Shown here: positions 1 through 49,575 of the stretch, piece by piece
Numbering within the stretch: position 1 is the stretch's first letter
Layout of the letters: each line of letters starts with the position of its first letter
Source of the DNA: Acidobacteriaceae bacterium
GTDB lineage: Bacteria; Acidobacteriota; Terriglobia; Terriglobales; Acidobacteriaceae
Reading direction: 5' to 3'
Assembly (NCBI GenBank): GCA_003140075.1
Contig: PLIO01000068.1
Location: forward strand, 22,662-72,236
Length of the DNA stretch: 49,575 nucleotides
Translations under genes and position numbers: made by a program
Notes under the pieces: model-generated
What the model was told of the DNA's origin: nothing
Seen by the model: the letters and a program-made list of their open reading frames with translations, nothing else
Databases searched by the model: none

Positions 1-28
1 TTTCATTAACTCTATACAATCAAATAGT

Positions 29-48
29 TGCAACAAACGATCGTTGCA
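29..48. repeat. Perfect inverted repeat, operator-like
   Basis: TGCAAC, eight bases, GTTGCA. It lies just downstream of a possible -10 box (TACAAT at 15-20, whose -35 would be outside the window) and upstream of the lysine-rich minigene. It could be an operator. The call rests only on symmetry and position. Confidence 0.3.
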
Positions 49-52
49 GATT

Positions 53-71
53 TTTCCATGAAAAATGGAAA
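53..71 (+). other. Leader hairpin before minigene
   Basis: TTTCCAT, loop GAAAA, ATGGAAA form a perfect 7-bp stem. The stem ends one base before the GGGAG (72-76) that would serve the ATG at 88, so it could gate access to that ribosome binding site. Confidence 0.3.
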
Positions 72-87
72 GGGAGAATAGAAACCT

Positions 88-129
88 ATGGCAACCTAGA
101 AAAAGGCAAAGAAGAAAAAGAAGCATTAA
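88..129 (+). pseudogene. Lysine-rich minigene interrupted by amber codon
   Basis: ATG at 88 has a GGGAG Shine-Dalgarno-like sequence 11 bases upstream. The frame reads Met-Ala-Thr-stop(TAG), then Lys-Lys-Ala-Lys-Lys-Lys-Lys-Lys-His and TAA at 127-129. If the TAG at 97-99 were AAG this would be a 13-residue poly-lysine peptide, resembling the short basic tails of histone-H1-like bacterial proteins. A leader hairpin lies before it and a strong terminator follows at 155-184, so the unit looks like a small transcript. Whether a peptide is made is unknown. It may be a decayed gene, a small RNA, or chance in an A/G-rich stretch. Confidence 0.25.
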
Positions 130-154
130 GAAGGTCAGTACGAAGTCAAGCAAA

Positions 155-184
155 GGGGACGCCGAAAGCGTCCCCTAAGTTTTT
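155..184 (+). terminator. Rho-independent terminator, plus strand
   Basis: GGGGACGC, loop CGAAA, GCGTCCCC form a perfect 8-bp stem. TAAG and five T follow on the plus strand. On the minus strand the same hairpin is followed by only TTTG and overlaps the stop codon of the helicase gene, so it may also serve that gene weakly. Confidence 0.7.
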
Positions 185-3180
185 GTGGTGGAGATCGAGT
201 GGGGCGTCGATGAATCCAGCGATTTCGGAATACCCTTCACGACATTCGGAACTCGTTTTTCCCTGGCCGGACACAATCCACGAAACGCGCAGAAACTGCA
301 GTGAAAGTCGGGTTTAGGTTGGAAGTTCCCTTCGGCGATGCCGCGTGCCACAGCCAGCACGCGGTCCCTCGCCTCGCTCAGCTGAAACTCGGTGCGTTTG
401 GAAAAAATAGGGACGTTGCCTTCGAGATTGTGAAACACCAACGCGCCTACGCGGTATCCCCACTTTTCACGCGCGGCCATGGCGTAGATCGAGAGCTGCA
501 GACTCTCGTCGGCGTCTTCCTGCGATCGAGCCTTGCCGGTCTTGTAATCCACAATGGCAATGCTTCCATCGGCCGCTTGATCGATTCGGTCGATTCGTCC
601 CGCAACCTTCGTCCCCGCGATCTGGACTTCGAACCATTCTTCGGTGTGCAGAACATCGAGTTTGGGAGAGGAACGCGTCCCCTCTAAGAATTCGTGTAAC
701 TGCTGCAGACCTTGCTTCAAGTACAGGTCGCGCTGATAGTCGTCCTGGATGCCAGCCACACCCGGATCGTCACGAAACAGTTGCAGCAGTTCGTCGTCGC
801 TCTTTGTCCTGCCCAGACGCACGGAATCGTAATAGGTTCGTAGCACACGATGCATGGCTGCGCCGTACTGCATGGCCGCATGGACCTCCCGCGCCAGCTT
901 CCACTCGCGCTCAAACTTAAATTGCAAGGGACACATCTCATAGGTTTCCACGGCCGAGGCGCTCAGACGTGCATCGAGTCCTTCGATTGGCGCGAGGGCA
1001 AGCCACTCCGGCAAGCGCGAGCCTTCGGCAAGAGCTGGGTCGGCCCCGGCGGCAATCTCGATCAGCTCGGGCTGCGAAGGCAACGCCTGCCGCGACCTGA
1101 GCCAGGGTTCGAGGCCCGGGTTGCCGATGAGTTCGCGCATCAGTCCGGCTGGAGTCTTGTCGCGGCCGATTCCCTGCTTTCCGTAGATGTGCAGCGAATC
1201 CCTGGCGCGCGTCATCGCCACGTAGAAAAGTCGGCGCTCTTCCTGATCGTAGAGGGTCTTATCATCGGCGGCTGCGGCGGAGTCCGGATCGCGCAGCTCT
1301 CGGGGAAACTCCACCAGCGTTTCGCGGTAGCTGGCGGGGAACGAACCCCGTGTGGCGCGCAGGATGAAAACGTGAGGGAACTCGAGTCCTTTCGCTCCGT
1401 GCGCGGTCATCAGGCGCACGGCGTCCTCGTCGTCCTTCGAAGCCATCGGAATCACGCCACCGGCTTGGCGAAAATAATCGAGGTATTCGATCCATTCGCC
1501 CAGCTCCTTCGTTTTGGTGGTTTTCTTCTGCTCCCATTCGCCGGCGAACTTCAAAGCCGCTTGCAGGATGGCCGAGTTGAGGTCGAGGCCGAACTGCTTG
1601 CCAATGAGTTGCAGAGCGGCGCGCGTTGTCGCTTTCTTCCGCGTGACCTCATCGCGGGCTTGGCGAACGCACGCGAGCACTGCGGGTCCCCCGGCAACGC
1701 CGTCGAGGACCGATGCGAGCGGAACCACAACTCCGTCTTTCGATTCCTTCGCGATCGCACGCAGCGCGGCGCGAAGTTGCTCGGGATCGACATTGAACTG
1801 CGGCAGCGCGGCCACGCGAAAAAGGCTGGCATCGGATGCGAGATCGACCACCACCGCGACACAGGCAAACAGGTCCCGTACCTCGGGGGTATCGCTTACG
1901 TCCATGTTCTCGATGGAGAAAGGAATGCTCCGCTCGGCCAGTTGCTGCACCACATCGTCGCGGTGGATATGCGAGCGGTAGAGAACGCCGAAGTCTTTCC
2001 ACTTGCAACGTGTGCGCCGCCTGGTCTCTTCGATGATGCCGGCCACGTCCGGCGCTTCGGCATCCTTACCGGCGAAAGAGATCGCTTCGGCCGGGAAGGT
2101 AGCCAGCGTTCTTCCTTCCTTCGTCGCGTCCTCCTCGCGCGCGGACTCCAGAGGAATTCGCCGGTAGGCAAGAGCGTCGTTTGCGGCAAACACGGGAGGA
2201 TTTTTGTCGACCACAGCGAAGGCGCATTGCAGAATTGGAGTGGTGGAGCGGCGGTTTTTGCCCAGCACTACCAACTTCGTCCGAGGAAAATGCCGGCGGA
2301 ACAGGTGGAACGCCGCGCTGGACGCGCCCCGGAAACGGTAGATGGCCTGATCCGGGTCTCCGACGCCGAAGACGTTCGCTTCGGTTCCGGCGAGCGCCGC
2401 CAGAATCTTGATCTGCGCGAAGTTGGCATCCTGAAATTCGTCGACCAGAGTGAAGCGAGTGCGGGCGCGTTCCGCGACCAGCAGATTTTCATCGCTCACG
2501 AGCAGTTCGTGCGCCCGCGTGATCATGTGGCCGAATGTACCTAGATTTTCTTCGCGCAGCCAGCGCTCGCTGGTGGCAAACACGCGGGCAATTTCCTGGC
2601 AGCGCCCGATCACCTCGTCATCGCTCAACTGATCCTTTGACTTCGCAACTCTTGGAACGGGCAGTTCGCCGCGCTCCAGCCGCGCAACATACTCCGCGTA
2701 TTTTTCCGGCGTCACCAGTTCGTCGTGGCACCGGCTGAGAAAACCGAGCAGGTCGTTGAGGAACTGTGCCACGTTTGCGGCGCGGACGTAGTGTTCGAGA
2801 TGAAGCTCATGAATTCGCTTGCGCAGGTAGATCCACAGATCTTTTTCGTCGAGCACGCCGAAGTCTTTTCCGGCGCGCTTCAGCAGGTCGAGGCAATAGT
2901 CGTGAAACGTTGCCGCATGAATCTGCTTGCCGAGGAGCCCGCTCACGCGGTCACGCATCTCGCCGGCTGCGGCTACGGTGTAGGTGAGGGCGAGCACTTC
3001 GTCCGGTTTAGCGTGTCCCTGCTGGATAAGACGGGCGATGCGGTGGATCAGGACCGAGGTCTTGCCGGTGCCGGCGCCCGCCACGACCAGCATCGGTCCG
3101 TGGACGTGTTCGATCGCATCGCGCTGGTGATCGTCAGGAGCGAACGGTGCGGAATGAGATTGTGCTTTGGAGACAACCAT
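175..3180 (-). CDS. UvrD-type DNA helicase fused to PD-(D/E)XK nuclease
   Basis: A 1001-residue superfamily 1A helicase with a C-terminal RecB/AddB-type nuclease, probably acting in double-strand break processing. Walker A is AGAGTGKTS near residue 35. Other helicase motifs present are VDEFQD (Walker B), GDPDQAIYRFRGA, AKGLEF and FYVAMTRAR (motif VI). The nuclease motif has Asp864, Asp878 and Lys880 (GRIDRID, then VDYKTGK). Four cysteines at about 750, 961, 964 and 970 match the 4Fe-4S staple of AddB-type nucleases. Helicase and nuclease are both in one chain, and no addA/addB or recBCD partner is adjacent. It is the last gene of the minus-strand run, 57 bp downstream of rsmE, with no clear Shine-Dalgarno sequence. 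ATG at 3180 places Walker A at the usual distance. The domain call is firm; the pathway is inferred. Confidence 0.93.
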   Translation of the reverse strand: MVVSKAQSHSAPFAPDDHQRDAIEHVHGPMLVVAGAGTGKTSVLIHRIARLIQQGHAKPDEVLALTYTVAAAGEMRDRVSGLLGKQIHAATFHDYCLDLLKRAGKDFGVLDEKDLWIYLRKRIHELHLEHYVRAANVAQFLNDLLGFLSRCHDELVTPEKYAEYVARLERGELPVPRVAKSKDQLSDDEVIGRCQEIARVFATSERWLREENLGTFGHMITRAHELLVSDENLLVAERARTRFTLVDEFQDANFAQIKILAALAGTEANVFGVGDPDQAIYRFRGASSAAFHLFRRHFPRTKLVVLGKNRRSTTPILQCAFAVVDKNPPVFAANDALAYRRIPLESAREEDATKEGRTLATFPAEAISFAGKDAEAPDVAGIIEETRRRTRCKWKDFGVLYRSHIHRDDVVQQLAERSIPFSIENMDVSDTPEVRDLFACVAVVVDLASDASLFRVAALPQFNVDPEQLRAALRAIAKESKDGVVVPLASVLDGVAGGPAVLACVRQARDEVTRKKATTRAALQLIGKQFGLDLNSAILQAALKFAGEWEQKKTTKTKELGEWIEYLDYFRQAGGVIPMASKDDEDAVRLMTAHGAKGLEFPHVFILRATRGSFPASYRETLVEFPRELRDPDSAAAADDKTLYDQEERRLFYVAMTRARDSLHIYGKQGIGRDKTPAGLMRELIGNPGLEPWLRSRQALPSQPELIEIAAGADPALAEGSRLPEWLALAPIEGLDARLSASAVETYEMCPLQFKFEREWKLAREVHAAMQYGAAMHRVLRTYYDSVRLGRTKSDDELLQLFRDDPGVAGIQDDYQRDLYLKQGLQQLHEFLEGTRSSPKLDVLHTEEWFEVQIAGTKVAGRIDRIDQAADGSIAIVDYKTGKARSQEDADESLQLSIYAMAAREKWGYRVGALVFHNLEGNVPIFSKRTEFQLSEARDRVLAVARGIAEGNFQPKPDFHCSFCAFRGLCPAREKRVPNVVKGIPKSLDSSTPHSISTTKT

Positions 3181-3237
3181 CGCGGGTCAGAATACCACTG
3201 TGGTCGGCAGCGTGCAGGAAACGAAACAGTGGGGCAT

Positions 3238-3954
3238 TTACAACGAGTACAGCAAGGAGGAAACAACCGCTATCGCAGCGATTGCGGCCGTCTCAGCGCG
3301 GAGAATCGTATCGCCGAGCGATGCCGAAATCCATCCCGCCTGCTGAAACGAATGCAATTCGTCTACGGTCCAGCCGCCTTCGGGACCAATGGCCAAAACA
3401 ATCCCTTCTTCTGCGGTCTGCGTCACAACGTCGCGCAGCAAGGTTTTCGCTTCCGATTCGGCCAGTAGGATCCGCAGAGCCCCGGGGAGATTCAGAGCGT
3501 CCGCAACCTTGAGCGGAGCCGCAATTTCCGGTGGAGAGGAGCGGCGCGACTGTTCCGCCGCCTGCCGCGAAATCCGCCGCCAACGCTCTGCTCGTTTCGC
3601 CGAGGCAGCGGCGAGATGCGAATCCGTTCGCCGCGAGATCACGGGCATAATTCGGGAGACGCCCAACTCCGTGCACTTTTCGATCGCCCACTCCATGCGG
3701 TCGAACTTGAACACCGCGAGAACAAGGGTAATTTCGGGCAAGCTCATAGCGGAAACTTCTTCGGCTAGGTCGAACTCAACGCGATCGTCGCTGACCGATC
3801 TTATTCGGCCGCGGCGCACGACCGTGCCCGCGGCAATGTCGAAATTCTGCCCAATTCTAGCGCGCAGGACGCGTGCCAGATGATCGGCGTGCGCGCCGAG
3901 CAGAGCGGCACGATCTCCAGCAACTTCGTCGGCGATGAAGCGGCGGCGGGTCAC
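3238..3954 (-). CDS. rsmE: 16S rRNA (uracil1498-N3)-methyltransferase RsmE
   Basis: A 238-residue SPOUT-family methyltransferase that uses SAM to methylate U1498 of 16S rRNA. The knot signature is visible as AIGPEGGWTVDE, followed by LGDTILRAETA (usual LGxRILRxETA). The N-terminal PUA-like part contains HLARVLRARIGQ. The start is GTG at 3954, with no Shine-Dalgarno, because a tandem TCAGTTC repeat abuts the start codon. The gene order hrcA-grpE-dnaJ-rsmE is the classical one seen in many bacteria, so rsmE is probably co-transcribed unless the repeat between dnaJ and rsmE stops transcription. Length is normal for the family. Confidence 0.95.
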   Translation of the reverse strand: MTRRRFIADEVAGDRAALLGAHADHLARVLRARIGQNFDIAAGTVVRRGRIRSVSDDRVEFDLAEEVSAMSLPEITLVLAVFKFDRMEWAIEKCTELGVSRIMPVISRRTDSHLAAASAKRAERWRRISRQAAEQSRRSSPPEIAAPLKVADALNLPGALRILLAESEAKTLLRDVVTQTAEEGIVLAIGPEGGWTVDELHSFQQAGWISASLGDTILRAETAAIAAIAVVSSLLYSL

Positions 3955-3957
3955 GGG

Positions 3958-4101
3958 TCAGTTCTCAGTTCTCAGTTCTCAGTTCTCAGTTAAGCGAAGC
4001 TCAGAAGCGCGCACAGGGTTCTTATTTGTTATGTGTTTTGAAAGTGAAAGGGCAATCTGATTCCGGTTTTGCTGAGAACTGAGAACTGGGAACTGAAAAC
4101 T
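3958..4101. repeat. Paired TCAGTTC heptamer arrays in inverted orientation
   Basis: Five TCAGTTC units (the last lacking one base) run from 3958 to 3991. The opposite arm, 4074-4101, has about four degenerate copies of the complement (GAGAACT, GAGAACT, GGGAACT, GAAAACT). The arms could fold into a stem over an 80-bp AT-richer loop. The element fills nearly the whole dnaJ-rsmE gap and touches the rsmE start codon. Confidence 0.8.
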
Positions 4102-4104
4102 CTT

Positions 4105-5256
4105 TTACCCGAACATATTCTTCACTTTTCCGAGCAGCGACCGCGTCATCGGTTGATTGTCCACCTTCGCGGTAGTCTCTAGTTCCTGGAGAAGCTCTTT
4201 CTGGCGTTTGCTCAGCTTGCTGGGAATCTGCACACGCACTTCCACGTAGAGGTCACCCTTGCCGTGTCCATTGAGCACCGGCACGCCCTTGTTGCGGATG
4301 CGGAAAGTGGAGCCGGGCTGGGTTCCTTCGGGGATCTTGAGCGTGTGCTCGCCTTCAAGAGTGGGCACGCGAATTTCGGCGCCCATCGCCGCTTGCGTTA
4401 CGGACAGCGGGACGGCGCAGTGCAAATCGTTCCCTTCCCGCACAAAAAACGGATGCTCCTTCACATGCAACACGATGTAGAGATCACCCGCCGGTCCTCC
4501 GAAGGGGCCGGTCTCGCCTCCGCCGGTAAAGCGGATGCGGGTCCCGTCTTCCACACCCGCGGGAATCTTCGCGTCGACCGAGCGCTGGCGCAGAATCCGG
4601 CCTTCGCCTTTGCACTTGGGGCAAGGATCGGTAATCACGCTGCCCGTTCCCTGGCAGGAAGGACAAGTCCGCGCGATGCTGAAGAAGCCTTGCTGATAGC
4701 GCACCTGGCCGCGGCCAGAACAGGACCGGCAGGCGGTAGGGCCTTTGCCGGTCGCCGTACCTGAACCGCGGCACTCCTCGCAGGCTTCGTGACGGCGAAC
4801 CATCACGCGAGTTTCCGTGCCGAAGGCAGCTTCCTCGAACTCGATGCTCAGATCTTCGCGCAGGTCCGCGCCACGCTGCACCCGGCTGCGGCGGCGTCCA
4901 CCGCCTCCAAAGGCGTCCCCGAAACCGAAGAATTCACCAAAAATCTCGCCGAAGTCCTGGAACCCCGTAGGGTCGAAACCCGCGCCCGGCCCGCCCGCAT
5001 TACCTACTCCGGCGTGGCCGTAACGGTCGTAGAGCGACCGCTTTTCGGAATCAGCGAGAATCGCGTAAGCCTCCGTAACTTCTTTGAAGCGTTCTTCCGC
5101 ATCCGGATTGTTCGGGTTCCGGTCGGGGTGGTGCTGCATGGCGAGCCTGCGATAAGCGCTCTTCAGTTCAACTTCCGTGACCGTGCGGCTCACGCCAAGC
5201 ACTTCGTAATAATCGCGTTTTGCGTTCGTGGCCAGAACAGGCGCCTTTCTGATCAA
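4105..5256 (-). CDS. dnaJ: Chaperone protein DnaJ
   Basis: An Hsp40 co-chaperone that delivers substrates to DnaK and stimulates its ATPase. The J domain (RDYYEVLGV to about residue 80) carries HPD. A Gly/Phe-rich linker follows (GAGFDPTGFQDFGEIFGEFFGFG), then four CxxCxGxG zinc repeats (CEECRGSG, CRSCSGRG, CPSCQGTG, CPKCKGEG) and the C-terminal substrate domain. The longest reading starts at a TTG at 5256. A CTG at 5232 preceded by AAAGG would give the more usual Ala-Thr-x-Ala-Lys-Arg-Asp N-terminus and 375 residues, so the start is open. It lies 49 bp after grpE. No dnaK lies between them, so the partner must be encoded elsewhere. Confidence 0.96.
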   Translation of the reverse strand: MIRKAPVLATNAKRDYYEVLGVSRTVTEVELKSAYRRLAMQHHPDRNPNNPDAEERFKEVTEAYAILADSEKRSLYDRYGHAGVGNAGGPGAGFDPTGFQDFGEIFGEFFGFGDAFGGGGRRRSRVQRGADLREDLSIEFEEAAFGTETRVMVRRHEACEECRGSGTATGKGPTACRSCSGRGQVRYQQGFFSIARTCPSCQGTGSVITDPCPKCKGEGRILRQRSVDAKIPAGVEDGTRIRFTGGGETGPFGGPAGDLYIVLHVKEHPFFVREGNDLHCAVPLSVTQAAMGAEIRVPTLEGEHTLKIPEGTQPGSTFRIRNKGVPVLNGHGKGDLYVEVRVQIPSKLSKRQKELLQELETTAKVDNQPMTRSLLGKVKNMFG

Positions 5257-5305
5257 AAAATATTATGAAAACAAATCAGGCTGGAAAACCTAACTTCTTT
5301 TTTGC

Positions 5306-5893
5306 TTATCTCCCCGGATTCTTCGCCACCTTCACCATCGCAGGCCGCAGCAGGCGATCCTTGAATTTATAACCGCGCTGCAATTCCTCGATCACCTGAT
5401 GGTCGGGAGCTTCGCTGGTCTCCACCATTTCGATGGCCTCGTGGTAATGCGGATCGAACGGTTCCCCCTTCGACACAATCGCGTTCACCGAAAGCTTTGC
5501 CAGCCCAGCCTGCAGTTGCTTGTAAATCAACTCCACTCCGCTACGGAGCTCAGCCGCGTCCGATTTCACCTGCAGGGCGCGCTCCATGCTGTCCATCACG
5601 GGCAACAATGACTTGATCGCATCCGCCACGGCATAGTCGCGAGATTCCTGCTGCTCCTTGATCCCGCGCTTGCGCGCGTTATCGAATTCCGCCTGCGCCC
5701 GCGCCAGCCGGTCGAGCAGAGAATCACGCTCCGCCCTCAGCTTTTGCAATTCCGCCTCCGCGCCAGACGATTCCCTGCTCGCCGCTGCTTCCGCTACGGT
5801 GTCATTCCCATCATCCCCCGCCGGCACTTCGTGATCCAAATCCAGCCCGGCGTTTTGTGCTTCCGACTTGCCGTTCGCTTTAGCCATAACCAC
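5306..5893 (-). CDS. grpE: Nucleotide exchange factor GrpE
   Basis: A 195-residue exchange factor that releases ADP from DnaK. A charged, low-complexity N-terminus is followed by a long coiled coil (AELQKLRAERDSLLDRLARA, then FDNARKRGIKEQQE). The C-terminal beta domain carries the family signature around FDPHYHEAIE and LQRGYKFKDRLLRPAMVKV. GTG at 5893 sits eight bases after a GGAG that lies inside the end of hrcA; an ATG two codons later is 14 bases away, so GTG is preferred. Only five bases separate it from the hrcA stop, indicating translational coupling. Confidence 0.96.
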   Translation of the reverse strand: MVMAKANGKSEAQNAGLDLDHEVPAGDDGNDTVAEAAASRESSGAEAELQKLRAERDSLLDRLARAQAEFDNARKRGIKEQQESRDYAVADAIKSLLPVMDSMERALQVKSDAAELRSGVELIYKQLQAGLAKLSVNAIVSKGEPFDPHYHEAIEMVETSEAPDHQVIEELQRGYKFKDRLLRPAMVKVAKNPGR

Positions 5894-5898
5894 AATGA

Positions 5899-6939
5899 TT
5901 ACTCCGATTCGTTCAGGATTTTGTCAAAGAGGCGCGCCATGTAGGAAACGGCGGTCATCGTGTGCTGGTAATCCATCCGCATCGGGCCAATCACGGCCAG
6001 CGACCCGACCATGTCGCTGCCAGACCGCGCGGGGGCTCCGATCAGCACGAAGTTCTGCATGGAGGGCAGTGCATCATCCAGGCCGATCACCACCCGCACG
6101 GCCTCCTGCTTCACGTCGAGGTAGGCTCCGAGGAGTTGCGCCACTTTTTCTTTCTCCTCCAGAGTCTGCAGCATTTCCTGCAGACGCTTGCGATCTTCCT
6201 GGCCGGTCACCAGGTTGGCCGCGCCCTCCACGAACACCACCTGCGCTCCGGTTTCAGAAGCAAGCGCTCCCTGCTTGTAGAGTTGCTCAATCGAATTCAT
6301 CAGGCGGTCGTACTCGCTGCGTTCCTGCTCAATCCGGCGCGAAAGTTCGGCGCGCATGGACTCCATGGTCCAGCCGCGAAAATTGTCGTTGATGTACCGC
6401 GCAGCGAGATCCAGCTCGGCCTGGGGCAAATCGAGCCGCAGGACGCGGTCGCGAACCAATCCCGAACGCGTCACCAACACCGCCAGCACCTTCTGATCGC
6501 CCAGGCGCGAGAAATACACATGCTCCAACGCATTCCTTGCGCCGCTGGTGGCCACGGTCACGCCCACATTCCGCGAGATCAGCGAAAGCACACGCGAAGT
6601 GCGCTCCATGAATTCCTGCACATCGCTGATGCCCGCCAGCGAATCGGAAATCATGCTCTCTTCCTGCGGGGCCAGCTTGGCTGTTCCCGTGATCTGTTCC
6701 ACGTAGTACCGGTATGCGTCGGTGGTCGGAACGCGGCCCGACGAGGTATGCGTCTGCTCGAGAAAGCCGGCCTCCGACAAATCCGCCATCACATTGCGAA
6801 TCGTAGCCGGACTGAGACCTTCGCGGTTCGACCGCGACAGCGTTCGCGAACCCACCGGCTCGCCCGTGGAAATGAAAGTCTCCACGATCGCGGTGAGAAC
6901 TTCGCGCTCGCGCTTGCCGATATTTGGGTCGGATGGCAT
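5899..6939 (-). CDS. hrcA: Heat-inducible transcription repressor HrcA
   Basis: A 346-residue repressor of class I heat-shock genes that normally binds CIRCE operators. The N-terminal winged helix includes REREVLTAIVETFISTGEPVGSRTL and SPATIRNVMADL, and the central GAF-like and inserted domains follow. It heads the hrcA-grpE-dnaJ-rsmE run. I searched by eye for the CIRCE palindrome (TTAGCACTC-N9-GAGTGCTAA) in 6940-7296 and did not find it. Autoregulation in the usual form is therefore not supported, and the target operators are probably at groESL or dnaK elsewhere. Family assignment is firm. Confidence 0.95.
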   Translation of the reverse strand: MPSDPNIGKREREVLTAIVETFISTGEPVGSRTLSRSNREGLSPATIRNVMADLSEAGFLEQTHTSSGRVPTTDAYRYYVEQITGTAKLAPQEESMISDSLAGISDVQEFMERTSRVLSLISRNVGVTVATSGARNALEHVYFSRLGDQKVLAVLVTRSGLVRDRVLRLDLPQAELDLAARYINDNFRGWTMESMRAELSRRIEQERSEYDRLMNSIEQLYKQGALASETGAQVVFVEGAANLVTGQEDRKRLQEMLQTLEEKEKVAQLLGAYLDVKQEAVRVVIGLDDALPSMQNFVLIGAPARSGSDMVGSLAVIGPMRMDYQHTMTAVSYMARLFDKILNESE

Positions 6940-7296
6940 TTAAACTACTGGGCTTGCTCAGGCGTTGTCGAAGCGATGGTCCCGGACCGGGCCGGGTCCT
7001 CCAACTTAGCATTTCCAGCTAACTGTTTTAGATGCAGAAACTTAGCTTTGGACGCAAAGCCCGCTCTGCTTGGATTCTAGGAAGCCACTTGCGTCCTGTC
7101 AAGGAGTGTATTGTGCCTGCCGGGCAGCGGTGAAATGTAGACGTGCAGCCGAGGTCAATACGTGTAATCGCTGATTTCAACAGTTAAGGAATAGACTCAA
7201 TCGCGGGGCGTTGAACGGGAGAGTTGAACGGGAAGATCGCATTCTTGAAAAATCTCCCGCAAATCGTAAGATGCCAGTGCAAGTGACTCCGCGCCT
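6940..7296. promoter_or_regulatory. Divergent intergenic region hrcA / VOC gene
   Basis: These 357 bp must hold the promoters of the hrcA operon and of the VOC gene. No CIRCE and no convincing -35/-10 pair was found. A 13-base tandem repeat (GTTGAACGGGA at 7210-7220 and 7223-7233) lies 60-90 bases before the VOC start and may be an activator or repressor site. A GC-rich hairpin-prone stretch (CCCGGACCGGGCCGGG) is near 6981. Confidence 0.35.
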
Positions 7297-7698
7297 ATGA
7301 CCCGACCAACGACGCAGGCAATCTCACCGTTCTTCATCGTCAGCAACGTCGACCAAACCATCGCTTTTTACCGCGACAAGCTTGGCTTCGAGACCAGATT
7401 CCAGCAGCCGGATCGAGACCCTTTTTTCGCCATCATCGGCCGCGACGGAGCACAGATCTTCGTCAAGTCCCAGAAAGACGTGCCGCCACTGCCAAACTCC
7501 AAGCGTCATCCCCACCTGCGGTTGGATGCCTTCGTCTATGCCCCAGACCCCGAAGCGCTCGCCGCCGAATTTGCCGACCGATTTGCCGACGGTGGGGCAG
7601 CATTCAGCGTGCCCCTTCAGGATACCCACGACGGTCTTCGCGGCTTCGAGATTCGCGACCCTGACGGCTACGTCTTGTTCTTCGGTCGACCCAGGTAG
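7297..7698 (+). CDS. VOC family (glyoxalase/bleomycin-resistance fold) protein
   Basis: A 133-residue single-module vicinal oxygen chelate protein. The paired beta-alpha-beta-beta-beta units are recognisable: ISPFFIVSNVDQTIAFYRDK at the start, then HPHLRLDAFVYAPDPEALAAE and the closing FEIRDPDGYVLFF. Single VOC proteins include lyases, dioxygenase fragments and drug-binding resistance proteins; the substrate cannot be told from sequence. It stands alone, divergent from hrcA. No Shine-Dalgarno is visible before the ATG. Confidence 0.88.
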   Translation: MTRPTTQAISPFFIVSNVDQTIAFYRDKLGFETRFQQPDRDPFFAIIGRDGAQIFVKSQKDVPPLPNSKRHPHLRLDAFVYAPDPEALAAEFADRFADGGAAFSVPLQDTHDGLRGFEIRDPDGYVLFFGRPR

Positions 7699-7746
7699 AT
7701 GGCTGCGCAGCGATGCGTCGGGCAATGAGTGTGAAGGTGTTTACGT

Positions 7747-7812
7747 CGATTCGGTGCATCAGGTCGATAGTCTCTAAAAGGTGATCGAACCATATATCGG
7801 CGCACCGAATCG
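7747..7812. repeat. 11-bp perfect inverted repeat between convergent genes
   Basis: CGATTCGGTGC (7747-7757) and GCACCGAATCG (7802-7812) are separated by 44 bases, in the gap between the VOC gene and the DUF1634 gene. There is no T-run, so a terminator role is unsupported. It may be a footprint of a small mobile element. Confidence 0.5.
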
Positions 7813-7835
7813 CCAGCAAGCGATGTGATGTTGCT

Positions 7836-8237
7836 TCAGCCGCGGCCAAGAAGACTGTAAAGCAAGAGTCCCAACACGATCAGGGTGAAAACGACATACT
7901 TCCAGTCACGTTGATAGAAAAATGCGAAAACTGAAAATGTAACCCGGGCTATTGGCGTAGCGATTAGAAGTAAGAGTCCGAGCTGAATTAATCCTCGTCC
8001 GTGAAAGGCTATCGCATCGTTGAAAATCCCGGAAATCGTACGCAGGCTTTGAGGTTCACTTTGGAAGACGCGATAGTTGAATGCAGGAAAAGGAAAACGA
8101 GCAAGATAAACTACACCTCCCACCAACACGACGCTGGCCGCAAGAAGTACGCCGCTCCGTAAGAGCAATCCCATCAACTCGTCTATCCTCTTGTCGCTTT
8201 GCGCAGGTCCGCTATTCATTGTTATCCCCTGGTTCAT
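7836..8237 (-). CDS. DUF1634 membrane protein coupled to TSUP permease
   Basis: A 133-residue protein with three predicted membrane helices: around residues 30-48 (GVLLAASVVLVGGVVYLA), 84-100 and 113-128. The opening DKRIDELMGLLLRSGV is typical of DUF1634. The ATG at 8237 overlaps the stop of the upstream TSUP gene (TAATG). An alternative ATG at 8219 has a better GGGGA ribosome site. DUF1634 genes commonly sit directly after TSUP permease genes, so it is probably an accessory subunit. Its function is unknown. Confidence 0.85.
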   Translation of the reverse strand: MNQGITMNSGPAQSDKRIDELMGLLLRSGVLLAASVVLVGGVVYLARFPFPAFNYRVFQSEPQSLRTISGIFNDAIAFHGRGLIQLGLLLLIATPIARVTFSVFAFFYQRDWKYVVFTLIVLGLLLYSLLGRG

Positions 8238-9073
8238 TAGATTTTGCCCGCAAGCCCGCTGTAGATCATCAAGACTGCAAGAGCGCCGATTACGACGGTG
8301 AAGACGATACGCAAAACTTGCACTTCTGCCCCGGCCAGGGCGCGCGCGCCTGCGATCGATCCGGCCAGAACCCCGAGCATCACGGGCATCGCGAGGCCCG
8401 GATCGATGTAACCTCGGCCCAAATAGATTCCCGCCCCTGCGGCGGCGGTCACCCCGATCATAAAATTGGAAGTCGTGGTTGATACCTTGAATGGGAGCCC
8501 CATTGCCTTGTCCATGGCAAGGACCTTCACCGCGCCAGACCCGATTCCTAACAGGCCAGACAATACGCCCGCGACTATCATCAACAAGAAGGCCATTGGC
8601 ACTCCCCGAACGTGATAGCTCTTGAGACCGGTGCTCGTCGGATACGTACTGTCCAGGCGGAGCCAAGTCGCAATCCGGTCGGGGCCTTTGTCCTGATTTG
8701 AAGGAGAGCCCCCGCGGAATGAAACGAATGCTGAATAGATCAGCACAAGGCCAAAAATGACTGCGATCACCGACGCATGTAAGTACACTACGAGAGAAGC
8801 CCCGACCAGCGCGCCCGCGGTCGTTGCCATTTCCAAAAACATTCCTACGCGAATATTCGAATATCCTTCGCGCACGTAGGCTGCCGCAGCTCCGCTGGAT
8901 GTGGCAATTACTGAAACTAGCGCTGCACCAATCGCATAGTGAATGTCCACGTGAAAGATAACCGCTAGTAGCGGCACGATAACAAATGATCCGCCGAGTC
9001 CAGTCAGCGCGCCAAGGAACCCGGCAAGGAGCGATCCTGCGAAAATCAACGCCGTGAATTCCAGAGAGCCCAT
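8237..9073 (-). CDS. TSUP family permease (TauE/SafE type)
   Basis: A 278-residue membrane protein of the sulfite exporter TauE/SafE family. Two homologous halves each carry the glycine signature: GALTGLGGSFVIVPLL near residue 20 and GLLGIGSGAVKVLAMD near 175. About eight hydrophobic helices are evident. Family members move sulfite, sulfoacetate, thiosulfate or other small organic anions; the substrate here is unknown. The start is ATG at 9073, with AGAGGA about twelve bases upstream. It is translationally coupled to the DUF1634 gene downstream. No sulfur-metabolism gene is adjacent. Confidence 0.9.
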   Translation of the reverse strand: MGSLEFTALIFAGSLLAGFLGALTGLGGSFVIVPLLAVIFHVDIHYAIGAALVSVIATSSGAAAAYVREGYSNIRVGMFLEMATTAGALVGASLVVYLHASVIAVIFGLVLIYSAFVSFRGGSPSNQDKGPDRIATWLRLDSTYPTSTGLKSYHVRGVPMAFLLMIVAGVLSGLLGIGSGAVKVLAMDKAMGLPFKVSTTTSNFMIGVTAAAGAGIYLGRGYIDPGLAMPVMLGVLAGSIAGARALAGAEVQVLRIVFTVVIGALAVLMIYSGLAGKI

Positions 9074-9096
9074 TTAAGAAGTTGTTCCTCTAAACA

Positions 9097-9768
9097 CTAT
9101 TTGGGTTGCATGGTAACTTGCACAACCTTTCGTTCACCAGGCTCAAGATGCAAGGTTGGATCGGACGGGTTCGAATAGAACCAATTCTTGTAATCCTTGG
9201 CCGTAACCTCAAGCAAGACGTCGAAGAGCGGGCTAACCGGAACTTCCCAGTCTCCTTGGTCGGTTTGTGGGAAATATGCTGTGCCGGCTGATCCAGCGCC
9301 GCCGCCTTCGGCCCCAACCGTCCTGACCATAAAGCCCTCGACCGCCTTGCCGGTGATGCGGTCGCTCACGGTAAGTACCAACACGGCTGGCTTAGGCCCC
9401 ACCTTCAGCCGAACATGAGCAGTGGGGTTCGCTGCGGTCAGCACGACCGTCTGCTTGTATGGACTGGCCTCGTTGTACCAGTAACCGGATAAGGGCGCAG
9501 AAGCGTTCAGTTCAACTTTTCCGAGAGGTAGCTGAGTTAGCTCGAACTCTCCGTTCGGAACGTTCGAACTCGCGGTGCTTCTGCTTGCGCCATTCTCCGT
9601 CACAACCAAATAGCTGACCGAGGGCCCGAGTAACGGTTTGCCATCCTCATCCACGACTGTGCCAACAATGCTGCCGGGTTCTTTTGCTGGTTGGGAAACC
9701 TGGTCAACCTGAGCGGAACACGGAAACGCCAGCAGGGCGCCGACGCAGATCAGTAAAAAGCGGCCCAT
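9097..9768 (-). CDS. Exported carboxypeptidase-regulatory-like protein
   Basis: A 223-residue secreted protein. A signal peptide (RFLLICVGALLAFPCSA) precedes a carboxypeptidase-regulatory/transthyretin-like beta sandwich starting at GSIVGTVVDEDGKPLLG near residue 32. The remainder is beta-rich and ends GERKVVQVTMQPK. It has no catalytic motif. Proteins of this kind are abundant in Acidobacteriota and are probably cell-surface or periplasmic binding modules. AAGGAG lies just before the ATG. Its stop is 23 bp before the TSUP start, so the three genes may be one transcript. The specific role is not known. Confidence 0.85.
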   Translation of the reverse strand: MGRFLLICVGALLAFPCSAQVDQVSQPAKEPGSIVGTVVDEDGKPLLGPSVSYLVVTENGASRSTASSNVPNGEFELTQLPLGKVELNASAPLSGYWYNEASPYKQTVVLTAANPTAHVRLKVGPKPAVLVLTVSDRITGKAVEGFMVRTVGAEGGGAGSAGTAYFPQTDQGDWEVPVSPLFDVLLEVTAKDYKNWFYSNPSDPTLHLEPGERKVVQVTMQPK

Positions 9769-9863
9769 AGAAACTCCTTAAGAGCCAAGTTTGCAGGAGT
9801 TATAACATACATGGCGAAAGGTAACAACCGGATATCCTTAACGCAAAAATAGGGCGACCAGCC

Positions 9864-10280
9864 CTACTTTTTCTTCTCGAATCCGCGTCCTACCCGGAAC
9901 ACATGCCCATCCGGATGCCTCAGGTGCATCTCGCGGACGTTCCACGGCATATCGGTGGGTGGAAATGTGACCTCCAGCCCGGCGGCGACGCAATGCTTGT
10001 GCATCTCGTCCACGTCGTCCACCCAGACCGACATCCAGACGCCCTTGTCGCCCTCTTCGTCTCCCTGCTGCTGAAACGTGGTGGTGTTGGCGCCGCGCCC
10101 GCGGCCTCCCTGCGCCCCCTGACAAAGAAAGATGCACACTTCCTTACCCGATCCAACCGCACCAAACGTAGGAGGCGTTCCCCAGTCCCACAATTTCTTC
10201 CATCCCCACTTTTCAAACCACGCCACCGTGCCGGCGATGTCGGACACGTTCAATATCGGAGTCAAACCCTTGGCTTCCAT
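9864..10280 (-). CDS. VOC family protein
   Basis: A glyoxalase-fold protein of 138 residues when started at the ATG at 10280. An in-frame start at 10358 would add 26 residues without family character. The core begins LTPILNVSDIAGTVAWFEKWG and ends EMHLRHPDGHVFRVGRGF. The segment GVWMSVWVDDVDEMHKHCVAAG is the second module opening. A Gly/Arg-rich insert near residues 57-70 is unusual. Substrate unknown; it is unrelated in sequence detail to the VOC protein at 7297. Confidence 0.86.
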   Translation of the reverse strand: MEAKGLTPILNVSDIAGTVAWFEKWGWKKLWDWGTPPTFGAVGSGKEVCIFLCQGAQGGRGRGANTTTFQQQGDEEGDKGVWMSVWVDDVDEMHKHCVAAGLEVTFPPTDMPWNVREMHLRHPDGHVFRVGRGFEKKK

Positions 10281-10379
10281 AATCGAAGAAGGATAACACC
10301 CGGCGGACCGAGGGATTTGGCCTACTGTTGCAAAATCCCGATTGCTGTCATTGACCACGCCCGAGGGTTTTGAGCGCCT

Positions 10380-10490
10380 TCACAGTACGTACATACGAAG
10401 CATCCACCAGACAAGGAATATCGCGACGATGGCCCCCGCGATGTGAACTATCCAGTCGCCAGCTGTTTTCGGTTTCCCAAAATTGAACAT
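10380..10490 (-). CDS. 36-residue single-pass membrane protein
   Basis: ATG at 10488-10490 to TGA at 10380-10382. The peptide starts MFNFGKPKTAGDWIVHIAGA and continues with a hydrophobic helix ending in a Trp-Trp-Met-Leu-Arg-Met-Tyr-Val-Leu tail. The layout is a short soluble N-terminus with lysines, one membrane span and a very short C-tail. The clean reading frame and aromatic belt suggest a real small protein. No Shine-Dalgarno was seen. The function is unknown. It lies between the VOC and peptidase genes on the same strand. Confidence 0.6.
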   Translation of the reverse strand: MFNFGKPKTAGDWIVHIAGAIVAIFLVWWMLRMYVL

Positions 10491-10581
10491 GCGGTAATGG
10501 TAGCAGCCCCCTCCCCGCAGGTGGCGTAACGCCATTACACGCATTGACCCGCGCGGCGCGCCCGGAGAAAGCTGAGGCTGC

Positions 10582-12561
10582 CTACGGCGCTTTCCCGAAC
10601 CATTCGTCGAACCATTCGAGGGTGCGCAGCGCGTAATCGCGTGAGTCCGCGGGCTTTATAAACATGTGCCCTTCGTTCGGATAGACCACCAGCTTTGTCG
10701 GCACGTGCAGATCCGCGAGCGCATGCCACCATTCCACCGATTGCTCCATGGGCACTTCGCCATCCCGATCGCCAACCAGGATCAGCGTCGGAGTCTTCAC
10801 CGCCTTGACGAAGTGCATGGGATCGCTCTTGGCGTACACGACAGCATCGTCGTATACCGATGCGCCGAAGAACGGAATCATCCACTCATCGATGTCGTTG
10901 AGACCGTAGTAGCTGAGCCAATCGGAGAGGCCGGCGCCGGCGACTGCGGCCGAGAATCGCTGCGTTTGAGTTTCAGCCCACATCGTCATGTATCCGCCGT
11001 AGCTGTGACCGCGAATGCCGATGCGCTTGGTATCGATCGGAAACTCTTTCGAAATGGCATCCACTCCCGCCATGATGTCGCGGTAATCGCCGCCGCCGAA
11101 ATCCCTTACGTTGCCTTGCGTAAAGTTTTCTCCTTGTCCATAGCTGCCGCGCGGATTGGGACAGAGAGAAAAGTAGCCCATCGCCGAAAGCGGGCCCATG
11201 CCACGCTCGTCCCAGTGCGAAACGCAAGCAGCGGACGGGCCTCCATGCACGCTGACCACGAGGGGATATTTTTTGCCGGGAGCAAAGTCCTTGGGCAACA
11301 TCAGCCATCCCTGCACTCTCGTCGCGCCGTTCATCCAATGCACATTCCGCATCTCGCCCCATGCCGGCTTAATCTCGGCATTCAGCGTCGTAAGTTGCTT
11401 CCACTTTCCAATCGCGCCGGACCAGACCTCCGGAGGAGTGTTCGCGGATTGACGGACAATGGCAGTCGTAAGTTCATCGGCGGATTTGCTTGAGGCCCAC
11501 GCGTCGCCGGCGGGATAAGCCACTTCTTCGCCCTTCCAGAGCGTCTGGACAGCGCCCCCTTGAGCGCTGACGCTGGCAAAACCGTAATTCCCGTCGACGT
11601 TCTCGGCGAACAGGATGCGATCGGGAGCCGACCATACCAGCGCATACGGAGATGATTGAATGCCGGAAGTCAGATTCCGCGCCGGCTCCCCCGTGATCGG
11701 GACTACATAGACATCGCCACCGGTTGAGCCTTCGTCGCTCATCAGTCCTTCGATGAACGCGACCGTTTTCCCGTCGGGAGAGACCCGGGGATCGGCGATT
11801 TGCAGCTTCGGCTTGTAAATGTCGCGCATCTCGCCAGTCTGCGCATTCACCAGATAAAGGTGCGCGACCCACCAGTTGGCGTCGCCGGAGCCATGCGCCG
11901 CGCTTGCCACCCAGGATTTTCCATCGGGAGTCCATTCGTACTCGTAGACATACATATCGGCGGGCGTAACCTGCGTGAGATGGTCTGTGCCTCGATCGAT
12001 GGTCGTAATACGCTGCTCGAAGATCTTCTGGTCGATGACGCCCGAGAGCGGTGTCATGGGTTGCAGCGGGCCCGCGACGCGCGGCATACCCTCAATGAAT
12101 AGAAGCGCGAGCTTCGATCCATCGGGAGAGAATCGCGGAGCCTGAACGTAGCCTTTCATTTCCGCATGCTTGGCGAGAGCGCTGCCATCGGCTGCGGAGG
12201 TCCAGACTTGAGCGGCGGGAACGTCTCCGGGAAGGTCGGCGAGGAAAGCGATACGTTTACTGTCCGCGGACCAAGCCACATCGCGAAGCGCAAGGTTGCC
12301 TTCCGCCGCGATCGCGTGCAAAGAGCCATCCCCGACAAGCGTGACCGTGATTTTTCCGTCCACGATGTAGGCGACCTGGCTTCCGTCGGGGGAGAGCGCG
12401 ACCTGATCGATCTTCTTGGCGTGCGGCAGGGAGTCAAGCACCGCTGCGGCGCGAGACCGTGCGGTTTCGTCTTGCGCAAAAAGGGAACCACAGATGAGTA
12501 AGAATGCGGTGATGGAGAAGACAATCGAGCGGCGGGAGATCGAGTTGGTTCGTGGATTCAT
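10582..12561 (-). CDS. Exported S9 family (prolyl oligopeptidase) peptidase
   Basis: A 659-residue peptidase from the ATG at 12561 (an upstream start at 12600 has no signal-peptide logic). The signal peptide SIVFSITAFLLICGSLFAQ is followed by a beta-propeller with repeated SPDG-type blades (ALSPDGSQVAYI, FSPDGSKLALL, VSPDGKTVAFI). The C-terminal alpha/beta hydrolase carries the nucleophile in GHSYGGYMTMW, the acid in LVGDRDGEVP and the histidine in NEGHMF. This is the dipeptidyl/acylaminoacyl peptidase type, probably periplasmic, releasing short peptides. Convincing catalytic triad; exact specificity not determinable. It is divergent from the flavin oxidase gene. Confidence 0.95.
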   Translation of the reverse strand: MNPRTNSISRRSIVFSITAFLLICGSLFAQDETARSRAAAVLDSLPHAKKIDQVALSPDGSQVAYIVDGKITVTLVGDGSLHAIAAEGNLALRDVAWSADSKRIAFLADLPGDVPAAQVWTSAADGSALAKHAEMKGYVQAPRFSPDGSKLALLFIEGMPRVAGPLQPMTPLSGVIDQKIFEQRITTIDRGTDHLTQVTPADMYVYEYEWTPDGKSWVASAAHGSGDANWWVAHLYLVNAQTGEMRDIYKPKLQIADPRVSPDGKTVAFIEGLMSDEGSTGGDVYVVPITGEPARNLTSGIQSSPYALVWSAPDRILFAENVDGNYGFASVSAQGGAVQTLWKGEEVAYPAGDAWASSKSADELTTAIVRQSANTPPEVWSGAIGKWKQLTTLNAEIKPAWGEMRNVHWMNGATRVQGWLMLPKDFAPGKKYPLVVSVHGGPSAACVSHWDERGMGPLSAMGYFSLCPNPRGSYGQGENFTQGNVRDFGGGDYRDIMAGVDAISKEFPIDTKRIGIRGHSYGGYMTMWAETQTQRFSAAVAGAGLSDWLSYYGLNDIDEWMIPFFGASVYDDAVVYAKSDPMHFVKAVKTPTLILVGDRDGEVPMEQSVEWWHALADLHVPTKLVVYPNEGHMFIKPADSRDYALRTLEWFDEWFGKAP

Positions 12562-12657
12562 GGCTGAAGGAGTATACCCGACCGGAATCCGGCCTTGCAT
12601 CTTCCCCTGAGCGGCCGTCTCCGCGTATCCTCAACTTCCGTGATGCGGGCATTTTCT

Positions 12658-13815
12658 ATGAAATCCAAGCCTCAGATCGCCGTCGTCGGAGCAGGCGCCT
12701 TCGGCGGCTGGACCGCTCTTCACCTGCTCGAACGCGGAGCCCGCGTCACCTTGCTCGACGCCTGGGGACCAGGCAACTCGCGCGCGTCTTCAGGCGGCGA
12801 AACCCGCATTATGCGCGGCACCTACGGGCCTGCGCAGCCTTACACCAAATTAGCGGCCCGCTCGCTGAAGTTGTGGGCGGAGTATGAGCGACGCTGGAAG
12901 CGGCGGTTCCTGCATCGCACCGGCGTCCTGTGGATGGTCAGCAGCCGCGACGATGCGTACGAGCGGGGCTCGCTCGATGTGCTTCGGCAAGCTCGGATCA
13001 AGTTTCAGGAACTCTCTACGCCAGAGATGAAGAAACGCTGGCCGCAGATTAACTTCTCAGATGTTCGCTGGGGAATCTTCGAACCTGCGTGCGGATACAT
13101 CGACGCGCGAGTTAGTTGCCAGGCAGTAGTCGATGCGTTTGTCGCGGGAGGCGGCAAATATCGGCAACTCGCCGTTTCACCGGATGACCTGGAGAATGCG
13201 CCCCTGCATAACTTGACTCTTTCCGACGGCTCGCGGCTCAAGACCGATCACTACATCTTCGCCTGCGGACCATGGCTGGGCAATCTGTTTCCTGAGACTC
13301 TGGGTCGGCTCATTCGTCCCACCAAGCAGGACATTTTTTTCTTTGGCGCACCCGCCGGAGAGTCGCGCTTTACCGACGCGCATCTTCCAGTGTGGGGCGA
13401 TCACGGCGAGCGTTTTTTTTACGGCATTCCAGGCAGCGACCGCCCCGGCTTCAAAGTAGCCGACGACACGCGCGGCCGCGCTTTCGATCCCACATCCGGC
13501 GAGCGAGTCGCTAGTCAAGCAACACTGAAGCGCGTTCGCGAATATATTGCTTTCCGCTTTCCCGCGATGAAAGGCGCTCCGTTGATCGAGACGCGTGTCT
13601 GCCAATACGAGCAGACTCCCGACAGCAATTTCATTGTGGATCGGCATCCCCGAATGAAAAACGTTTGGCTGCTGGGCGGCGGGTCGGGGCACGGGTTCAA
13701 GCATGGGCCGGCGCTGGGGGAGATGATGGCGGAGATGATTTTGAAGGATGGCGAAGCGGATGCGCAATGGCGGCTGTCGCGGTTCCCGATGCGGCCGAAA
13801 AAGTCAACCGCGTAA
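12658..13815 (+). CDS. FAD-dependent oxidoreductase, DAO / sarcosine-oxidase type
   Basis: A 385-residue flavoprotein. The dinucleotide-binding GAGAFGGWTALHLLERGA lies at the N-terminus, directly after the chosen ATG at 12658 (an ATG at 12643 would add five residues). SSGGETRIMRGTYG and the C-terminal GGGSGHGFKHGPALGEMMAE match monomeric sarcosine oxidase and N-methyl-tryptophan oxidase relatives. These oxidise N-methyl or secondary amino acids with release of H2O2. The final histidine-glycine motif (SGHGFKHGP) is the flavin-proximal loop. The substrate is unknown. It is convergent with the Mrp-type gene. Confidence 0.9.
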   Translation: MKSKPQIAVVGAGAFGGWTALHLLERGARVTLLDAWGPGNSRASSGGETRIMRGTYGPAQPYTKLAARSLKLWAEYERRWKRRFLHRTGVLWMVSSRDDAYERGSLDVLRQARIKFQELSTPEMKKRWPQINFSDVRWGIFEPACGYIDARVSCQAVVDAFVAGGGKYRQLAVSPDDLENAPLHNLTLSDGSRLKTDHYIFACGPWLGNLFPETLGRLIRPTKQDIFFFGAPAGESRFTDAHLPVWGDHGERFFYGIPGSDRPGFKVADDTRGRAFDPTSGERVASQATLKRVREYIAFRFPAMKGAPLIETRVCQYEQTPDSNFIVDRHPRMKNVWLLGGGSGHGFKHGPALGEMMAEMILKDGEADAQWRLSRFPMRPKKSTA

Positions 13816-13868
13816 ACACAGGAGACACAGAGTCACTTACCCTGTGTTCCCCCGTGTCCCCTGTGTTT
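13814..13868. terminator. Bidirectional hairpin between convergent genes
   Basis: AAACACAGGAGACACAG (13814-13830) pairs with CCGTGTCCCCTGTGTTT (13852-13868), 15 of 17 positions complementary. It overlaps the stop codon of the flavin oxidase and faces the 3' end of the Mrp-type gene, so it can act on both. T-runs are short (three), so it may equally be a dispersed repeat. Confidence 0.5.
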
Positions 13869-13878
13869 AAGTCTTTGA

Positions 13879-14718
13879 CTACTGAATCTGAATCACGCTC
13901 GCCGATTCGCCAGCTTTGATCTCTCCCACGCGCCCGGCAACCTTCCGAGCGAACGCGAAGATCGACTTGGCATGGGGTGAATTCTCGCCCTCGAGCACGA
14001 CCGGCTTACCGCCGTCGCCGGACTTGCGCACTTCGGGATCGAGTTCGATGCTGCCGAGGAATGGCACGCCGAACTGCTTCGCCATATTTTCCGCGCCGCC
14101 GCGGGAGAAGATATCAATCTCGTGGTTGCAATGCGGGCATACGAAATAACTCATGTTCTCGACCACGCCCACCAGATCCACCTTCATCTGCCGAAACATT
14201 TCGATGGCTTTGCGCGCATCCTGCAACGAAACGTCGGAGGGAGTGGAGACCACTACGGCACCCGTCAGTGGCACCGATTGCACCAGCGACAACGCGATGT
14301 CGCCCGTGCCCGGCGGCAGGTCGATGACCATGTAATCGAGATGTCCCCAGTCCACTTGTCCCAGAAACTGCTTCACGATCTGGTGCAGCATGGGACCGCG
14401 CCAGATAATCGGCTTGTCGCCGGGATTGAGAAATCCCACCGAGATCACCTTCAGCCCAAAAGCCTGCAGCGGCTCGATGCGGTTTTCTCCCGACATCTTC
14501 GGCTGCCCGGTCACCCCCAGCATGAGCGGGACGTTCGGCCCGTACACATCGGCGTCAAGCAGGCCGACTTTGTGTCCCATCTTGGCCAGCGCGACCGCCA
14601 GGTTCACCGACAGCGTGGTCTTTCCCACTCCGCCTTTGCCCGAACCTACGGCAATGATGGCATCGACTCCGGGCAACGGTTGCGGCCCCGGTGCGGGCTG
14701 ACCGGGATGTGCAGGCAT
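13879..14718 (-). CDS. Mrp/NBP35-type P-loop ATPase (iron-sulfur carrier)
   Basis: A ParA/MinD-like ATPase of the Mrp (ApbC) family that carries or inserts Fe-S clusters. The deviant Walker A is GSGKGGVGKTT; DADVYGPNVPLMLG and VIDLPPGTGD follow. The CxxC needed for a bridging cluster is present in YFVCPHCNHEIDIF. The usual N-terminal DUF59/MIP18 domain of full-length Mrp is absent, with only about 20 Pro/Gly-rich residues before Walker A. ATG at 14718 is used; TTG at 14730 (GGAG nine bases upstream) and TTG at 14745 are alternatives. The gene stands alone between convergent and co-directional neighbours. Confidence 0.92.
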   Translation of the reverse strand: MPAHPGQPAPGPQPLPGVDAIIAVGSGKGGVGKTTLSVNLAVALAKMGHKVGLLDADVYGPNVPLMLGVTGQPKMSGENRIEPLQAFGLKVISVGFLNPGDKPIIWRGPMLHQIVKQFLGQVDWGHLDYMVIDLPPGTGDIALSLVQSVPLTGAVVVSTPSDVSLQDARKAIEMFRQMKVDLVGVVENMSYFVCPHCNHEIDIFSRGGAENMAKQFGVPFLGSIELDPEVRKSGDGGKPVVLEGENSPHAKSIFAFARKVAGRVGEIKAGESASVIQIQ

Positions 14719-14811
14719 ATGTGCGTTCAAGGGATCACACTCCAAGGATGAGCTGCGATGACGAGGCAGAACCCAAGCCTGATTATACAGCGCTTTTCGC
14801 TTTCACTCTGC

Positions 14812-15147
14812 TCACAGGCGAGCTGCGTAGGCGGCGGGCTGGGCGTGGTACAGACGAATCTTGACTTCGATGCGGGCACCGAGACGATTGAGGATTGACA
14901 TGAGGCGGTCGACGGTGAAGCGCCCCAGATTCGCGTTGCGAATTCGAGAAAAGTCGGCTGCCGCAATTCCGGTCCGGCTGTGCGCGGCGCGGACGGTCAG
15001 GCGCTCCCGGTCGAGCGCCTTGATAATTTCGGCCGCCAGGATCGCCTTGAACTGATCGGCGTCGGCGTTCTCACGCCGCAGATCGCGGAATACATTGCCG
15101 CTTCCCCGCACCACTTGCAACTTTTCGCTTTTCATCTGTCTTTTCAC
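14812..15147 (-). CDS. XRE-family antitoxin (HigA-like)
   Basis: A 111-residue helix-turn-helix protein. The HTH part reads LTVRAAHSRTGIAAADFSRI followed by FTVDRLMSILNRLG, the layout of HigA2-type antitoxins. It probably neutralises the toxin encoded just upstream and represses the operon. The start is GTG at 15147, overlapping the toxin stop (GTGA) with AGGAG eight bases upstream, so translation is coupled. An internal ATG at 15135 is possible. Toxin-before-antitoxin order is typical of higBA. Confidence 0.88.
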   Translation of the reverse strand: MKRQMKSEKLQVVRGSGNVFRDLRRENADADQFKAILAAEIIKALDRERLTVRAAHSRTGIAAADFSRIRNANLGRFTVDRLMSILNRLGARIEVKIRLYHAQPAAYAARL

Positions 15148-15491
15148 CGCAGCATCTCCTTCAATCTCTTCAGGCGATCCTTGATCAAGTCTATTTCTCG
15201 TTGCGGCGTTTTTCTGCCCTGCTTCGATTTTTTCTGAAAAGCATGGACGACCCAGACTTCTTCGCCTAATTGCACCGCATAGACAATGCGGAACGCATCG
15301 CCCCGGAATGGCAACGCAATCTCAAACACGCCGGAACCAAGGCCGAGCATGGGCTTGGCAATGTCGGACTTACCGCCCTCCGCGGCAATCGTGAGAGCCG
15401 CAAGACAGATCGATCTGGCTTCTTCCGGAAAGGTCTCGAACTCCTTCAGCGCTGCCTTGATCCACGAAACAGGCCGTGTGTTCCGAGTCAC
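15144..15491 (-). CDS. RelE/HigB-type toxin (phage-derived Gp49-like)
   Basis: A 115-residue toxin of the DUF891 group, which are mRNA interferases acting at the ribosome. Diagnostic stretches are FEIALPFRGDAFRIVYAV, WVVHAFQKKSKQGRKTPQ and the final REIDLIKDRLKRLKEM. The start is GTG at 15491, with GAGG ten bases upstream. It overlaps the antitoxin by four bases. A perfect -35 (TTGACA, minus strand 15549-15554) and an 18-bp palindrome lie directly upstream. Confidence 0.88.
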   Translation of the reverse strand: MTRNTRPVSWIKAALKEFETFPEEARSICLAALTIAAEGGKSDIAKPMLGLGSGVFEIALPFRGDAFRIVYAVQLGEEVWVVHAFQKKSKQGRKTPQREIDLIKDRLKRLKEMLR

Positions 15492-15528
15492 GGGCCCTGC
15501 ACCTCTTCATTCGTTGGCTTGGAGTGAT

Positions 15529-15555
15529 GTTGTCATATATGACAACGATTGTCAA
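15529..15555 (-). promoter_or_regulatory. Toxin-antitoxin promoter and operator palindrome
   Basis: GTTGTCATATATGACAAC at 15529-15546 is a perfect 18-bp palindrome, and a third TTGTCA half-site follows at 15548-15553. On the minus strand a consensus -35 TTGACA (15554-15549) reads toward the toxin gene, with CAACAT at -10 distance 17. The palindrome fills the spacer, exactly where a HigA-type repressor would block polymerase. Confidence 0.7.
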
Positions 15556-15662
15556 GTTCGTGGCCAACTGGGCCTTTGCAAGCATGATCCATGCCTTCTT
15601 CCCCCATGCTTTCTTGCAGCCATTGGAGTAAACTTTGAGCTGTCGTGGGGAGTGAAGGTCCG

Positions 15663-15881
15663 ATGGCTTCTCTAACTGGCGTCATCACGCGCGATCCCGA
15701 GGTTCTCGGTGGCACACCGGTTTTTCGCGGGACCCGTGTTCCGTTTCAGGCGCTGCTGGACTACATCGAAGGTGGACAGACTCTTGACGAGTTTCTTGAC
15801 GATTTCCCTACCGTAACGCGTGAGGCCGCAACCGACGCACTTGAGCACGCGCCACAACCGGCACCTGATTTGTCATCCTGA
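15663..15881 (+). CDS. DUF433 protein, orphan antitoxin-like
   Basis: A 72-residue DUF433 protein with the family core ITRDPEVLGGTPVFRGTRVP, then LLDYIEGGQTLDEFLDDFP. DUF433 proteins are usually antitoxin-like partners of a following DUF5615/PIN-like toxin gene. Here no toxin follows. The last five codons (Asp-Leu-Ser-Ser-stop) are read from the left terminal repeat of a structured element that begins at 15870. The natural C-terminus (normally extending a few more residues) has thus been replaced. ATG at 15663 is chosen because the family begins here; an upstream ATG at 15645 is possible. Confidence 0.75.
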   Translation: MASLTGVITRDPEVLGGTPVFRGTRVPFQALLDYIEGGQTLDEFLDDFPTVTREAATDALEHAPQPAPDLSS

Positions 15882-16011
15882 GGAGGCGGAGTCGTCCGCG
15901 AAGCGGGCGACTCCCGACGAAGGACCTGTGCACCTTGCAGGCAGCATCGCCGCCGCCGGGAAGTTGCATAGGTCCTTCAGCCCGCAAAATACGCGGGCTT
16001 CAGGATGACAA
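15870..16011. repeat. 142-bp cloverleaf-like repeat element
   Basis: Perfect 12-bp terminal inverted repeats TTGTCATCCTGA / TCAGGATGACAA (15870-15881, 16000-16011) enclose three internal stems. These are a 12-bp hairpin at 15888-15914 (GGAGTCG-CCGC-GAA-GCGG-CGACTCC with one wobble), a 14-bp stem with one mismatch between 15919-15932 and 15965-15978, and a 7-bp hairpin AGCCCGC/GCGGGCT at 15979-15999. It has no coding capacity. It resembles REP/MITE-type elements. Confidence 0.8.
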
Positions 16012-16067
16012 TCGCGCCTTGCGCGGGGGCCTGGCCCGGCCAACTCGCATTCCTGCTCTCGAGGGTG

Positions 16068-16098
16068 CCCCGTCCAAGCTCCGCTTGGGCGGGGTTTT
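16068..16098 (+). terminator. Terminator-like hairpin with T-run
   Basis: CCCCGTCCAAGC, loop TCC, GCTTGGGCGGGG form a 12-bp stem with one wobble pair, followed by TTTT. It could end transcription coming from the DUF433 gene. Its separation of 190 bp from that gene, inside a repeat-rich stretch, also fits a dispersed hairpin repeat. Confidence 0.5.
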
Positions 16099-16257
16099 CC
16101 ACCAGGGGGCCGCACATTAAGCGTAAGGAAATATCCACAGCGCGTTCCTGTGACATCCAACCTTGCGCCCCACCCGTAAATCGTTCCAAAATTGTCCAAG
16201 CAAAGGCAGCAAATTCGCCAGGAACAAGAAGGCGCCTCGGGGCCAACAGTCGGCCCA

Positions 16258-16315
16258 TAACTCCTTTGTTTGACGTATTTTAGCGGTTAAGTCCTTTAGA
16301 TGACGTATTTTGCGG
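16258..16315. repeat. Two 28-29-bp imperfect direct repeats
   Basis: Copies at 16258-16286 and 16288-16315 share TAA-TCCTTT-TGACGTATTTT-GCGG. The sequence pattern (TCCTTT, AT-rich core, GCGG) repeats at 30-bp period, in a geneless stretch. The remainder of 16012-16468 has no supported reading frame. Confidence 0.6.
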
Positions 16316-16468
16316 GGAAAAACTTCCTAACATGATGATTCCAATCACAGCGACAGGGTGGGGGTAGCACCAAAAAAGTAGACATTCATCACGCCGGTGC
16401 CCATCGCAGGTCTAGTGACGGATAGGGAAGTCAAAAAACCCTCGGGCGTTGTTACGCTAACGGGAGAC

Positions 16469-17512
16469 TCAGTACCCTTCGCCGTCCAGTCGCACTTTCC
16501 CGCGGAACATGCGGTACAGCAGCGTGAAGTATCCGAGAGCCAGAATCATTCCGAGAATCCACCACGTCAGGCCGACGGTGAGTCCGTGGTGGCCGGCGGC
16601 CGTGTTGTAGATGGTCAGGCTGCGGTGGGCGGGGTCGGTGCTGGCTGGCAATACGACGGGATATAGCGCAAACGCCGCGCCTACGAGCATGCCGACGATG
16701 TACAGGGCCGAACCCACGAAGGCGAGTTTGTCTTCGCCCTTGCGGATGGCATAGATCATGATGCCAAGACTGCCAAACACAATTACGGGGATCAGATATC
16801 CGATGGCGTAGTGCTTGTAGTTGTCGAGAACCGTGGGCTGGACGTAGCAGGTCGTCGCCAGGCCGACGATGGTTAGAATCAGTTGCAGCGGCCAGGCCCA
16901 CAGGGCGATGCCGCGGGTACGCCGATTCAAATCGCCATCCGTTTTGACGGCAACATACAACGAGCCGTGCGCGGTCAGCGTAACCAGCGCGATCACGCCG
17001 GTGAGTACGGTATACCAGTCGAGAATTCCGGTGTTGGCGCCCACTCGGAAATTCGTCCACAGCGGTTCGAAGAAATATCCATCCGCTCCGAGGGGCACGC
17101 CGCGGACTACGTTGCCCAGCGCCGCGCCGAAAAAGATGGCGAGCAGCACGCTGGAACCACAGAAAATTAAATCGAAGAAGCCGACCCAGACGGGATTCTC
17201 CATGTGCGCGCGCAGCTCGATGCCAATGCCGCGCAGCATCAGCAGCCACAGGACCATCATCAGCGGGAGGTAGAAGCCGCTGAAGCTGGAGGCATAGAGC
17301 AAGGGGAAGGCGAAGTAGAGCGTGCCGCCGGCGGCGAGCAGCCAGACTTCGTTGCCATCCCATACCGGACCGATGGCGCGCAGGATCTTTCGGCGATCGT
17401 CGGTGGTTTTGCCCGCGCCCAGGTAAATGGCGCCGGCGCCGAGATCGAAGCCATCGAGCACCACGTAGGCCGCCACCATGACGGCCACGATCATGAACCA
17501 TAAGGTTTCCAT
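16469..17512 (-). CDS. cydB: Cytochrome bd ubiquinol oxidase subunit II
   Basis: A 347-residue membrane subunit of cytochrome bd. METLWFMIVAVMVAAYVVLDGFDLGAG at the start and GPVWDGNEVWLLAAGG near residue 50 are classic CydB signatures. About eight to nine membrane helices follow. With CydA it forms a high-affinity quinol oxidase in the inner membrane that conserves energy at low oxygen and resists sulfide, nitric oxide and peroxide. It follows cydA after 136 bp that contain a palindromic repeat. No small cydX-type gene was recognised downstream. Confidence 0.95.
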   Translation of the reverse strand: METLWFMIVAVMVAAYVVLDGFDLGAGAIYLGAGKTTDDRRKILRAIGPVWDGNEVWLLAAGGTLYFAFPLLYASSFSGFYLPLMMVLWLLMLRGIGIELRAHMENPVWVGFFDLIFCGSSVLLAIFFGAALGNVVRGVPLGADGYFFEPLWTNFRVGANTGILDWYTVLTGVIALVTLTAHGSLYVAVKTDGDLNRRTRGIALWAWPLQLILTIVGLATTCYVQPTVLDNYKHYAIGYLIPVIVFGSLGIMIYAIRKGEDKLAFVGSALYIVGMLVGAAFALYPVVLPASTDPAHRSLTIYNTAAGHHGLTVGLTWWILGMILALGYFTLLYRMFRGKVRLDGEGY

Positions 17513-17551
17513 TGTCGATTCCTCACAAAGTTCCAGGTGCGGCGCGCCTCA

Positions 17552-17610
17552 GGGGCTAAAGCCCGCGTATTTATTGGCTTCGGGCGGCACGACTAAAGTC
17601 GTGCCCTTCC
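17552..17610. repeat. Palindromic intergenic repeat between cydA and cydB
   Basis: GGGCT-AA-AGCCC (17553-17564) is followed by the perfect 20-bp palindrome GGCACGACTAAAGTCGTGCC (17586-17605) and CTTCC. Both hairpins share a TAAA core. The pair looks like a dispersed repeat unit and could attenuate transcription into cydB or stabilise the cydA message end. Confidence 0.7.
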
Positions 17611-17648
17611 CAAACCGAATTGAGAGACTGCTTAATGCAGCCCGGGTC

Positions 17649-18986
17649 CTAGTGATGCGAACTCATCTCAGCTAACGGTCCTTGCTCGATTTCGCGCCGC
17701 ACCAGAAACAGGAACAAGATACCCAGCACCGTGTACATGCCGAGAAAGCCGAGCAGAGTGAACATTCCGTTGCCTGCGGAGACCATTTTCGAATAGCCGT
17801 CGGCCGTGCGCATCAAGCCGTAAACCAGCCAGGGCTGGCGGCCCAGTTCCGCAGTCAGCCATCCGGCCGTGTTGGCGATGTAGGGGAAAGGCAAGGCCAG
17901 CATTAGAATCCAAAGCATCCAGCGCGCGGAAAACAACTTGCCGCGCCACAGTAAGAACGCGGCGACCAGCGTGATCGCGATAAAGATCGTCCCCAACCCA
18001 ACCATGATGTGGTAGCTGTAATAGAGCAGCGCGATGTTCTCTGGCCACAGATTCTTTGGGAACGCATCGAGGCCCTGCACGTCGGCCTTCCAGGCACGGT
18101 AGGTCAGGAAACTGAGCGCGTCCGGAACCTCAAGTGGATTATCGATCTTGCGCTCCTCCACGTTTGGCTGTCCGAGGATGACCAGCGGCGCTCCGGTTTG
18201 GGTTACGAAGAGGGCTTCCATGGCCGCGAGAGTAACGGGTTGATTCTGCGAGATCATGCGCCCCTGGCCATCGCCGGTGGGGAACAACTGCAAAACGCTA
18301 AAGAACAGTCCGGCAATCACGCCGACTTTCACGAAAATGCGCGCGTGCTCCTGAAACTTTCCCCACAGCAGATAGAAGGCGCCCACGGACGCCATCACAA
18401 GCGAACCGGTGATTACGGCACCGCTCATGTTATGCGCATATTGCCACCAGGCCCAGGGGTTGAGGACTAGTTGCCAGAAGCTGGAGAGTTGCACCGATCC
18501 GTCGGCTGCCGTGAAGTAGCCTACGGGATGCTGCATCCAGGCGTCGGTGGCGACGATGAAGAAACCGGAAAGCCACGATCCCAGAAACACCGCTACGGCC
18601 GACCACCAGTGCGCGCGCGGGCTGAGGCGCTTTTCCCCGTAGAGAAAAAGTCCCAGAAAAGCCGACTCAAGGAAGAAGGCGAACATGCCCTCCATGCCCA
18701 GCGTCTGGCCGATGACGCCGCCGGCGAAGCGCGAGAAGTGCGACCAGTTGGTGCCAAACTGAAATTCCATGGGGATTCCGGTCACCACGCCCATGACGAA
18801 GTTGATGCCGAAAATCCGCGCCCAGAAACGCGCCGACTGGTTGTAGGTGTCGTCGTTGCGGCGGAGAGCAAGCGTCTTCAGGACCACGATCAACGGGGCC
18901 AAACCCATGGTGAGTTGCGGAAAGAGATAGTGGAAGGTAACGGTGAAGGCGAAATGAATGCGATGAACCAGAAGCGCACTATCCAT
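17649..18986 (-). CDS. cydA: Cytochrome bd ubiquinol oxidase subunit I
   Basis: A 445-residue heme-binding subunit. Recognisable stretches are RIHFAFTVTFHYLFPQLTMG at the start (heme b595 ligand histidine), GMEGMFAFFLESAFLGLFLYG, and QPWLVYGLMRTADGYSK near the C-terminus. It binds hemes b558, b595 and d and oxidises quinol at the periplasmic face. Its length fits the short Q-loop class rather than the long-loop E. coli type. GGGAG precedes the ATG at 18986. A CRP/FNR-type palindrome lies 50-70 bp upstream. Confidence 0.96.
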   Translation of the reverse strand: MDSALLVHRIHFAFTVTFHYLFPQLTMGLAPLIVVLKTLALRRNDDTYNQSARFWARIFGINFVMGVVTGIPMEFQFGTNWSHFSRFAGGVIGQTLGMEGMFAFFLESAFLGLFLYGEKRLSPRAHWWSAVAVFLGSWLSGFFIVATDAWMQHPVGYFTAADGSVQLSSFWQLVLNPWAWWQYAHNMSGAVITGSLVMASVGAFYLLWGKFQEHARIFVKVGVIAGLFFSVLQLFPTGDGQGRMISQNQPVTLAAMEALFVTQTGAPLVILGQPNVEERKIDNPLEVPDALSFLTYRAWKADVQGLDAFPKNLWPENIALLYYSYHIMVGLGTIFIAITLVAAFLLWRGKLFSARWMLWILMLALPFPYIANTAGWLTAELGRQPWLVYGLMRTADGYSKMVSAGNGMFTLLGFLGMYTVLGILFLFLVRREIEQGPLAEMSSHH

Positions 18987-19035
18987 GGAAAATCTCCCGG
19001 AGCAACGAATAGGCTATCGATTCCGCGGAGGGGCT

Positions 19036-19055
19036 GATGTGACGCAGATCACATC
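19036..19055. promoter_or_regulatory. CRP/FNR-family operator upstream of cydA
   Basis: GATGTGACGCAGATCACATC has the core TGTGA-N6-TCACA, a perfect consensus for CRP-type regulators, with two extra symmetric bases on each side. It lies in the 78-bp gap between the thioesterase stop and the cydA ATG. Transcription starting about 41 bases downstream (near 19004) would leave a 17-base leader, fitting a class II activator site. Which Crp/Fnr-family protein binds is unknown. Confidence 0.7.
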
Positions 19056-19064
19056 GTTTGCTGA

Positions 19065-19574
19065 TTACCGCCGCGCTTTGCGCCGCCGTTCCAGTTCCGC
19101 CCGGCGGATCTCGCGCCGCCGCCCGGCATCGTCATAGCGGCGCTGCTGCTCCTCGGTCTCGGGAATCACCGGTGCGACTTTCAAGCGATTCCCCTGGGCG
19201 TCAACCGCGACGAAGGTGAGGTGTGCCGAGGCCACATGCTGAGCCGTATCGGCGATGTAATTCTCCACGAATACCTTGACTCCGACTTCCATCGACGTTT
19301 GAAACACCCGGTTCACGGAGGACTTCAGAATCACCAGATCTCCGACGCGTACCGGCACCAGAAAATCAATGTGATCCACCGAGGCGGTCACCGCGTAGCT
19401 GCGCGAATGGCGATGCGCTGCCATTGCGCCAGCGAGATCGATCCAGTGCATCAATCGGCCGCCCAGCAGCGCAGCCAGCGGATTAGCGTCGTTCGGCAAA
19501 ACCAGTTCCGCCATTTCCGATTGCGAATCCCGCACTGGGCGGGGCATCAGCATCTCTTCGCTCATAGTCTTCAT
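19065..19574 (-). CDS. Acyl-CoA thioesterase, hotdog fold
   Basis: A 169-residue YciA/BFIT-type thioesterase hydrolysing acyl-CoA. The hotdog signature NDANPLAALLGGRLMHWIDLAGA contains the asparagine/aspartate pair, and VTASVDHIDFLVPVRVGDLV follows. The C-terminal 30 residues (RRREIRRAELERRRKARR) are a highly basic helix not needed for catalysis and may bind nucleic acid or membrane. It lies upstream of cydA on the same strand, but the intervening operator implies a separate cydA promoter. Confidence 0.9.
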   Translation of the reverse strand: MKTMSEEMLMPRPVRDSQSEMAELVLPNDANPLAALLGGRLMHWIDLAGAMAAHRHSRSYAVTASVDHIDFLVPVRVGDLVILKSSVNRVFQTSMEVGVKVFVENYIADTAQHVASAHLTFVAVDAQGNRLKVAPVIPETEEQQRRYDDAGRRREIRRAELERRRKARR

Positions 19575-19640
19575 TCAATCCTGTCCGTTGGTTTTGAGTT
19601 GGTCGTTTGCCGCGCAAATTTCTTCTTCATCAACCGCGGA

Positions 19641-20096
19641 TCAACTCGCGGCGGCTCGCTCCACTTCCTGCTTTTTTCTCTTCTCCACGTACGATTCCAG
19701 AAAACATTGTGCCATGCGCTGCACCCGAGGGTCGTAATGCGGTCGCTCCCAGCGCGCCTCAGTGGAATCAAACTCCAGCATCCCATGCTCGGCGGGACGA
19801 TGTTCGCGCTCACACACGTACCGGACGTGGATGCGCCCGCCAGTCTGGTGGTTTCCGTCTTGGCCTACGGCGGCGAACCGCACTGAATCCCACATTCGCT
19901 GACGCGGCAGCCGCCCACACCCCTCGGCGTAGCCAAGGTTGCAGAAATCCCTTAATTCTTCCTGGGAGGGAGCTTCACCCTCATGTCCGGGCGCGGTGCA
20001 GTGGCCGCTCCAGCCGCATCCCAGTGGAAGCCGCCTGGCATGCAGCCAAGTTCCATCCGCTAACCTCTCTATCGGCAGAAAAAAAGGACACGCCAC
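19641..20096 (-). CDS. Cysteine-rich conserved hypothetical protein
   Basis: A 151-residue soluble protein that I do not recognise by function. Its N-terminal half has six cysteines: MACPFFLPIE, LPLGCGWSGHCTAPGHEG, DFCNLGYAEGCGRLP. The spacing (C-x5-C, C-x7-C) suggests a metal or Fe-S site. The C-terminal part is mixed and ends with a basic/acidic helix (VEKRKKQEVERAAAS). The start is GTG at 20096. It reads as a real gene because the frame is open over the whole length and the composition is protein-like. It lies upstream of the thioesterase gene on the same strand, 66 bp away. Confidence 0.65.
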   Translation of the reverse strand: MACPFFLPIERLADGTWLHARRLPLGCGWSGHCTAPGHEGEAPSQEELRDFCNLGYAEGCGRLPRQRMWDSVRFAAVGQDGNHQTGGRIHVRYVCEREHRPAEHGMLEFDSTEARWERPHYDPRVQRMAQCFLESYVEKRKKQEVERAAAS

Positions 20097-20242
20097 AAAA
20101 CCGCCTCCATCGATCTACGATAATGTTAAGGATTGCTCATTCTACTCACCTCGACAATTGCGCGCCAGAGCCAGCGTGGCTCGAGATCCGGAACGGAAAA
20201 GCCAGTTTGTAGTAACCTCAATTTTAATCGAGAAACTGACTT

Positions 20243-20551
20243 ATGGACCGCATCGCCGCCCTCAACGACATTCTTACCCAGGATCCAAACGACACTTTCG
20301 CTCGCTACGGACTCGCGATCGAATATTCCAAGCAGGGCGATTTCGATCGGGCGCTGGCCGAGTTTTCCATTCTGCTCAAGGCAAATCCCGATTACACTCC
20401 CGGCTATTTCATGGCGGCGCAGACACTGGCTCGTGCCGACAGAATTGCCGATGCCAAGACGATGCTTACCGATGGGATCGCCTCTGCCCGCCGAACCGGA
20501 AACCTGCACGCGCAGGGCGAGATGGAAGGCATGCTGGCGGAGTTGGGATGA
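20243..20551 (+). CDS. Small tetratricopeptide-repeat protein
   Basis: A 102-residue protein made of about two and a half TPR units: DPNDTFARYGLAIEYSKQGD, then FDRALAEFSILLKANPDY, then PGYFMAAQTLARADRIADAK. It has no signal peptide and is probably a cytoplasmic protein-protein adaptor. Divergent from the Cys-rich hypothetical; convergent with the SDR gene. The partner is unknown. Confidence 0.85.
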   Translation: MDRIAALNDILTQDPNDTFARYGLAIEYSKQGDFDRALAEFSILLKANPDYTPGYFMAAQTLARADRIADAKTMLTDGIASARRTGNLHAQGEMEGMLAELG

Positions 20552-20620
20552 GGGTTGTCAATTTGCGATGGTCGATTTTGTCATGCTCGACAATCAGTAG
20601 CTGAAAAATCGGTGCTGCGA

Positions 20621-21403
20621 TCACCCCGCCATTCTCCCCATTGCAAACTCCACCACCCAGGGGAATAGTTGATAAATCTTCTGCGGAACATACATCGACC
20701 AGGGCACGATCACTTCCCTCTTCCGCTTCAAATATCCGCGCAGCGTGGCCGCAGCGACGCGCTGCGCGCTGATGCCCCGCACCGATCCCGGACGCACCTG
20801 CTTCAAATCGTTGCCCCGAACGGCATTTTCACTGAACGCCGTCCGGACATAGCCGGGACAAACTGTCAGCACGTGAATTCTGTCCTTCTTCAATTCGACG
20901 CCCGCGGCCTTGCCGATCGCATTCAGGGCAAACTTGGTCGCGCTGTAAGCCGCATGAAACGGGACGGGAATGTGCCCGGCGACACTGGATATATTTACAA
21001 TCGTGCCTCCGCCTTGCTGCCGCATCACCGGAATCACGGCCTGCATGGCGCCGAGCGCGCCGAAAACATTCGTGTCGAACATTTCCCGGCACGCCGCCAT
21101 GTCGACCTGCGCCACCGAATCAAGCAGCCCGTGCCCGGCGTTGTTTACCCAGACATCGATTCGCTGAAAATGATGCAGCGTCAGGCCGATGGCGCGGTCA
21201 ACATCCTCGCGGTGCCGGACGTCGCAAGCCATGGCCAGCGTTCGCTCGCCATAGCCAACGCGGCCTCGCGCGGCTTCGACTCTGCCCGCATCGCGCGAGA
21301 GCATCACCACGCTCGCCCCGTGCTCGGCAAAAACCTTCGCAATCGCTTCCCCGATTCCCATTGAAGCGCCCGTGACCACTACAATTTTTCCGGAAAGTTC
21401 CAT
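20621..21403 (-). CDS. Short-chain dehydrogenase/reductase
   Basis: A 260-residue classical SDR. The cofactor motif is TGASMGIGEAIA, followed by NNAGHG. The catalytic Ser is in VNISSVAGH and Tyr-x3-Lys in AAYSATKFAL. The C-terminal extension with LFPWVVEFAM is hydrophobic and may associate with membrane. The loop after the cofactor motif (VVMLSRDAGRVEAA) has Arg after Ser at the end of beta-2, favouring NADP(H). The substrate is unknown. Its start lies within the upstream part of the divergent Lon N-domain region. Confidence 0.9.
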   Translation of the reverse strand: MELSGKIVVVTGASMGIGEAIAKVFAEHGASVVMLSRDAGRVEAARGRVGYGERTLAMACDVRHREDVDRAIGLTLHHFQRIDVWVNNAGHGLLDSVAQVDMAACREMFDTNVFGALGAMQAVIPVMRQQGGGTIVNISSVAGHIPVPFHAAYSATKFALNAIGKAAGVELKKDRIHVLTVCPGYVRTAFSENAVRGNDLKQVRPGSVRGISAQRVAAATLRGYLKRKREVIVPWSMYVPQKIYQLFPWVVEFAMGRMAG

Positions 21404-21427
21404 AGCGCGCTTTTATTCCTCTGCAAC

Positions 21428-21455
21428 TTGTGAAGTCAAGCAGCTGAGTTACAAT
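21428..21455 (+). promoter_or_regulatory. Putative promoter of the Lon N-domain gene
   Basis: TTGTGA (21428-21433), 16 bases, TACAAT (21450-21455). The predicted transcript would start near 21462, 48 bases before the TTG start codon. Four of six -35 positions and five of six -10 positions match the sigma-70 consensus. Confidence 0.45.
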
Positions 21456-21509
21456 CGAGGCAGCGCGCTGGATTCAGCGCTCACTTGCTCCCTCGCCACC
21501 GGAGACTTC

Positions 21510-22118
21510 TTGGAAGCCCTTCTACCGCTGTTTCCGCTCGAGGTTGTTCTGTTCCCCGGCACTCCCCTGCCCTTGCACATCTTCGAACCACGCTACAAAG
21601 AAATGATTGGCGAATGCCTCGCCCAGCATCGCCATTTCGGTGTGGTGCGCGCGGTTGAGCAGGGGTTGGCTGAGGTGGGATGCACGGCGGAAATCGTGAC
21701 CGTGGTGAAAGAGTATTCCGATGGACGCCTCGACTTGGTCGCCGAGGGCCGGAAGCGTTTCGAGCTCGTACGTGTCAACCAGGAACGCTCTTTCTTGCAA
21801 GCCGAGGTACTCTTGATCGACGACGAGCCCGGAGCGCCCTCGAAGGAAGAGTCATCGCGGGCGGTGCAATTGCATTCCGAACTGTTGGCGATTGCCGGCG
21901 CTAAACAGGATCTCTCCGCCGCAGACCCCTCGTTGTTGTCTTTTTATCTTGCCGGCTCCGTGCCGCTCGATTTGGATTTCAAACAAAGGCTACTCTCCCT
22001 GCGCTCTGAACCAGAACGTCTCTCGTCATTCATCAGTTATCTTGAAACCATCATTCCAAACCTCCGCCGCGCCGCCAGCGCCCGCGAAAAGGCCGGTGGG
22101 AACGGCCACGTGCACTGA
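21510..22118 (+). CDS. Lon N-terminal (substrate-binding) domain protein
   Basis: A 202-residue stand-alone LON substrate-binding domain. PLFPLEVVLFPGTPLPLHIFEPRY at the start is the family signature and FGVV, GRLDLVAEGRKRFELV follow. A helical C-terminal region (LRSEPERLSSFISYLETIIP) completes the PUA-like module. There is no AAA or protease domain. The function of such proteins is not settled; some act as cereblon/Lon-like adaptors. TTG at 21510 is preferred because GGAG lies five bases upstream and the signature begins right there; upstream in-frame starts would add nondescript residues. Confidence 0.85.
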   Translation: MEALLPLFPLEVVLFPGTPLPLHIFEPRYKEMIGECLAQHRHFGVVRAVEQGLAEVGCTAEIVTVVKEYSDGRLDLVAEGRKRFELVRVNQERSFLQAEVLLIDDEPGAPSKEESSRAVQLHSELLAIAGAKQDLSAADPSLLSFYLAGSVPLDLDFKQRLLSLRSEPERLSSFISYLETIIPNLRRAASAREKAGGNGHVH

Positions 22119-22238
22119 GCGGGCTTCGGCAAATCTCAGACCTTTGACTCATCGTGACGGTTTCGAACCCTTTTACCGCTCGCGTCGAGGGACTTTGCTG
22201 AAGCCCGACCGCCGCAGCCCGAAGTCCGCTCTTCCGCG

Positions 22239-22244
22239 TATAAT
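22239..22244 (+). promoter_or_regulatory. Consensus -10 element before the MoxR gene
   Basis: TATAAT lies 31 bases before the ATG at 22276. No good -35 is found at 16-18 bases, so an activator may be needed or the match may be fortuitous. Confidence 0.35.
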
Positions 22245-22275
22245 CCAGAAAAGCATTTGCCCCGGGGGTTTCCTC

Positions 22276-23772
22276 ATGAGTCTTCCGCGCACACTTGGCG
22301 AATTGCGCCGCAGTGCCTTTTCCGAAGAACGTTTGCGCACTCGCCGCGTGAAGGACGAACTCCGCGAAAACCTCATCGCCCGTTTGCGCGGCAACGATGA
22401 CGCCGGCATCTTCCCCGGGATCGTCGGGTACGACGATACTGTTGTGCCCCAAATTGTGAACGCGCTTCTCTCACGCCACAACTTTATTCTGCTGGGGTTG
22501 CGCGGTCAGGCGAAGAGCCGAATCCTGCGGGCTCTTACGACGCTGCTCGATCCTCACATGCCCTACGTCGCGGGCTGCGAGATTCGCGACAATCCTTATG
22601 CCCCGATATGCCGCCGTTGCCGCGAAGAGATCGCGCGCCTCGGCGATGACACTGCCGTGGCGTATCTCACTCCCGACGACCGCTACGTGGAAAAACTCGC
22701 CACGCCCGACGTCACCATCGCGGACCTGATCGGTGACATCGATCCCATCAAGGCCGCGCGCGGCGGGCACGAGCTCTCGAGCGAGTTCACGGTTCACTAC
22801 GGGCTGCTACCCCGCGCCAATCGCGGCATCTTCGCCATCAACGAACTGCCGGACCTCGCCGGAAAAATTCAGGTCGGCCTGTTCAACATCATGCAGGAAG
22901 GCGACGTGCAGATTAAGGGCTATCCCATCCGCTTGCCGCTTGATGTGGCCATCGTCTTCAGCGCGAATCCCGAGGATTACACAGCCCGCGGGAAGATCAT
23001 TACGCCGCTGAAGGACCGCATCGGCTCTGAAATTCGCACGCACTATCCCGCGACAGTGGATGAGGGTATCGCCATTACCGCGCAGGAAGCGTGGACCAAG
23101 CGCAACGGCCAACTTTTGCATCTGCCGACGTATATTTCGGAAGTGATCGAGCGCATCGCCTTTGCTGCGCGCGAAGATAAGAAAATTGATAAGCGCTCTG
23201 GCGTAAGCCAGCGCCTGCCTATCTCTGCGATGGAGAACGTCATTTCGAACGCCGAACGTCGCGCTATTCGCAACGACGAAAAGCTGGTTGTGCCGCGCGT
23301 GAGCGATATTTACGCGGCGCTGCCGGCAATCACAGGCAAGCTGGAACTGGAGTACGAAGGCGAGATGAAAGGCGCGGACCATGTTTCCCGTGAACTCATC
23401 CGCGCCGCTATTGCCAAGACTTACGATCAATACTTCACCGGAGCCAACGTGCAGCAGATCGTGCAGTGGTTTGATCTGGGCGGTGAGATTCAGTTGTCAG
23501 ATTCGATTGCCGCCTTGGAAGCTCTGGAAAACCTGAAAGAAATTCAGGGTCTGATTGACAAACTGGGACCGCTCGGCGTCTCGCAGAAAGAAAGCCCGGA
23601 GCAGCAGGTCTCCGCTGCGGAATTTATCCTGGAGGGGCTGCACGCACACAAGCGCATCGGACGCAACGAGGAGCGCGTATTTAAAGCAGGAGAGAAGAAA
23701 CCGGAGCCGCAGCGCGAAAAAAGTTTCGACAAAGAAGAACCACCGTACCGGCAGAGAAGACAGTTTAATTAA
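22276..23772 (+). CDS. MoxR/Mg-chelatase-type AAA+ ATPase
   Basis: A 498-residue AAA+ ATPase of the ChlI/MoxR class. Walker A reads GLRGQAKSR and Walker B reads GIFAINELPDL. VFSANPEDYTARGKIITPLKDRIG covers sensor 1 and the arginine region. Between Walker A and B is a cysteine triad, GCEIRDNPYAPICRRCREE, which could bind zinc or an Fe-S cluster. The immediate partner is the VWA gene 80 bp downstream, the normal pairing for MoxR-type metal-insertion or protein-remodelling machines. The client is unknown. ATG at 22276 is chosen because the conserved N-terminus (LGELRRSAFSEERLRTRRVK) follows it. Confidence 0.9.
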   Translation: MSLPRTLGELRRSAFSEERLRTRRVKDELRENLIARLRGNDDAGIFPGIVGYDDTVVPQIVNALLSRHNFILLGLRGQAKSRILRALTTLLDPHMPYVAGCEIRDNPYAPICRRCREEIARLGDDTAVAYLTPDDRYVEKLATPDVTIADLIGDIDPIKAARGGHELSSEFTVHYGLLPRANRGIFAINELPDLAGKIQVGLFNIMQEGDVQIKGYPIRLPLDVAIVFSANPEDYTARGKIITPLKDRIGSEIRTHYPATVDEGIAITAQEAWTKRNGQLLHLPTYISEVIERIAFAAREDKKIDKRSGVSQRLPISAMENVISNAERRAIRNDEKLVVPRVSDIYAALPAITGKLELEYEGEMKGADHVSRELIRAAIAKTYDQYFTGANVQQIVQWFDLGGEIQLSDSIAALEALENLKEIQGLIDKLGPLGVSQKESPEQQVSAAEFILEGLHAHKRIGRNEERVFKAGEKKPEPQREKSFDKEEPPYRQRRQFN

Positions 23773-23850
23773 GTGGTCAGTGACCAGTGGCCAGTGGTCA
23801 GAAAAAACCATTGGCTTTGGGTTTTACTGGCAACTGACCAGTGGCCACTG
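23772..23850. repeat. CAGTGGTCA-type repeat between MoxR and VWA genes
   Basis: The 13-base string TGACCAGTGGCCA occurs at 23781-23793 and again at 23835-23847. CCAGTGGTCAG (23791-23801) is a near-complement of CTGACCAGTGG (23834-23844), so the arms can pair around a 30-base loop. The repeat ends two bases before the VWA ATG. Its build resembles the TCAGTTC repeat at 3958. Confidence 0.7.
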
Positions 23851-23852
23851 CT

Positions 23853-25091
23853 ATGAAGCGCATCCGCTACAGCAAATACGTGCCCGACCCGGCCGGCGAA
23901 ATGAGCATGGAGGATCTGCTCGGGGCGCTCTCCGATTACCTGCTGCAAAGCGGCTTCCAGAGCGATATGTGGTATGAGATGCCCGAGGGTGGGCAGACGC
24001 TCGACGATCTTCGCCGCGCCATCGAGCAGGCGCTGATGGAGGGCGATCAATTCGATGATGACATGCGGGAGCGCCTGCAGCAGATGGCGGCGGACGGTGA
24101 GCTCGACGAACTTATCGAGAAGCTGATTGAGCGCATGCAGCAGGAAGATTACATCTCAATCGACCAGCCGCGAGATCCTTCGCGCCCCTCCGGCGTCGGC
24201 GGGCAAGTCGGAGAGAATCAGCAGCAGGCAAAATTTGAAATCACCGATAAGAGCCTCGACTTCCTCGGCTTCAAGTCTTTGCGTAACCTGCTCGGCTCGC
24301 TCGGCAAGTCCAGCTTCGGACGCCATGATACGCGCGACCTCGCCACGGGAATTGAAGCCAGCGGCGCTTCGCGCACGTACGAGTTCGGTGACACTCTCAA
24401 CCTCGACATCACGGCCACGCTCTCCAGCGCCATCCAGCGCGAAGGGCTCACGCTGCCGCTCAACATCGAATATTCCGACTTGCAAGTGCATCAGTGCGAG
24501 TATCAATCTTCCTGCGCCACGGTTCTCATGCTCGACTGCTCGCACTCGATGATCCTCTACGGCGAAGATCGTTTCACTCCCGCGAAAAAAGTTGCCATGG
24601 CGCTCTCGCACCTGATCCGCACGCAGTATCCTGGCGACTCGCTCTCGCTGGTGCTCTTTCATGATTCCTCTGAAGAAGTGCCGCTTTCGCAGCTTGCCCG
24701 CGTGAAAGTTGGCCCTTATTACACCAACACGCGCGAAGGACTACGCCTGGCGCAGCGGATTTTGCAGCGGCAAAGAAAAGACATGAAGCAGATCGTGATG
24801 ATCACCGACGGCAAACCCTCCGCCCTCACGCTTGAGGATGGACGGATTTACAAGAACGCGTTCGGCCTCGATCCGCTGGTCGTCAGCCAGACGCTGGAAG
24901 AAGTTTCGAAGTGCAAGCGAGCCGGCGTACTCATTAACACCTTCATGCTCGCTTCAGATTATGGCTTGGTACAATTCGTACAGAAAGTTACGGAGATGTG
25001 CCGCGGGAAGGCATACTTCACCACGCCGTACACGCTGGGGCAGTATTTGCTGATGGATTACATGTCGAGGAAGACCAAGACGATTCACTGA
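23853..25091 (+). CDS. von Willebrand factor A domain protein, MoxR partner
   Basis: A 412-residue cytoplasmic protein with no signal peptide. The N-terminal half is acidic and helical ([17 protein letters not shown]). The C-terminal VWA domain has an intact [14 protein letters not shown] (DxSxS), the threonine region around NTREG, and [14 protein letters not shown] proteins paired with MoxR ATPases bind metal-ligated clients. The ATG at 23853 directly abuts a repeat and has no Shine-Dalgarno; a GTG at 23841 in the same frame is possible. Probably co-transcribed with the ATPase gene. Confidence 0.88.
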
Positions 25092-25127
25092 AACCCTACA
25101 CCTCCCGCGATGAGCCCGCCAGTCGTG

Positions 25128-26216
25128 CTACTTCTTGCCTGGCGTTTGTGCGGTCAGCAGATCCACAAACATCTTATAGAACTTCTCAAGATCCAAATCA
25201 TCCTGCACTTCGACCGGCTGGACATCAATCTTAGGTTTGTCCTGCTCCGTCCAGCTCAGAGTGTTGCCGTAGCCGGCGCCGCGATCGAGGTCGACATCCA
25301 TGAAGAGCGTTTCTTTCTTCGTGATCAGGGTCGGATCGAGCCAAGCTGCCGCCGCCAGTTCATCCCAAAGATAATTGTAGTTGCCGCGCAGGCGCGCATA
25401 TTTGCCGATGTAGCGAGCCGCCGGCGAGTCGGCCGCCTTGATGCGGTCGATCAGATCGGAAGTCAATCGTGTCTTTACTGAAATATCCACCGGCGTGCAA
25501 ACGATTTTCTTCCATGGTGCACTGAGCACGATGTGGGCCGCTTCCGGATCGAACCAGAGGTTGAATTCGTGGGTGGGTGCGTTGACGAATTCCGGATCGT
25601 CGGTTCGTGGATTGAGGCTGGCGCCCATGAACACCAGTTCTTTGGCGAGTCGCGCGAATTCTGGATCGATGGAAATGGCGAGGGCCAAGTTTGTCATTGG
25701 GCCACCTTCGTAGATCGTCACTTGGTTGGGGAACTTATGAACCATGCGCAAGAGAAAGTGAGCGGCGTCTTCGTCGGAGGGCTTGGCGGTAGGCTTGCCT
25801 TCCGGCATTTCTCCTAGTTCGTCTGGCGCATGATAAAGCTTGGGTGTCCAGGCACCGAGCCACGGCACCGAACCATATTGTTGTTCCCATTGCTCCGTAT
25901 CCTGCTTTCGCCTCACCAGCGGATGCTCCGCTCCCGGCACGACTGGAATGTCGGTTCGCCCGACGAGTTCGAGCATGCGCAAGGTGTGCGCCACCTCCTC
26001 GTGCAGCCACTGATCTCCGGTCACCACCGTGATGCCCAGGACTTCCGTTTGCGGCGATTGAATCAGCAGGAGCATCGACTGCTGGTCGGTTCCGGCGGGC
26101 CCAGCAGCATCCTGATCGATGATGATCTTTCGTCTTTCACTTGGTTGCGCCCAGCACGTTAGGCATGAGATCAGCAGCAAGGCCATTGCCATGTACAGCA
26201 TTCGGTTCGATTTCAT
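25128..26216 (-). CDS. Exported nucleoside hydrolase paralog 1, altered Asp cluster
   Basis: A 362-residue nucleoside hydrolase-fold protein with a signal peptide (MLYMAMALLLISCLTCWAQ), so periplasmic or secreted. The canonical DxDPGxDD is changed to DQDAAGPAGTDQQ (residues 34-46): the first two Asp remain, three residues are inserted and one of the Asp pair becomes Gln. Downstream features are normal: EFVFMG-type strand (ELVFMGASL), EFNLWFDPEAA and WDELAAAAWLDP. Family members cleave N-glycosidic bonds of ribonucleosides. It is closely similar to the paralog at 27855. Activity on the usual substrates is uncertain because the altered residues contribute to calcium and ribose binding. Confidence 0.85.
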   Translation of the reverse strand: MKSNRMLYMAMALLLISCLTCWAQPSERRKIIIDQDAAGPAGTDQQSMLLLIQSPQTEVLGITVVTGDQWLHEEVAHTLRMLELVGRTDIPVVPGAEHPLVRRKQDTEQWEQQYGSVPWLGAWTPKLYHAPDELGEMPEGKPTAKPSDEDAAHFLLRMVHKFPNQVTIYEGGPMTNLALAISIDPEFARLAKELVFMGASLNPRTDDPEFVNAPTHEFNLWFDPEAAHIVLSAPWKKIVCTPVDISVKTRLTSDLIDRIKAADSPAARYIGKYARLRGNYNYLWDELAAAAWLDPTLITKKETLFMDVDLDRGAGYGNTLSWTEQDKPKIDVQPVEVQDDLDLEKFYKMFVDLLTAQTPGKK

Positions 26217-26286
26217 CGATATCCCCTGGGTTGGAAGTTAAGATCATTTGCGCTCGAACTAGAGCGAAACAACGGCTGCGTCATGA

Positions 26287-26355
26287 CTCTACGTAGAGAT
26301 CACAAAGCTTTCAAGTGCATTGCGGACCACGGTCTGAACGACTAGAATGTCGTTC
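26287..26355. promoter_or_regulatory. Two operator-like palindromes in divergent promoter region
   Basis: CTCTACGTAGAG (26287-26298) is a perfect 12-bp palindrome. GAACGAC-TAGAAT-GTCGTTC (26336-26355) is a perfect 7-bp inverted repeat with six-base spacer. Both lie between the divergently read nucleoside hydrolase 1 and TPR genes, so one regulator could control both. Confidence 0.5.
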
Positions 26356-26399
26356 CAATGCGTTCCTAATTTCGCTTCCCTCTTATTCGCGATTGTTCT

Positions 26400-27848
26400 A
26401 TGGGCGAGATCTCCGTCACTTCAAGTCAGTCTGGATGCACTCGCATTGTAACTTGCATGCTGGCGGTGACTGTCCTCTTCGCTTCGCTCATGGTTGAGGC
26501 GCAATCTGGTCAGGGGAAATCGATTCAGGGATCAGTCGGTGACGCGCAGCCGGAATCCGCCGGGGCAGCGACAGTGCAAGGCAGTGTGCGAGACTCGGGC
26601 AACCGTCCGGTTGCCGGCGCATCTGTGTGCCTACAGGCCAAGGACGCGCGAACCTTCAAAGCGACCACCGATTCGACGGGAGCCTATCGTTTTTCGGCGG
26701 TGCGGGATGGTGTCTATACTTTGCGAACGGAGATGGTTGGCTACGCGGAAGCGACTTCGAAATCGTTTGTTCTCGCGCAGAAAGAATCCAAGACGATTGA
26801 CCTCATTCTCGAATCTGCAAACATGCGCGAGACCCGGAATTCTTCCGCGGGGCAGCCTGAGTTTTTCGACAAACCCCATTTCACTGTGGCGGGCGTTACC
26901 GATACCACGAACCTCGGCGGGCACGGCTCCGATACGATAATGAGGAATAGAGAAGAACTTGCCAACGCGACGGCTTTGCTGAAGAAAGAACCGCCGGGTA
27001 AGACAGACGAGGGCGAAGCGGCACGGCATCACTTGCTCGCAGACGCTGACGAGAGGCGGGGCGACGCGCTGGACGCTGTGCGAGAGTATCAGCGAGCGGC
27101 GGAACTGAATCCGACCGAATCGAATTTCTTCGATTGGGGAACGGAGTTGCTTGTGCATCGTGCGGCGGAGCCGGCCATCGAAGTTTTCACAAAAGGCAAT
27201 CGAATATTCCCGGGCTCCGTTCGGATGCTGACCGGCCTCGGGGCGGCTTGGTACGCTCGCGGCTCCTACGAGCAGGCGGTGCAGCGTCTGTGTGAGGCGT
27301 CGGACCTGGATCCCAGCGATCCGAACCCTTACCTTTTCATGGGAAAAATGCAAGCTGTCGAGAGCAATCAGCCGGAAGCACTCGTGGAAAGACTCGGACG
27401 GTTTGTCCGGCTTCAACCTGAGAACGCCCTGGCCAATTATTATTACGCGGTCAGTCTTTGGAAACGGCGTAAGACTCCCGAAGACATTGCGGATTTGCCG
27501 CAAGTGAAATCGCTGCTGGAGAAGGCTGTCCAGCTTGATCCAAAGCTTGGCCGCGCTTATCTGCAACTCGGTGCTTTGTATTCGGAGCGAAGAGATTTGT
27601 CCAACGCAATTTCCGCCTATCAGCGTGCGGTCGAGGCCACGCCGAGGCTGGAAGAGGCGCACTATCGCCTGGCGCAGGCTTACCGGCAGACGGGAGAACC
27701 TGCGAAAGCTCAGGCAGAGCTGCGACTCTACGCCCAGATTTCGAAGGAGAAGGACGAAGAGCTTGAGCGCCAGCGGCACGACCTGCAGCAGTTTGTATAT
27801 GAGTTGCGGGACCGAACGCCCGCTTCGCAGCCGAGATTAATGCCATAA
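26400..27848 (+). CDS. Exported carboxypeptidase-regulatory / TPR protein
   Basis: A 482-residue protein. After an N-terminal hydrophobic stretch (CMLAVTVLFASLMVEAQ) it has a carboxypeptidase-regulatory-like beta domain (VQGSVRDSGNRPVAGASVCL to about residue 140). Several TPR units follow from about residue 205: REYQRAAELNPTESN, LCEASDLDPSDPNPYLF, LLEKAVQLDPKLGRAYLQLG, and AISAYQRAVEATPRLEEAHY. It is probably periplasmic, anchored or secreted. It sits between the two nucleoside hydrolase paralogs on the opposite strand and shares a palindrome-bearing promoter region with the first. Function beyond scaffolding is unknown. Confidence 0.85.
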   Translation: MGEISVTSSQSGCTRIVTCMLAVTVLFASLMVEAQSGQGKSIQGSVGDAQPESAGAATVQGSVRDSGNRPVAGASVCLQAKDARTFKATTDSTGAYRFSAVRDGVYTLRTEMVGYAEATSKSFVLAQKESKTIDLILESANMRETRNSSAGQPEFFDKPHFTVAGVTDTTNLGGHGSDTIMRNREELANATALLKKEPPGKTDEGEAARHHLLADADERRGDALDAVREYQRAAELNPTESNFFDWGTELLVHRAAEPAIEVFTKGNRIFPGSVRMLTGLGAAWYARGSYEQAVQRLCEASDLDPSDPNPYLFMGKMQAVESNQPEALVERLGRFVRLQPENALANYYYAVSLWKRRKTPEDIADLPQVKSLLEKAVQLDPKLGRAYLQLGALYSERRDLSNAISAYQRAVEATPRLEEAHYRLAQAYRQTGEPAKAQAELRLYAQISKEKDEELERQRHDLQQFVYELRDRTPASQPRLMP

Positions 27849-27854
27849 GATTAA

Positions 27855-28937
27855 TCAGTGAGCAGCCGGAGTGGGCGCGGTCATTAAGCTGATGAACATT
27901 CGGTAGAACCTTTCCAAATCCAGGTCCACCTGAATCTCGACCGGCTGCGCGGCGAGTGGCGGCTTGTCTTTTTCGGTCCAGGTGAGCGTGTTGCCGTATC
28001 CTGCGCCGCGATCGAGATCCACTTCCATGTAACGAGTTTCCCGCTGGGTAATCAGAGTCGGGTCAATCCAGGCTGCGGCTGCGAGTTCGTCCCACATAAT
28101 ATCGGCGCCGGGAGCATACATGGCGAAATGAGACACGTAGTGGGCCAGCGGCGTTCCGCTCGCTTCGATCTGCTTCATCATGGCTGGGGTTACGTGAGTC
28201 TTGACCGAAATATCGGTTGGGGTGCAGACAATCTTCTTCCAGGGTGCGCGCAAAACGACCTCCGCCGCTTCCGGGTCAAACCAGAAATTGAACTCGTGCC
28301 GGGGATTGTTGGCAAACTCGGGGCTGTCTGTTTGTGGACTCAGGCTTCCGCCCATGAAGACCAGTTCCTCGGCTAGTTCGGGGAACTGGGGATCGAGTGA
28401 GATGGCGAGCGCCAGGTTGGTCATGGGGCCGCCTTCGTAAATCGTCACTTCGTGCGGATACTTGTGCACCATGCGGATCAGAAAGTGGGCGGCGTCTTCG
28501 CCGCTGGGCTTGGTGGTGGGCTGACCTTCCGGGAGCGGCGGCACAACGAAGGGTTCGTGCCACCAGCGGTCGTCCCAGGCACCGGCGTAGGCTACTTTGC
28601 CATAACGTTCCTGCCACAGTTGGGTTTCTTCGCGGCGGCGCACCAGGGGGAAAGCAGCACCGGGCACGACAGGAATGTCGGTGCGGCCAATGATTTCCAG
28701 TAAGCGAAGCGCGTGTGCCACTTCTTCGTCGCGCCACTGGTCTCCGCTGACCACCGTCGCTCCCAGCACTTCGACTTTCGGAGACTGAGCCAACACCAGC
28801 AGAGTCTGCATATTGCTTCCGCCGGGGCCCGAGAAATCTTCGTTGACGATGACCTTTCGGCGAGATTGCGCGACGGTGAGTGAGCTTGCAAGCAGCCAGA
28901 ATAAGATTGCGAGGAAGCCGACGTTATGTTTGGTCAT
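27855..28937 (-). CDS. Exported nucleoside hydrolase paralog 2, degenerate Asp cluster
   Basis: A 360-residue nucleoside hydrolase-fold protein from the ATG at 28937, which starts a signal peptide (GFLAILFWLLASSLTVAQ). The Asp cluster is further eroded than in paralog 1: the region reads VNEDFSGPGGSNMQT, so only Asp34 corresponds to the catalytic second Asp and the Asp pair is Ser-Asn. The later features EFNFWFDPEAA, TPTDISVKTH and WDELAAAAWIDP are kept. It aligns with paralog 1 over the whole length, consistent with a tandem duplication. It is 82 bp downstream of the FGE-fusion gene and probably in the same transcript. Confidence 0.85.
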   Translation of the reverse strand: MTKHNVGFLAILFWLLASSLTVAQSRRKVIVNEDFSGPGGSNMQTLLVLAQSPKVEVLGATVVSGDQWRDEEVAHALRLLEIIGRTDIPVVPGAAFPLVRRREETQLWQERYGKVAYAGAWDDRWWHEPFVVPPLPEGQPTTKPSGEDAAHFLIRMVHKYPHEVTIYEGGPMTNLALAISLDPQFPELAEELVFMGGSLSPQTDSPEFANNPRHEFNFWFDPEAAEVVLRAPWKKIVCTPTDISVKTHVTPAMMKQIEASGTPLAHYVSHFAMYAPGADIMWDELAAAAWIDPTLITQRETRYMEVDLDRGAGYGNTLTWTEKDKPPLAAQPVEIQVDLDLERFYRMFISLMTAPTPAAH

Positions 28938-29019
28938 GGGCCGATCCTGGTGCACGTGATAGAAAAGCTGGTGTTTCCGCAGCTCACCTGCTGCGGCCTC
29001 TCCCATTTGTTCCTCGTCT

Positions 29020-31227
29020 TTATTCTGCATCGACCACACATCGAAATCCGATGGTTCCGGCGCGGTCGCGGCCCGGTGACATAAGGAGATACTTTTGGTG
29101 CTCATCGAGCCGGAAGGATTGCGGAAAATACCAGATCGAACCGCGCGGTTGGTAAGAGGCTCCCCCGCGGACGACGGCGGCGCGAGTATGCGGGTCGCGG
29201 TACTCGTCGGTCCACTGCGAGACATTCCCTACAAGATCGAGAATACCGAAGGGGCTTGCGCCCTGCGGGAAATCGTCCACGTTCGCTGGTGGACGCATCG
29301 TGCGGCCGCGATCGGCGACCGGCAAGGCATGCGCGTTCCACTCGTTGCCCCAGGGATACAACCTGCGGTCGCCGGATTGCGCGCTGAGTTGCCATTCCCA
29401 TTCATGGGGCAGGCGCTTGCCTGCCCAAGCAGCATAGGCGCGTGCGTCCTCGATGGAGAGCCAGGTCACAGGCTTGTTCTCCCAGCCTTTGGGGTAGCTT
29501 CCATCTTTCCAGTCGCGCAGGAAGTTGTGGTCGTCCGTTGGATGATACAGAGTGGCACTCAGGAATTTCTTGAACTCGGCGTTAGTGACGGGCGTGCGAT
29601 CGATATAAAAACTGCGAACGTGCATGCGATGGCTGTGAAATCTGCGGGCAGCGTCCTCCCAAGGATATTGCACATCGAGACCTGGGTCGTTGCCGCCTTC
29701 GATCTCAATGCCGCGGACCTGGAAATCATAGTCGCCCTCGGGGATGCGGATCATGCCGGGAGGGGCTGCCGCAGCGGGCTTGGTCGGGTTAATCTCTACC
29801 ATGGTCTGTGGCACGGCCTTCCACTCGCGCGAATAGGTGGACAAAGCACGCTTGGAGCGATCCGCCATAAACGCGAGCACATCCCGGAGCGGGCCTGCGA
29901 CTGGACTCGCGTCAGTGGACACGACCGCTCCGAAGCCGCGCCCTTCGAGGTCGAAGCTCAGAGCCGCTTCGCCGCCTTGTACGGAGGGCCTCAATTCCAC
30001 GCCGTGCCACAGATCGTAGTAATGCATTCCCGCCCGATAGGGCACTCGCAGTTGCTCGCCAATAACGTCGTATTCGTTGCGATTGACCAAGGTCCAGAGC
30101 GTGCTGGTGGCAGCTGGGAACTTGCTGGAGAAAACTCCGGGCTGAACCGTCGGAGTATGGGGCTCCCAGCCGGGGCTGCGAAGGTTTTCCGCCGTTGCGC
30201 GCTCGATGCGCGTGAAGCGAAGCACAGCTTCCGCATCATTGGGATTCATTCCGTACCAGAATCCCCAAAGATTTTCCAGAACAGCGTAGCCCTCGCCGTT
30301 GAAGAAGGCGTGTTGCAGGCTATCGGTCTTATCCCGCGTGAACCGGTCGGTGACATTTACGGTGTGGCGCGGCTCCAGCCATTTGGTTTTGTCCACCATG
30401 GGGACGAAGGGATAGTTTTTGCCCTCCCACGTGACCCAGTCGTTCCAACCGATGTTGGTCCAGGCGAGCGATTCATCACGGGGCTCGAATTGCGGTTCGA
30501 GAGCGAGCGGGTGGCCAGTGGCGTCGGAGGCCAGCCGGAAGGCCAAGGGAACGCTATCGAGTGTGTCGAAATTTATGCCGTCCGCCCCAATGTCAGCCAG
30601 TAGTCGTGAGATGGTAACCCAGGGGAAGGCGCCTTCATCGCGGGTGCCCATATCCCATGCCAGGATGGGGAAGAATACTTTCACGCCTCGACTGTGGAAT
30701 TGCTCGACCATCCGCCGAAGCCCTGGGATGCCACCCGGCAGATCGCGGAGAAGATCGAATTGATTGCGGTCGTCGGCACCGAGGTTGGGATAGACGTGCC
30801 AAATGAGAACGGTGTCGATGGGACCGATGCGGCTCTCGGTCTCGTTCAAGAAGCGGTCCACTGTGTATTCGCCCTTCTCCGGATCGTAGAAACTGCGATC
30901 CCAAACGAGCAATTGCACCTGGGAGAAGATATGCTGGGTCCACTCCAGTTCGGGGCGTTCGAATTGCGATCCGTCGTAGCGAAGGCGAATGCGCCGATCG
31001 GCTCGCCACGCTTTGAGCTGATCGAGCCAGGGCGCGGCATTCGCTGGATCTTCCGGGCCGGAGAAAAAGACTTCGCCGGGCGGGGGCATCTCAGAAAGAT
31101 TCATAACGCCAGTTGGAGAGACCAGGGCATGGTTCGCCTTCCACTCGTCGGGAAAAGCAACACAGTCGAGGAAGAAGATCAGAAGACCAGCGAGCACGAT
31201 GCAGCGCCAGCCGAGAGCACGGTTCAT
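29020..31227 (-). CDS. Exported glycosidase-like barrel fused to FGE-sulfatase fold
   Basis: A 735-residue protein from the ATG at 31227, which opens a signal peptide (CIVLAGLLIFFLDCVAFP). Residues about 60-480 look like a TIM-barrel glycoside hydrolase or lyase (VLIWHVYP, HSRGVKVFFPILAWD, LLADIGADGINFDTLD, GEGYAVLENLWGFWYGMNP). The C-terminal 220 residues are a formylglycine-generating-enzyme/SUMF domain: GMIRIPEGDYDF, RTPVTNAEFKKFLS, GKRLPHEWEWQ, LVGNVSQWTDEY, GTIGFRCV. The cysteine pair of true sulfatase-activating enzymes is not apparent in the VVRGGASY region, so this is more likely a binding fold. The glycosidase call is inferred and weaker than the FGE call. Confidence 0.75.
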   Translation of the reverse strand: MNRALGWRCIVLAGLLIFFLDCVAFPDEWKANHALVSPTGVMNLSEMPPPGEVFFSGPEDPANAAPWLDQLKAWRADRRIRLRYDGSQFERPELEWTQHIFSQVQLLVWDRSFYDPEKGEYTVDRFLNETESRIGPIDTVLIWHVYPNLGADDRNQFDLLRDLPGGIPGLRRMVEQFHSRGVKVFFPILAWDMGTRDEGAFPWVTISRLLADIGADGINFDTLDSVPLAFRLASDATGHPLALEPQFEPRDESLAWTNIGWNDWVTWEGKNYPFVPMVDKTKWLEPRHTVNVTDRFTRDKTDSLQHAFFNGEGYAVLENLWGFWYGMNPNDAEAVLRFTRIERATAENLRSPGWEPHTPTVQPGVFSSKFPAATSTLWTLVNRNEYDVIGEQLRVPYRAGMHYYDLWHGVELRPSVQGGEAALSFDLEGRGFGAVVSTDASPVAGPLRDVLAFMADRSKRALSTYSREWKAVPQTMVEINPTKPAAAAPPGMIRIPEGDYDFQVRGIEIEGGNDPGLDVQYPWEDAARRFHSHRMHVRSFYIDRTPVTNAEFKKFLSATLYHPTDDHNFLRDWKDGSYPKGWENKPVTWLSIEDARAYAAWAGKRLPHEWEWQLSAQSGDRRLYPWGNEWNAHALPVADRGRTMRPPANVDDFPQGASPFGILDLVGNVSQWTDEYRDPHTRAAVVRGGASYQPRGSIWYFPQSFRLDEHQKYLLMSPGRDRAGTIGFRCVVDAE

Positions 31228-31345
31228 TATCACTAGCGCAGTCCTCGAGAAGATTCTTGGATTGGAATTTTGACGGCAGACTGGGTGAAAGCTGTACCTA
31301 GTATAGCTTCCCCCAATCCGCCCGAGTTGAGACCGCATCTGGCTG

Positions 31346-34300
31346 CTAGAAGTTCAGCCGCAGAGCAAACTGAATCACGCGGGGATTGTTCACCGTCTCG
31401 TTGACGATACCAAAACTGGAGGGCGAGTCCTCGTCCTGCATCTGAGTGGCGCTGGTACCGGCCAAGTAGAACTGAGGGTGATTGAAGATGTTGAAGAACT
31501 CAGCCCGGAATGCCACGTACATTCCCTCACGCAAGGGAAAGTCTTTCATGATGGAGAAATCGGTATTGACGAAGCGCGGCCCGTAGAGTGGCGCGCGGTT
31601 GGAGTCGCCAAGCTCTCCTGACGGCGCGTCCATGAAGGCACAGGGGTTGAACCAATCCGCGAGCGTATGTACCTTCGATGGCGCGGTGCAGGTCGGGTTC
31701 GCGGCAACGGGTCCGGGCTGGTTGGGATCGCCGACCTCGTTGGGACGGTTCAGGCTGGCGCCATTCCAATCGAAGTAAACTCCAGAGCCACTGAAGGGGC
31801 CGTTATTGCTCGCCGTCATGAAGAGCGGGAACCCGGAAGTAGCCTTTTCAATCACATTCAGTTTCCAATTTCCCAAGATCCTGCTGACGGGGCTGCTCCA
31901 GGTGCTGCCGAACCGCTTGCCCTTGCCGAATGGTAAGTCGTAGAGAATGCTGGCGGTGAATGAGTCATTGAGGTTGATCTGGGACAGCGCCCAGTCCGCT
32001 CTTTGAGTTCCGGGCAACGGCCAGTAGGTCGCCCCGGGCGTGGTGCCTGCGCCATCGGGCATCCCAGAGTCGAAGGTGCGCGCCCAAGTGTAGCCGATCA
32101 GGGCGTAAAGGCCATGGCGCGCACTCTTGGTCTCCGCCTTGATTTGCAGGGAATCATAGCGTGCGCGGCCATTGTCGCTGAAATTGGAAATGTTGGTGAA
32201 GGGACCATCGAACGGGTACGGTGCGGCAAAAGCCGCTCCACCGGGGCCGCAACCGAAAGTGTAGCCGGGAACAACGCCGCCGCAGGCCCCAGGAGATCCC
32301 ACGTCCAAGTTCAGGCCGTCCACCAGAATGCGCGAGCTGCGAGAACCGGCATACCCAGCCGTCAGCACCACACTTCCCGGTAACTGATGTTCCACGTTCA
32401 AGTTGTACTGCTGCACCATGCCCTGTTTGAAATTGAAGTTCTGGGAATAGATCGTTCCCGTGAAAGTGGCAGGATTCGGTTCTGCTTCATAGGGCGCGAG
32501 GGTGGGCAGCAAGAGTCCAAGTTGAAGGCCGCAGTTCGCCGGGGTGGCCGAGGTAGCGTTGTTAAACGGGCAGGGGACGCCGGCAAAATAATTGAACTGA
32601 TCGGTTTCCGCGAAGTAGGGGGGGTTCTCCCAGAGTCCCTGCGCGCCCTGGCTCCACGCCGAGTCGTGGAAGATGGCATAGCCAGCGCGGATGGCGGTGT
32701 TCTGGCTTCCCCACGGTTTCCAAGCCAATCCGATGCGGGGTTCGAAAGCGGTCTTGTCGAATTGAATGCCTGCGCTTCCACCGCTACGAACGCAAATGGC
32801 GCAAGTCGCCTGCGGGCTATTTCCCGCAACGTAATACATGCCATTGGAGAAATCGAAGTCGGCCATTCGACCGTGGGCTTCGCTCTCGGGCGTCACCAGA
32901 GCCCAGGCCAAGCCGAGGTTCACAGTAAGATTGTTGGATACGCGCCAATCGTCCTGGACAAACGGCCGGTACATCTTCCAGCGGCGGCCAGTGGTGGCCC
33001 CATCGAAGGTCTGGTCGTGGAGCGCGCCATCGTTGGGTTGGCCAAGCAAAAGGTCCGCGGCATCGTCTCCGGTATAGGACGAGCTGCCGCCAAGGAAAAA
33101 GAAGGCTCCGTCCTGGAAAGCATTGCTCCGCACATTCATCTGGTTGATGCGAATTCCAATCCCGAAGTGAATGTTGTGTTTGCCACGAATCATGTCGAGC
33201 GTGTCGGAAGCGGTGTATACGTTGGTCCCGCCTTGAAAGGGAGCAAATCCGCGATCCCCGATGGGCCAGTAATCCGTCAGTTGGATCGAGCTGAGACCGC
33301 AACTCATACAGTCCAGCGTGGTCTGGTTCAGGCTGGCCGGATAGCCGGTTATGCTGTCGCACTGACTCGACAGATCGGCGCCCTGAATTCCCAGAAGAGC
33401 AGCGGTGCAGGCACGGCCGCCGTAGACCCCGTAAGGAAGAATGTGATTGAAGATCCGGTTGAAGCCGGCACTGGCCTGATTGATGGTGTGATCGGAAATG
33501 ACATGAGTCTCCGATATGGCCACATTACGGCCGTGGTTGGTAAGGTACTCGGTGCTGCCGTAAGGATTCTCCTCGGCAAATCCTGGCGAACCGCCGGGAT
33601 CGAACGTCACCGCCTGATCGTAGCTGAAGCGGGCAAAGATCGAATCCTTGCTGGAAAAATTGTGGTCGAGGCGGATGTCGAACTTGCCTTCGTTGAGCGA
33701 TCTCACCGGAACGTTGGTGTAGTTGTAGCCCAGTTGGGCGTTGCTGGCGTTACTCTGGGGATAAAGCTGAATCACCTCTGCGCCGACTTTATCCCGCAGA
33801 GCCTGCGGGATGTAGTCGCAAAGCACCCCCGGCACCTGGCTTCCATCCGGATTCACGGAAGTGGGGGTCGGAACGGCCAGGTTCTGTGTGCCAGACACGC
33901 ACTGGAAATTGGCGGGTTCGGCGCCCGTGGCATATGGGTTGAGAAGATCGCCAAAACCGTACGGGTTGCCCGGTCCTCGGGCATTGCCGTATGGATCCAA
34001 TCGGAAGTCGCCCGTCATCATGGCCTGCGTCGGAACCAGGCCCAGGAACGGGATGCCGTGGCGCTGCTGCTTGGCTTCATAGTCCAGGAAGAAGAACGTT
34101 TTGTCCTTTTGGATCGGACCTCCCAGAGAGCCTCCGAACTGGTTGAGGTTGAATTTTTCCCGCGAGGACGCGAAGTAACTGCGGGCATCAAGATCCGTGT
34201 TTCGGAAGTACTCGAAGAGCGATCCGTGGAACTGGTTCGATCCCGATTTTGTTGTCACCAGCACGGTTGGACCCGCACGCGCGCCGTATTCGGCTGAGTA

Positions 34301-35011
34301 GTTGTAGGTGAGAACCTTAAACTCCTGGATGTCATCGATCGAAGAGAAAATCGCGATACCGCCTGCAGTCAGTTCGTTATTGTCGTTGCCATCGAGCAAC
34401 CAGTCCGTGCTCTGGGCTCGCGATCCACCAACGGAAAGCGAAAACGTTCCGCGGGCGGAGACCTCGCTGCTGGCCCCGCCGTTGAAGAAACTCTGCGGGT
34501 TGGTCTCCTGCGTGGTGCCCGGGGTAAGCGTAGCCAACTGAACGAAATCGCGGCCGTTCAGGGGAAGGTCGGCGACCTCCTCGGAGGTGATGACCTGGCC
34601 GAGCGAGGGATTCGCAGTCTCCACGGCTACTTCCGTAGCGCTCACCTCAACCGTCGAGGAGACGGAGGCGGGCACGAGGGCGAAGTCTACTTCGCGGTGC
34701 TCGTCGACCTGGAGACGGATATCTTTCTGTTCGGTCGACTGGAAACCCTGGGACTCCACTCGAATCCGGTAAACAGCCACGGGCAGGAGGGGAATGAGGT
34801 AGTGTCCTGAATCGTCGGTCCTGGCTTCGCGGGAGAGACCTGTGTCCTGCGAAGTGGCTTTTATCGTTGCGCCTGAAACCACAGCGCCGGCCTTATCAGA
34901 AACGGTACCTGAAAAGCTGCCGGTTGCCTGACCGTGCAGCATGGGACAGATGGAAAATGCCAGCGAACACACAACCCCGACAAGCAGCGCCCTCTTATTC
35001 AGCTTCAGCAT
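31346..35011 (-). CDS. TonB-dependent receptor, Oar-like with carboxypeptidase-regulatory domain
   Basis: A 1221-residue outer-membrane receptor from the ATG at 35011 (AAGGGG upstream). The signal peptide LLVGVVCSLAFSICPMLHGQ is followed by a carboxypeptidase-regulatory domain (GSFSGTVSDKAGAVVSGATI), a plug (ITSEEVADLPLNGRDFVQLA) and a large beta-barrel ending in VIQFALRLNF. No TonB box is clear. This family is greatly expanded in Acidobacteriota and is usually tied to uptake of oligosaccharides or other large nutrients. In this location the likely cargo is a nucleoside, nucleotide or RNA/DNA breakdown product, which is inferred from neighbours only. Confidence 0.9.
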   Translation of the reverse strand: MLKLNKRALLVGVVCSLAFSICPMLHGQATGSFSGTVSDKAGAVVSGATIKATSQDTGLSREARTDDSGHYLIPLLPVAVYRIRVESQGFQSTEQKDIRLQVDEHREVDFALVPASVSSTVEVSATEVAVETANPSLGQVITSEEVADLPLNGRDFVQLATLTPGTTQETNPQSFFNGGASSEVSARGTFSLSVGGSRAQSTDWLLDGNDNNELTAGGIAIFSSIDDIQEFKVLTYNYSAEYGARAGPTVLVTTKSGSNQFHGSLFEYFRNTDLDARSYFASSREKFNLNQFGGSLGGPIQKDKTFFFLDYEAKQQRHGIPFLGLVPTQAMMTGDFRLDPYGNARGPGNPYGFGDLLNPYATGAEPANFQCVSGTQNLAVPTPTSVNPDGSQVPGVLCDYIPQALRDKVGAEVIQLYPQSNASNAQLGYNYTNVPVRSLNEGKFDIRLDHNFSSKDSIFARFSYDQAVTFDPGGSPGFAEENPYGSTEYLTNHGRNVAISETHVISDHTINQASAGFNRIFNHILPYGVYGGRACTAALLGIQGADLSSQCDSITGYPASLNQTTLDCMSCGLSSIQLTDYWPIGDRGFAPFQGGTNVYTASDTLDMIRGKHNIHFGIGIRINQMNVRSNAFQDGAFFFLGGSSSYTGDDAADLLLGQPNDGALHDQTFDGATTGRRWKMYRPFVQDDWRVSNNLTVNLGLAWALVTPESEAHGRMADFDFSNGMYYVAGNSPQATCAICVRSGGSAGIQFDKTAFEPRIGLAWKPWGSQNTAIRAGYAIFHDSAWSQGAQGLWENPPYFAETDQFNYFAGVPCPFNNATSATPANCGLQLGLLLPTLAPYEAEPNPATFTGTIYSQNFNFKQGMVQQYNLNVEHQLPGSVVLTAGYAGSRSSRILVDGLNLDVGSPGACGGVVPGYTFGCGPGGAAFAAPYPFDGPFTNISNFSDNGRARYDSLQIKAETKSARHGLYALIGYTWARTFDSGMPDGAGTTPGATYWPLPGTQRADWALSQINLNDSFTASILYDLPFGKGKRFGSTWSSPVSRILGNWKLNVIEKATSGFPLFMTASNNGPFSGSGVYFDWNGASLNRPNEVGDPNQPGPVAANPTCTAPSKVHTLADWFNPCAFMDAPSGELGDSNRAPLYGPRFVNTDFSIMKDFPLREGMYVAFRAEFFNIFNHPQFYLAGTSATQMQDEDSPSSFGIVNETVNNPRVIQFALRLNF

Positions 35012-35060
35012 TAAAAACCCCTTTTCGGCAGCCCCGCGCCGAATGATGAACAAAAGTCTC

Positions 35061-35079
35061 CGCACTGCACTGCACTGCA
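35061..35079. repeat. GCACT pentamer microsatellite upstream of the TonB receptor
   Basis: Three GCACT units plus GCAC, 50 bases before the receptor ATG, in the leader or in an N-terminal extension if the ATG at 35080 is used. Slippage of five bases would change the frame of that extension or leader spacing. Confidence 0.6.
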
Positions 35080-35247
35080 CGGTTGGTGGTGAATGGACCG
35101 TAGAACGGCCTTATAAATCTCCTCCACTTCCGAAGTCAAGAATTTTCGGTCGTAGAAAAATATTAGTTGCGATTCCGTTCTCTTTTTTGGCACAGGATCA
35201 AGGGGCAAAAGCGGCGCGGTTCTCCGCAGATTGGATTTCCCTTAGGA

Positions 35248-36201
35248 TCAATGTCGAGAATCGGGGTGGTTGATGCCTTGAACACTCCATTCCGCATCAA
35301 AGCGCGCGCGATCATAGAAGGATTTCTGAGTTCCAATGCCTGTGGTCGAAAGACCAGCGTAGAGATTGGCGCGCCGCACTGCCTCTCGTTCCGGCACTCC
35401 TTCCCCGAGGAATACGGCGAAGCTCCCGATGAATGCGTCGCCGGCACCGGTGCTGTCGATACTCTTTACCGCAAAGGGAGGCACGTGCTCGCTCACCCCG
35501 GGGCCGGCGAGGAGCGATCCGTTGGCTCCAAGGGTAATGATGACGCGGCGAATGCCGCCGGTCACCAGTTTCTCCGCGCACTTCTTCGCGTCCTCGACGT
35601 TCCGCACAGCAAGGCCGGTGATGGTTTCGGCCTCGCTCTCGTTGGGAACGAAGTAATCGAGGTCAGACAACGCTCGCATTTCGACGGGTTGCCCGGGCGC
35701 CGGGTTTAGGATGCAGCGAATGCCATGCTTTCGGGCGAAGGCCACTGTGTAGTAGACGGTTTCGAGAGGGATCTCAAATTGGAGGACGATGCAGTCGGCG
35801 GTTTTCAACATCTCCGAGGCGGCATCAACATCAGCCGGTTTCAGCGCGTCGTTGGCCCCTTTTACAACCAGAATGCGGTTTTGCCCGCTGGGCTCAACAA
35901 AAATTGGCGCCACTCCGCTGGACAAGCCTTCGACCTGCTTGACGTGGGTAGTATCGATACCAAGCGTCTTGAAATTCTCGATGGTCGCCGGGCCGAACAG
36001 GTCGCTGCCAACGCGCGCCACCATGAACACATCCGCGCCGCAGAGACGAGCCGCGGCCGCCTGATTCGCGCCTTTGCCGCCGAATCCCAAGTGGAACTCC
36101 TGCCCGAAGATTGTTTCTCCAGGTCTTGGGAACCGGTCGGTGAAAGTTGTGAGATCGACGTTGGCACTGCCGACGACTGCGATTCGAGGGCGACGGGACA
36201 T
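35248..36201 (-). CDS. rbsK: Ribokinase
   Basis: A 317-residue PfkB-family kinase phosphorylating ribose at O5. The N-terminal signature LGFGGKGANQAAAA and the C-terminal DSTGAGDAFIGSFA (catalytic Asp, anion hole) are both complete. The ribose-binding NPAPGQP is present. It would process ribose released by the nucleoside hydrolases in this island, or ribose 1-phosphate-derived sugars after DeoA. It lies between the ALDH gene and the TonB receptor on the same strand. Start ATG at 36201; length is normal. Confidence 0.95.
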   Translation of the reverse strand: MSRRPRIAVVGSANVDLTTFTDRFPRPGETIFGQEFHLGFGGKGANQAAAARLCGADVFMVARVGSDLFGPATIENFKTLGIDTTHVKQVEGLSSGVAPIFVEPSGQNRILVVKGANDALKPADVDAASEMLKTADCIVLQFEIPLETVYYTVAFARKHGIRCILNPAPGQPVEMRALSDLDYFVPNESEAETITGLAVRNVEDAKKCAEKLVTGGIRRVIITLGANGSLLAGPGVSEHVPPFAVKSIDSTGAGDAFIGSFAVFLGEGVPEREAVRRANLYAGLSTTGIGTQKSFYDRARFDAEWSVQGINHPDSRH

Positions 36202-36318
36202 AGATTTATCGGAGAAAGTTGCGACCGCCGAGTGTATTTGGAGCCACCGCCTGTGTCAATGCAGGCGGGCCTGCGGTGCAGGCAAGCCCTTCATTACGAA
36301 CGCCAGGATAATCCGCCT

Positions 36319-38727
36319 CTACTCGCCGTAGGGCACCCAGATGTTCTTCACTTGCGTGGCGTGGCGCAAGAACCATCGGCCTTCCCCTTGCGCCGCATCA
36401 AACCAGTCGATGGCGCGGCCTTCGTTGGTAAACACCTGCTTCAGATTGCCGACCGAAAACGACTTGGCCGCCGCCGCGTTGGACTCGTGCGAAAAGCACC
36501 AGATTGCATCGACGTCATCGTGTTCGGCGAGGGTCTTGAGAAGCTCGGACGTTTTGCCGGTCACAATGTTCACAGCGCCGCCGGGCAGATCGCTGGTGTC
36601 GAACACCTGGTAGAGATCTCCCACGATCAGCGGGTAGGTCTCCGAGGGCACAACGACGGCAGTATTTCCGGCTGCCAGAACCGGCAAGACGAGAGAGAGA
36701 AGGCCGAGCAGCGGCGATTCGTTCGGGCAGATGATTCCAACGGTTCCGATCGGCTCATTCATCGCGATCGCGATCGTCCGCGATGGTGGGTTATGAACAG
36801 CGCCATCGAACTTGTCGGCCCAGGCGGCGTAGGAAAATATCCGCTCGATGCTGGCCGTTACTTCCCTGGTGGAGTGCGATTCTCCAAGACTCGCCGCCAG
36901 CCGGTGGCCGATTTCTTCCTGGCGCAGTGAAAGATTCTCCGCCATGTAATAGAGAACCTGTGCGCGATTGTGGGCCGTGGCCTTGGTCCAACTCGGTGCC
37001 TTGCGCGCGGCTTCAACCGCGTTGCGAATATCTTTTCGGTTGCCGAGGGGCGCTTCGCCGAGCAACTCGCCATGCTGGCCGCGCACTGCGAAACTGTAGC
37101 CGGAATCCGGTCTCGCCTGTTTGCCGCCGATGTAAAGTTTCACGGTGCGGTCGATGGTTGGATCTGGCTGGGGCTGTTCATCCGTGGAATCGCTGGGCGT
37201 GCTCGCCGATGGGGGAAGCGTAGGAGCGTGTTTGAACCACGACGGTTCGAGGTACTCCAGCAAGCCTTCCCGGCCGCCCTCGCGGCCGTAGCCGCTTTCG
37301 CGATAGCCTCCGAAGCCGCACGCGGCATCGAAAAGATTTGTGCAATTCACCCAGACCACGCCAGCTTTGATCTGCGCCACTACTTGCAGAGCCACGTTGA
37401 TACTTTCGCTCCACACGCAGGCGGCCAAACCGTAGACCGTGTTGTTGGCGAGTTCGACGGCCTCGGCGGGCGTGCGGAATGTCATGGCGGCGAGCACGGG
37501 GCCGAAAATCTCCTGCTGCGCGACCACCGAAGCCGGATGCACATTGCTTAGCAGCGTTGGAGGGAAATAGAGTCCGCGCGGTGGCATTTCCATTTGCGGT
37601 TGCCAGCAGGTCGCGCCTTCTGCAACTCCCTCGTCGACGAGACGACGAATGCGGTCGAGTTGCACCTGGGCAACGATGGCGCCAATGTCAATCGATTTAT
37701 CCAGCGGCGAACCAACGCGAAGCCGGGTCATTCGGCCGCGAATCTTCTCCATCAGCGTTTCGGCGATGCTCTCCTGCATCAGCAGGCGTGAACCCGCGCA
37801 GCAAACTTGTCCCTGGTTCAGCCAGATGCCATCCACCAGGCCTTCGACTGCACTGTCAAGGTCGGCGTCTTCGAAGACGACAAAGGGAGACTTGCCGCCC
37901 AGTTCCAGCGAAAGGCGTTTGTGACTCTTGGCGGTCCCGGCACGAATTGCACGGCCCACTTCCGTGGACCCAGTGAAGGCGATTTTGTCGAAGCCAGCAT
38001 GTTTCACGAGAGCCTCGCCGGTGGAACCATCGCCGGTGACGATGTTGACTACCCCGGCGGGCAAGCCGATCTCCTGGCAAAGCTCGGCAAAGGCAAGAGC
38101 GGTAAGCGGGGTGAATTCGGCTGGCTTGAGCACCACAGTATTTCCCGTGGCGATGGCGGGAGCAATTTTCCACGCCAGCATAAGCAGCGGGAAATTCCAC
38201 GGGATGATCTGCCCAACCACCCCGCAAGCCATGTAGCCGGAGAACTCCGATTCGAGCAACTGCGCCCATCCGGCGTGATGGTAGAAGTGGCGAGCTACGA
38301 GCGGGATGTCGATGTCGCGGCTCTCGCGGATCGGCTTGCCGTTGTCGATTGTTTCTAGCACTGCAAGCCGGCGGGAATGTCTTTGAACCGCGCGAGCCAG
38401 GGCGTACGAATAGCGGGCGCGCTCGTGGGGAGTGAGCGCCTGCCACTTTGGGAGCGCATTCCGCGCGGCCTGGACCGCGGCATCGACATCTGCAGCCGAA
38501 CCTTGAGATACGGTCGCAATCTTCTCCCCGGTAGAGGGATCGGTCGAATCGAAAAATGCGCCATCGACCGGCTGTCGCCAGTCGCCATCGATGAAGTGGC
38601 CGAAGCGTCGTCGATGGCGGTCGAGCCAAAGCAGCGCATCCTTCGGATCCTCGGGCGCCGGTCCATATTCCATGGTGAGGAATTTCTCAGCTATGCTCAT
38701 TCTAGTAGTTTCGCTTTCTTCCTCCAT
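36319..38727 (-). CDS. Two-domain aldehyde dehydrogenase (ALDH16 type)
   Basis: An 802-residue protein with two ALDH domains. The first (about residues 40-495) is catalytic: WNFP near 180, ELGGKSP with Glu275, and NQGQVCCAG with Cys309 as the nucleophile. The second (about 515-802) keeps the fold (GIICPNESPLLGLLS, LYQVFDTSDLPGGAVNIVTG) but has no catalytic Cys or Glu motif, as known for ALDH16. The likely role is oxidation of acetaldehyde from the DeoC reaction, given that the genes are seven bases apart. An alternative ATG at 38700 is possible. Confidence 0.93.
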   Translation of the reverse strand: MEEESETTRMSIAEKFLTMEYGPAPEDPKDALLWLDRHRRRFGHFIDGDWRQPVDGAFFDSTDPSTGEKIATVSQGSAADVDAAVQAARNALPKWQALTPHERARYSYALARAVQRHSRRLAVLETIDNGKPIRESRDIDIPLVARHFYHHAGWAQLLESEFSGYMACGVVGQIIPWNFPLLMLAWKIAPAIATGNTVVLKPAEFTPLTALAFAELCQEIGLPAGVVNIVTGDGSTGEALVKHAGFDKIAFTGSTEVGRAIRAGTAKSHKRLSLELGGKSPFVVFEDADLDSAVEGLVDGIWLNQGQVCCAGSRLLMQESIAETLMEKIRGRMTRLRVGSPLDKSIDIGAIVAQVQLDRIRRLVDEGVAEGATCWQPQMEMPPRGLYFPPTLLSNVHPASVVAQQEIFGPVLAAMTFRTPAEAVELANNTVYGLAACVWSESINVALQVVAQIKAGVVWVNCTNLFDAACGFGGYRESGYGREGGREGLLEYLEPSWFKHAPTLPPSASTPSDSTDEQPQPDPTIDRTVKLYIGGKQARPDSGYSFAVRGQHGELLGEAPLGNRKDIRNAVEAARKAPSWTKATAHNRAQVLYYMAENLSLRQEEIGHRLAASLGESHSTREVTASIERIFSYAAWADKFDGAVHNPPSRTIAIAMNEPIGTVGIICPNESPLLGLLSLVLPVLAAGNTAVVVPSETYPLIVGDLYQVFDTSDLPGGAVNIVTGKTSELLKTLAEHDDVDAIWCFSHESNAAAAKSFSVGNLKQVFTNEGRAIDWFDAAQGEGRWFLRHATQVKNIWVPYGE

Positions 38728-38733
38728 CTCCGA

Positions 38734-39792
38734 CTACGCAATCGGATGGCGGTAATCTGCCGAGTACCGGCCGGTGGCGTAGTGTTCCAATTGCCGTTCA
38801 ATGTCATTCAGAAGTCCGCTGGCTCCGAAACGGAAGAGGTCGGCTTTCATCCAGGACGTTCCGAGTTCTTCTTTCATCAGCGCCAACCATTCCGTGGATT
38901 GCTTGGCCGTGCGAATGCCGCCGGCGGGCTTGAAGCCCACGGCCATGCCCGTTTCCTGGGCGTACTCGCGAATGGCGCGCGTCATCACAAATCCGACGGG
39001 AAGAGTCGCGTTTGTAGATTCTTTGCCGGTCGACGTCTTGATGAAGTCAGCGCCGGCCATCATTGCTACAAAGCTGGCGCGCGCTACGTTGCGCAGGGTT
39101 AACAGGTCTCCCGTCCCAAGGATCGCTTTCATATGACGCTGGCCGCATGCTCGCTTGAACTCGGCAATCTCGTCGTAGAGCTCCTGCCATCTTCCGCCGA
39201 ATACATGAGCTCGCGTGATTACGATGTCAATCTCATCCGCTCCAGCTTCCACCGAGCGCCGAATTTCGGCGACGCGTTCCTCCACCGGCGACAAGCCGGC
39301 GGGAAATCCCGTGGAAACGGCGGCTACTCGAACTCCGCTGCCTGCGAGCGCCCGCACTGCGGTCCCGACAAACCGGTGATAAACGCAAACCGCTGCCACT
39401 TTGATATCGAGTTCTTCGATCTTCAACTCTTTCAGAAGCTCCTGTTGAATCGGTCGTCGCGCCTTGGCGCAAAGGCGGCGTACGCGGTCTTCCGTGTCGT
39501 CGCCCGAGAGTGTGGTGAGGTCCATGCAGGAGATTGCGCGCAAATGCCAGGCGGCCTGCCACTCCTTCTTCACCGTTTTTCGCGCCACATGCGTTTGCGC
39601 CCTACGTTCCACGGCGCTGGTGTTGACGCGAACCTGTTTCACCCAATCAAGATTCAGTGGAATACCGCGATTGGAAAGCAGAGGCCGGCCAGCAAGGGTG
39701 GCGACGGGCGCAGCGGAATCTGGCGCTGGGTCTTCGAGACCGCTGTTCAGACGGTCGGTAATGCGGTAACGGCTTTTGGGTTCCTCTGACAC
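38734..39792 (-). CDS. deoC: Deoxyribose-phosphate aldolase, eukaryote-like
   Basis: A DERA-type aldolase splitting 2-deoxyribose 5-phosphate into glyceraldehyde 3-phosphate and acetaldehyde. The Schiff-base lysine is in DFIKTSTGKES and the second lysine in VGFKPAGGIRT. The upstream part, LDWVKQVRVNTSAVERRAQT followed by VKKEWQAAWHLRAISCMDLT, matches the long animal DERA form rather than short E. coli DeoC. It needs the long N-terminus, so a GTG at 39792 (352 residues) is used; GTG at 39819 is possible. No Shine-Dalgarno is seen. The ALDH gene follows after seven bases. Confidence 0.92.
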   Translation of the reverse strand: MSEEPKSRYRITDRLNSGLEDPAPDSAAPVATLAGRPLLSNRGIPLNLDWVKQVRVNTSAVERRAQTHVARKTVKKEWQAAWHLRAISCMDLTTLSGDDTEDRVRRLCAKARRPIQQELLKELKIEELDIKVAAVCVYHRFVGTAVRALAGSGVRVAAVSTGFPAGLSPVEERVAEIRRSVEAGADEIDIVITRAHVFGGRWQELYDEIAEFKRACGQRHMKAILGTGDLLTLRNVARASFVAMMAGADFIKTSTGKESTNATLPVGFVMTRAIREYAQETGMAVGFKPAGGIRTAKQSTEWLALMKEELGTSWMKADLFRFGASGLLNDIERQLEHYATGRYSADYRHPIA

Positions 39793-39888
39793 CGTCTTGC
39801 ATTGTACGGCAGTCGCCACGCCCAACGACACCGCCGCGTTGAGACCGCTCAAAGGTGGGACGCGTGCGGATGGTCGGGCGGAGTTTTC

Positions 39889-39897
39889 TGCTATAGT
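39889..39897 (+). promoter_or_regulatory. Extended -10 promoter of the amidohydrolase gene
   Basis: TGC followed by TATAGT gives an extended -10 (TGnTATAnT). The predicted start near 39904 leaves a short leader containing GGAGG. It lies in the divergent gap to deoC, which spans 39793-39921. Confidence 0.5.
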
Positions 39898-39921
39898 TGC
39901 GTTCCTTGGAGGTCGCGTCCC

Positions 39922-40815
39922 ATGCCTCGAACAGTGCGCTGTGCCTTGATTCAAGCGCGGAACGAACTCGGCAGCGAGCGGCCGCTTGCGCAGATCAGGA
40001 AGGCGATGATCGACAAGCACTTGAAGTTGATAGAACAGGCTGCGAAGAAGAAAACACAAATCCTGTGCCTGCAGGAGCTTTTTTACGGCCCTTATTTTTG
40101 CGCCGAGCAGAATGCGCGCTGGTATGAGCTTACGGAGCGTGTGCCGGACGGCCCGACGGTGCGCCTGATGCAAAAGGTCGCCGCGAAACATCGCATGGTG
40201 ATCGTGGTTCCGGTTTATGAAGAACAGATGCCTGGGGTTTATTTCAACACCGCCGCGGTGATCGATGCCGACGGCCGCTATCTGGGAAAATACCGCAAGC
40301 ATCACATCCCGCACTGCCATCCCGGATTCTGGGAGAAGTTTTACTTCACCCCGGGTGACCTTGGGTACCCCGTGTTTGAGACGAAATATGCGCGGGTCGG
40401 CGTCTACATTTGTTATGACCGACATTTCCCCGAGGGCGCGCGCATTCTGGGATTGAACGGCGCGGAGATTGTGTTTAATCCTTCGGCCACGGTTGCCGGT
40501 CTTTCGGAATATCTGTGGGAACTCGAGCAACCCGCGCATGCTGTGGCCAACGGCTATTTTGTCGGCGCGGTCAACCGAGTGGGCGTCGAGAAGCCGTGGA
40601 GTATTGGCGAGTTCTACGGCAAGAGCTATTTCTGCAATCCGCGCGGAAAAATTATCGCCCAGGCCGGCCGCGATAAAGACGAAGTAGTGGTAGCGGACCT
40701 CGACCTGGAAATGATCGCGGAAGTGCGCAAAGTTTGGCAGTTCTTTCGCGATCGCCGGCCGGAAAGCTATGGACCCCTCACTGCGCAAACTGGAGGGACC
40801 GCGGCCGCAGACTGA
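39922..40815 (+). CDS. Nitrilase-family amidohydrolase, beta-ureidopropionase-like
   Basis: A 297-residue carbon-nitrogen hydrolase. The Glu-Lys-Cys triad is complete: LCLQELFYGPYF (Glu), GKYRKHHIPH (Lys) and VYICYDRHFPEGAR (Cys). FNPSATVAGLSEYLWELEQP closely matches the eukaryotic-type beta-ureidopropionase, which hydrolyses N-carbamoyl-beta-alanine to beta-alanine, CO2 and ammonia. N-carbamoyl-amino-acid hydrolase activity is the alternative. GGAGG nine bases before the ATG supports the start. It is followed 59 bp later by the NCS1 permease, and dihydropyrimidinase is encoded nearby, so pyrimidine catabolism is the best reading. Confidence 0.88.
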   Translation: MPRTVRCALIQARNELGSERPLAQIRKAMIDKHLKLIEQAAKKKTQILCLQELFYGPYFCAEQNARWYELTERVPDGPTVRLMQKVAAKHRMVIVVPVYEEQMPGVYFNTAAVIDADGRYLGKYRKHHIPHCHPGFWEKFYFTPGDLGYPVFETKYARVGVYICYDRHFPEGARILGLNGAEIVFNPSATVAGLSEYLWELEQPAHAVANGYFVGAVNRVGVEKPWSIGEFYGKSYFCNPRGKIIAQAGRDKDEVVVADLDLEMIAEVRKVWQFFRDRRPESYGPLTAQTGGTAAAD

Positions 40816-40874
40816 AGCGCGATCGTTGCACAAATTGGTCGCAACATCGCCTTGCGGCGATTCTGAACAGATCC

Positions 40875-42314
40875 ATGACCACGAACAAATCTCAGTCTCT
40901 CCAATCCCGCATCGAATCCAGTCCCCTCTACAATCCTGACCTTGCGCCCGCACCGGCCGAGCGCCGGCACTGGGGAACGTACAACTTTGCGGCGTTATGG
41001 ATTTCGATGTCGGTGAACATCCTCACCTACATGCTCGCGGCGAGCTTGATTCAGGGTGGGATGAACTGGAAGCAGGCGGTGACGACAATTTTTATCGGCA
41101 ACGTGATTATTCTTGTGCCGATGCTGTTGAACTCGCACCCCGGAGCGAAGTACGGGATTCCGTTTCCGGTGTTGGCGCGCGCGTCGTTTGGAGTACTGGG
41201 CGCCAACGTAGCGGCGGTGCTGCGGGCACTGGTGGCGTGCGGATGGTTCGGCATCCAGACCTGGATCGGCGGCGAGGCGATCAGCACTCTGCTGGCCACG
41301 CTTGCACCGGGATGGAGTAATCTTCCCTACGCCACCGCCGTTTGCTTTCTTCTGTTCTGGCTGATCAACCTTGCGGTGATTGTGATGGGAATTGAATATA
41401 TTCGGATCCTGCAGGGGATCAGCGCACCGGTGTTGTTAGGAGTTGGGCTGTTGCTTTTAGCATGGGCCTATCATGCAGCGGGCGGCTTCGGTCCGATGTT
41501 GGCCGCGCCTTCGCGGTTCAACAACTTCGCAGATTTCCTGAAATTCTTGATTCCTGCTCTGAACGGGACAGTGGGATTCTGGGCCACGGTTTCGTTGAAT
41601 ATTCCAGACTTTACGCGATTCGCGCGGAACCAACGAGAACAGGTTATTGGTCAAGCGCTGGCCTTGCCGACAACGATGACGCTCTATGCCTTTATCGGAA
41701 TCGCCGTGACCTCGGCCACGGTTGTGATTTACGGGACAGCCATTTCGGATCCGGTGCAGTTGCTCAGCCGCTTTCATTCGCCCGTGGCCGTGGTGATCTC
41801 GCTGATCGCGATTCTGCTGGCTACGCTGAACGTCAACATAGGGGCCAACGTCGTTTCACCGGCAAACGACTTTTCGAACCTGTGGCCGCGGCGAATCAGT
41901 TTTCGCACCGGTGGCGTGATTACGTGCTTCATGGGTATCGCTTTAATGCCGTGGAAGCTGCTGGCTGATTACAACACGTTTATCCTCGGCTGGCTCGGTG
42001 GGTATGCCGCGTTTCTCGGGCCGGTCGCGGGCATCATGATCTGCGACTATTTTGTTATGCGAAAGTGTCTTCTCCAGGTGGATGACCTCTACCTTCGCGG
42101 CGGAATCTATGAGTATTCGAAGGGATTTAACTGGAGAGCGATAGTTGCGCTTGCGTTGGGAGCAGGGACGGCGCTCGTCGGTCTCAAAGTTCCGGCGGTG
42201 CGCGTTCTTTACGATTACTCCTGGTTCGTAGGCTTTGCCGTTTCTTTTGCCTTCTATTACGTGATGATGAAATTCCAGCGCTCGGCTGTGCTTTCAACGA
42301 CGGGAGCCTCTTAG
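40875..42314 (+). CDS. NCS1 nucleobase:cation symporter
   Basis: A 479-residue inner-membrane permease with about twelve helices. Family features are the N-terminal RRHWGTYNFAALWISMSVNI, the GIPFPVLARASFG stretch, and IPDFTRFARNQREQ with the loop before helix 8. NCS1 members import uracil, cytosine, hydantoins, allantoin or thiamine with a cation. The genomic setting between a beta-ureidopropionase-like enzyme and dihydropyrimidinase points to uracil, thymine or a hydantoin. The stop is eight bases from the convergent LLM gene. Confidence 0.92.
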   Translation: MTTNKSQSLQSRIESSPLYNPDLAPAPAERRHWGTYNFAALWISMSVNILTYMLAASLIQGGMNWKQAVTTIFIGNVIILVPMLLNSHPGAKYGIPFPVLARASFGVLGANVAAVLRALVACGWFGIQTWIGGEAISTLLATLAPGWSNLPYATAVCFLLFWLINLAVIVMGIEYIRILQGISAPVLLGVGLLLLAWAYHAAGGFGPMLAAPSRFNNFADFLKFLIPALNGTVGFWATVSLNIPDFTRFARNQREQVIGQALALPTTMTLYAFIGIAVTSATVVIYGTAISDPVQLLSRFHSPVAVVISLIAILLATLNVNIGANVVSPANDFSNLWPRRISFRTGGVITCFMGIALMPWKLLADYNTFILGWLGGYAAFLGPVAGIMICDYFVMRKCLLQVDDLYLRGGIYEYSKGFNWRAIVALALGAGTALVGLKVPAVRVLYDYSWFVGFAVSFAFYYVMMKFQRSAVLSTTGAS

Positions 42315-42322
42315 AGTGAACC

Positions 42323-43327
42323 TTATAGCTTCGCGGTTTCCTGAAACGCCGGCAGAACTTCGCGCCGATAAATATCCAGTGTCTGTTCCTCGTCCCCGCA
42401 CATCAAATACACATTGAACTGCGTGACTCCTGCTCTCGCCAATTTGCGCAACTTTTCGTGATGAGCTTCAACCGGCCCGACCAGACAAAAGCGATCGACC
42501 ACCTCGTCAGAGACAAAGTTCGCGTTATCGCTTTCGACCACGCAGTGATGTTGATAGTCGTACCCGCCACGGTCCCGCACGTATGAAGTGAGCTCCGCAG
42601 GCAGATCTTCCGGCTTGTACTGCCGGATGAGATCCATCACATGGTTCGAAACCAGCGCCGGAAACCAGCGCACGCGTTCGCGTGCCACAGCCAGATCACC
42701 AGAAACCCAAACCGGAGCGGCCGACATTACTTCGATCTGGTTTGCATCCCGGCCTGCGGCGCGAGCACCCTCTTTCACGAAACCAAGGCACCATGCAATC
42801 AGATCGGGATCGGCAAACTGAAGAATGATCCCGTCGGCGACGCGCCCTGCCATGTGCAAAACCTTCGGTCCGTATCCCGCGATCCAAACTCGCGGCGAGA
42901 CCGTCGCCCATGTGAGGCGAGTGGGCTGACCTTCGTACTCAACTTCGCGGCCGGCAGTGAGATCGCGAAAAATCTTCACCGCACTTTCCAACTGCGACCA
43001 ACTGACTGGCTTTTTTCCGAGCACACGTCTCGAGCTGTCACCGCGCCCAATGCCCAGTTCCATCCTGCTGCCAGAAATCAGATTCAGGGTTGCGAACAAG
43101 CTGGCCGTCACCGTGAGATCGCGAACTGCAGGATTGGTCACGCACGTGCCAAACCGCATGTGTTGCGTGTTCGCGGCCATGAGTGCCAGCAGCGGGTACG
43201 GTTCTTTCCACAGAACGTGGGAATCGAAGATCCATCCGTATTGGAAGCCGGCGGCTTCGGCCTGACGCGTCAAACCGAGAATGCGCTCCACTGAAATGTC
43301 TGGCTTTAGCGTAATGCCGAACTGCAT
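42323..43327 (-). CDS. LLM-class flavin/F420-dependent oxidoreductase
   Basis: A 334-residue TIM-barrel oxidoreductase of the bacterial luciferase-like superfamily. QFGITLKPDISVERILGLTRQAEAAGFQYGWIFDSH opens it. FGTCVTNPAVRDLTVTAS and RMELGIGRGDSSRR follow, close to the group resembling methylene-H4MPT reductase (the CPS_4043-type group, from memory). Whether it uses F420 or FMN cannot be decided by sequence reading, and no F420 biosynthesis gene is in the window. The neighbours on both sides belong to pyrimidine degradation. It may act on a pyrimidine-ring intermediate. Confidence 0.88.
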   Translation of the reverse strand: MQFGITLKPDISVERILGLTRQAEAAGFQYGWIFDSHVLWKEPYPLLALMAANTQHMRFGTCVTNPAVRDLTVTASLFATLNLISGSRMELGIGRGDSSRRVLGKKPVSWSQLESAVKIFRDLTAGREVEYEGQPTRLTWATVSPRVWIAGYGPKVLHMAGRVADGIILQFADPDLIAWCLGFVKEGARAAGRDANQIEVMSAAPVWVSGDLAVARERVRWFPALVSNHVMDLIRQYKPEDLPAELTSYVRDRGGYDYQHHCVVESDNANFVSDEVVDRFCLVGPVEAHHEKLRKLARAGVTQFNVYLMCGDEEQTLDIYRREVLPAFQETAKL

Positions 43328-43442
43328 GGCGCAGCCCCTTTCTTCACTGCCAAGAATTATGAGGAAGTGAAGTGCGGCAGTTTAGCATAAAATTCCTTCT
43401 TCATCTCAACCAGGCTTCAGTCAGTTTTGATTGGAGGGATCG

Positions 43443-44837
43443 ATGGGCTTCGATACGATCATCGGCAACGGATCGGTGGTAACCGCGACCGACACCTACG
43501 CGGCAGACGTAGCGATTACAGATGGGAAAATCGTGGCCATCGGCAACAATCTTCCGCGAGAGAATGCCACAGCGGTGCTGGATGCGTCGGGAAAGTACGT
43601 CTTCCCCGGCGGCATCGATGTCCACACGCATCTGGACATGCCGTTTGGCGGAACGACCAGCGCCGACGATTTTGAAACCGGCACGCGGGCGGCGGCTTTC
43701 GGTGGAACGACAACGCTGATCGATTTCGCCATCCAGTACAAAGGCCAGCCGCTGAGGAAAGCTTTCGATACGTGGATGGACAAAGCCTCGAAGAAGGCCG
43801 TCTGCGATTATGCCTTTCACTGCATCGTTACTGACATCGGCGACGGTCAATTGCAGGAGATGAATTCCCTGATCGGAGAAGGCGTGACCAGCTTCAAGCT
43901 CTTCATGGCCTATCCCGGAGTCTTCATGCTCGACGACGCCAGCATCTTCCGCGCGCTGCAAACAACTGCGAAGAACGGCGGCCTCATTTGCATGCACGCG
44001 GAAAATGGAAGCGCGATCGATGTAATCGTGCAACAGGCGCTGGCGGAAGGAAAAAAGGCTCCGAAGTATCACGCTCTGACTCGGCCTACAACGGCAGAAG
44101 CGGAAGCCGTGTCCCGTGCAGTTGCTCTGGCAGAGATGGCAGGGGCTCCGATTTACATTGTGCATTTGAGCTGCAATGAAGCTCTCGAGAAAGTTCGTGA
44201 GGCGCGCGATCGCGGCCTTCCGGTATATGCCGAGACTTGCCCGCAGTATTTGTATCTTTCGATAGAAAACTTTGACGTGCCGGATTTCGAAGGCGCAAAG
44301 TATGTTTTTACGCCGCCGCTTCGCGAAAAGTGGCATCAGGAAAAGCTCTGGAACGGCCTCAAGCACGATCATCTGCAGGTTGTCTCTACCGATCACTGTC
44401 CATTTTGTTTCAAGGAGCAGAAAGAGCTCGGTCGCGACGACTTCACCAAGATACCGAACGGTGGACCGGGCGTGGAGCATCGCATGAGCCTGATTTACTC
44501 GGGTGGTGTTGCCCAGGGGCGTTTCAGCGTAAATCGATTCGTCGAACTGGTTTCAACGACCCCGGCCAAGTTGTTTGGCTTGTATCCGCGCAAGGGAACG
44601 ATCGCTGTGGGCAGTGACGCGGATCTCGTGATCTTCAATCCGGCGCGTAAGCATACGATCAGTGCCAAGACTCACCACATGCGCGTTGACTACTCGATGT
44701 TCGAAGGTATCCAGGTAACCGGCATGCCCGACGTCGTTCTCAGTCGAGGGCGCGTCGTGGTGGATGGGGATAAGTTTCTGGGCCGTGCCGGGCAGGGCGA
44801 GTTTCTAAGGCGCGCAACCTACTCGCAGGCAAAATAG
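43443..44837 (+). CDS. hydA: Dihydropyrimidinase
   Basis: A 464-residue amidohydrolase opening dihydrouracil/dihydrothymine to N-carbamoyl-beta-amino acids, or hydantoins to carbamoyl amino acids. Metal ligands are visible: GGIDVHTHLDMPFGG, the carbamylated lysine in TSFKLFMAYPG, MHAENGSAID (His), YIVHLSC (His) and STDHCPF (Asp). All match D-hydantoinase/dihydropyrimidinase. ATG at 43443 is chosen for GGAGG five bases upstream. It is divergent from the LLM oxidoreductase gene and followed by a permease gene. Confidence 0.95.
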   Translation: MGFDTIIGNGSVVTATDTYAADVAITDGKIVAIGNNLPRENATAVLDASGKYVFPGGIDVHTHLDMPFGGTTSADDFETGTRAAAFGGTTTLIDFAIQYKGQPLRKAFDTWMDKASKKAVCDYAFHCIVTDIGDGQLQEMNSLIGEGVTSFKLFMAYPGVFMLDDASIFRALQTTAKNGGLICMHAENGSAIDVIVQQALAEGKKAPKYHALTRPTTAEAEAVSRAVALAEMAGAPIYIVHLSCNEALEKVREARDRGLPVYAETCPQYLYLSIENFDVPDFEGAKYVFTPPLREKWHQEKLWNGLKHDHLQVVSTDHCPFCFKEQKELGRDDFTKIPNGGPGVEHRMSLIYSGGVAQGRFSVNRFVELVSTTPAKLFGLYPRKGTIAVGSDADLVIFNPARKHTISAKTHHMRVDYSMFEGIQVTGMPDVVLSRGRVVVDGDKFLGRAGQGEFLRRATYSQAK

Positions 44838-44934
44838 CTAGTCGCGCGAATTTCGGCGCTTGCCAACTTGTGGGGTTGGTATAAGAAGAGTAAAGTTACG
44901 AGTTTTCGCTCTTACAGACTGTTAAGGAGAATTG

Positions 44935-45912
44935 ATGTTCACACCCTCGAGCCTGAGCATTGCGCTGTTGATGATGATCACGAGCGCCGTTTGCTGGGGC
45001 TCATGGGCCAACACTTACAAAGGTGTCAAAGGCTATCGCTTCGAGCTTTTTTATTGGGATTATGCCATCGGCATTTTCTTGGTATCCCTTGTGCTTGCGT
45101 TCACGATGGGGAGCACCGGAAATAATTCCTCCAGCTTTCTCAACAACGTTCGCGCGGCGGATACTGCGAACATTGTTAACGCGCTGATCGGAGGCGCGCT
45201 GTTCAACCTGGCCAATCTGTTGCTCGTGGCCGCAATCGACATGGCTGGGCTCGCCGTCGCGTTTCCTATTTCAATTGGAATCGCGCTGGTAGTCGGGACT
45301 GTGCTGAGTTATGCTCTGCAGCCCAGGGGAAACGCCACTCTCCTGGCGTTTGGTGTTGCGTGCGCTTTTATTGCGGTGCTGTTGGATGGCAAGGCATATG
45401 GCTGTCTCGCAGCCACAGGACGCACCGTTTCAAAGAAGAGCTTGATCACTTGCGTAGTTTCCGGGATCCTGATGGGCCTGTGGGCCCCTTTCATGACGCA
45501 CGCGATGACGCGCGGCAACACGCTGGGACCTTATAGCGCCGCCGTGTTTCTGACGCTGGGAGCACTCCTCTCTTGCTTTATCTGGAATTTTTATTTTATG
45601 AAGCATCCGCTGGTAGGAGAGCCGGTAAGTTTCAGTGGATTTTTCCGCGGGCCCGCCACCGGGCACCTGCTGGGGCTTTTCGGCGGATGCATTTGGGGCG
45701 TAGGTACGGTGTTCAACCTGGTGGCCGCGAGCTTTACGGGTGTCGCGATTTCTTACGCGATCGGCCAGAGCGCTCCCATGGTGGCGGCGCTGTGGGGAAT
45801 TCTCGCGTGGAAAGAGTTTGCAAACTCGGGACCTCGGGCCAAAGCGTATCTTGGCCTCATGTTCGTCTTCTATGGCTTGGCAATTTTCCTGGTGGCGCGG
45901 TCGAATGGATGA
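44935..45912 (+). CDS. Drug/metabolite-type permease (sugar or ureide)
   Basis: A 325-residue inner-membrane protein with about ten helices in two five-helix halves. The start is ITSAVCWGSWANTYKGVKGYRFELFYWDYAIG, and the C-terminal half includes GLFGGCIWGVGTVFNLVAASF and SYAIGQSAPMVAALWGILAWKEF. It resembles glucose/ribose porter and plant ureide permease relatives. Ribose uptake or import of nucleobase breakdown products fits the neighbours, but the substrate is inferred. AGGAGA lies before the ATG at 44935. Confidence 0.8.
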   Translation: MFTPSSLSIALLMMITSAVCWGSWANTYKGVKGYRFELFYWDYAIGIFLVSLVLAFTMGSTGNNSSSFLNNVRAADTANIVNALIGGALFNLANLLLVAAIDMAGLAVAFPISIGIALVVGTVLSYALQPRGNATLLAFGVACAFIAVLLDGKAYGCLAATGRTVSKKSLITCVVSGILMGLWAPFMTHAMTRGNTLGPYSAAVFLTLGALLSCFIWNFYFMKHPLVGEPVSFSGFFRGPATGHLLGLFGGCIWGVGTVFNLVAASFTGVAISYAIGQSAPMVAALWGILAWKEFANSGPRAKAYLGLMFVFYGLAIFLVARSNG

Positions 45913-45918
45913 GACGCG

Positions 45919-46971
45919 CTATTTACCTCTGATCCGGCTGATGAACAGATTCAAGAATCGGTCCGCATCCGAAGCCAGGCAAACTCGCGCATTCGGCTTG
46001 AGGTCGATCACGCCCTCGATCTCATAGTGGTCTCCATGCAGAACGTTGTTTTCGTTCGATCCCATGCGGTTCGCAACGGTCTCTCCGCGGGTAAACTCGC
46101 CTTTGGTTTCGACATCGACGTGCATTTCCTCAAGCGTACCCAGAGTCGGATCCAGCGCAATCCCCACCGCCAGCGGATCATACATCGCGGCTCCGCTGTA
46201 TCCGCTCTTCTCGCTGCGGGTCAAATAGAAGTCGGCAATCTTGGCGATGAAGTCGCTCTGCGGCCCGCGGGACGACTGCAGCTCCGCAAGATACTTTCGC
46301 GTGATCAACGTTCGCTCGCCCACGTCGGAGCCGACCATGGTAACCATCCAGCCGGCATTGAACACAATCTGCGCCGCTTCAGGGTCGTTATAGATGTTCG
46401 CTTCAGCGGCGCCGTTCACATTTCCACCGGAAATCGAACCGCCCATAATCACGATATCCTTGACTAACGATGCAATCGAAGGATCTTTCGAAACCGCCAG
46501 CGCAATGTTGGTGAGAGGCCCTACCGGAATCAGTGTGATCTCATGCGGATACTTGTGAACCATTTCGACGATGAGATCCGGACCGAAGCGGGGATCCGCC
46601 TTGCACTTAGTGGGCGGCAATTCGACGTTCGCCAGGCCATTCTTTCCATGCCAGAACTGCGCCGTAATCAGCTTCTGATTCAGAGGATGCTGCGCTCCTC
46701 CGGCGACCGTCACGTCGCAACGCCCCGCCAGCGAAACGATCTTCAGAGCGTTTTCCAGTCCCTGGCGCGCATCCACGTTGCCGGGCACCACCGTCAGCGC
46801 TTCCACTTTGAACTCCGGAGAATTCAGCGCGAGGATGATCGCCATGGCATCGTCGGTGCCAGGATCGGTGTCGATGATCACTCGCCGCGGCGCGGCTTGC
46901 GCGAGGGCACTCGTCAAAGAAGACAGGACGAAAAGCAGACTCAGACCGAATGGAATGCGAAGTTGTTTCAC
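45919..46971 (-). CDS. Exported nucleoside hydrolase, canonical active site
   Basis: A 350-residue nucleoside hydrolase. The signal peptide (GLSLLFVLSSLTSALAQA) shows export. The canonical motif DTDPGTDD at residues 34-41 is intact, unlike the paralogs at 25128 and 27855. KDIVIMGGSI, AEANIYNDPEAA and YDPLAVGIALDP follow. It probably cleaves purine and pyrimidine ribonucleosides in the periplasm, giving base and ribose. It is 34 bp downstream of nupC, in the deoA-nupC-hydrolase transcript. Tyr replaces the usual catalytic-site His before the last Asp (MYDPL), as occurs in some family branches. Confidence 0.93.
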   Translation of the reverse strand: MKQLRIPFGLSLLFVLSSLTSALAQAAPRRVIIDTDPGTDDAMAIILALNSPEFKVEALTVVPGNVDARQGLENALKIVSLAGRCDVTVAGGAQHPLNQKLITAQFWHGKNGLANVELPPTKCKADPRFGPDLIVEMVHKYPHEITLIPVGPLTNIALAVSKDPSIASLVKDIVIMGGSISGGNVNGAAEANIYNDPEAAQIVFNAGWMVTMVGSDVGERTLITRKYLAELQSSRGPQSDFIAKIADFYLTRSEKSGYSGAAMYDPLAVGIALDPTLGTLEEMHVDVETKGEFTRGETVANRMGSNENNVLHGDHYEIEGVIDLKPNARVCLASDADRFLNLFISRIRGK

Positions 46972-47005
46972 CGGAGGAACTCCTTTTTCGAGAAGTCAAT
47001 TCGAG

Positions 47006-48235
47006 TTATAGCAACATGCCCGCGATTGACGCGGACATCAGGTTGGCCATGGTTCCCGCCAGCATCGCGCGAATACCAAGTCGCGCCAGTTCGCTCTTCT
47101 TGTTCGGCGCTAACGCTCCGATGCCGCCAATCTGAATCCCGATCGAACTGAGATTGGCGAATCCGCAAAGCGCAAACGTGGCGATAGTGAAAGAGCGCGG
47201 GTCGAGCACAGCCTTCATCGGTCCGAGCATCGAGAATGCCACCAGTTCGTTCAGCACCATGCGTGTACCGAGCAAAGAGCCAATCACACCGCAGTCACGC
47301 CAGGGAACGCCAATTACCCAGGCAACCGGAGCAAAGACAGCTCCGAAAACCCTTTCCAGACTTTCCGGAAACCAGCCTACCCAATGGTGAATTCCACCCA
47401 TAATGCCGTCCGCCAAGGCGATGAGCGCGAGGAACGCAATCAGCATGGCCGCGATGTTCAAAGCCATATGAAGGCCATCGCTTGTTCCTCGCGCGATCGC
47501 GCCGAGCAGATTTTCTTTCTTCTCGGCTTGCTCTTCGTCTTCGGGCATGACGACCCTGCCGGCGGTCTTCGGTTCTTCGGTCTCGGGCACGAGCATCTTC
47601 GCCATTAACAGTGTCCCGGGTGCGGTCATGATGACAGCGCTGAGCAGGTGTTTGGGTTCGATGCCGAACGCGATGTAGGCGGCCATGATTCCGCCGGAGA
47701 CGTGGGCCATGCCGCTGGTCATCACGGTCATGAGTTCCGAGCGGGTGAGATCCGGTAGAAACGGACGGATGGTTACCGGCGCCTCCGTTTGTCCCATGAA
47801 AATGCTGGCCGCGATGTTGAGCGACTCGGCGCCGCTGGCGCCCATTACCCAGGTCATGACCCGGGCGGCAATCTTAATTACGAACTGCATCACGCCGACG
47901 TGATAGAGCACGGCGAAAAATGCGCAGATGAAAATAATGGTCGGCAGTACCTGAAAGGCGAAAACGAAGCCGAGATGGGAATTTTGTTTTCCGAAGTCGC
48001 CGAAAACAAACTGTGAGCCGGCAAAAGAATAATTGAGTAAACGGCTGACTACATCGCCGGCTCGCTGAAAAATTCGCCGCCCGGCGTCGATTCTCAGCAC
48101 ACACACCGCAAAAGCGACCTGCAAGCTCAGGCCCCAGGCTACGGTTTTCAATCGAATTGCCCGGCGATTGGTCGAAAAAATGTAGGCCAATGCCAGCATG
48201 GTCAGGAGGCCAAGGATTCCAGTGAAGCGTCCCAT
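47006..48235 (-). CDS. nupC: Concentrative nucleoside transporter NupC
   Basis: A 409-residue CNT-family symporter carrying nucleosides with H+ or Na+. The core gate sequence GASGAESLNIAASIFMGQTEAP and the C-terminal NELVAFSML, CGFANLSSIGIQIGGIGALAP are diagnostic. About eight to ten helices and two re-entrant loops are expected. It directly abuts the deoA stop codon (TGA-ATG), so translation is coupled. Intact nucleosides imported here would be phosphorolysed by DeoA. Confidence 0.95.
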   Translation of the reverse strand: MGRFTGILGLLTMLALAYIFSTNRRAIRLKTVAWGLSLQVAFAVCVLRIDAGRRIFQRAGDVVSRLLNYSFAGSQFVFGDFGKQNSHLGFVFAFQVLPTIIFICAFFAVLYHVGVMQFVIKIAARVMTWVMGASGAESLNIAASIFMGQTEAPVTIRPFLPDLTRSELMTVMTSGMAHVSGGIMAAYIAFGIEPKHLLSAVIMTAPGTLLMAKMLVPETEEPKTAGRVVMPEDEEQAEKKENLLGAIARGTSDGLHMALNIAAMLIAFLALIALADGIMGGIHHWVGWFPESLERVFGAVFAPVAWVIGVPWRDCGVIGSLLGTRMVLNELVAFSMLGPMKAVLDPRSFTIATFALCGFANLSSIGIQIGGIGALAPNKKSELARLGIRAMLAGTMANLMSASIAGMLL

Positions 48236-49575
48236 TCAGTTTTTCTCTCCGGGCTTTCCGATCACACGATGGATTAACGGTCTTTTCTCGTGCGCGGGAG
48301 AATCGGTAATTCGATAACTCCCTTCGAGCAGTTGCCTGGCGCGAACCGCTCGCGCCTCTGCATTGTAGTAGATCGTCGCCAGCGGTTCGCCAGCCGAAAC
48401 AGCGTCTCCAAGTTTCTTGTGGAGCACGATTCCCACCGCGGGATCGACCGAGTCTTCTTTGCGTTCGCGGCCGCCACCGAGAATTACACACGCGGTACCA
48501 ACCTGCTCGCATTGCAGCGATGTGATATATCCGTCCATGGAGCTGGAGAGTTTCATCGTTCGCTGAGCCTGGGGCAGTCTCTTGGGATCGTCGATCGATT
48601 GCGGATCCCCACCCTGCAGTTTCACCATCTGGCGAAAGCGATCGAGCGCTTCGCCCGAAACGATTAGTTTTCCGCTCTGCTTTTTTCCCTCCGCAACCGT
48701 ATCGGAAACTCCGCCCAAGTAAAGCATCCAGCCGGCAAGTTCCAGGCAAAGCTGACGCAAATCTTCCGGTCCCTGCCCGCGCAGGACTTCGACCACCTCG
48801 ACAACTTCAAGCGCATTGCCGATCGTGTTTCCCAGCGGCTGATCCATGTCCGTGATGAGCGCCACAACCTGTTTGCCCATCCGCTCCCCGGTTTCCACCA
48901 TGAGTTCGGCAAGAAACGCGGCGTCCTCGTCGCTTTTCATGAATGCCCCCGAACCAGTTTTTACATCGAGCACCAAAGCGTCGATGCCTTCCGCAAGTTT
49001 CTTGCTCATGATGGAAGCGCAGATGAGATAAGGGCTTTCGACTGTTCCGGTCACGTCGCGCAATGCGTATAGCTTGCGATCGGCGGGAGCGATTTCGGCG
49101 GTCTGGCCAATTATGGCGCAACCGCAGGTTTCGAGTACGCGGCGAAACTGAGCGACGGGAAGATTCACGTTGAAGCCGGGAATGGCCTCGAGTTTGTCCA
49201 GCGTTCCTCCGGTATGCCCCAGGCCGCGGCCGCTGATCATGGGAACTACTATCCCCGCGGCGGCGGCAAGCGGCGCCAGGACAAGAGAAGTCTTGTCTCC
49301 CACGCCTCCGGTCGAGTGCTTGTCGACTTTCTTCGCCGGAAGAGAAGAGAGATCGAGCACTTCACCCGAGCGCAGCATGGCATCCGTTAGTGCGGCAGTT
49401 TCGGCGCGCGTCATACCCCGCAGCACCACCGCCATCAGCCACGCCGAGACCTGATAGTCGGGGATATCTCCGCGAGTGTATGCGTTCACCAGGGATTCGA
49501 TTTCGATCCGCGATAACTCGCCGCCATCCCGCTTCTTGCGAATCACATCGATGGCGCGGAATGTCTGCGATGAAG
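48236..49575 (-). CDS. deoA: Pyrimidine-nucleoside/thymidine phosphorylase (5' end cut by window edge)
   Basis: A pyrimidine nucleoside phosphorylase converting thymidine, deoxyuridine or uridine plus phosphate to base and (deoxy)ribose 1-phosphate. The signature KHSTGGVGDKTSLVL, ISGRGLGHTGGTLDKLE, and KTGSGAFM is complete. At the right edge the frame continues upstream of a GTG at 49546 through Phe-Arg-Ala-Ile-Asp-Val-Ile-Arg-Lys-Lys-Arg, the normal family N-terminus. The true start is therefore at or beyond the window end. It is followed by nupC with no gap. Confidence 0.94.
   Translation of the reverse strand, partial: SSQTFRAIDVIRKKRDGGELSRIEIESLVNAYTRGDIPDYQVSAWLMAVVLRGMTRAETAALTDAMLRSGEVLDLSSLPAKKVDKHSTGGVGDKTSLVLAPLAAAAGIVVPMISGRGLGHTGGTLDKLEAIPGFNVNLPVAQFRRVLETCGCAIIGQTAEIAPADRKLYALRDVTGTVESPYLICASIMSKKLAEGIDALVLDVKTGSGAFMKSDEDAAFLAELMVETGERMGKQVVALITDMDQPLGNTIGNALEVVEVVEVLRGQGPEDLRQLCLELAGWMLYLGGVSDTVAEGKKQSGKLIVSGEALDRFRQMVKLQGGDPQSIDDPKRLPQAQRTMKLSSSMDGYITSLQCEQVGTACVILGGGRERKEDSVDPAVGIVLHKKLGDAVSAGEPLATIYYNAEARAVRARQLLEGSYRITDSPAHEKRPLIHRVIGKPGEKN

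Follow-up and report, generated by a model that had tools for sequence, protein, structure and literature searches.

A candidate F420H2-dependent uracil/thymine reductase in a pyrimidine-nucleoside degradation island of an Acidobacteriaceae bacterium

In animals, the uracil reduction step is catalyzed by the enzyme that degrades fluorouracil. In the bacterial Pyd pathway with PydA/PreAT, genes for an NCS1 transporter, dihydropyrimidinase, ureidopropionase, aminotransferase, and semialdehyde dehydrogenase are grouped around one reductase gene (PMC7332683). The same source describes Clostridium PydAc as ferredoxin-dependent, a precedent for a first-step variant with another electron donor. The luciferase-like superfamily includes FMN enzymes as well as F420 enzymes (PMC6279831), and for one of its F420 members in Chloroflexota a role as yanthine reductase has been proposed (PMC12507026). 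Here, we describe a pyrimidine-nucleoside degradation locus that encodes an LLM-class oxidoreductase of this superfamily.

Gene content of the island

The window, i.e., the whole stretch of DNA that was analyzed, comprises 49,575 nucleotides of an Acidobacteriaceae genome (GCA_003140075.1). Gene calls were based on Pfam and NCBIfam profile matches and yielded the following features:

25128..26216, minus strand: NH1, nucleoside-hydrolase-like (PF01156, 198.9 bits; non-canonical motif DQDAAGPAGTDQQ)
27855..28937, minus strand: NH2, nucleoside-hydrolase-like (PF01156, 190.8 bits; non-canonical motif NEDFSGPGGSNMQ)
29020-31227: protein with a C-terminal FGE-sulfatase domain (Pfam match)
31346..35011, minus strand: Oar-like outer-membrane beta-barrel with carboxypeptidase-regulatory domain (PF25183, 657.6 bits)
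35248..36201, minus strand: ribokinase RbsK (TIGR02152, 335.5 bits, cut-off 299.65)
36319..38727, minus strand: double-domain aldehyde dehydrogenase, ALDH16-like (PF00171 in two stretches)
38734..39525, minus strand: deoxyribose-phosphate aldolase DeoC (TIGR00126, 158.8 bits, cut-off 117.3)
39922..40815, plus strand: BUP, putative beta-ureidopropionase, CN hydrolase (PF00795; name from context)
40875..42314, plus strand: NCS1 nucleobase:cation symporter (TIGR00800, 388.9 bits, cut-off 353.1)
42323..43327, minus strand: LLM-class oxidoreductase (TIGR03842, 415.9 bits, cut-off 295.45)
43431..44837, plus strand: HYD, putative dihydropyrimidinase/D-hydantoinase family (TIGR02033, 642.8 bits, cut-off 393.25)
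44932..45912, plus strand: ureide-permease family transporter (PF07168, 76 bits, cut-off 27)
45919..46971, minus strand: NH3, exported-looking nucleoside hydrolase (PF01156, 303.6 bits; canonical DTDPGTDDA)
47006..48235, minus strand: nucleoside transporter NupC (TIGR00804, 445.3 bits, cut-off 442)
48236..49546, minus strand: pyrimidine-nucleoside phosphorylase DeoA (TIGR02644, 558.5 bits, cut-off 409.05; frame open to the window end)

The gene set extended beyond the window to a cytidine deaminase (named by eye), an aldehyde dehydrogenase, and PyrR. The listed start of HYD is a TTG codon, and its true start may lie slightly downstream.

The original prediction of a nucleoside-degrading island was supported. 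Among 38 related loci, 8 (L011, L013, L014, L015, L017, L018, L044, and L045) had genes for Cdd, DeoA, NupC, DeoC, and the double aldehyde dehydrogenase together around LLM-HYD; the set was therefore not scattered among relatives without conserved order. The genes it named were present, but its list lacked the LLM-class oxidoreductase and the FGE-sulfatase protein. What had been taken for a drug/metabolite permease scored best instead to Ureide_permease. The "beta-ureidopropionase-like" enzyme is indeed a CN hydrolase, but owes that name to its context, as its best NCBIfam model, N-carbamoylputrescine amidase (TIGR03381), gave 253.9 bits, below the cut-off of 410.25. Likewise, the "ALDH16" protein does have two aldehyde dehydrogenase domains, but no NCBIfam or Pfam model of that name matched it; the literature searched yielded nothing related to an ALDH16-DeoC association. 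Of the "near-complete route" to central metabolites, the hydrolytic pyrimidine steps were present, but searches of the genome did not reveal a classical enzyme that converts uracil to dihydrouracil.

The LLM-class oxidoreductase and its genomic context

The LLM gene is placed between the genes for the NCS1 permease and the dihydropyrimidinase, and is divergent from the latter, with ∼103 bases between them. Its product exceeded the curated cut-off of TIGR03842, a family named F420-dependent; in NCBIfam this family has the status of a hypothetical equivalog, and its name was taken from Colwellia. PF00296 was the sole Pfam match at E≤0.001, the DHO_dh domain (PF01180) being absent. The closest solved relatives were F420-dependent methylenetetrahydromethanopterin reductases (Mer; 8qpm, E=1.5e-37). 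Mer was also the second-best NCBIfam model, but the score of 157.7 bits fell short of the cut-off (276); thus, the protein is not Mer itself. Assignment as a RutA-like oxygenase was rejected (blastp, 24.9% over 185 residues, E=1e-4; phmmer, no match). Across 90 LLM sequences, 64 columns were at least 97% conserved. The predicted structure (mean pLDDT of 87.5, pTM of 0.88) was used for secondary structure alone.

Searches of the genome with the DHO_dh profile and E. coli PreA revealed no PydA/PreA dihydropyrimidine dehydrogenase: the profile gave one strong match, a 316-amino-acid PyrD, and one partial match of 30.9 bits, while E. coli PreA had no match at E≤1e-40. The F420 genes CofG, CofD, CofC, CofE, CofH, and NpdG formed a single cluster in the genome. 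All exceeded their cut-offs except CofH (363.8 versus 374.1 bits), whose frame is broken by undetermined bases, and the F420 pathway was scored as present.

In a sample of 297 Acidobacteriota genomes, LLM occurred in 24, of which 23 had CofD, none had a PreA-like gene, and all had a dihydropyrimidinase; these counts were not adjusted for relatedness, and a single genus contributed 11 of the 24 genomes with LLM. Overall, cofD was found in 39 genomes, i.e., in 23 of 24 with LLM versus 16 of the 273 others; the exception was genome G131. Among 77 genomes with a strong dihydropyrimidinase (at least 570 bits, a line chosen after the scores were known), 24 had LLM, 51 a PreA-like gene, none both, and 2 neither. 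The PreA-like count merges PreA (42 genomes, at least 293 bits) with a lower class (18 genomes, 150 to 194 bits); with the lower class left out, the overlap with LLM was still 0/24, and more dihydropyrimidinase genomes lacked a reductase. Of 38 LLM relatives (37 from Acidobacteriota and 1 from Chloroflexota), 34 had CofD and none had PreA. In Chloroflexota, a dihydropyrimidinase was present in 34/34 LLM genomes versus 90/201 overall. A PreA-like gene, however, accompanied LLM in 5 of these 34 genomes (versus 4 of 167 without LLM), once within the same cluster (G473), which argues against a function of LLM as uracil reductase.

Inspection of gene neighborhoods revealed that a smaller module of HYD, NCS1, and BUP with LLM travels most widely. 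At the 38 related loci, many of which end at contig ends, HYD was present in 30, NCS1 in 28, and BUP in 28. Of 14 larger regions from the Acidobacteriota sample, only 4 had HYD and 7 had BUP at a distance of up to 10 kb from LLM, and no pyrimidine gene was found near LLM in two genomes of genus g72 (L176 and L177). The Chloroflexota G351 operon (NCS1-LLM-BUP-HYD-semialdehyde dehydrogenase-aminotransferase) placed LLM beside all later pathway enzymes. In Chloroflexota G387, cofD-cofC-cofE-fno adjoined the LLM gene, as did cof operons in Paracoccus and Leisingera. LLM, cofGHDCE-npdG, and pyrimidine genes formed one cluster in 10 Leisingera plasmids, which had the 15.6-kb stretch from LLM to NCS1 in common. 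Here, RutR-like regulator-LLM-npdG-cofECDHG adjoined pntAB-aminotransferase-carbamoylase-hydA-NCS1; the regulator (41.9% identical over 179 residues) was examined in one plasmid. PreA/PreT filled the reductase slot of Pyd clusters L197, L200, and L201, and L191 likewise bore PreA; in the G351 operon and the Leisingera cluster, this slot among the Pyd genes was taken by LLM.

Proposed role and alternative readings

From sequence comparisons, we consider it quite probable that LLM, which is not related to PydA, reduces uracil and thymine with F420H2 within an island for pyrimidine-nucleoside uptake and cleavage; reaction, substrate, cofactor, and direction are what we infer for this enzyme. Pyrimidine nucleosides would be imported and cleaved by the island, with NH3, DeoA, and the cytidine deaminase just outside the window yielding uracil, thymine, and sugars, the last of which would be processed by RbsK and DeoC. 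Uracil would then be converted to dihydrouracil by the TIGR03842 protein, rather than by the iron-sulfur flavoenzyme PydA/PreAT, with hydride from F420H2, and NpdG, the NADPH:F420 reductase encoded in the cof cluster of this genome, would return F420 to its reduced form. Finally, the dihydropyrimidinase and the ureidopropionase-like enzyme would release beta-alanine, CO2, and ammonia. By extension, the members of TIGR03842 likely reduce uracil and thymine with F420H2, which would mean that the first reductive step was invented a second time with an unrelated enzyme. Driving this step may be the main reason why Leisingera, and perhaps also other Alphaproteobacteria and Acidobacteriota, retain the F420 pathway.

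The original prediction centered the island on TonB-driven nucleoside uptake, with three exported hydrolases cleaving outside the inner membrane, which we regard as unlikely. Three PF01156 proteins are indeed encoded, the only matches in the genome (E≤0.001), and visual inspection of their N-termini showed hydrophobic stretches, from which they are putatively exported. Nucleoside hydrolases bind calcium through the motif DxDxxxDD. NH3 is canonical and exported-looking, but NH1 and NH2 match the domain without this motif, and their altered forms were retained in relatives; cleavage by exported NH1 and NH2 is doubtful because the canonical motif is missing. The predicted "TonB receptor" proved to be an outer-membrane barrel, but an Oar-like one whose TonB plug match (22.3 bits) fell below the cut-off of 23.9. 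The barrel occurred in 9 of the 38 loci (in one at just 27% identity), in 8 of them adjoining RbsK, with NH2 near in 3 and NH1 in 1. Nucleosides are its putative cargo by adjacency alone, and the idea of TonB-driven nucleoside uptake was therefore set aside.

Of the readings that concern LLM itself, a uracil reductase using FMN and NAD(P)H, with the cof link reflecting only lineage, seems very improbable. FMN enzymes do occur in the superfamily, and CofD went undetected in G131 and in 4 of the 38 relatives, but against this stand the skewed distribution of CofD among the sampled genomes, the adjacency of cof genes in Paracoccus, Leisingera, and G387, and the F420-dependent Mer enzymes as top solved relatives. 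That LLM acts on a different substrate, either in the same ring-opening pathway or in a parallel one, such as hydantoin, a purine-derived ring, or the downstream semialdehyde, appears improbable. The HYD family also includes hydantoinases, the proposed yanthine reductase offers a parallel, and five Chloroflexota genomes kept both LLM and a PreA-like gene. However, SsnA, YgfK, YgeW, YgeX, and YgeY were found near LLM in 0/28 Chloroflexota regions and in 0/37 and 0/14 Acidobacteriota regions. Membership in a uric acid (yanthine) cluster was rejected on the same counts for uricolytic markers; weak XdhD-like matches occurred in 0/28, 1/37, and 2/14 of these regions. Moreover, the G351 operon has a separate dehydrogenase for the semialdehyde step, the module is coupled to pyrimidine-nucleoside genes in the window, and the Leisingera cluster carries a RutR-like regulator.

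Comparison with known systems

If LLM is a uracil reductase, the enzyme would have a concrete role in several phyla, which would explain cof genes within a pyrimidine cluster, give a function to TIGR03842, so far just a hypothetical equivalog, and add a route without iron-sulfur domains for the uracil reduction step. The literature searched (few subscription journals, no preprints) contained no proposal of an F420-pyrimidine link or F420 uracil reductase, although one may be in print elsewhere. With the Rut pathway (RutA and RutR), the LLM loci would share uracil catabolism and, in Leisingera, the RutR-like regulator, while the LLM-RutA match is weak and none of 79 regions contained a RutB match at a distance of up to 10 kb from LLM. 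The nearest solved relatives, Mer, differ in that the context of LLM is pyrimidine breakdown. The putative Chloroflexota yanthine reductase is comparable in concept, in that an F420 enzyme of the LLM type would take over reductive dearomatization from a flavoenzyme, but its clusters, as described in PMC12507026, are for uric acid and include SsnA, which, like YgfK and YgeW/X/Y, was not found near the LLM genes examined. Clostridium PydAc, according to PMC7332683, is a PydA homologue, whereas LLM is not. The pathway with PydA/PreAT, as presented there, has in common with the LLM loci the set of transporter and downstream genes around one reductase gene; in contrast, the reductase at the LLM loci is luciferase-like, has neither a DHO_dh nor an iron-sulfur domain, and accompanies F420 genes.

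Nucleoside and pyrimidine genes in the right half of the window

The window (C48:22662-72236) comes from an Acidobacteriota genome assembly of 5.77 Mb (276 contigs, completeness 100, contamination 5.8). The original prediction had listed uptake, nucleoside hydrolase and pyrimidine degradation genes, and domain and family profile searches of the window confirmed this list in outline. From left to right, the right half encodes:

25128-26216 (-), NH1, nucleoside hydrolase relative (PF01156)
carboxypeptidase-regulatory/TPR protein
27855-28937 (-), NH2, nucleoside hydrolase relative (PF01156)
29020-31227, 735-aa protein with a C-terminal FGE-sulfatase domain; no Pfam model matches its 500-residue N-terminal part
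Oar-like barrel (TBDT)
ribokinase
double ALDH
DeoC
39922-40815 (+), BUP, ureidopropionase-like CN hydrolase
40875-42314 (+), NCS1 permease
42323-43327 (-), LLM, LLM-class oxidoreductase (TIGR03842)
43431-44837 (+), HYD, dihydropyrimidinase
ureide-permease-family transporter
45919-46971 (-), NH3, nucleoside hydrolase relative (PF01156)
NupC
DeoA

Past the window end follow a cytidine deaminase, assigned by eye, and then ALDH and PyrR.

NH3 and its close relatives keep the motif DTDPGxDDA. In NH1, NH2 and their relatives the motif is changed and contains an insertion (DQDAAGPAGTDQQ; NEDxSGPGGSNMQ), and a W precedes the late conserved D; one NH1 relative, from a locus too short, was readable at the first motif only. 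Since the changed forms (DQD..GPAGTDQQ in NH1, NED.SGPGGSNMQ in NH2, both exported-looking) are conserved, these proteins look like a divergent subfamily and not decayed genes, possibly a new one with an altered metal site. A further hydrolase of the DTDxASDDA type, 35-42% identical to NH3, lies near the LLM-HYD module in relatives (L015, L016, L017, L018, L025, L029, L045 and L048).

A candidate for the missing uracil reductase

Dihydropyrimidinase and ureidopropionase require dihydrouracil. Its known supplier, PydA/PreAT, is described in PMC7332683 as an FMN and iron-sulfur enzyme. An E. coli PreA query found no match in the source genome at E<=1e-40, and DHO_dh matched strongly only the 316-aa PyrD, plus one partial match of 30.9 bits. 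The oxidoreductase of the module left without an assigned role is the LLM protein. Its gene converges with NCS1, 8 bases from the NCS1 end, and diverges from HYD, whose listed start is 103 bases away. Ten solved structures are related to it at E<=1e-10, the best six being F420-dependent Mer chains (8qpm, E=1.5e-37); RutA matched weakly. Its AlphaFold2 model (mean pLDDT 87.5) alternates strands and helices. The F420 genes CofG, CofD, CofC, CofE and NpdG form a single cluster in the genome, each over its cut-off; CofH in this cluster reached 363.8 bits against a cut-off of 374.1, its frame being interrupted by undetermined bases.

LLM and PreA-like genes across genomes

Four markers were searched in 297 Acidobacteriota genomes and crossed, with Fisher values that take no account of kinship: TIGR03842 (24 genomes over cut-off), CofD (39 at E<=1e-20), dihydropyrimidinase (105 over cut-off) and PreA-like proteins (60 at E<=1e-40, 42 at at least 293 bits and 18 at 150-194 bits). 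The 24 LLM genomes span 12 genera, one of which supplies 11; CofD was present in 23 of them, dihydropyrimidinase in all and a PreA-like protein (E<=1e-40) in none. All 105 dihydropyrimidinase genomes divided into 24 with LLM, 57 with PreA-like, none with both and 24 with neither. At 570 bits or more, a line picked after a score gap (570.1 to 552.2) had been seen, the 77 genomes divided into 24, 51, 0 and 2, the last being G203, with dihydropyrimidinase near XdhD-like and YgfK-like genes, and G245. Within the window's family, LLM and CofD occurred in 4 genomes and PreA-like in 19, none of these 19 with CofD. The second, lower-scoring PreA-like class (150-194 bits to E. coli PreA) lies beside dihydropyrimidinase at L149:4249-5388 and L190-L192, stretches in which PreT had no match.

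An LLM-query scan gave 38 loci (37 Acidobacteriota, 1 Chloroflexota), many interrupted by contig ends. Their neighbourhoods contained HYD (30/38), NCS1 (28/38) and BUP (28/38), and PreA or PreT in none of the 38. The whole genomes had CofD in 34 of 38, two of the four misses being assemblies <2 Mb, and PreA in 0 of 38, with a query that matched 60/297 Acidobacteriota genomes. Nucleoside genes are joined to the LLM module in part of this group only (DeoA, NupC, DeoC, double ALDH and RbsK at 9 loci each, Cdd at 8), as is the TBDT (9/38, one at 27% identity). Larger stretches, taken from 14 of the 24 Acidobacteriota LLM genomes, had HYD (4), BUP (7), NCS1 (5) and PreA (0/14) <=10 kb from LLM. For two genomes of the genus g72, the LLM surroundings (L176, L177) yielded no pyrimidine gene; both have HYD and BUP together at another place (L194, L195). 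Locus L004 (9805-11676) holds a single open frame that by eye fuses ACMSD-like and tryptophan 2,3-dioxygenase-like parts (kynurenine pathway) beside kynureninase-like and KMO-like genes; five other stretches searched yielded no relative.

Among 201 Chloroflexota genomes, LLM was found in 34, PreA-like in 9 and dihydropyrimidinase (E<=1e-80) in 90, including all 34 with LLM. Larger regions from 28 of the 34 contained, <=10 kb from LLM, HYD (25), BUP (23), aminotransferase (18), NCS1 (10), ALDH (8), CofE (3), PreA (1) and RutA-like (1), and SsnA, YgfK, YgeW, YgeX or YgeY in 0/28. G351 has an operon of six genes on one strand, at most 53 bases apart, for NCS1, LLM, BUP, HYD, a semialdehyde dehydrogenase (625.8 bits to TIGR01722, whose cut-off is 448.5) and an aminotransferase; since this operon supplies the later pathway steps, uracil reduction remains for LLM. 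Five Chloroflexota genomes with both LLM and a PreA-like gene (G365, G392, G465, G473 and G489) count against exclusivity: G392 has a 352-bit PreA with PreT on another contig, and G473 a 176-bit PreA-like gene within the LLM cluster itself.

On Leisingera aquaemixtae plasmid NZ_CP081034.1, cofG, cofH, cofD, cofC, cofE, npdG, LLM and a RutR-like TetR gene run in one direction, and pntA, pntB, aminotransferase, carbamoylase, hydA and NCS1 in the other. RutR senses uracil and thymine; the RutR-like gene product shares 41.9% identity with E. coli RutR across 179 residues, and its TIGR03613 score of 198.3 bits falls below the cut-off of 368. A 15.6-kb query that runs from LLM to NCS1 and excludes the regulator matched 10 Leisingera plasmids of two species, nine over its whole length and one in two places, apparently spanning the record start. 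Among the 60 plasmid records with PreA that were listed, of 63, none was from Leisingera. This plasmid-borne grouping of F420 pathway, transhydrogenase and pyrimidine genes (L205:4194-19651) is potentially a transferable F420-pyrimidine package. In Paracoccus alcaliphilus, the stretch shown carries cofGHDCE-npdG-LLM and no pyrimidine genes beside it. In Streptomyces sp. BHT-5-2, plasmid p1 carries a HYD match that stops 29 bases short of the LLM match; matches to BUP and aminotransferase lie upstream.

Across 90 distinct LLM sequences, 64 columns are conserved at at least 97%. In the midpoint-rooted tree, Rhodobacterales stand apart, and next Streptomyces, Chloroflexota G495 and genus g72 separate from the remainder; members of every one of these branches have dihydropyrimidinase neighbours.

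Proposed route and nearest prior proposal

We infer the reaction of LLM, its substrate, cofactor and direction, as follows. Nucleosides would be cleaved outside by NH3 or inside by DeoA and Cdd, and uracil and thymine would be imported via NCS1 or produced inside. NADPH would reduce F420 through NpdG, LLM would use F420H2 as hydride donor to reduce the C5-C6 double bond, and HYD and BUP would yield beta-alanine or beta-aminoisobutyrate, CO2 and ammonia. Such F420H2-driven reduction by LLM is plausible because F420, at -340 mV, is reported in PMC8498797 to be used on alkenes, enones and enoates. No paper in the literature searched was seen to propose a uracil reductase that uses F420. The nearest prior idea, in PMC12507026 (2025), is a Chloroflexota yanthine reductase of the luciferase family, dependent on F420 and proposed from gene context for a purine pathway.
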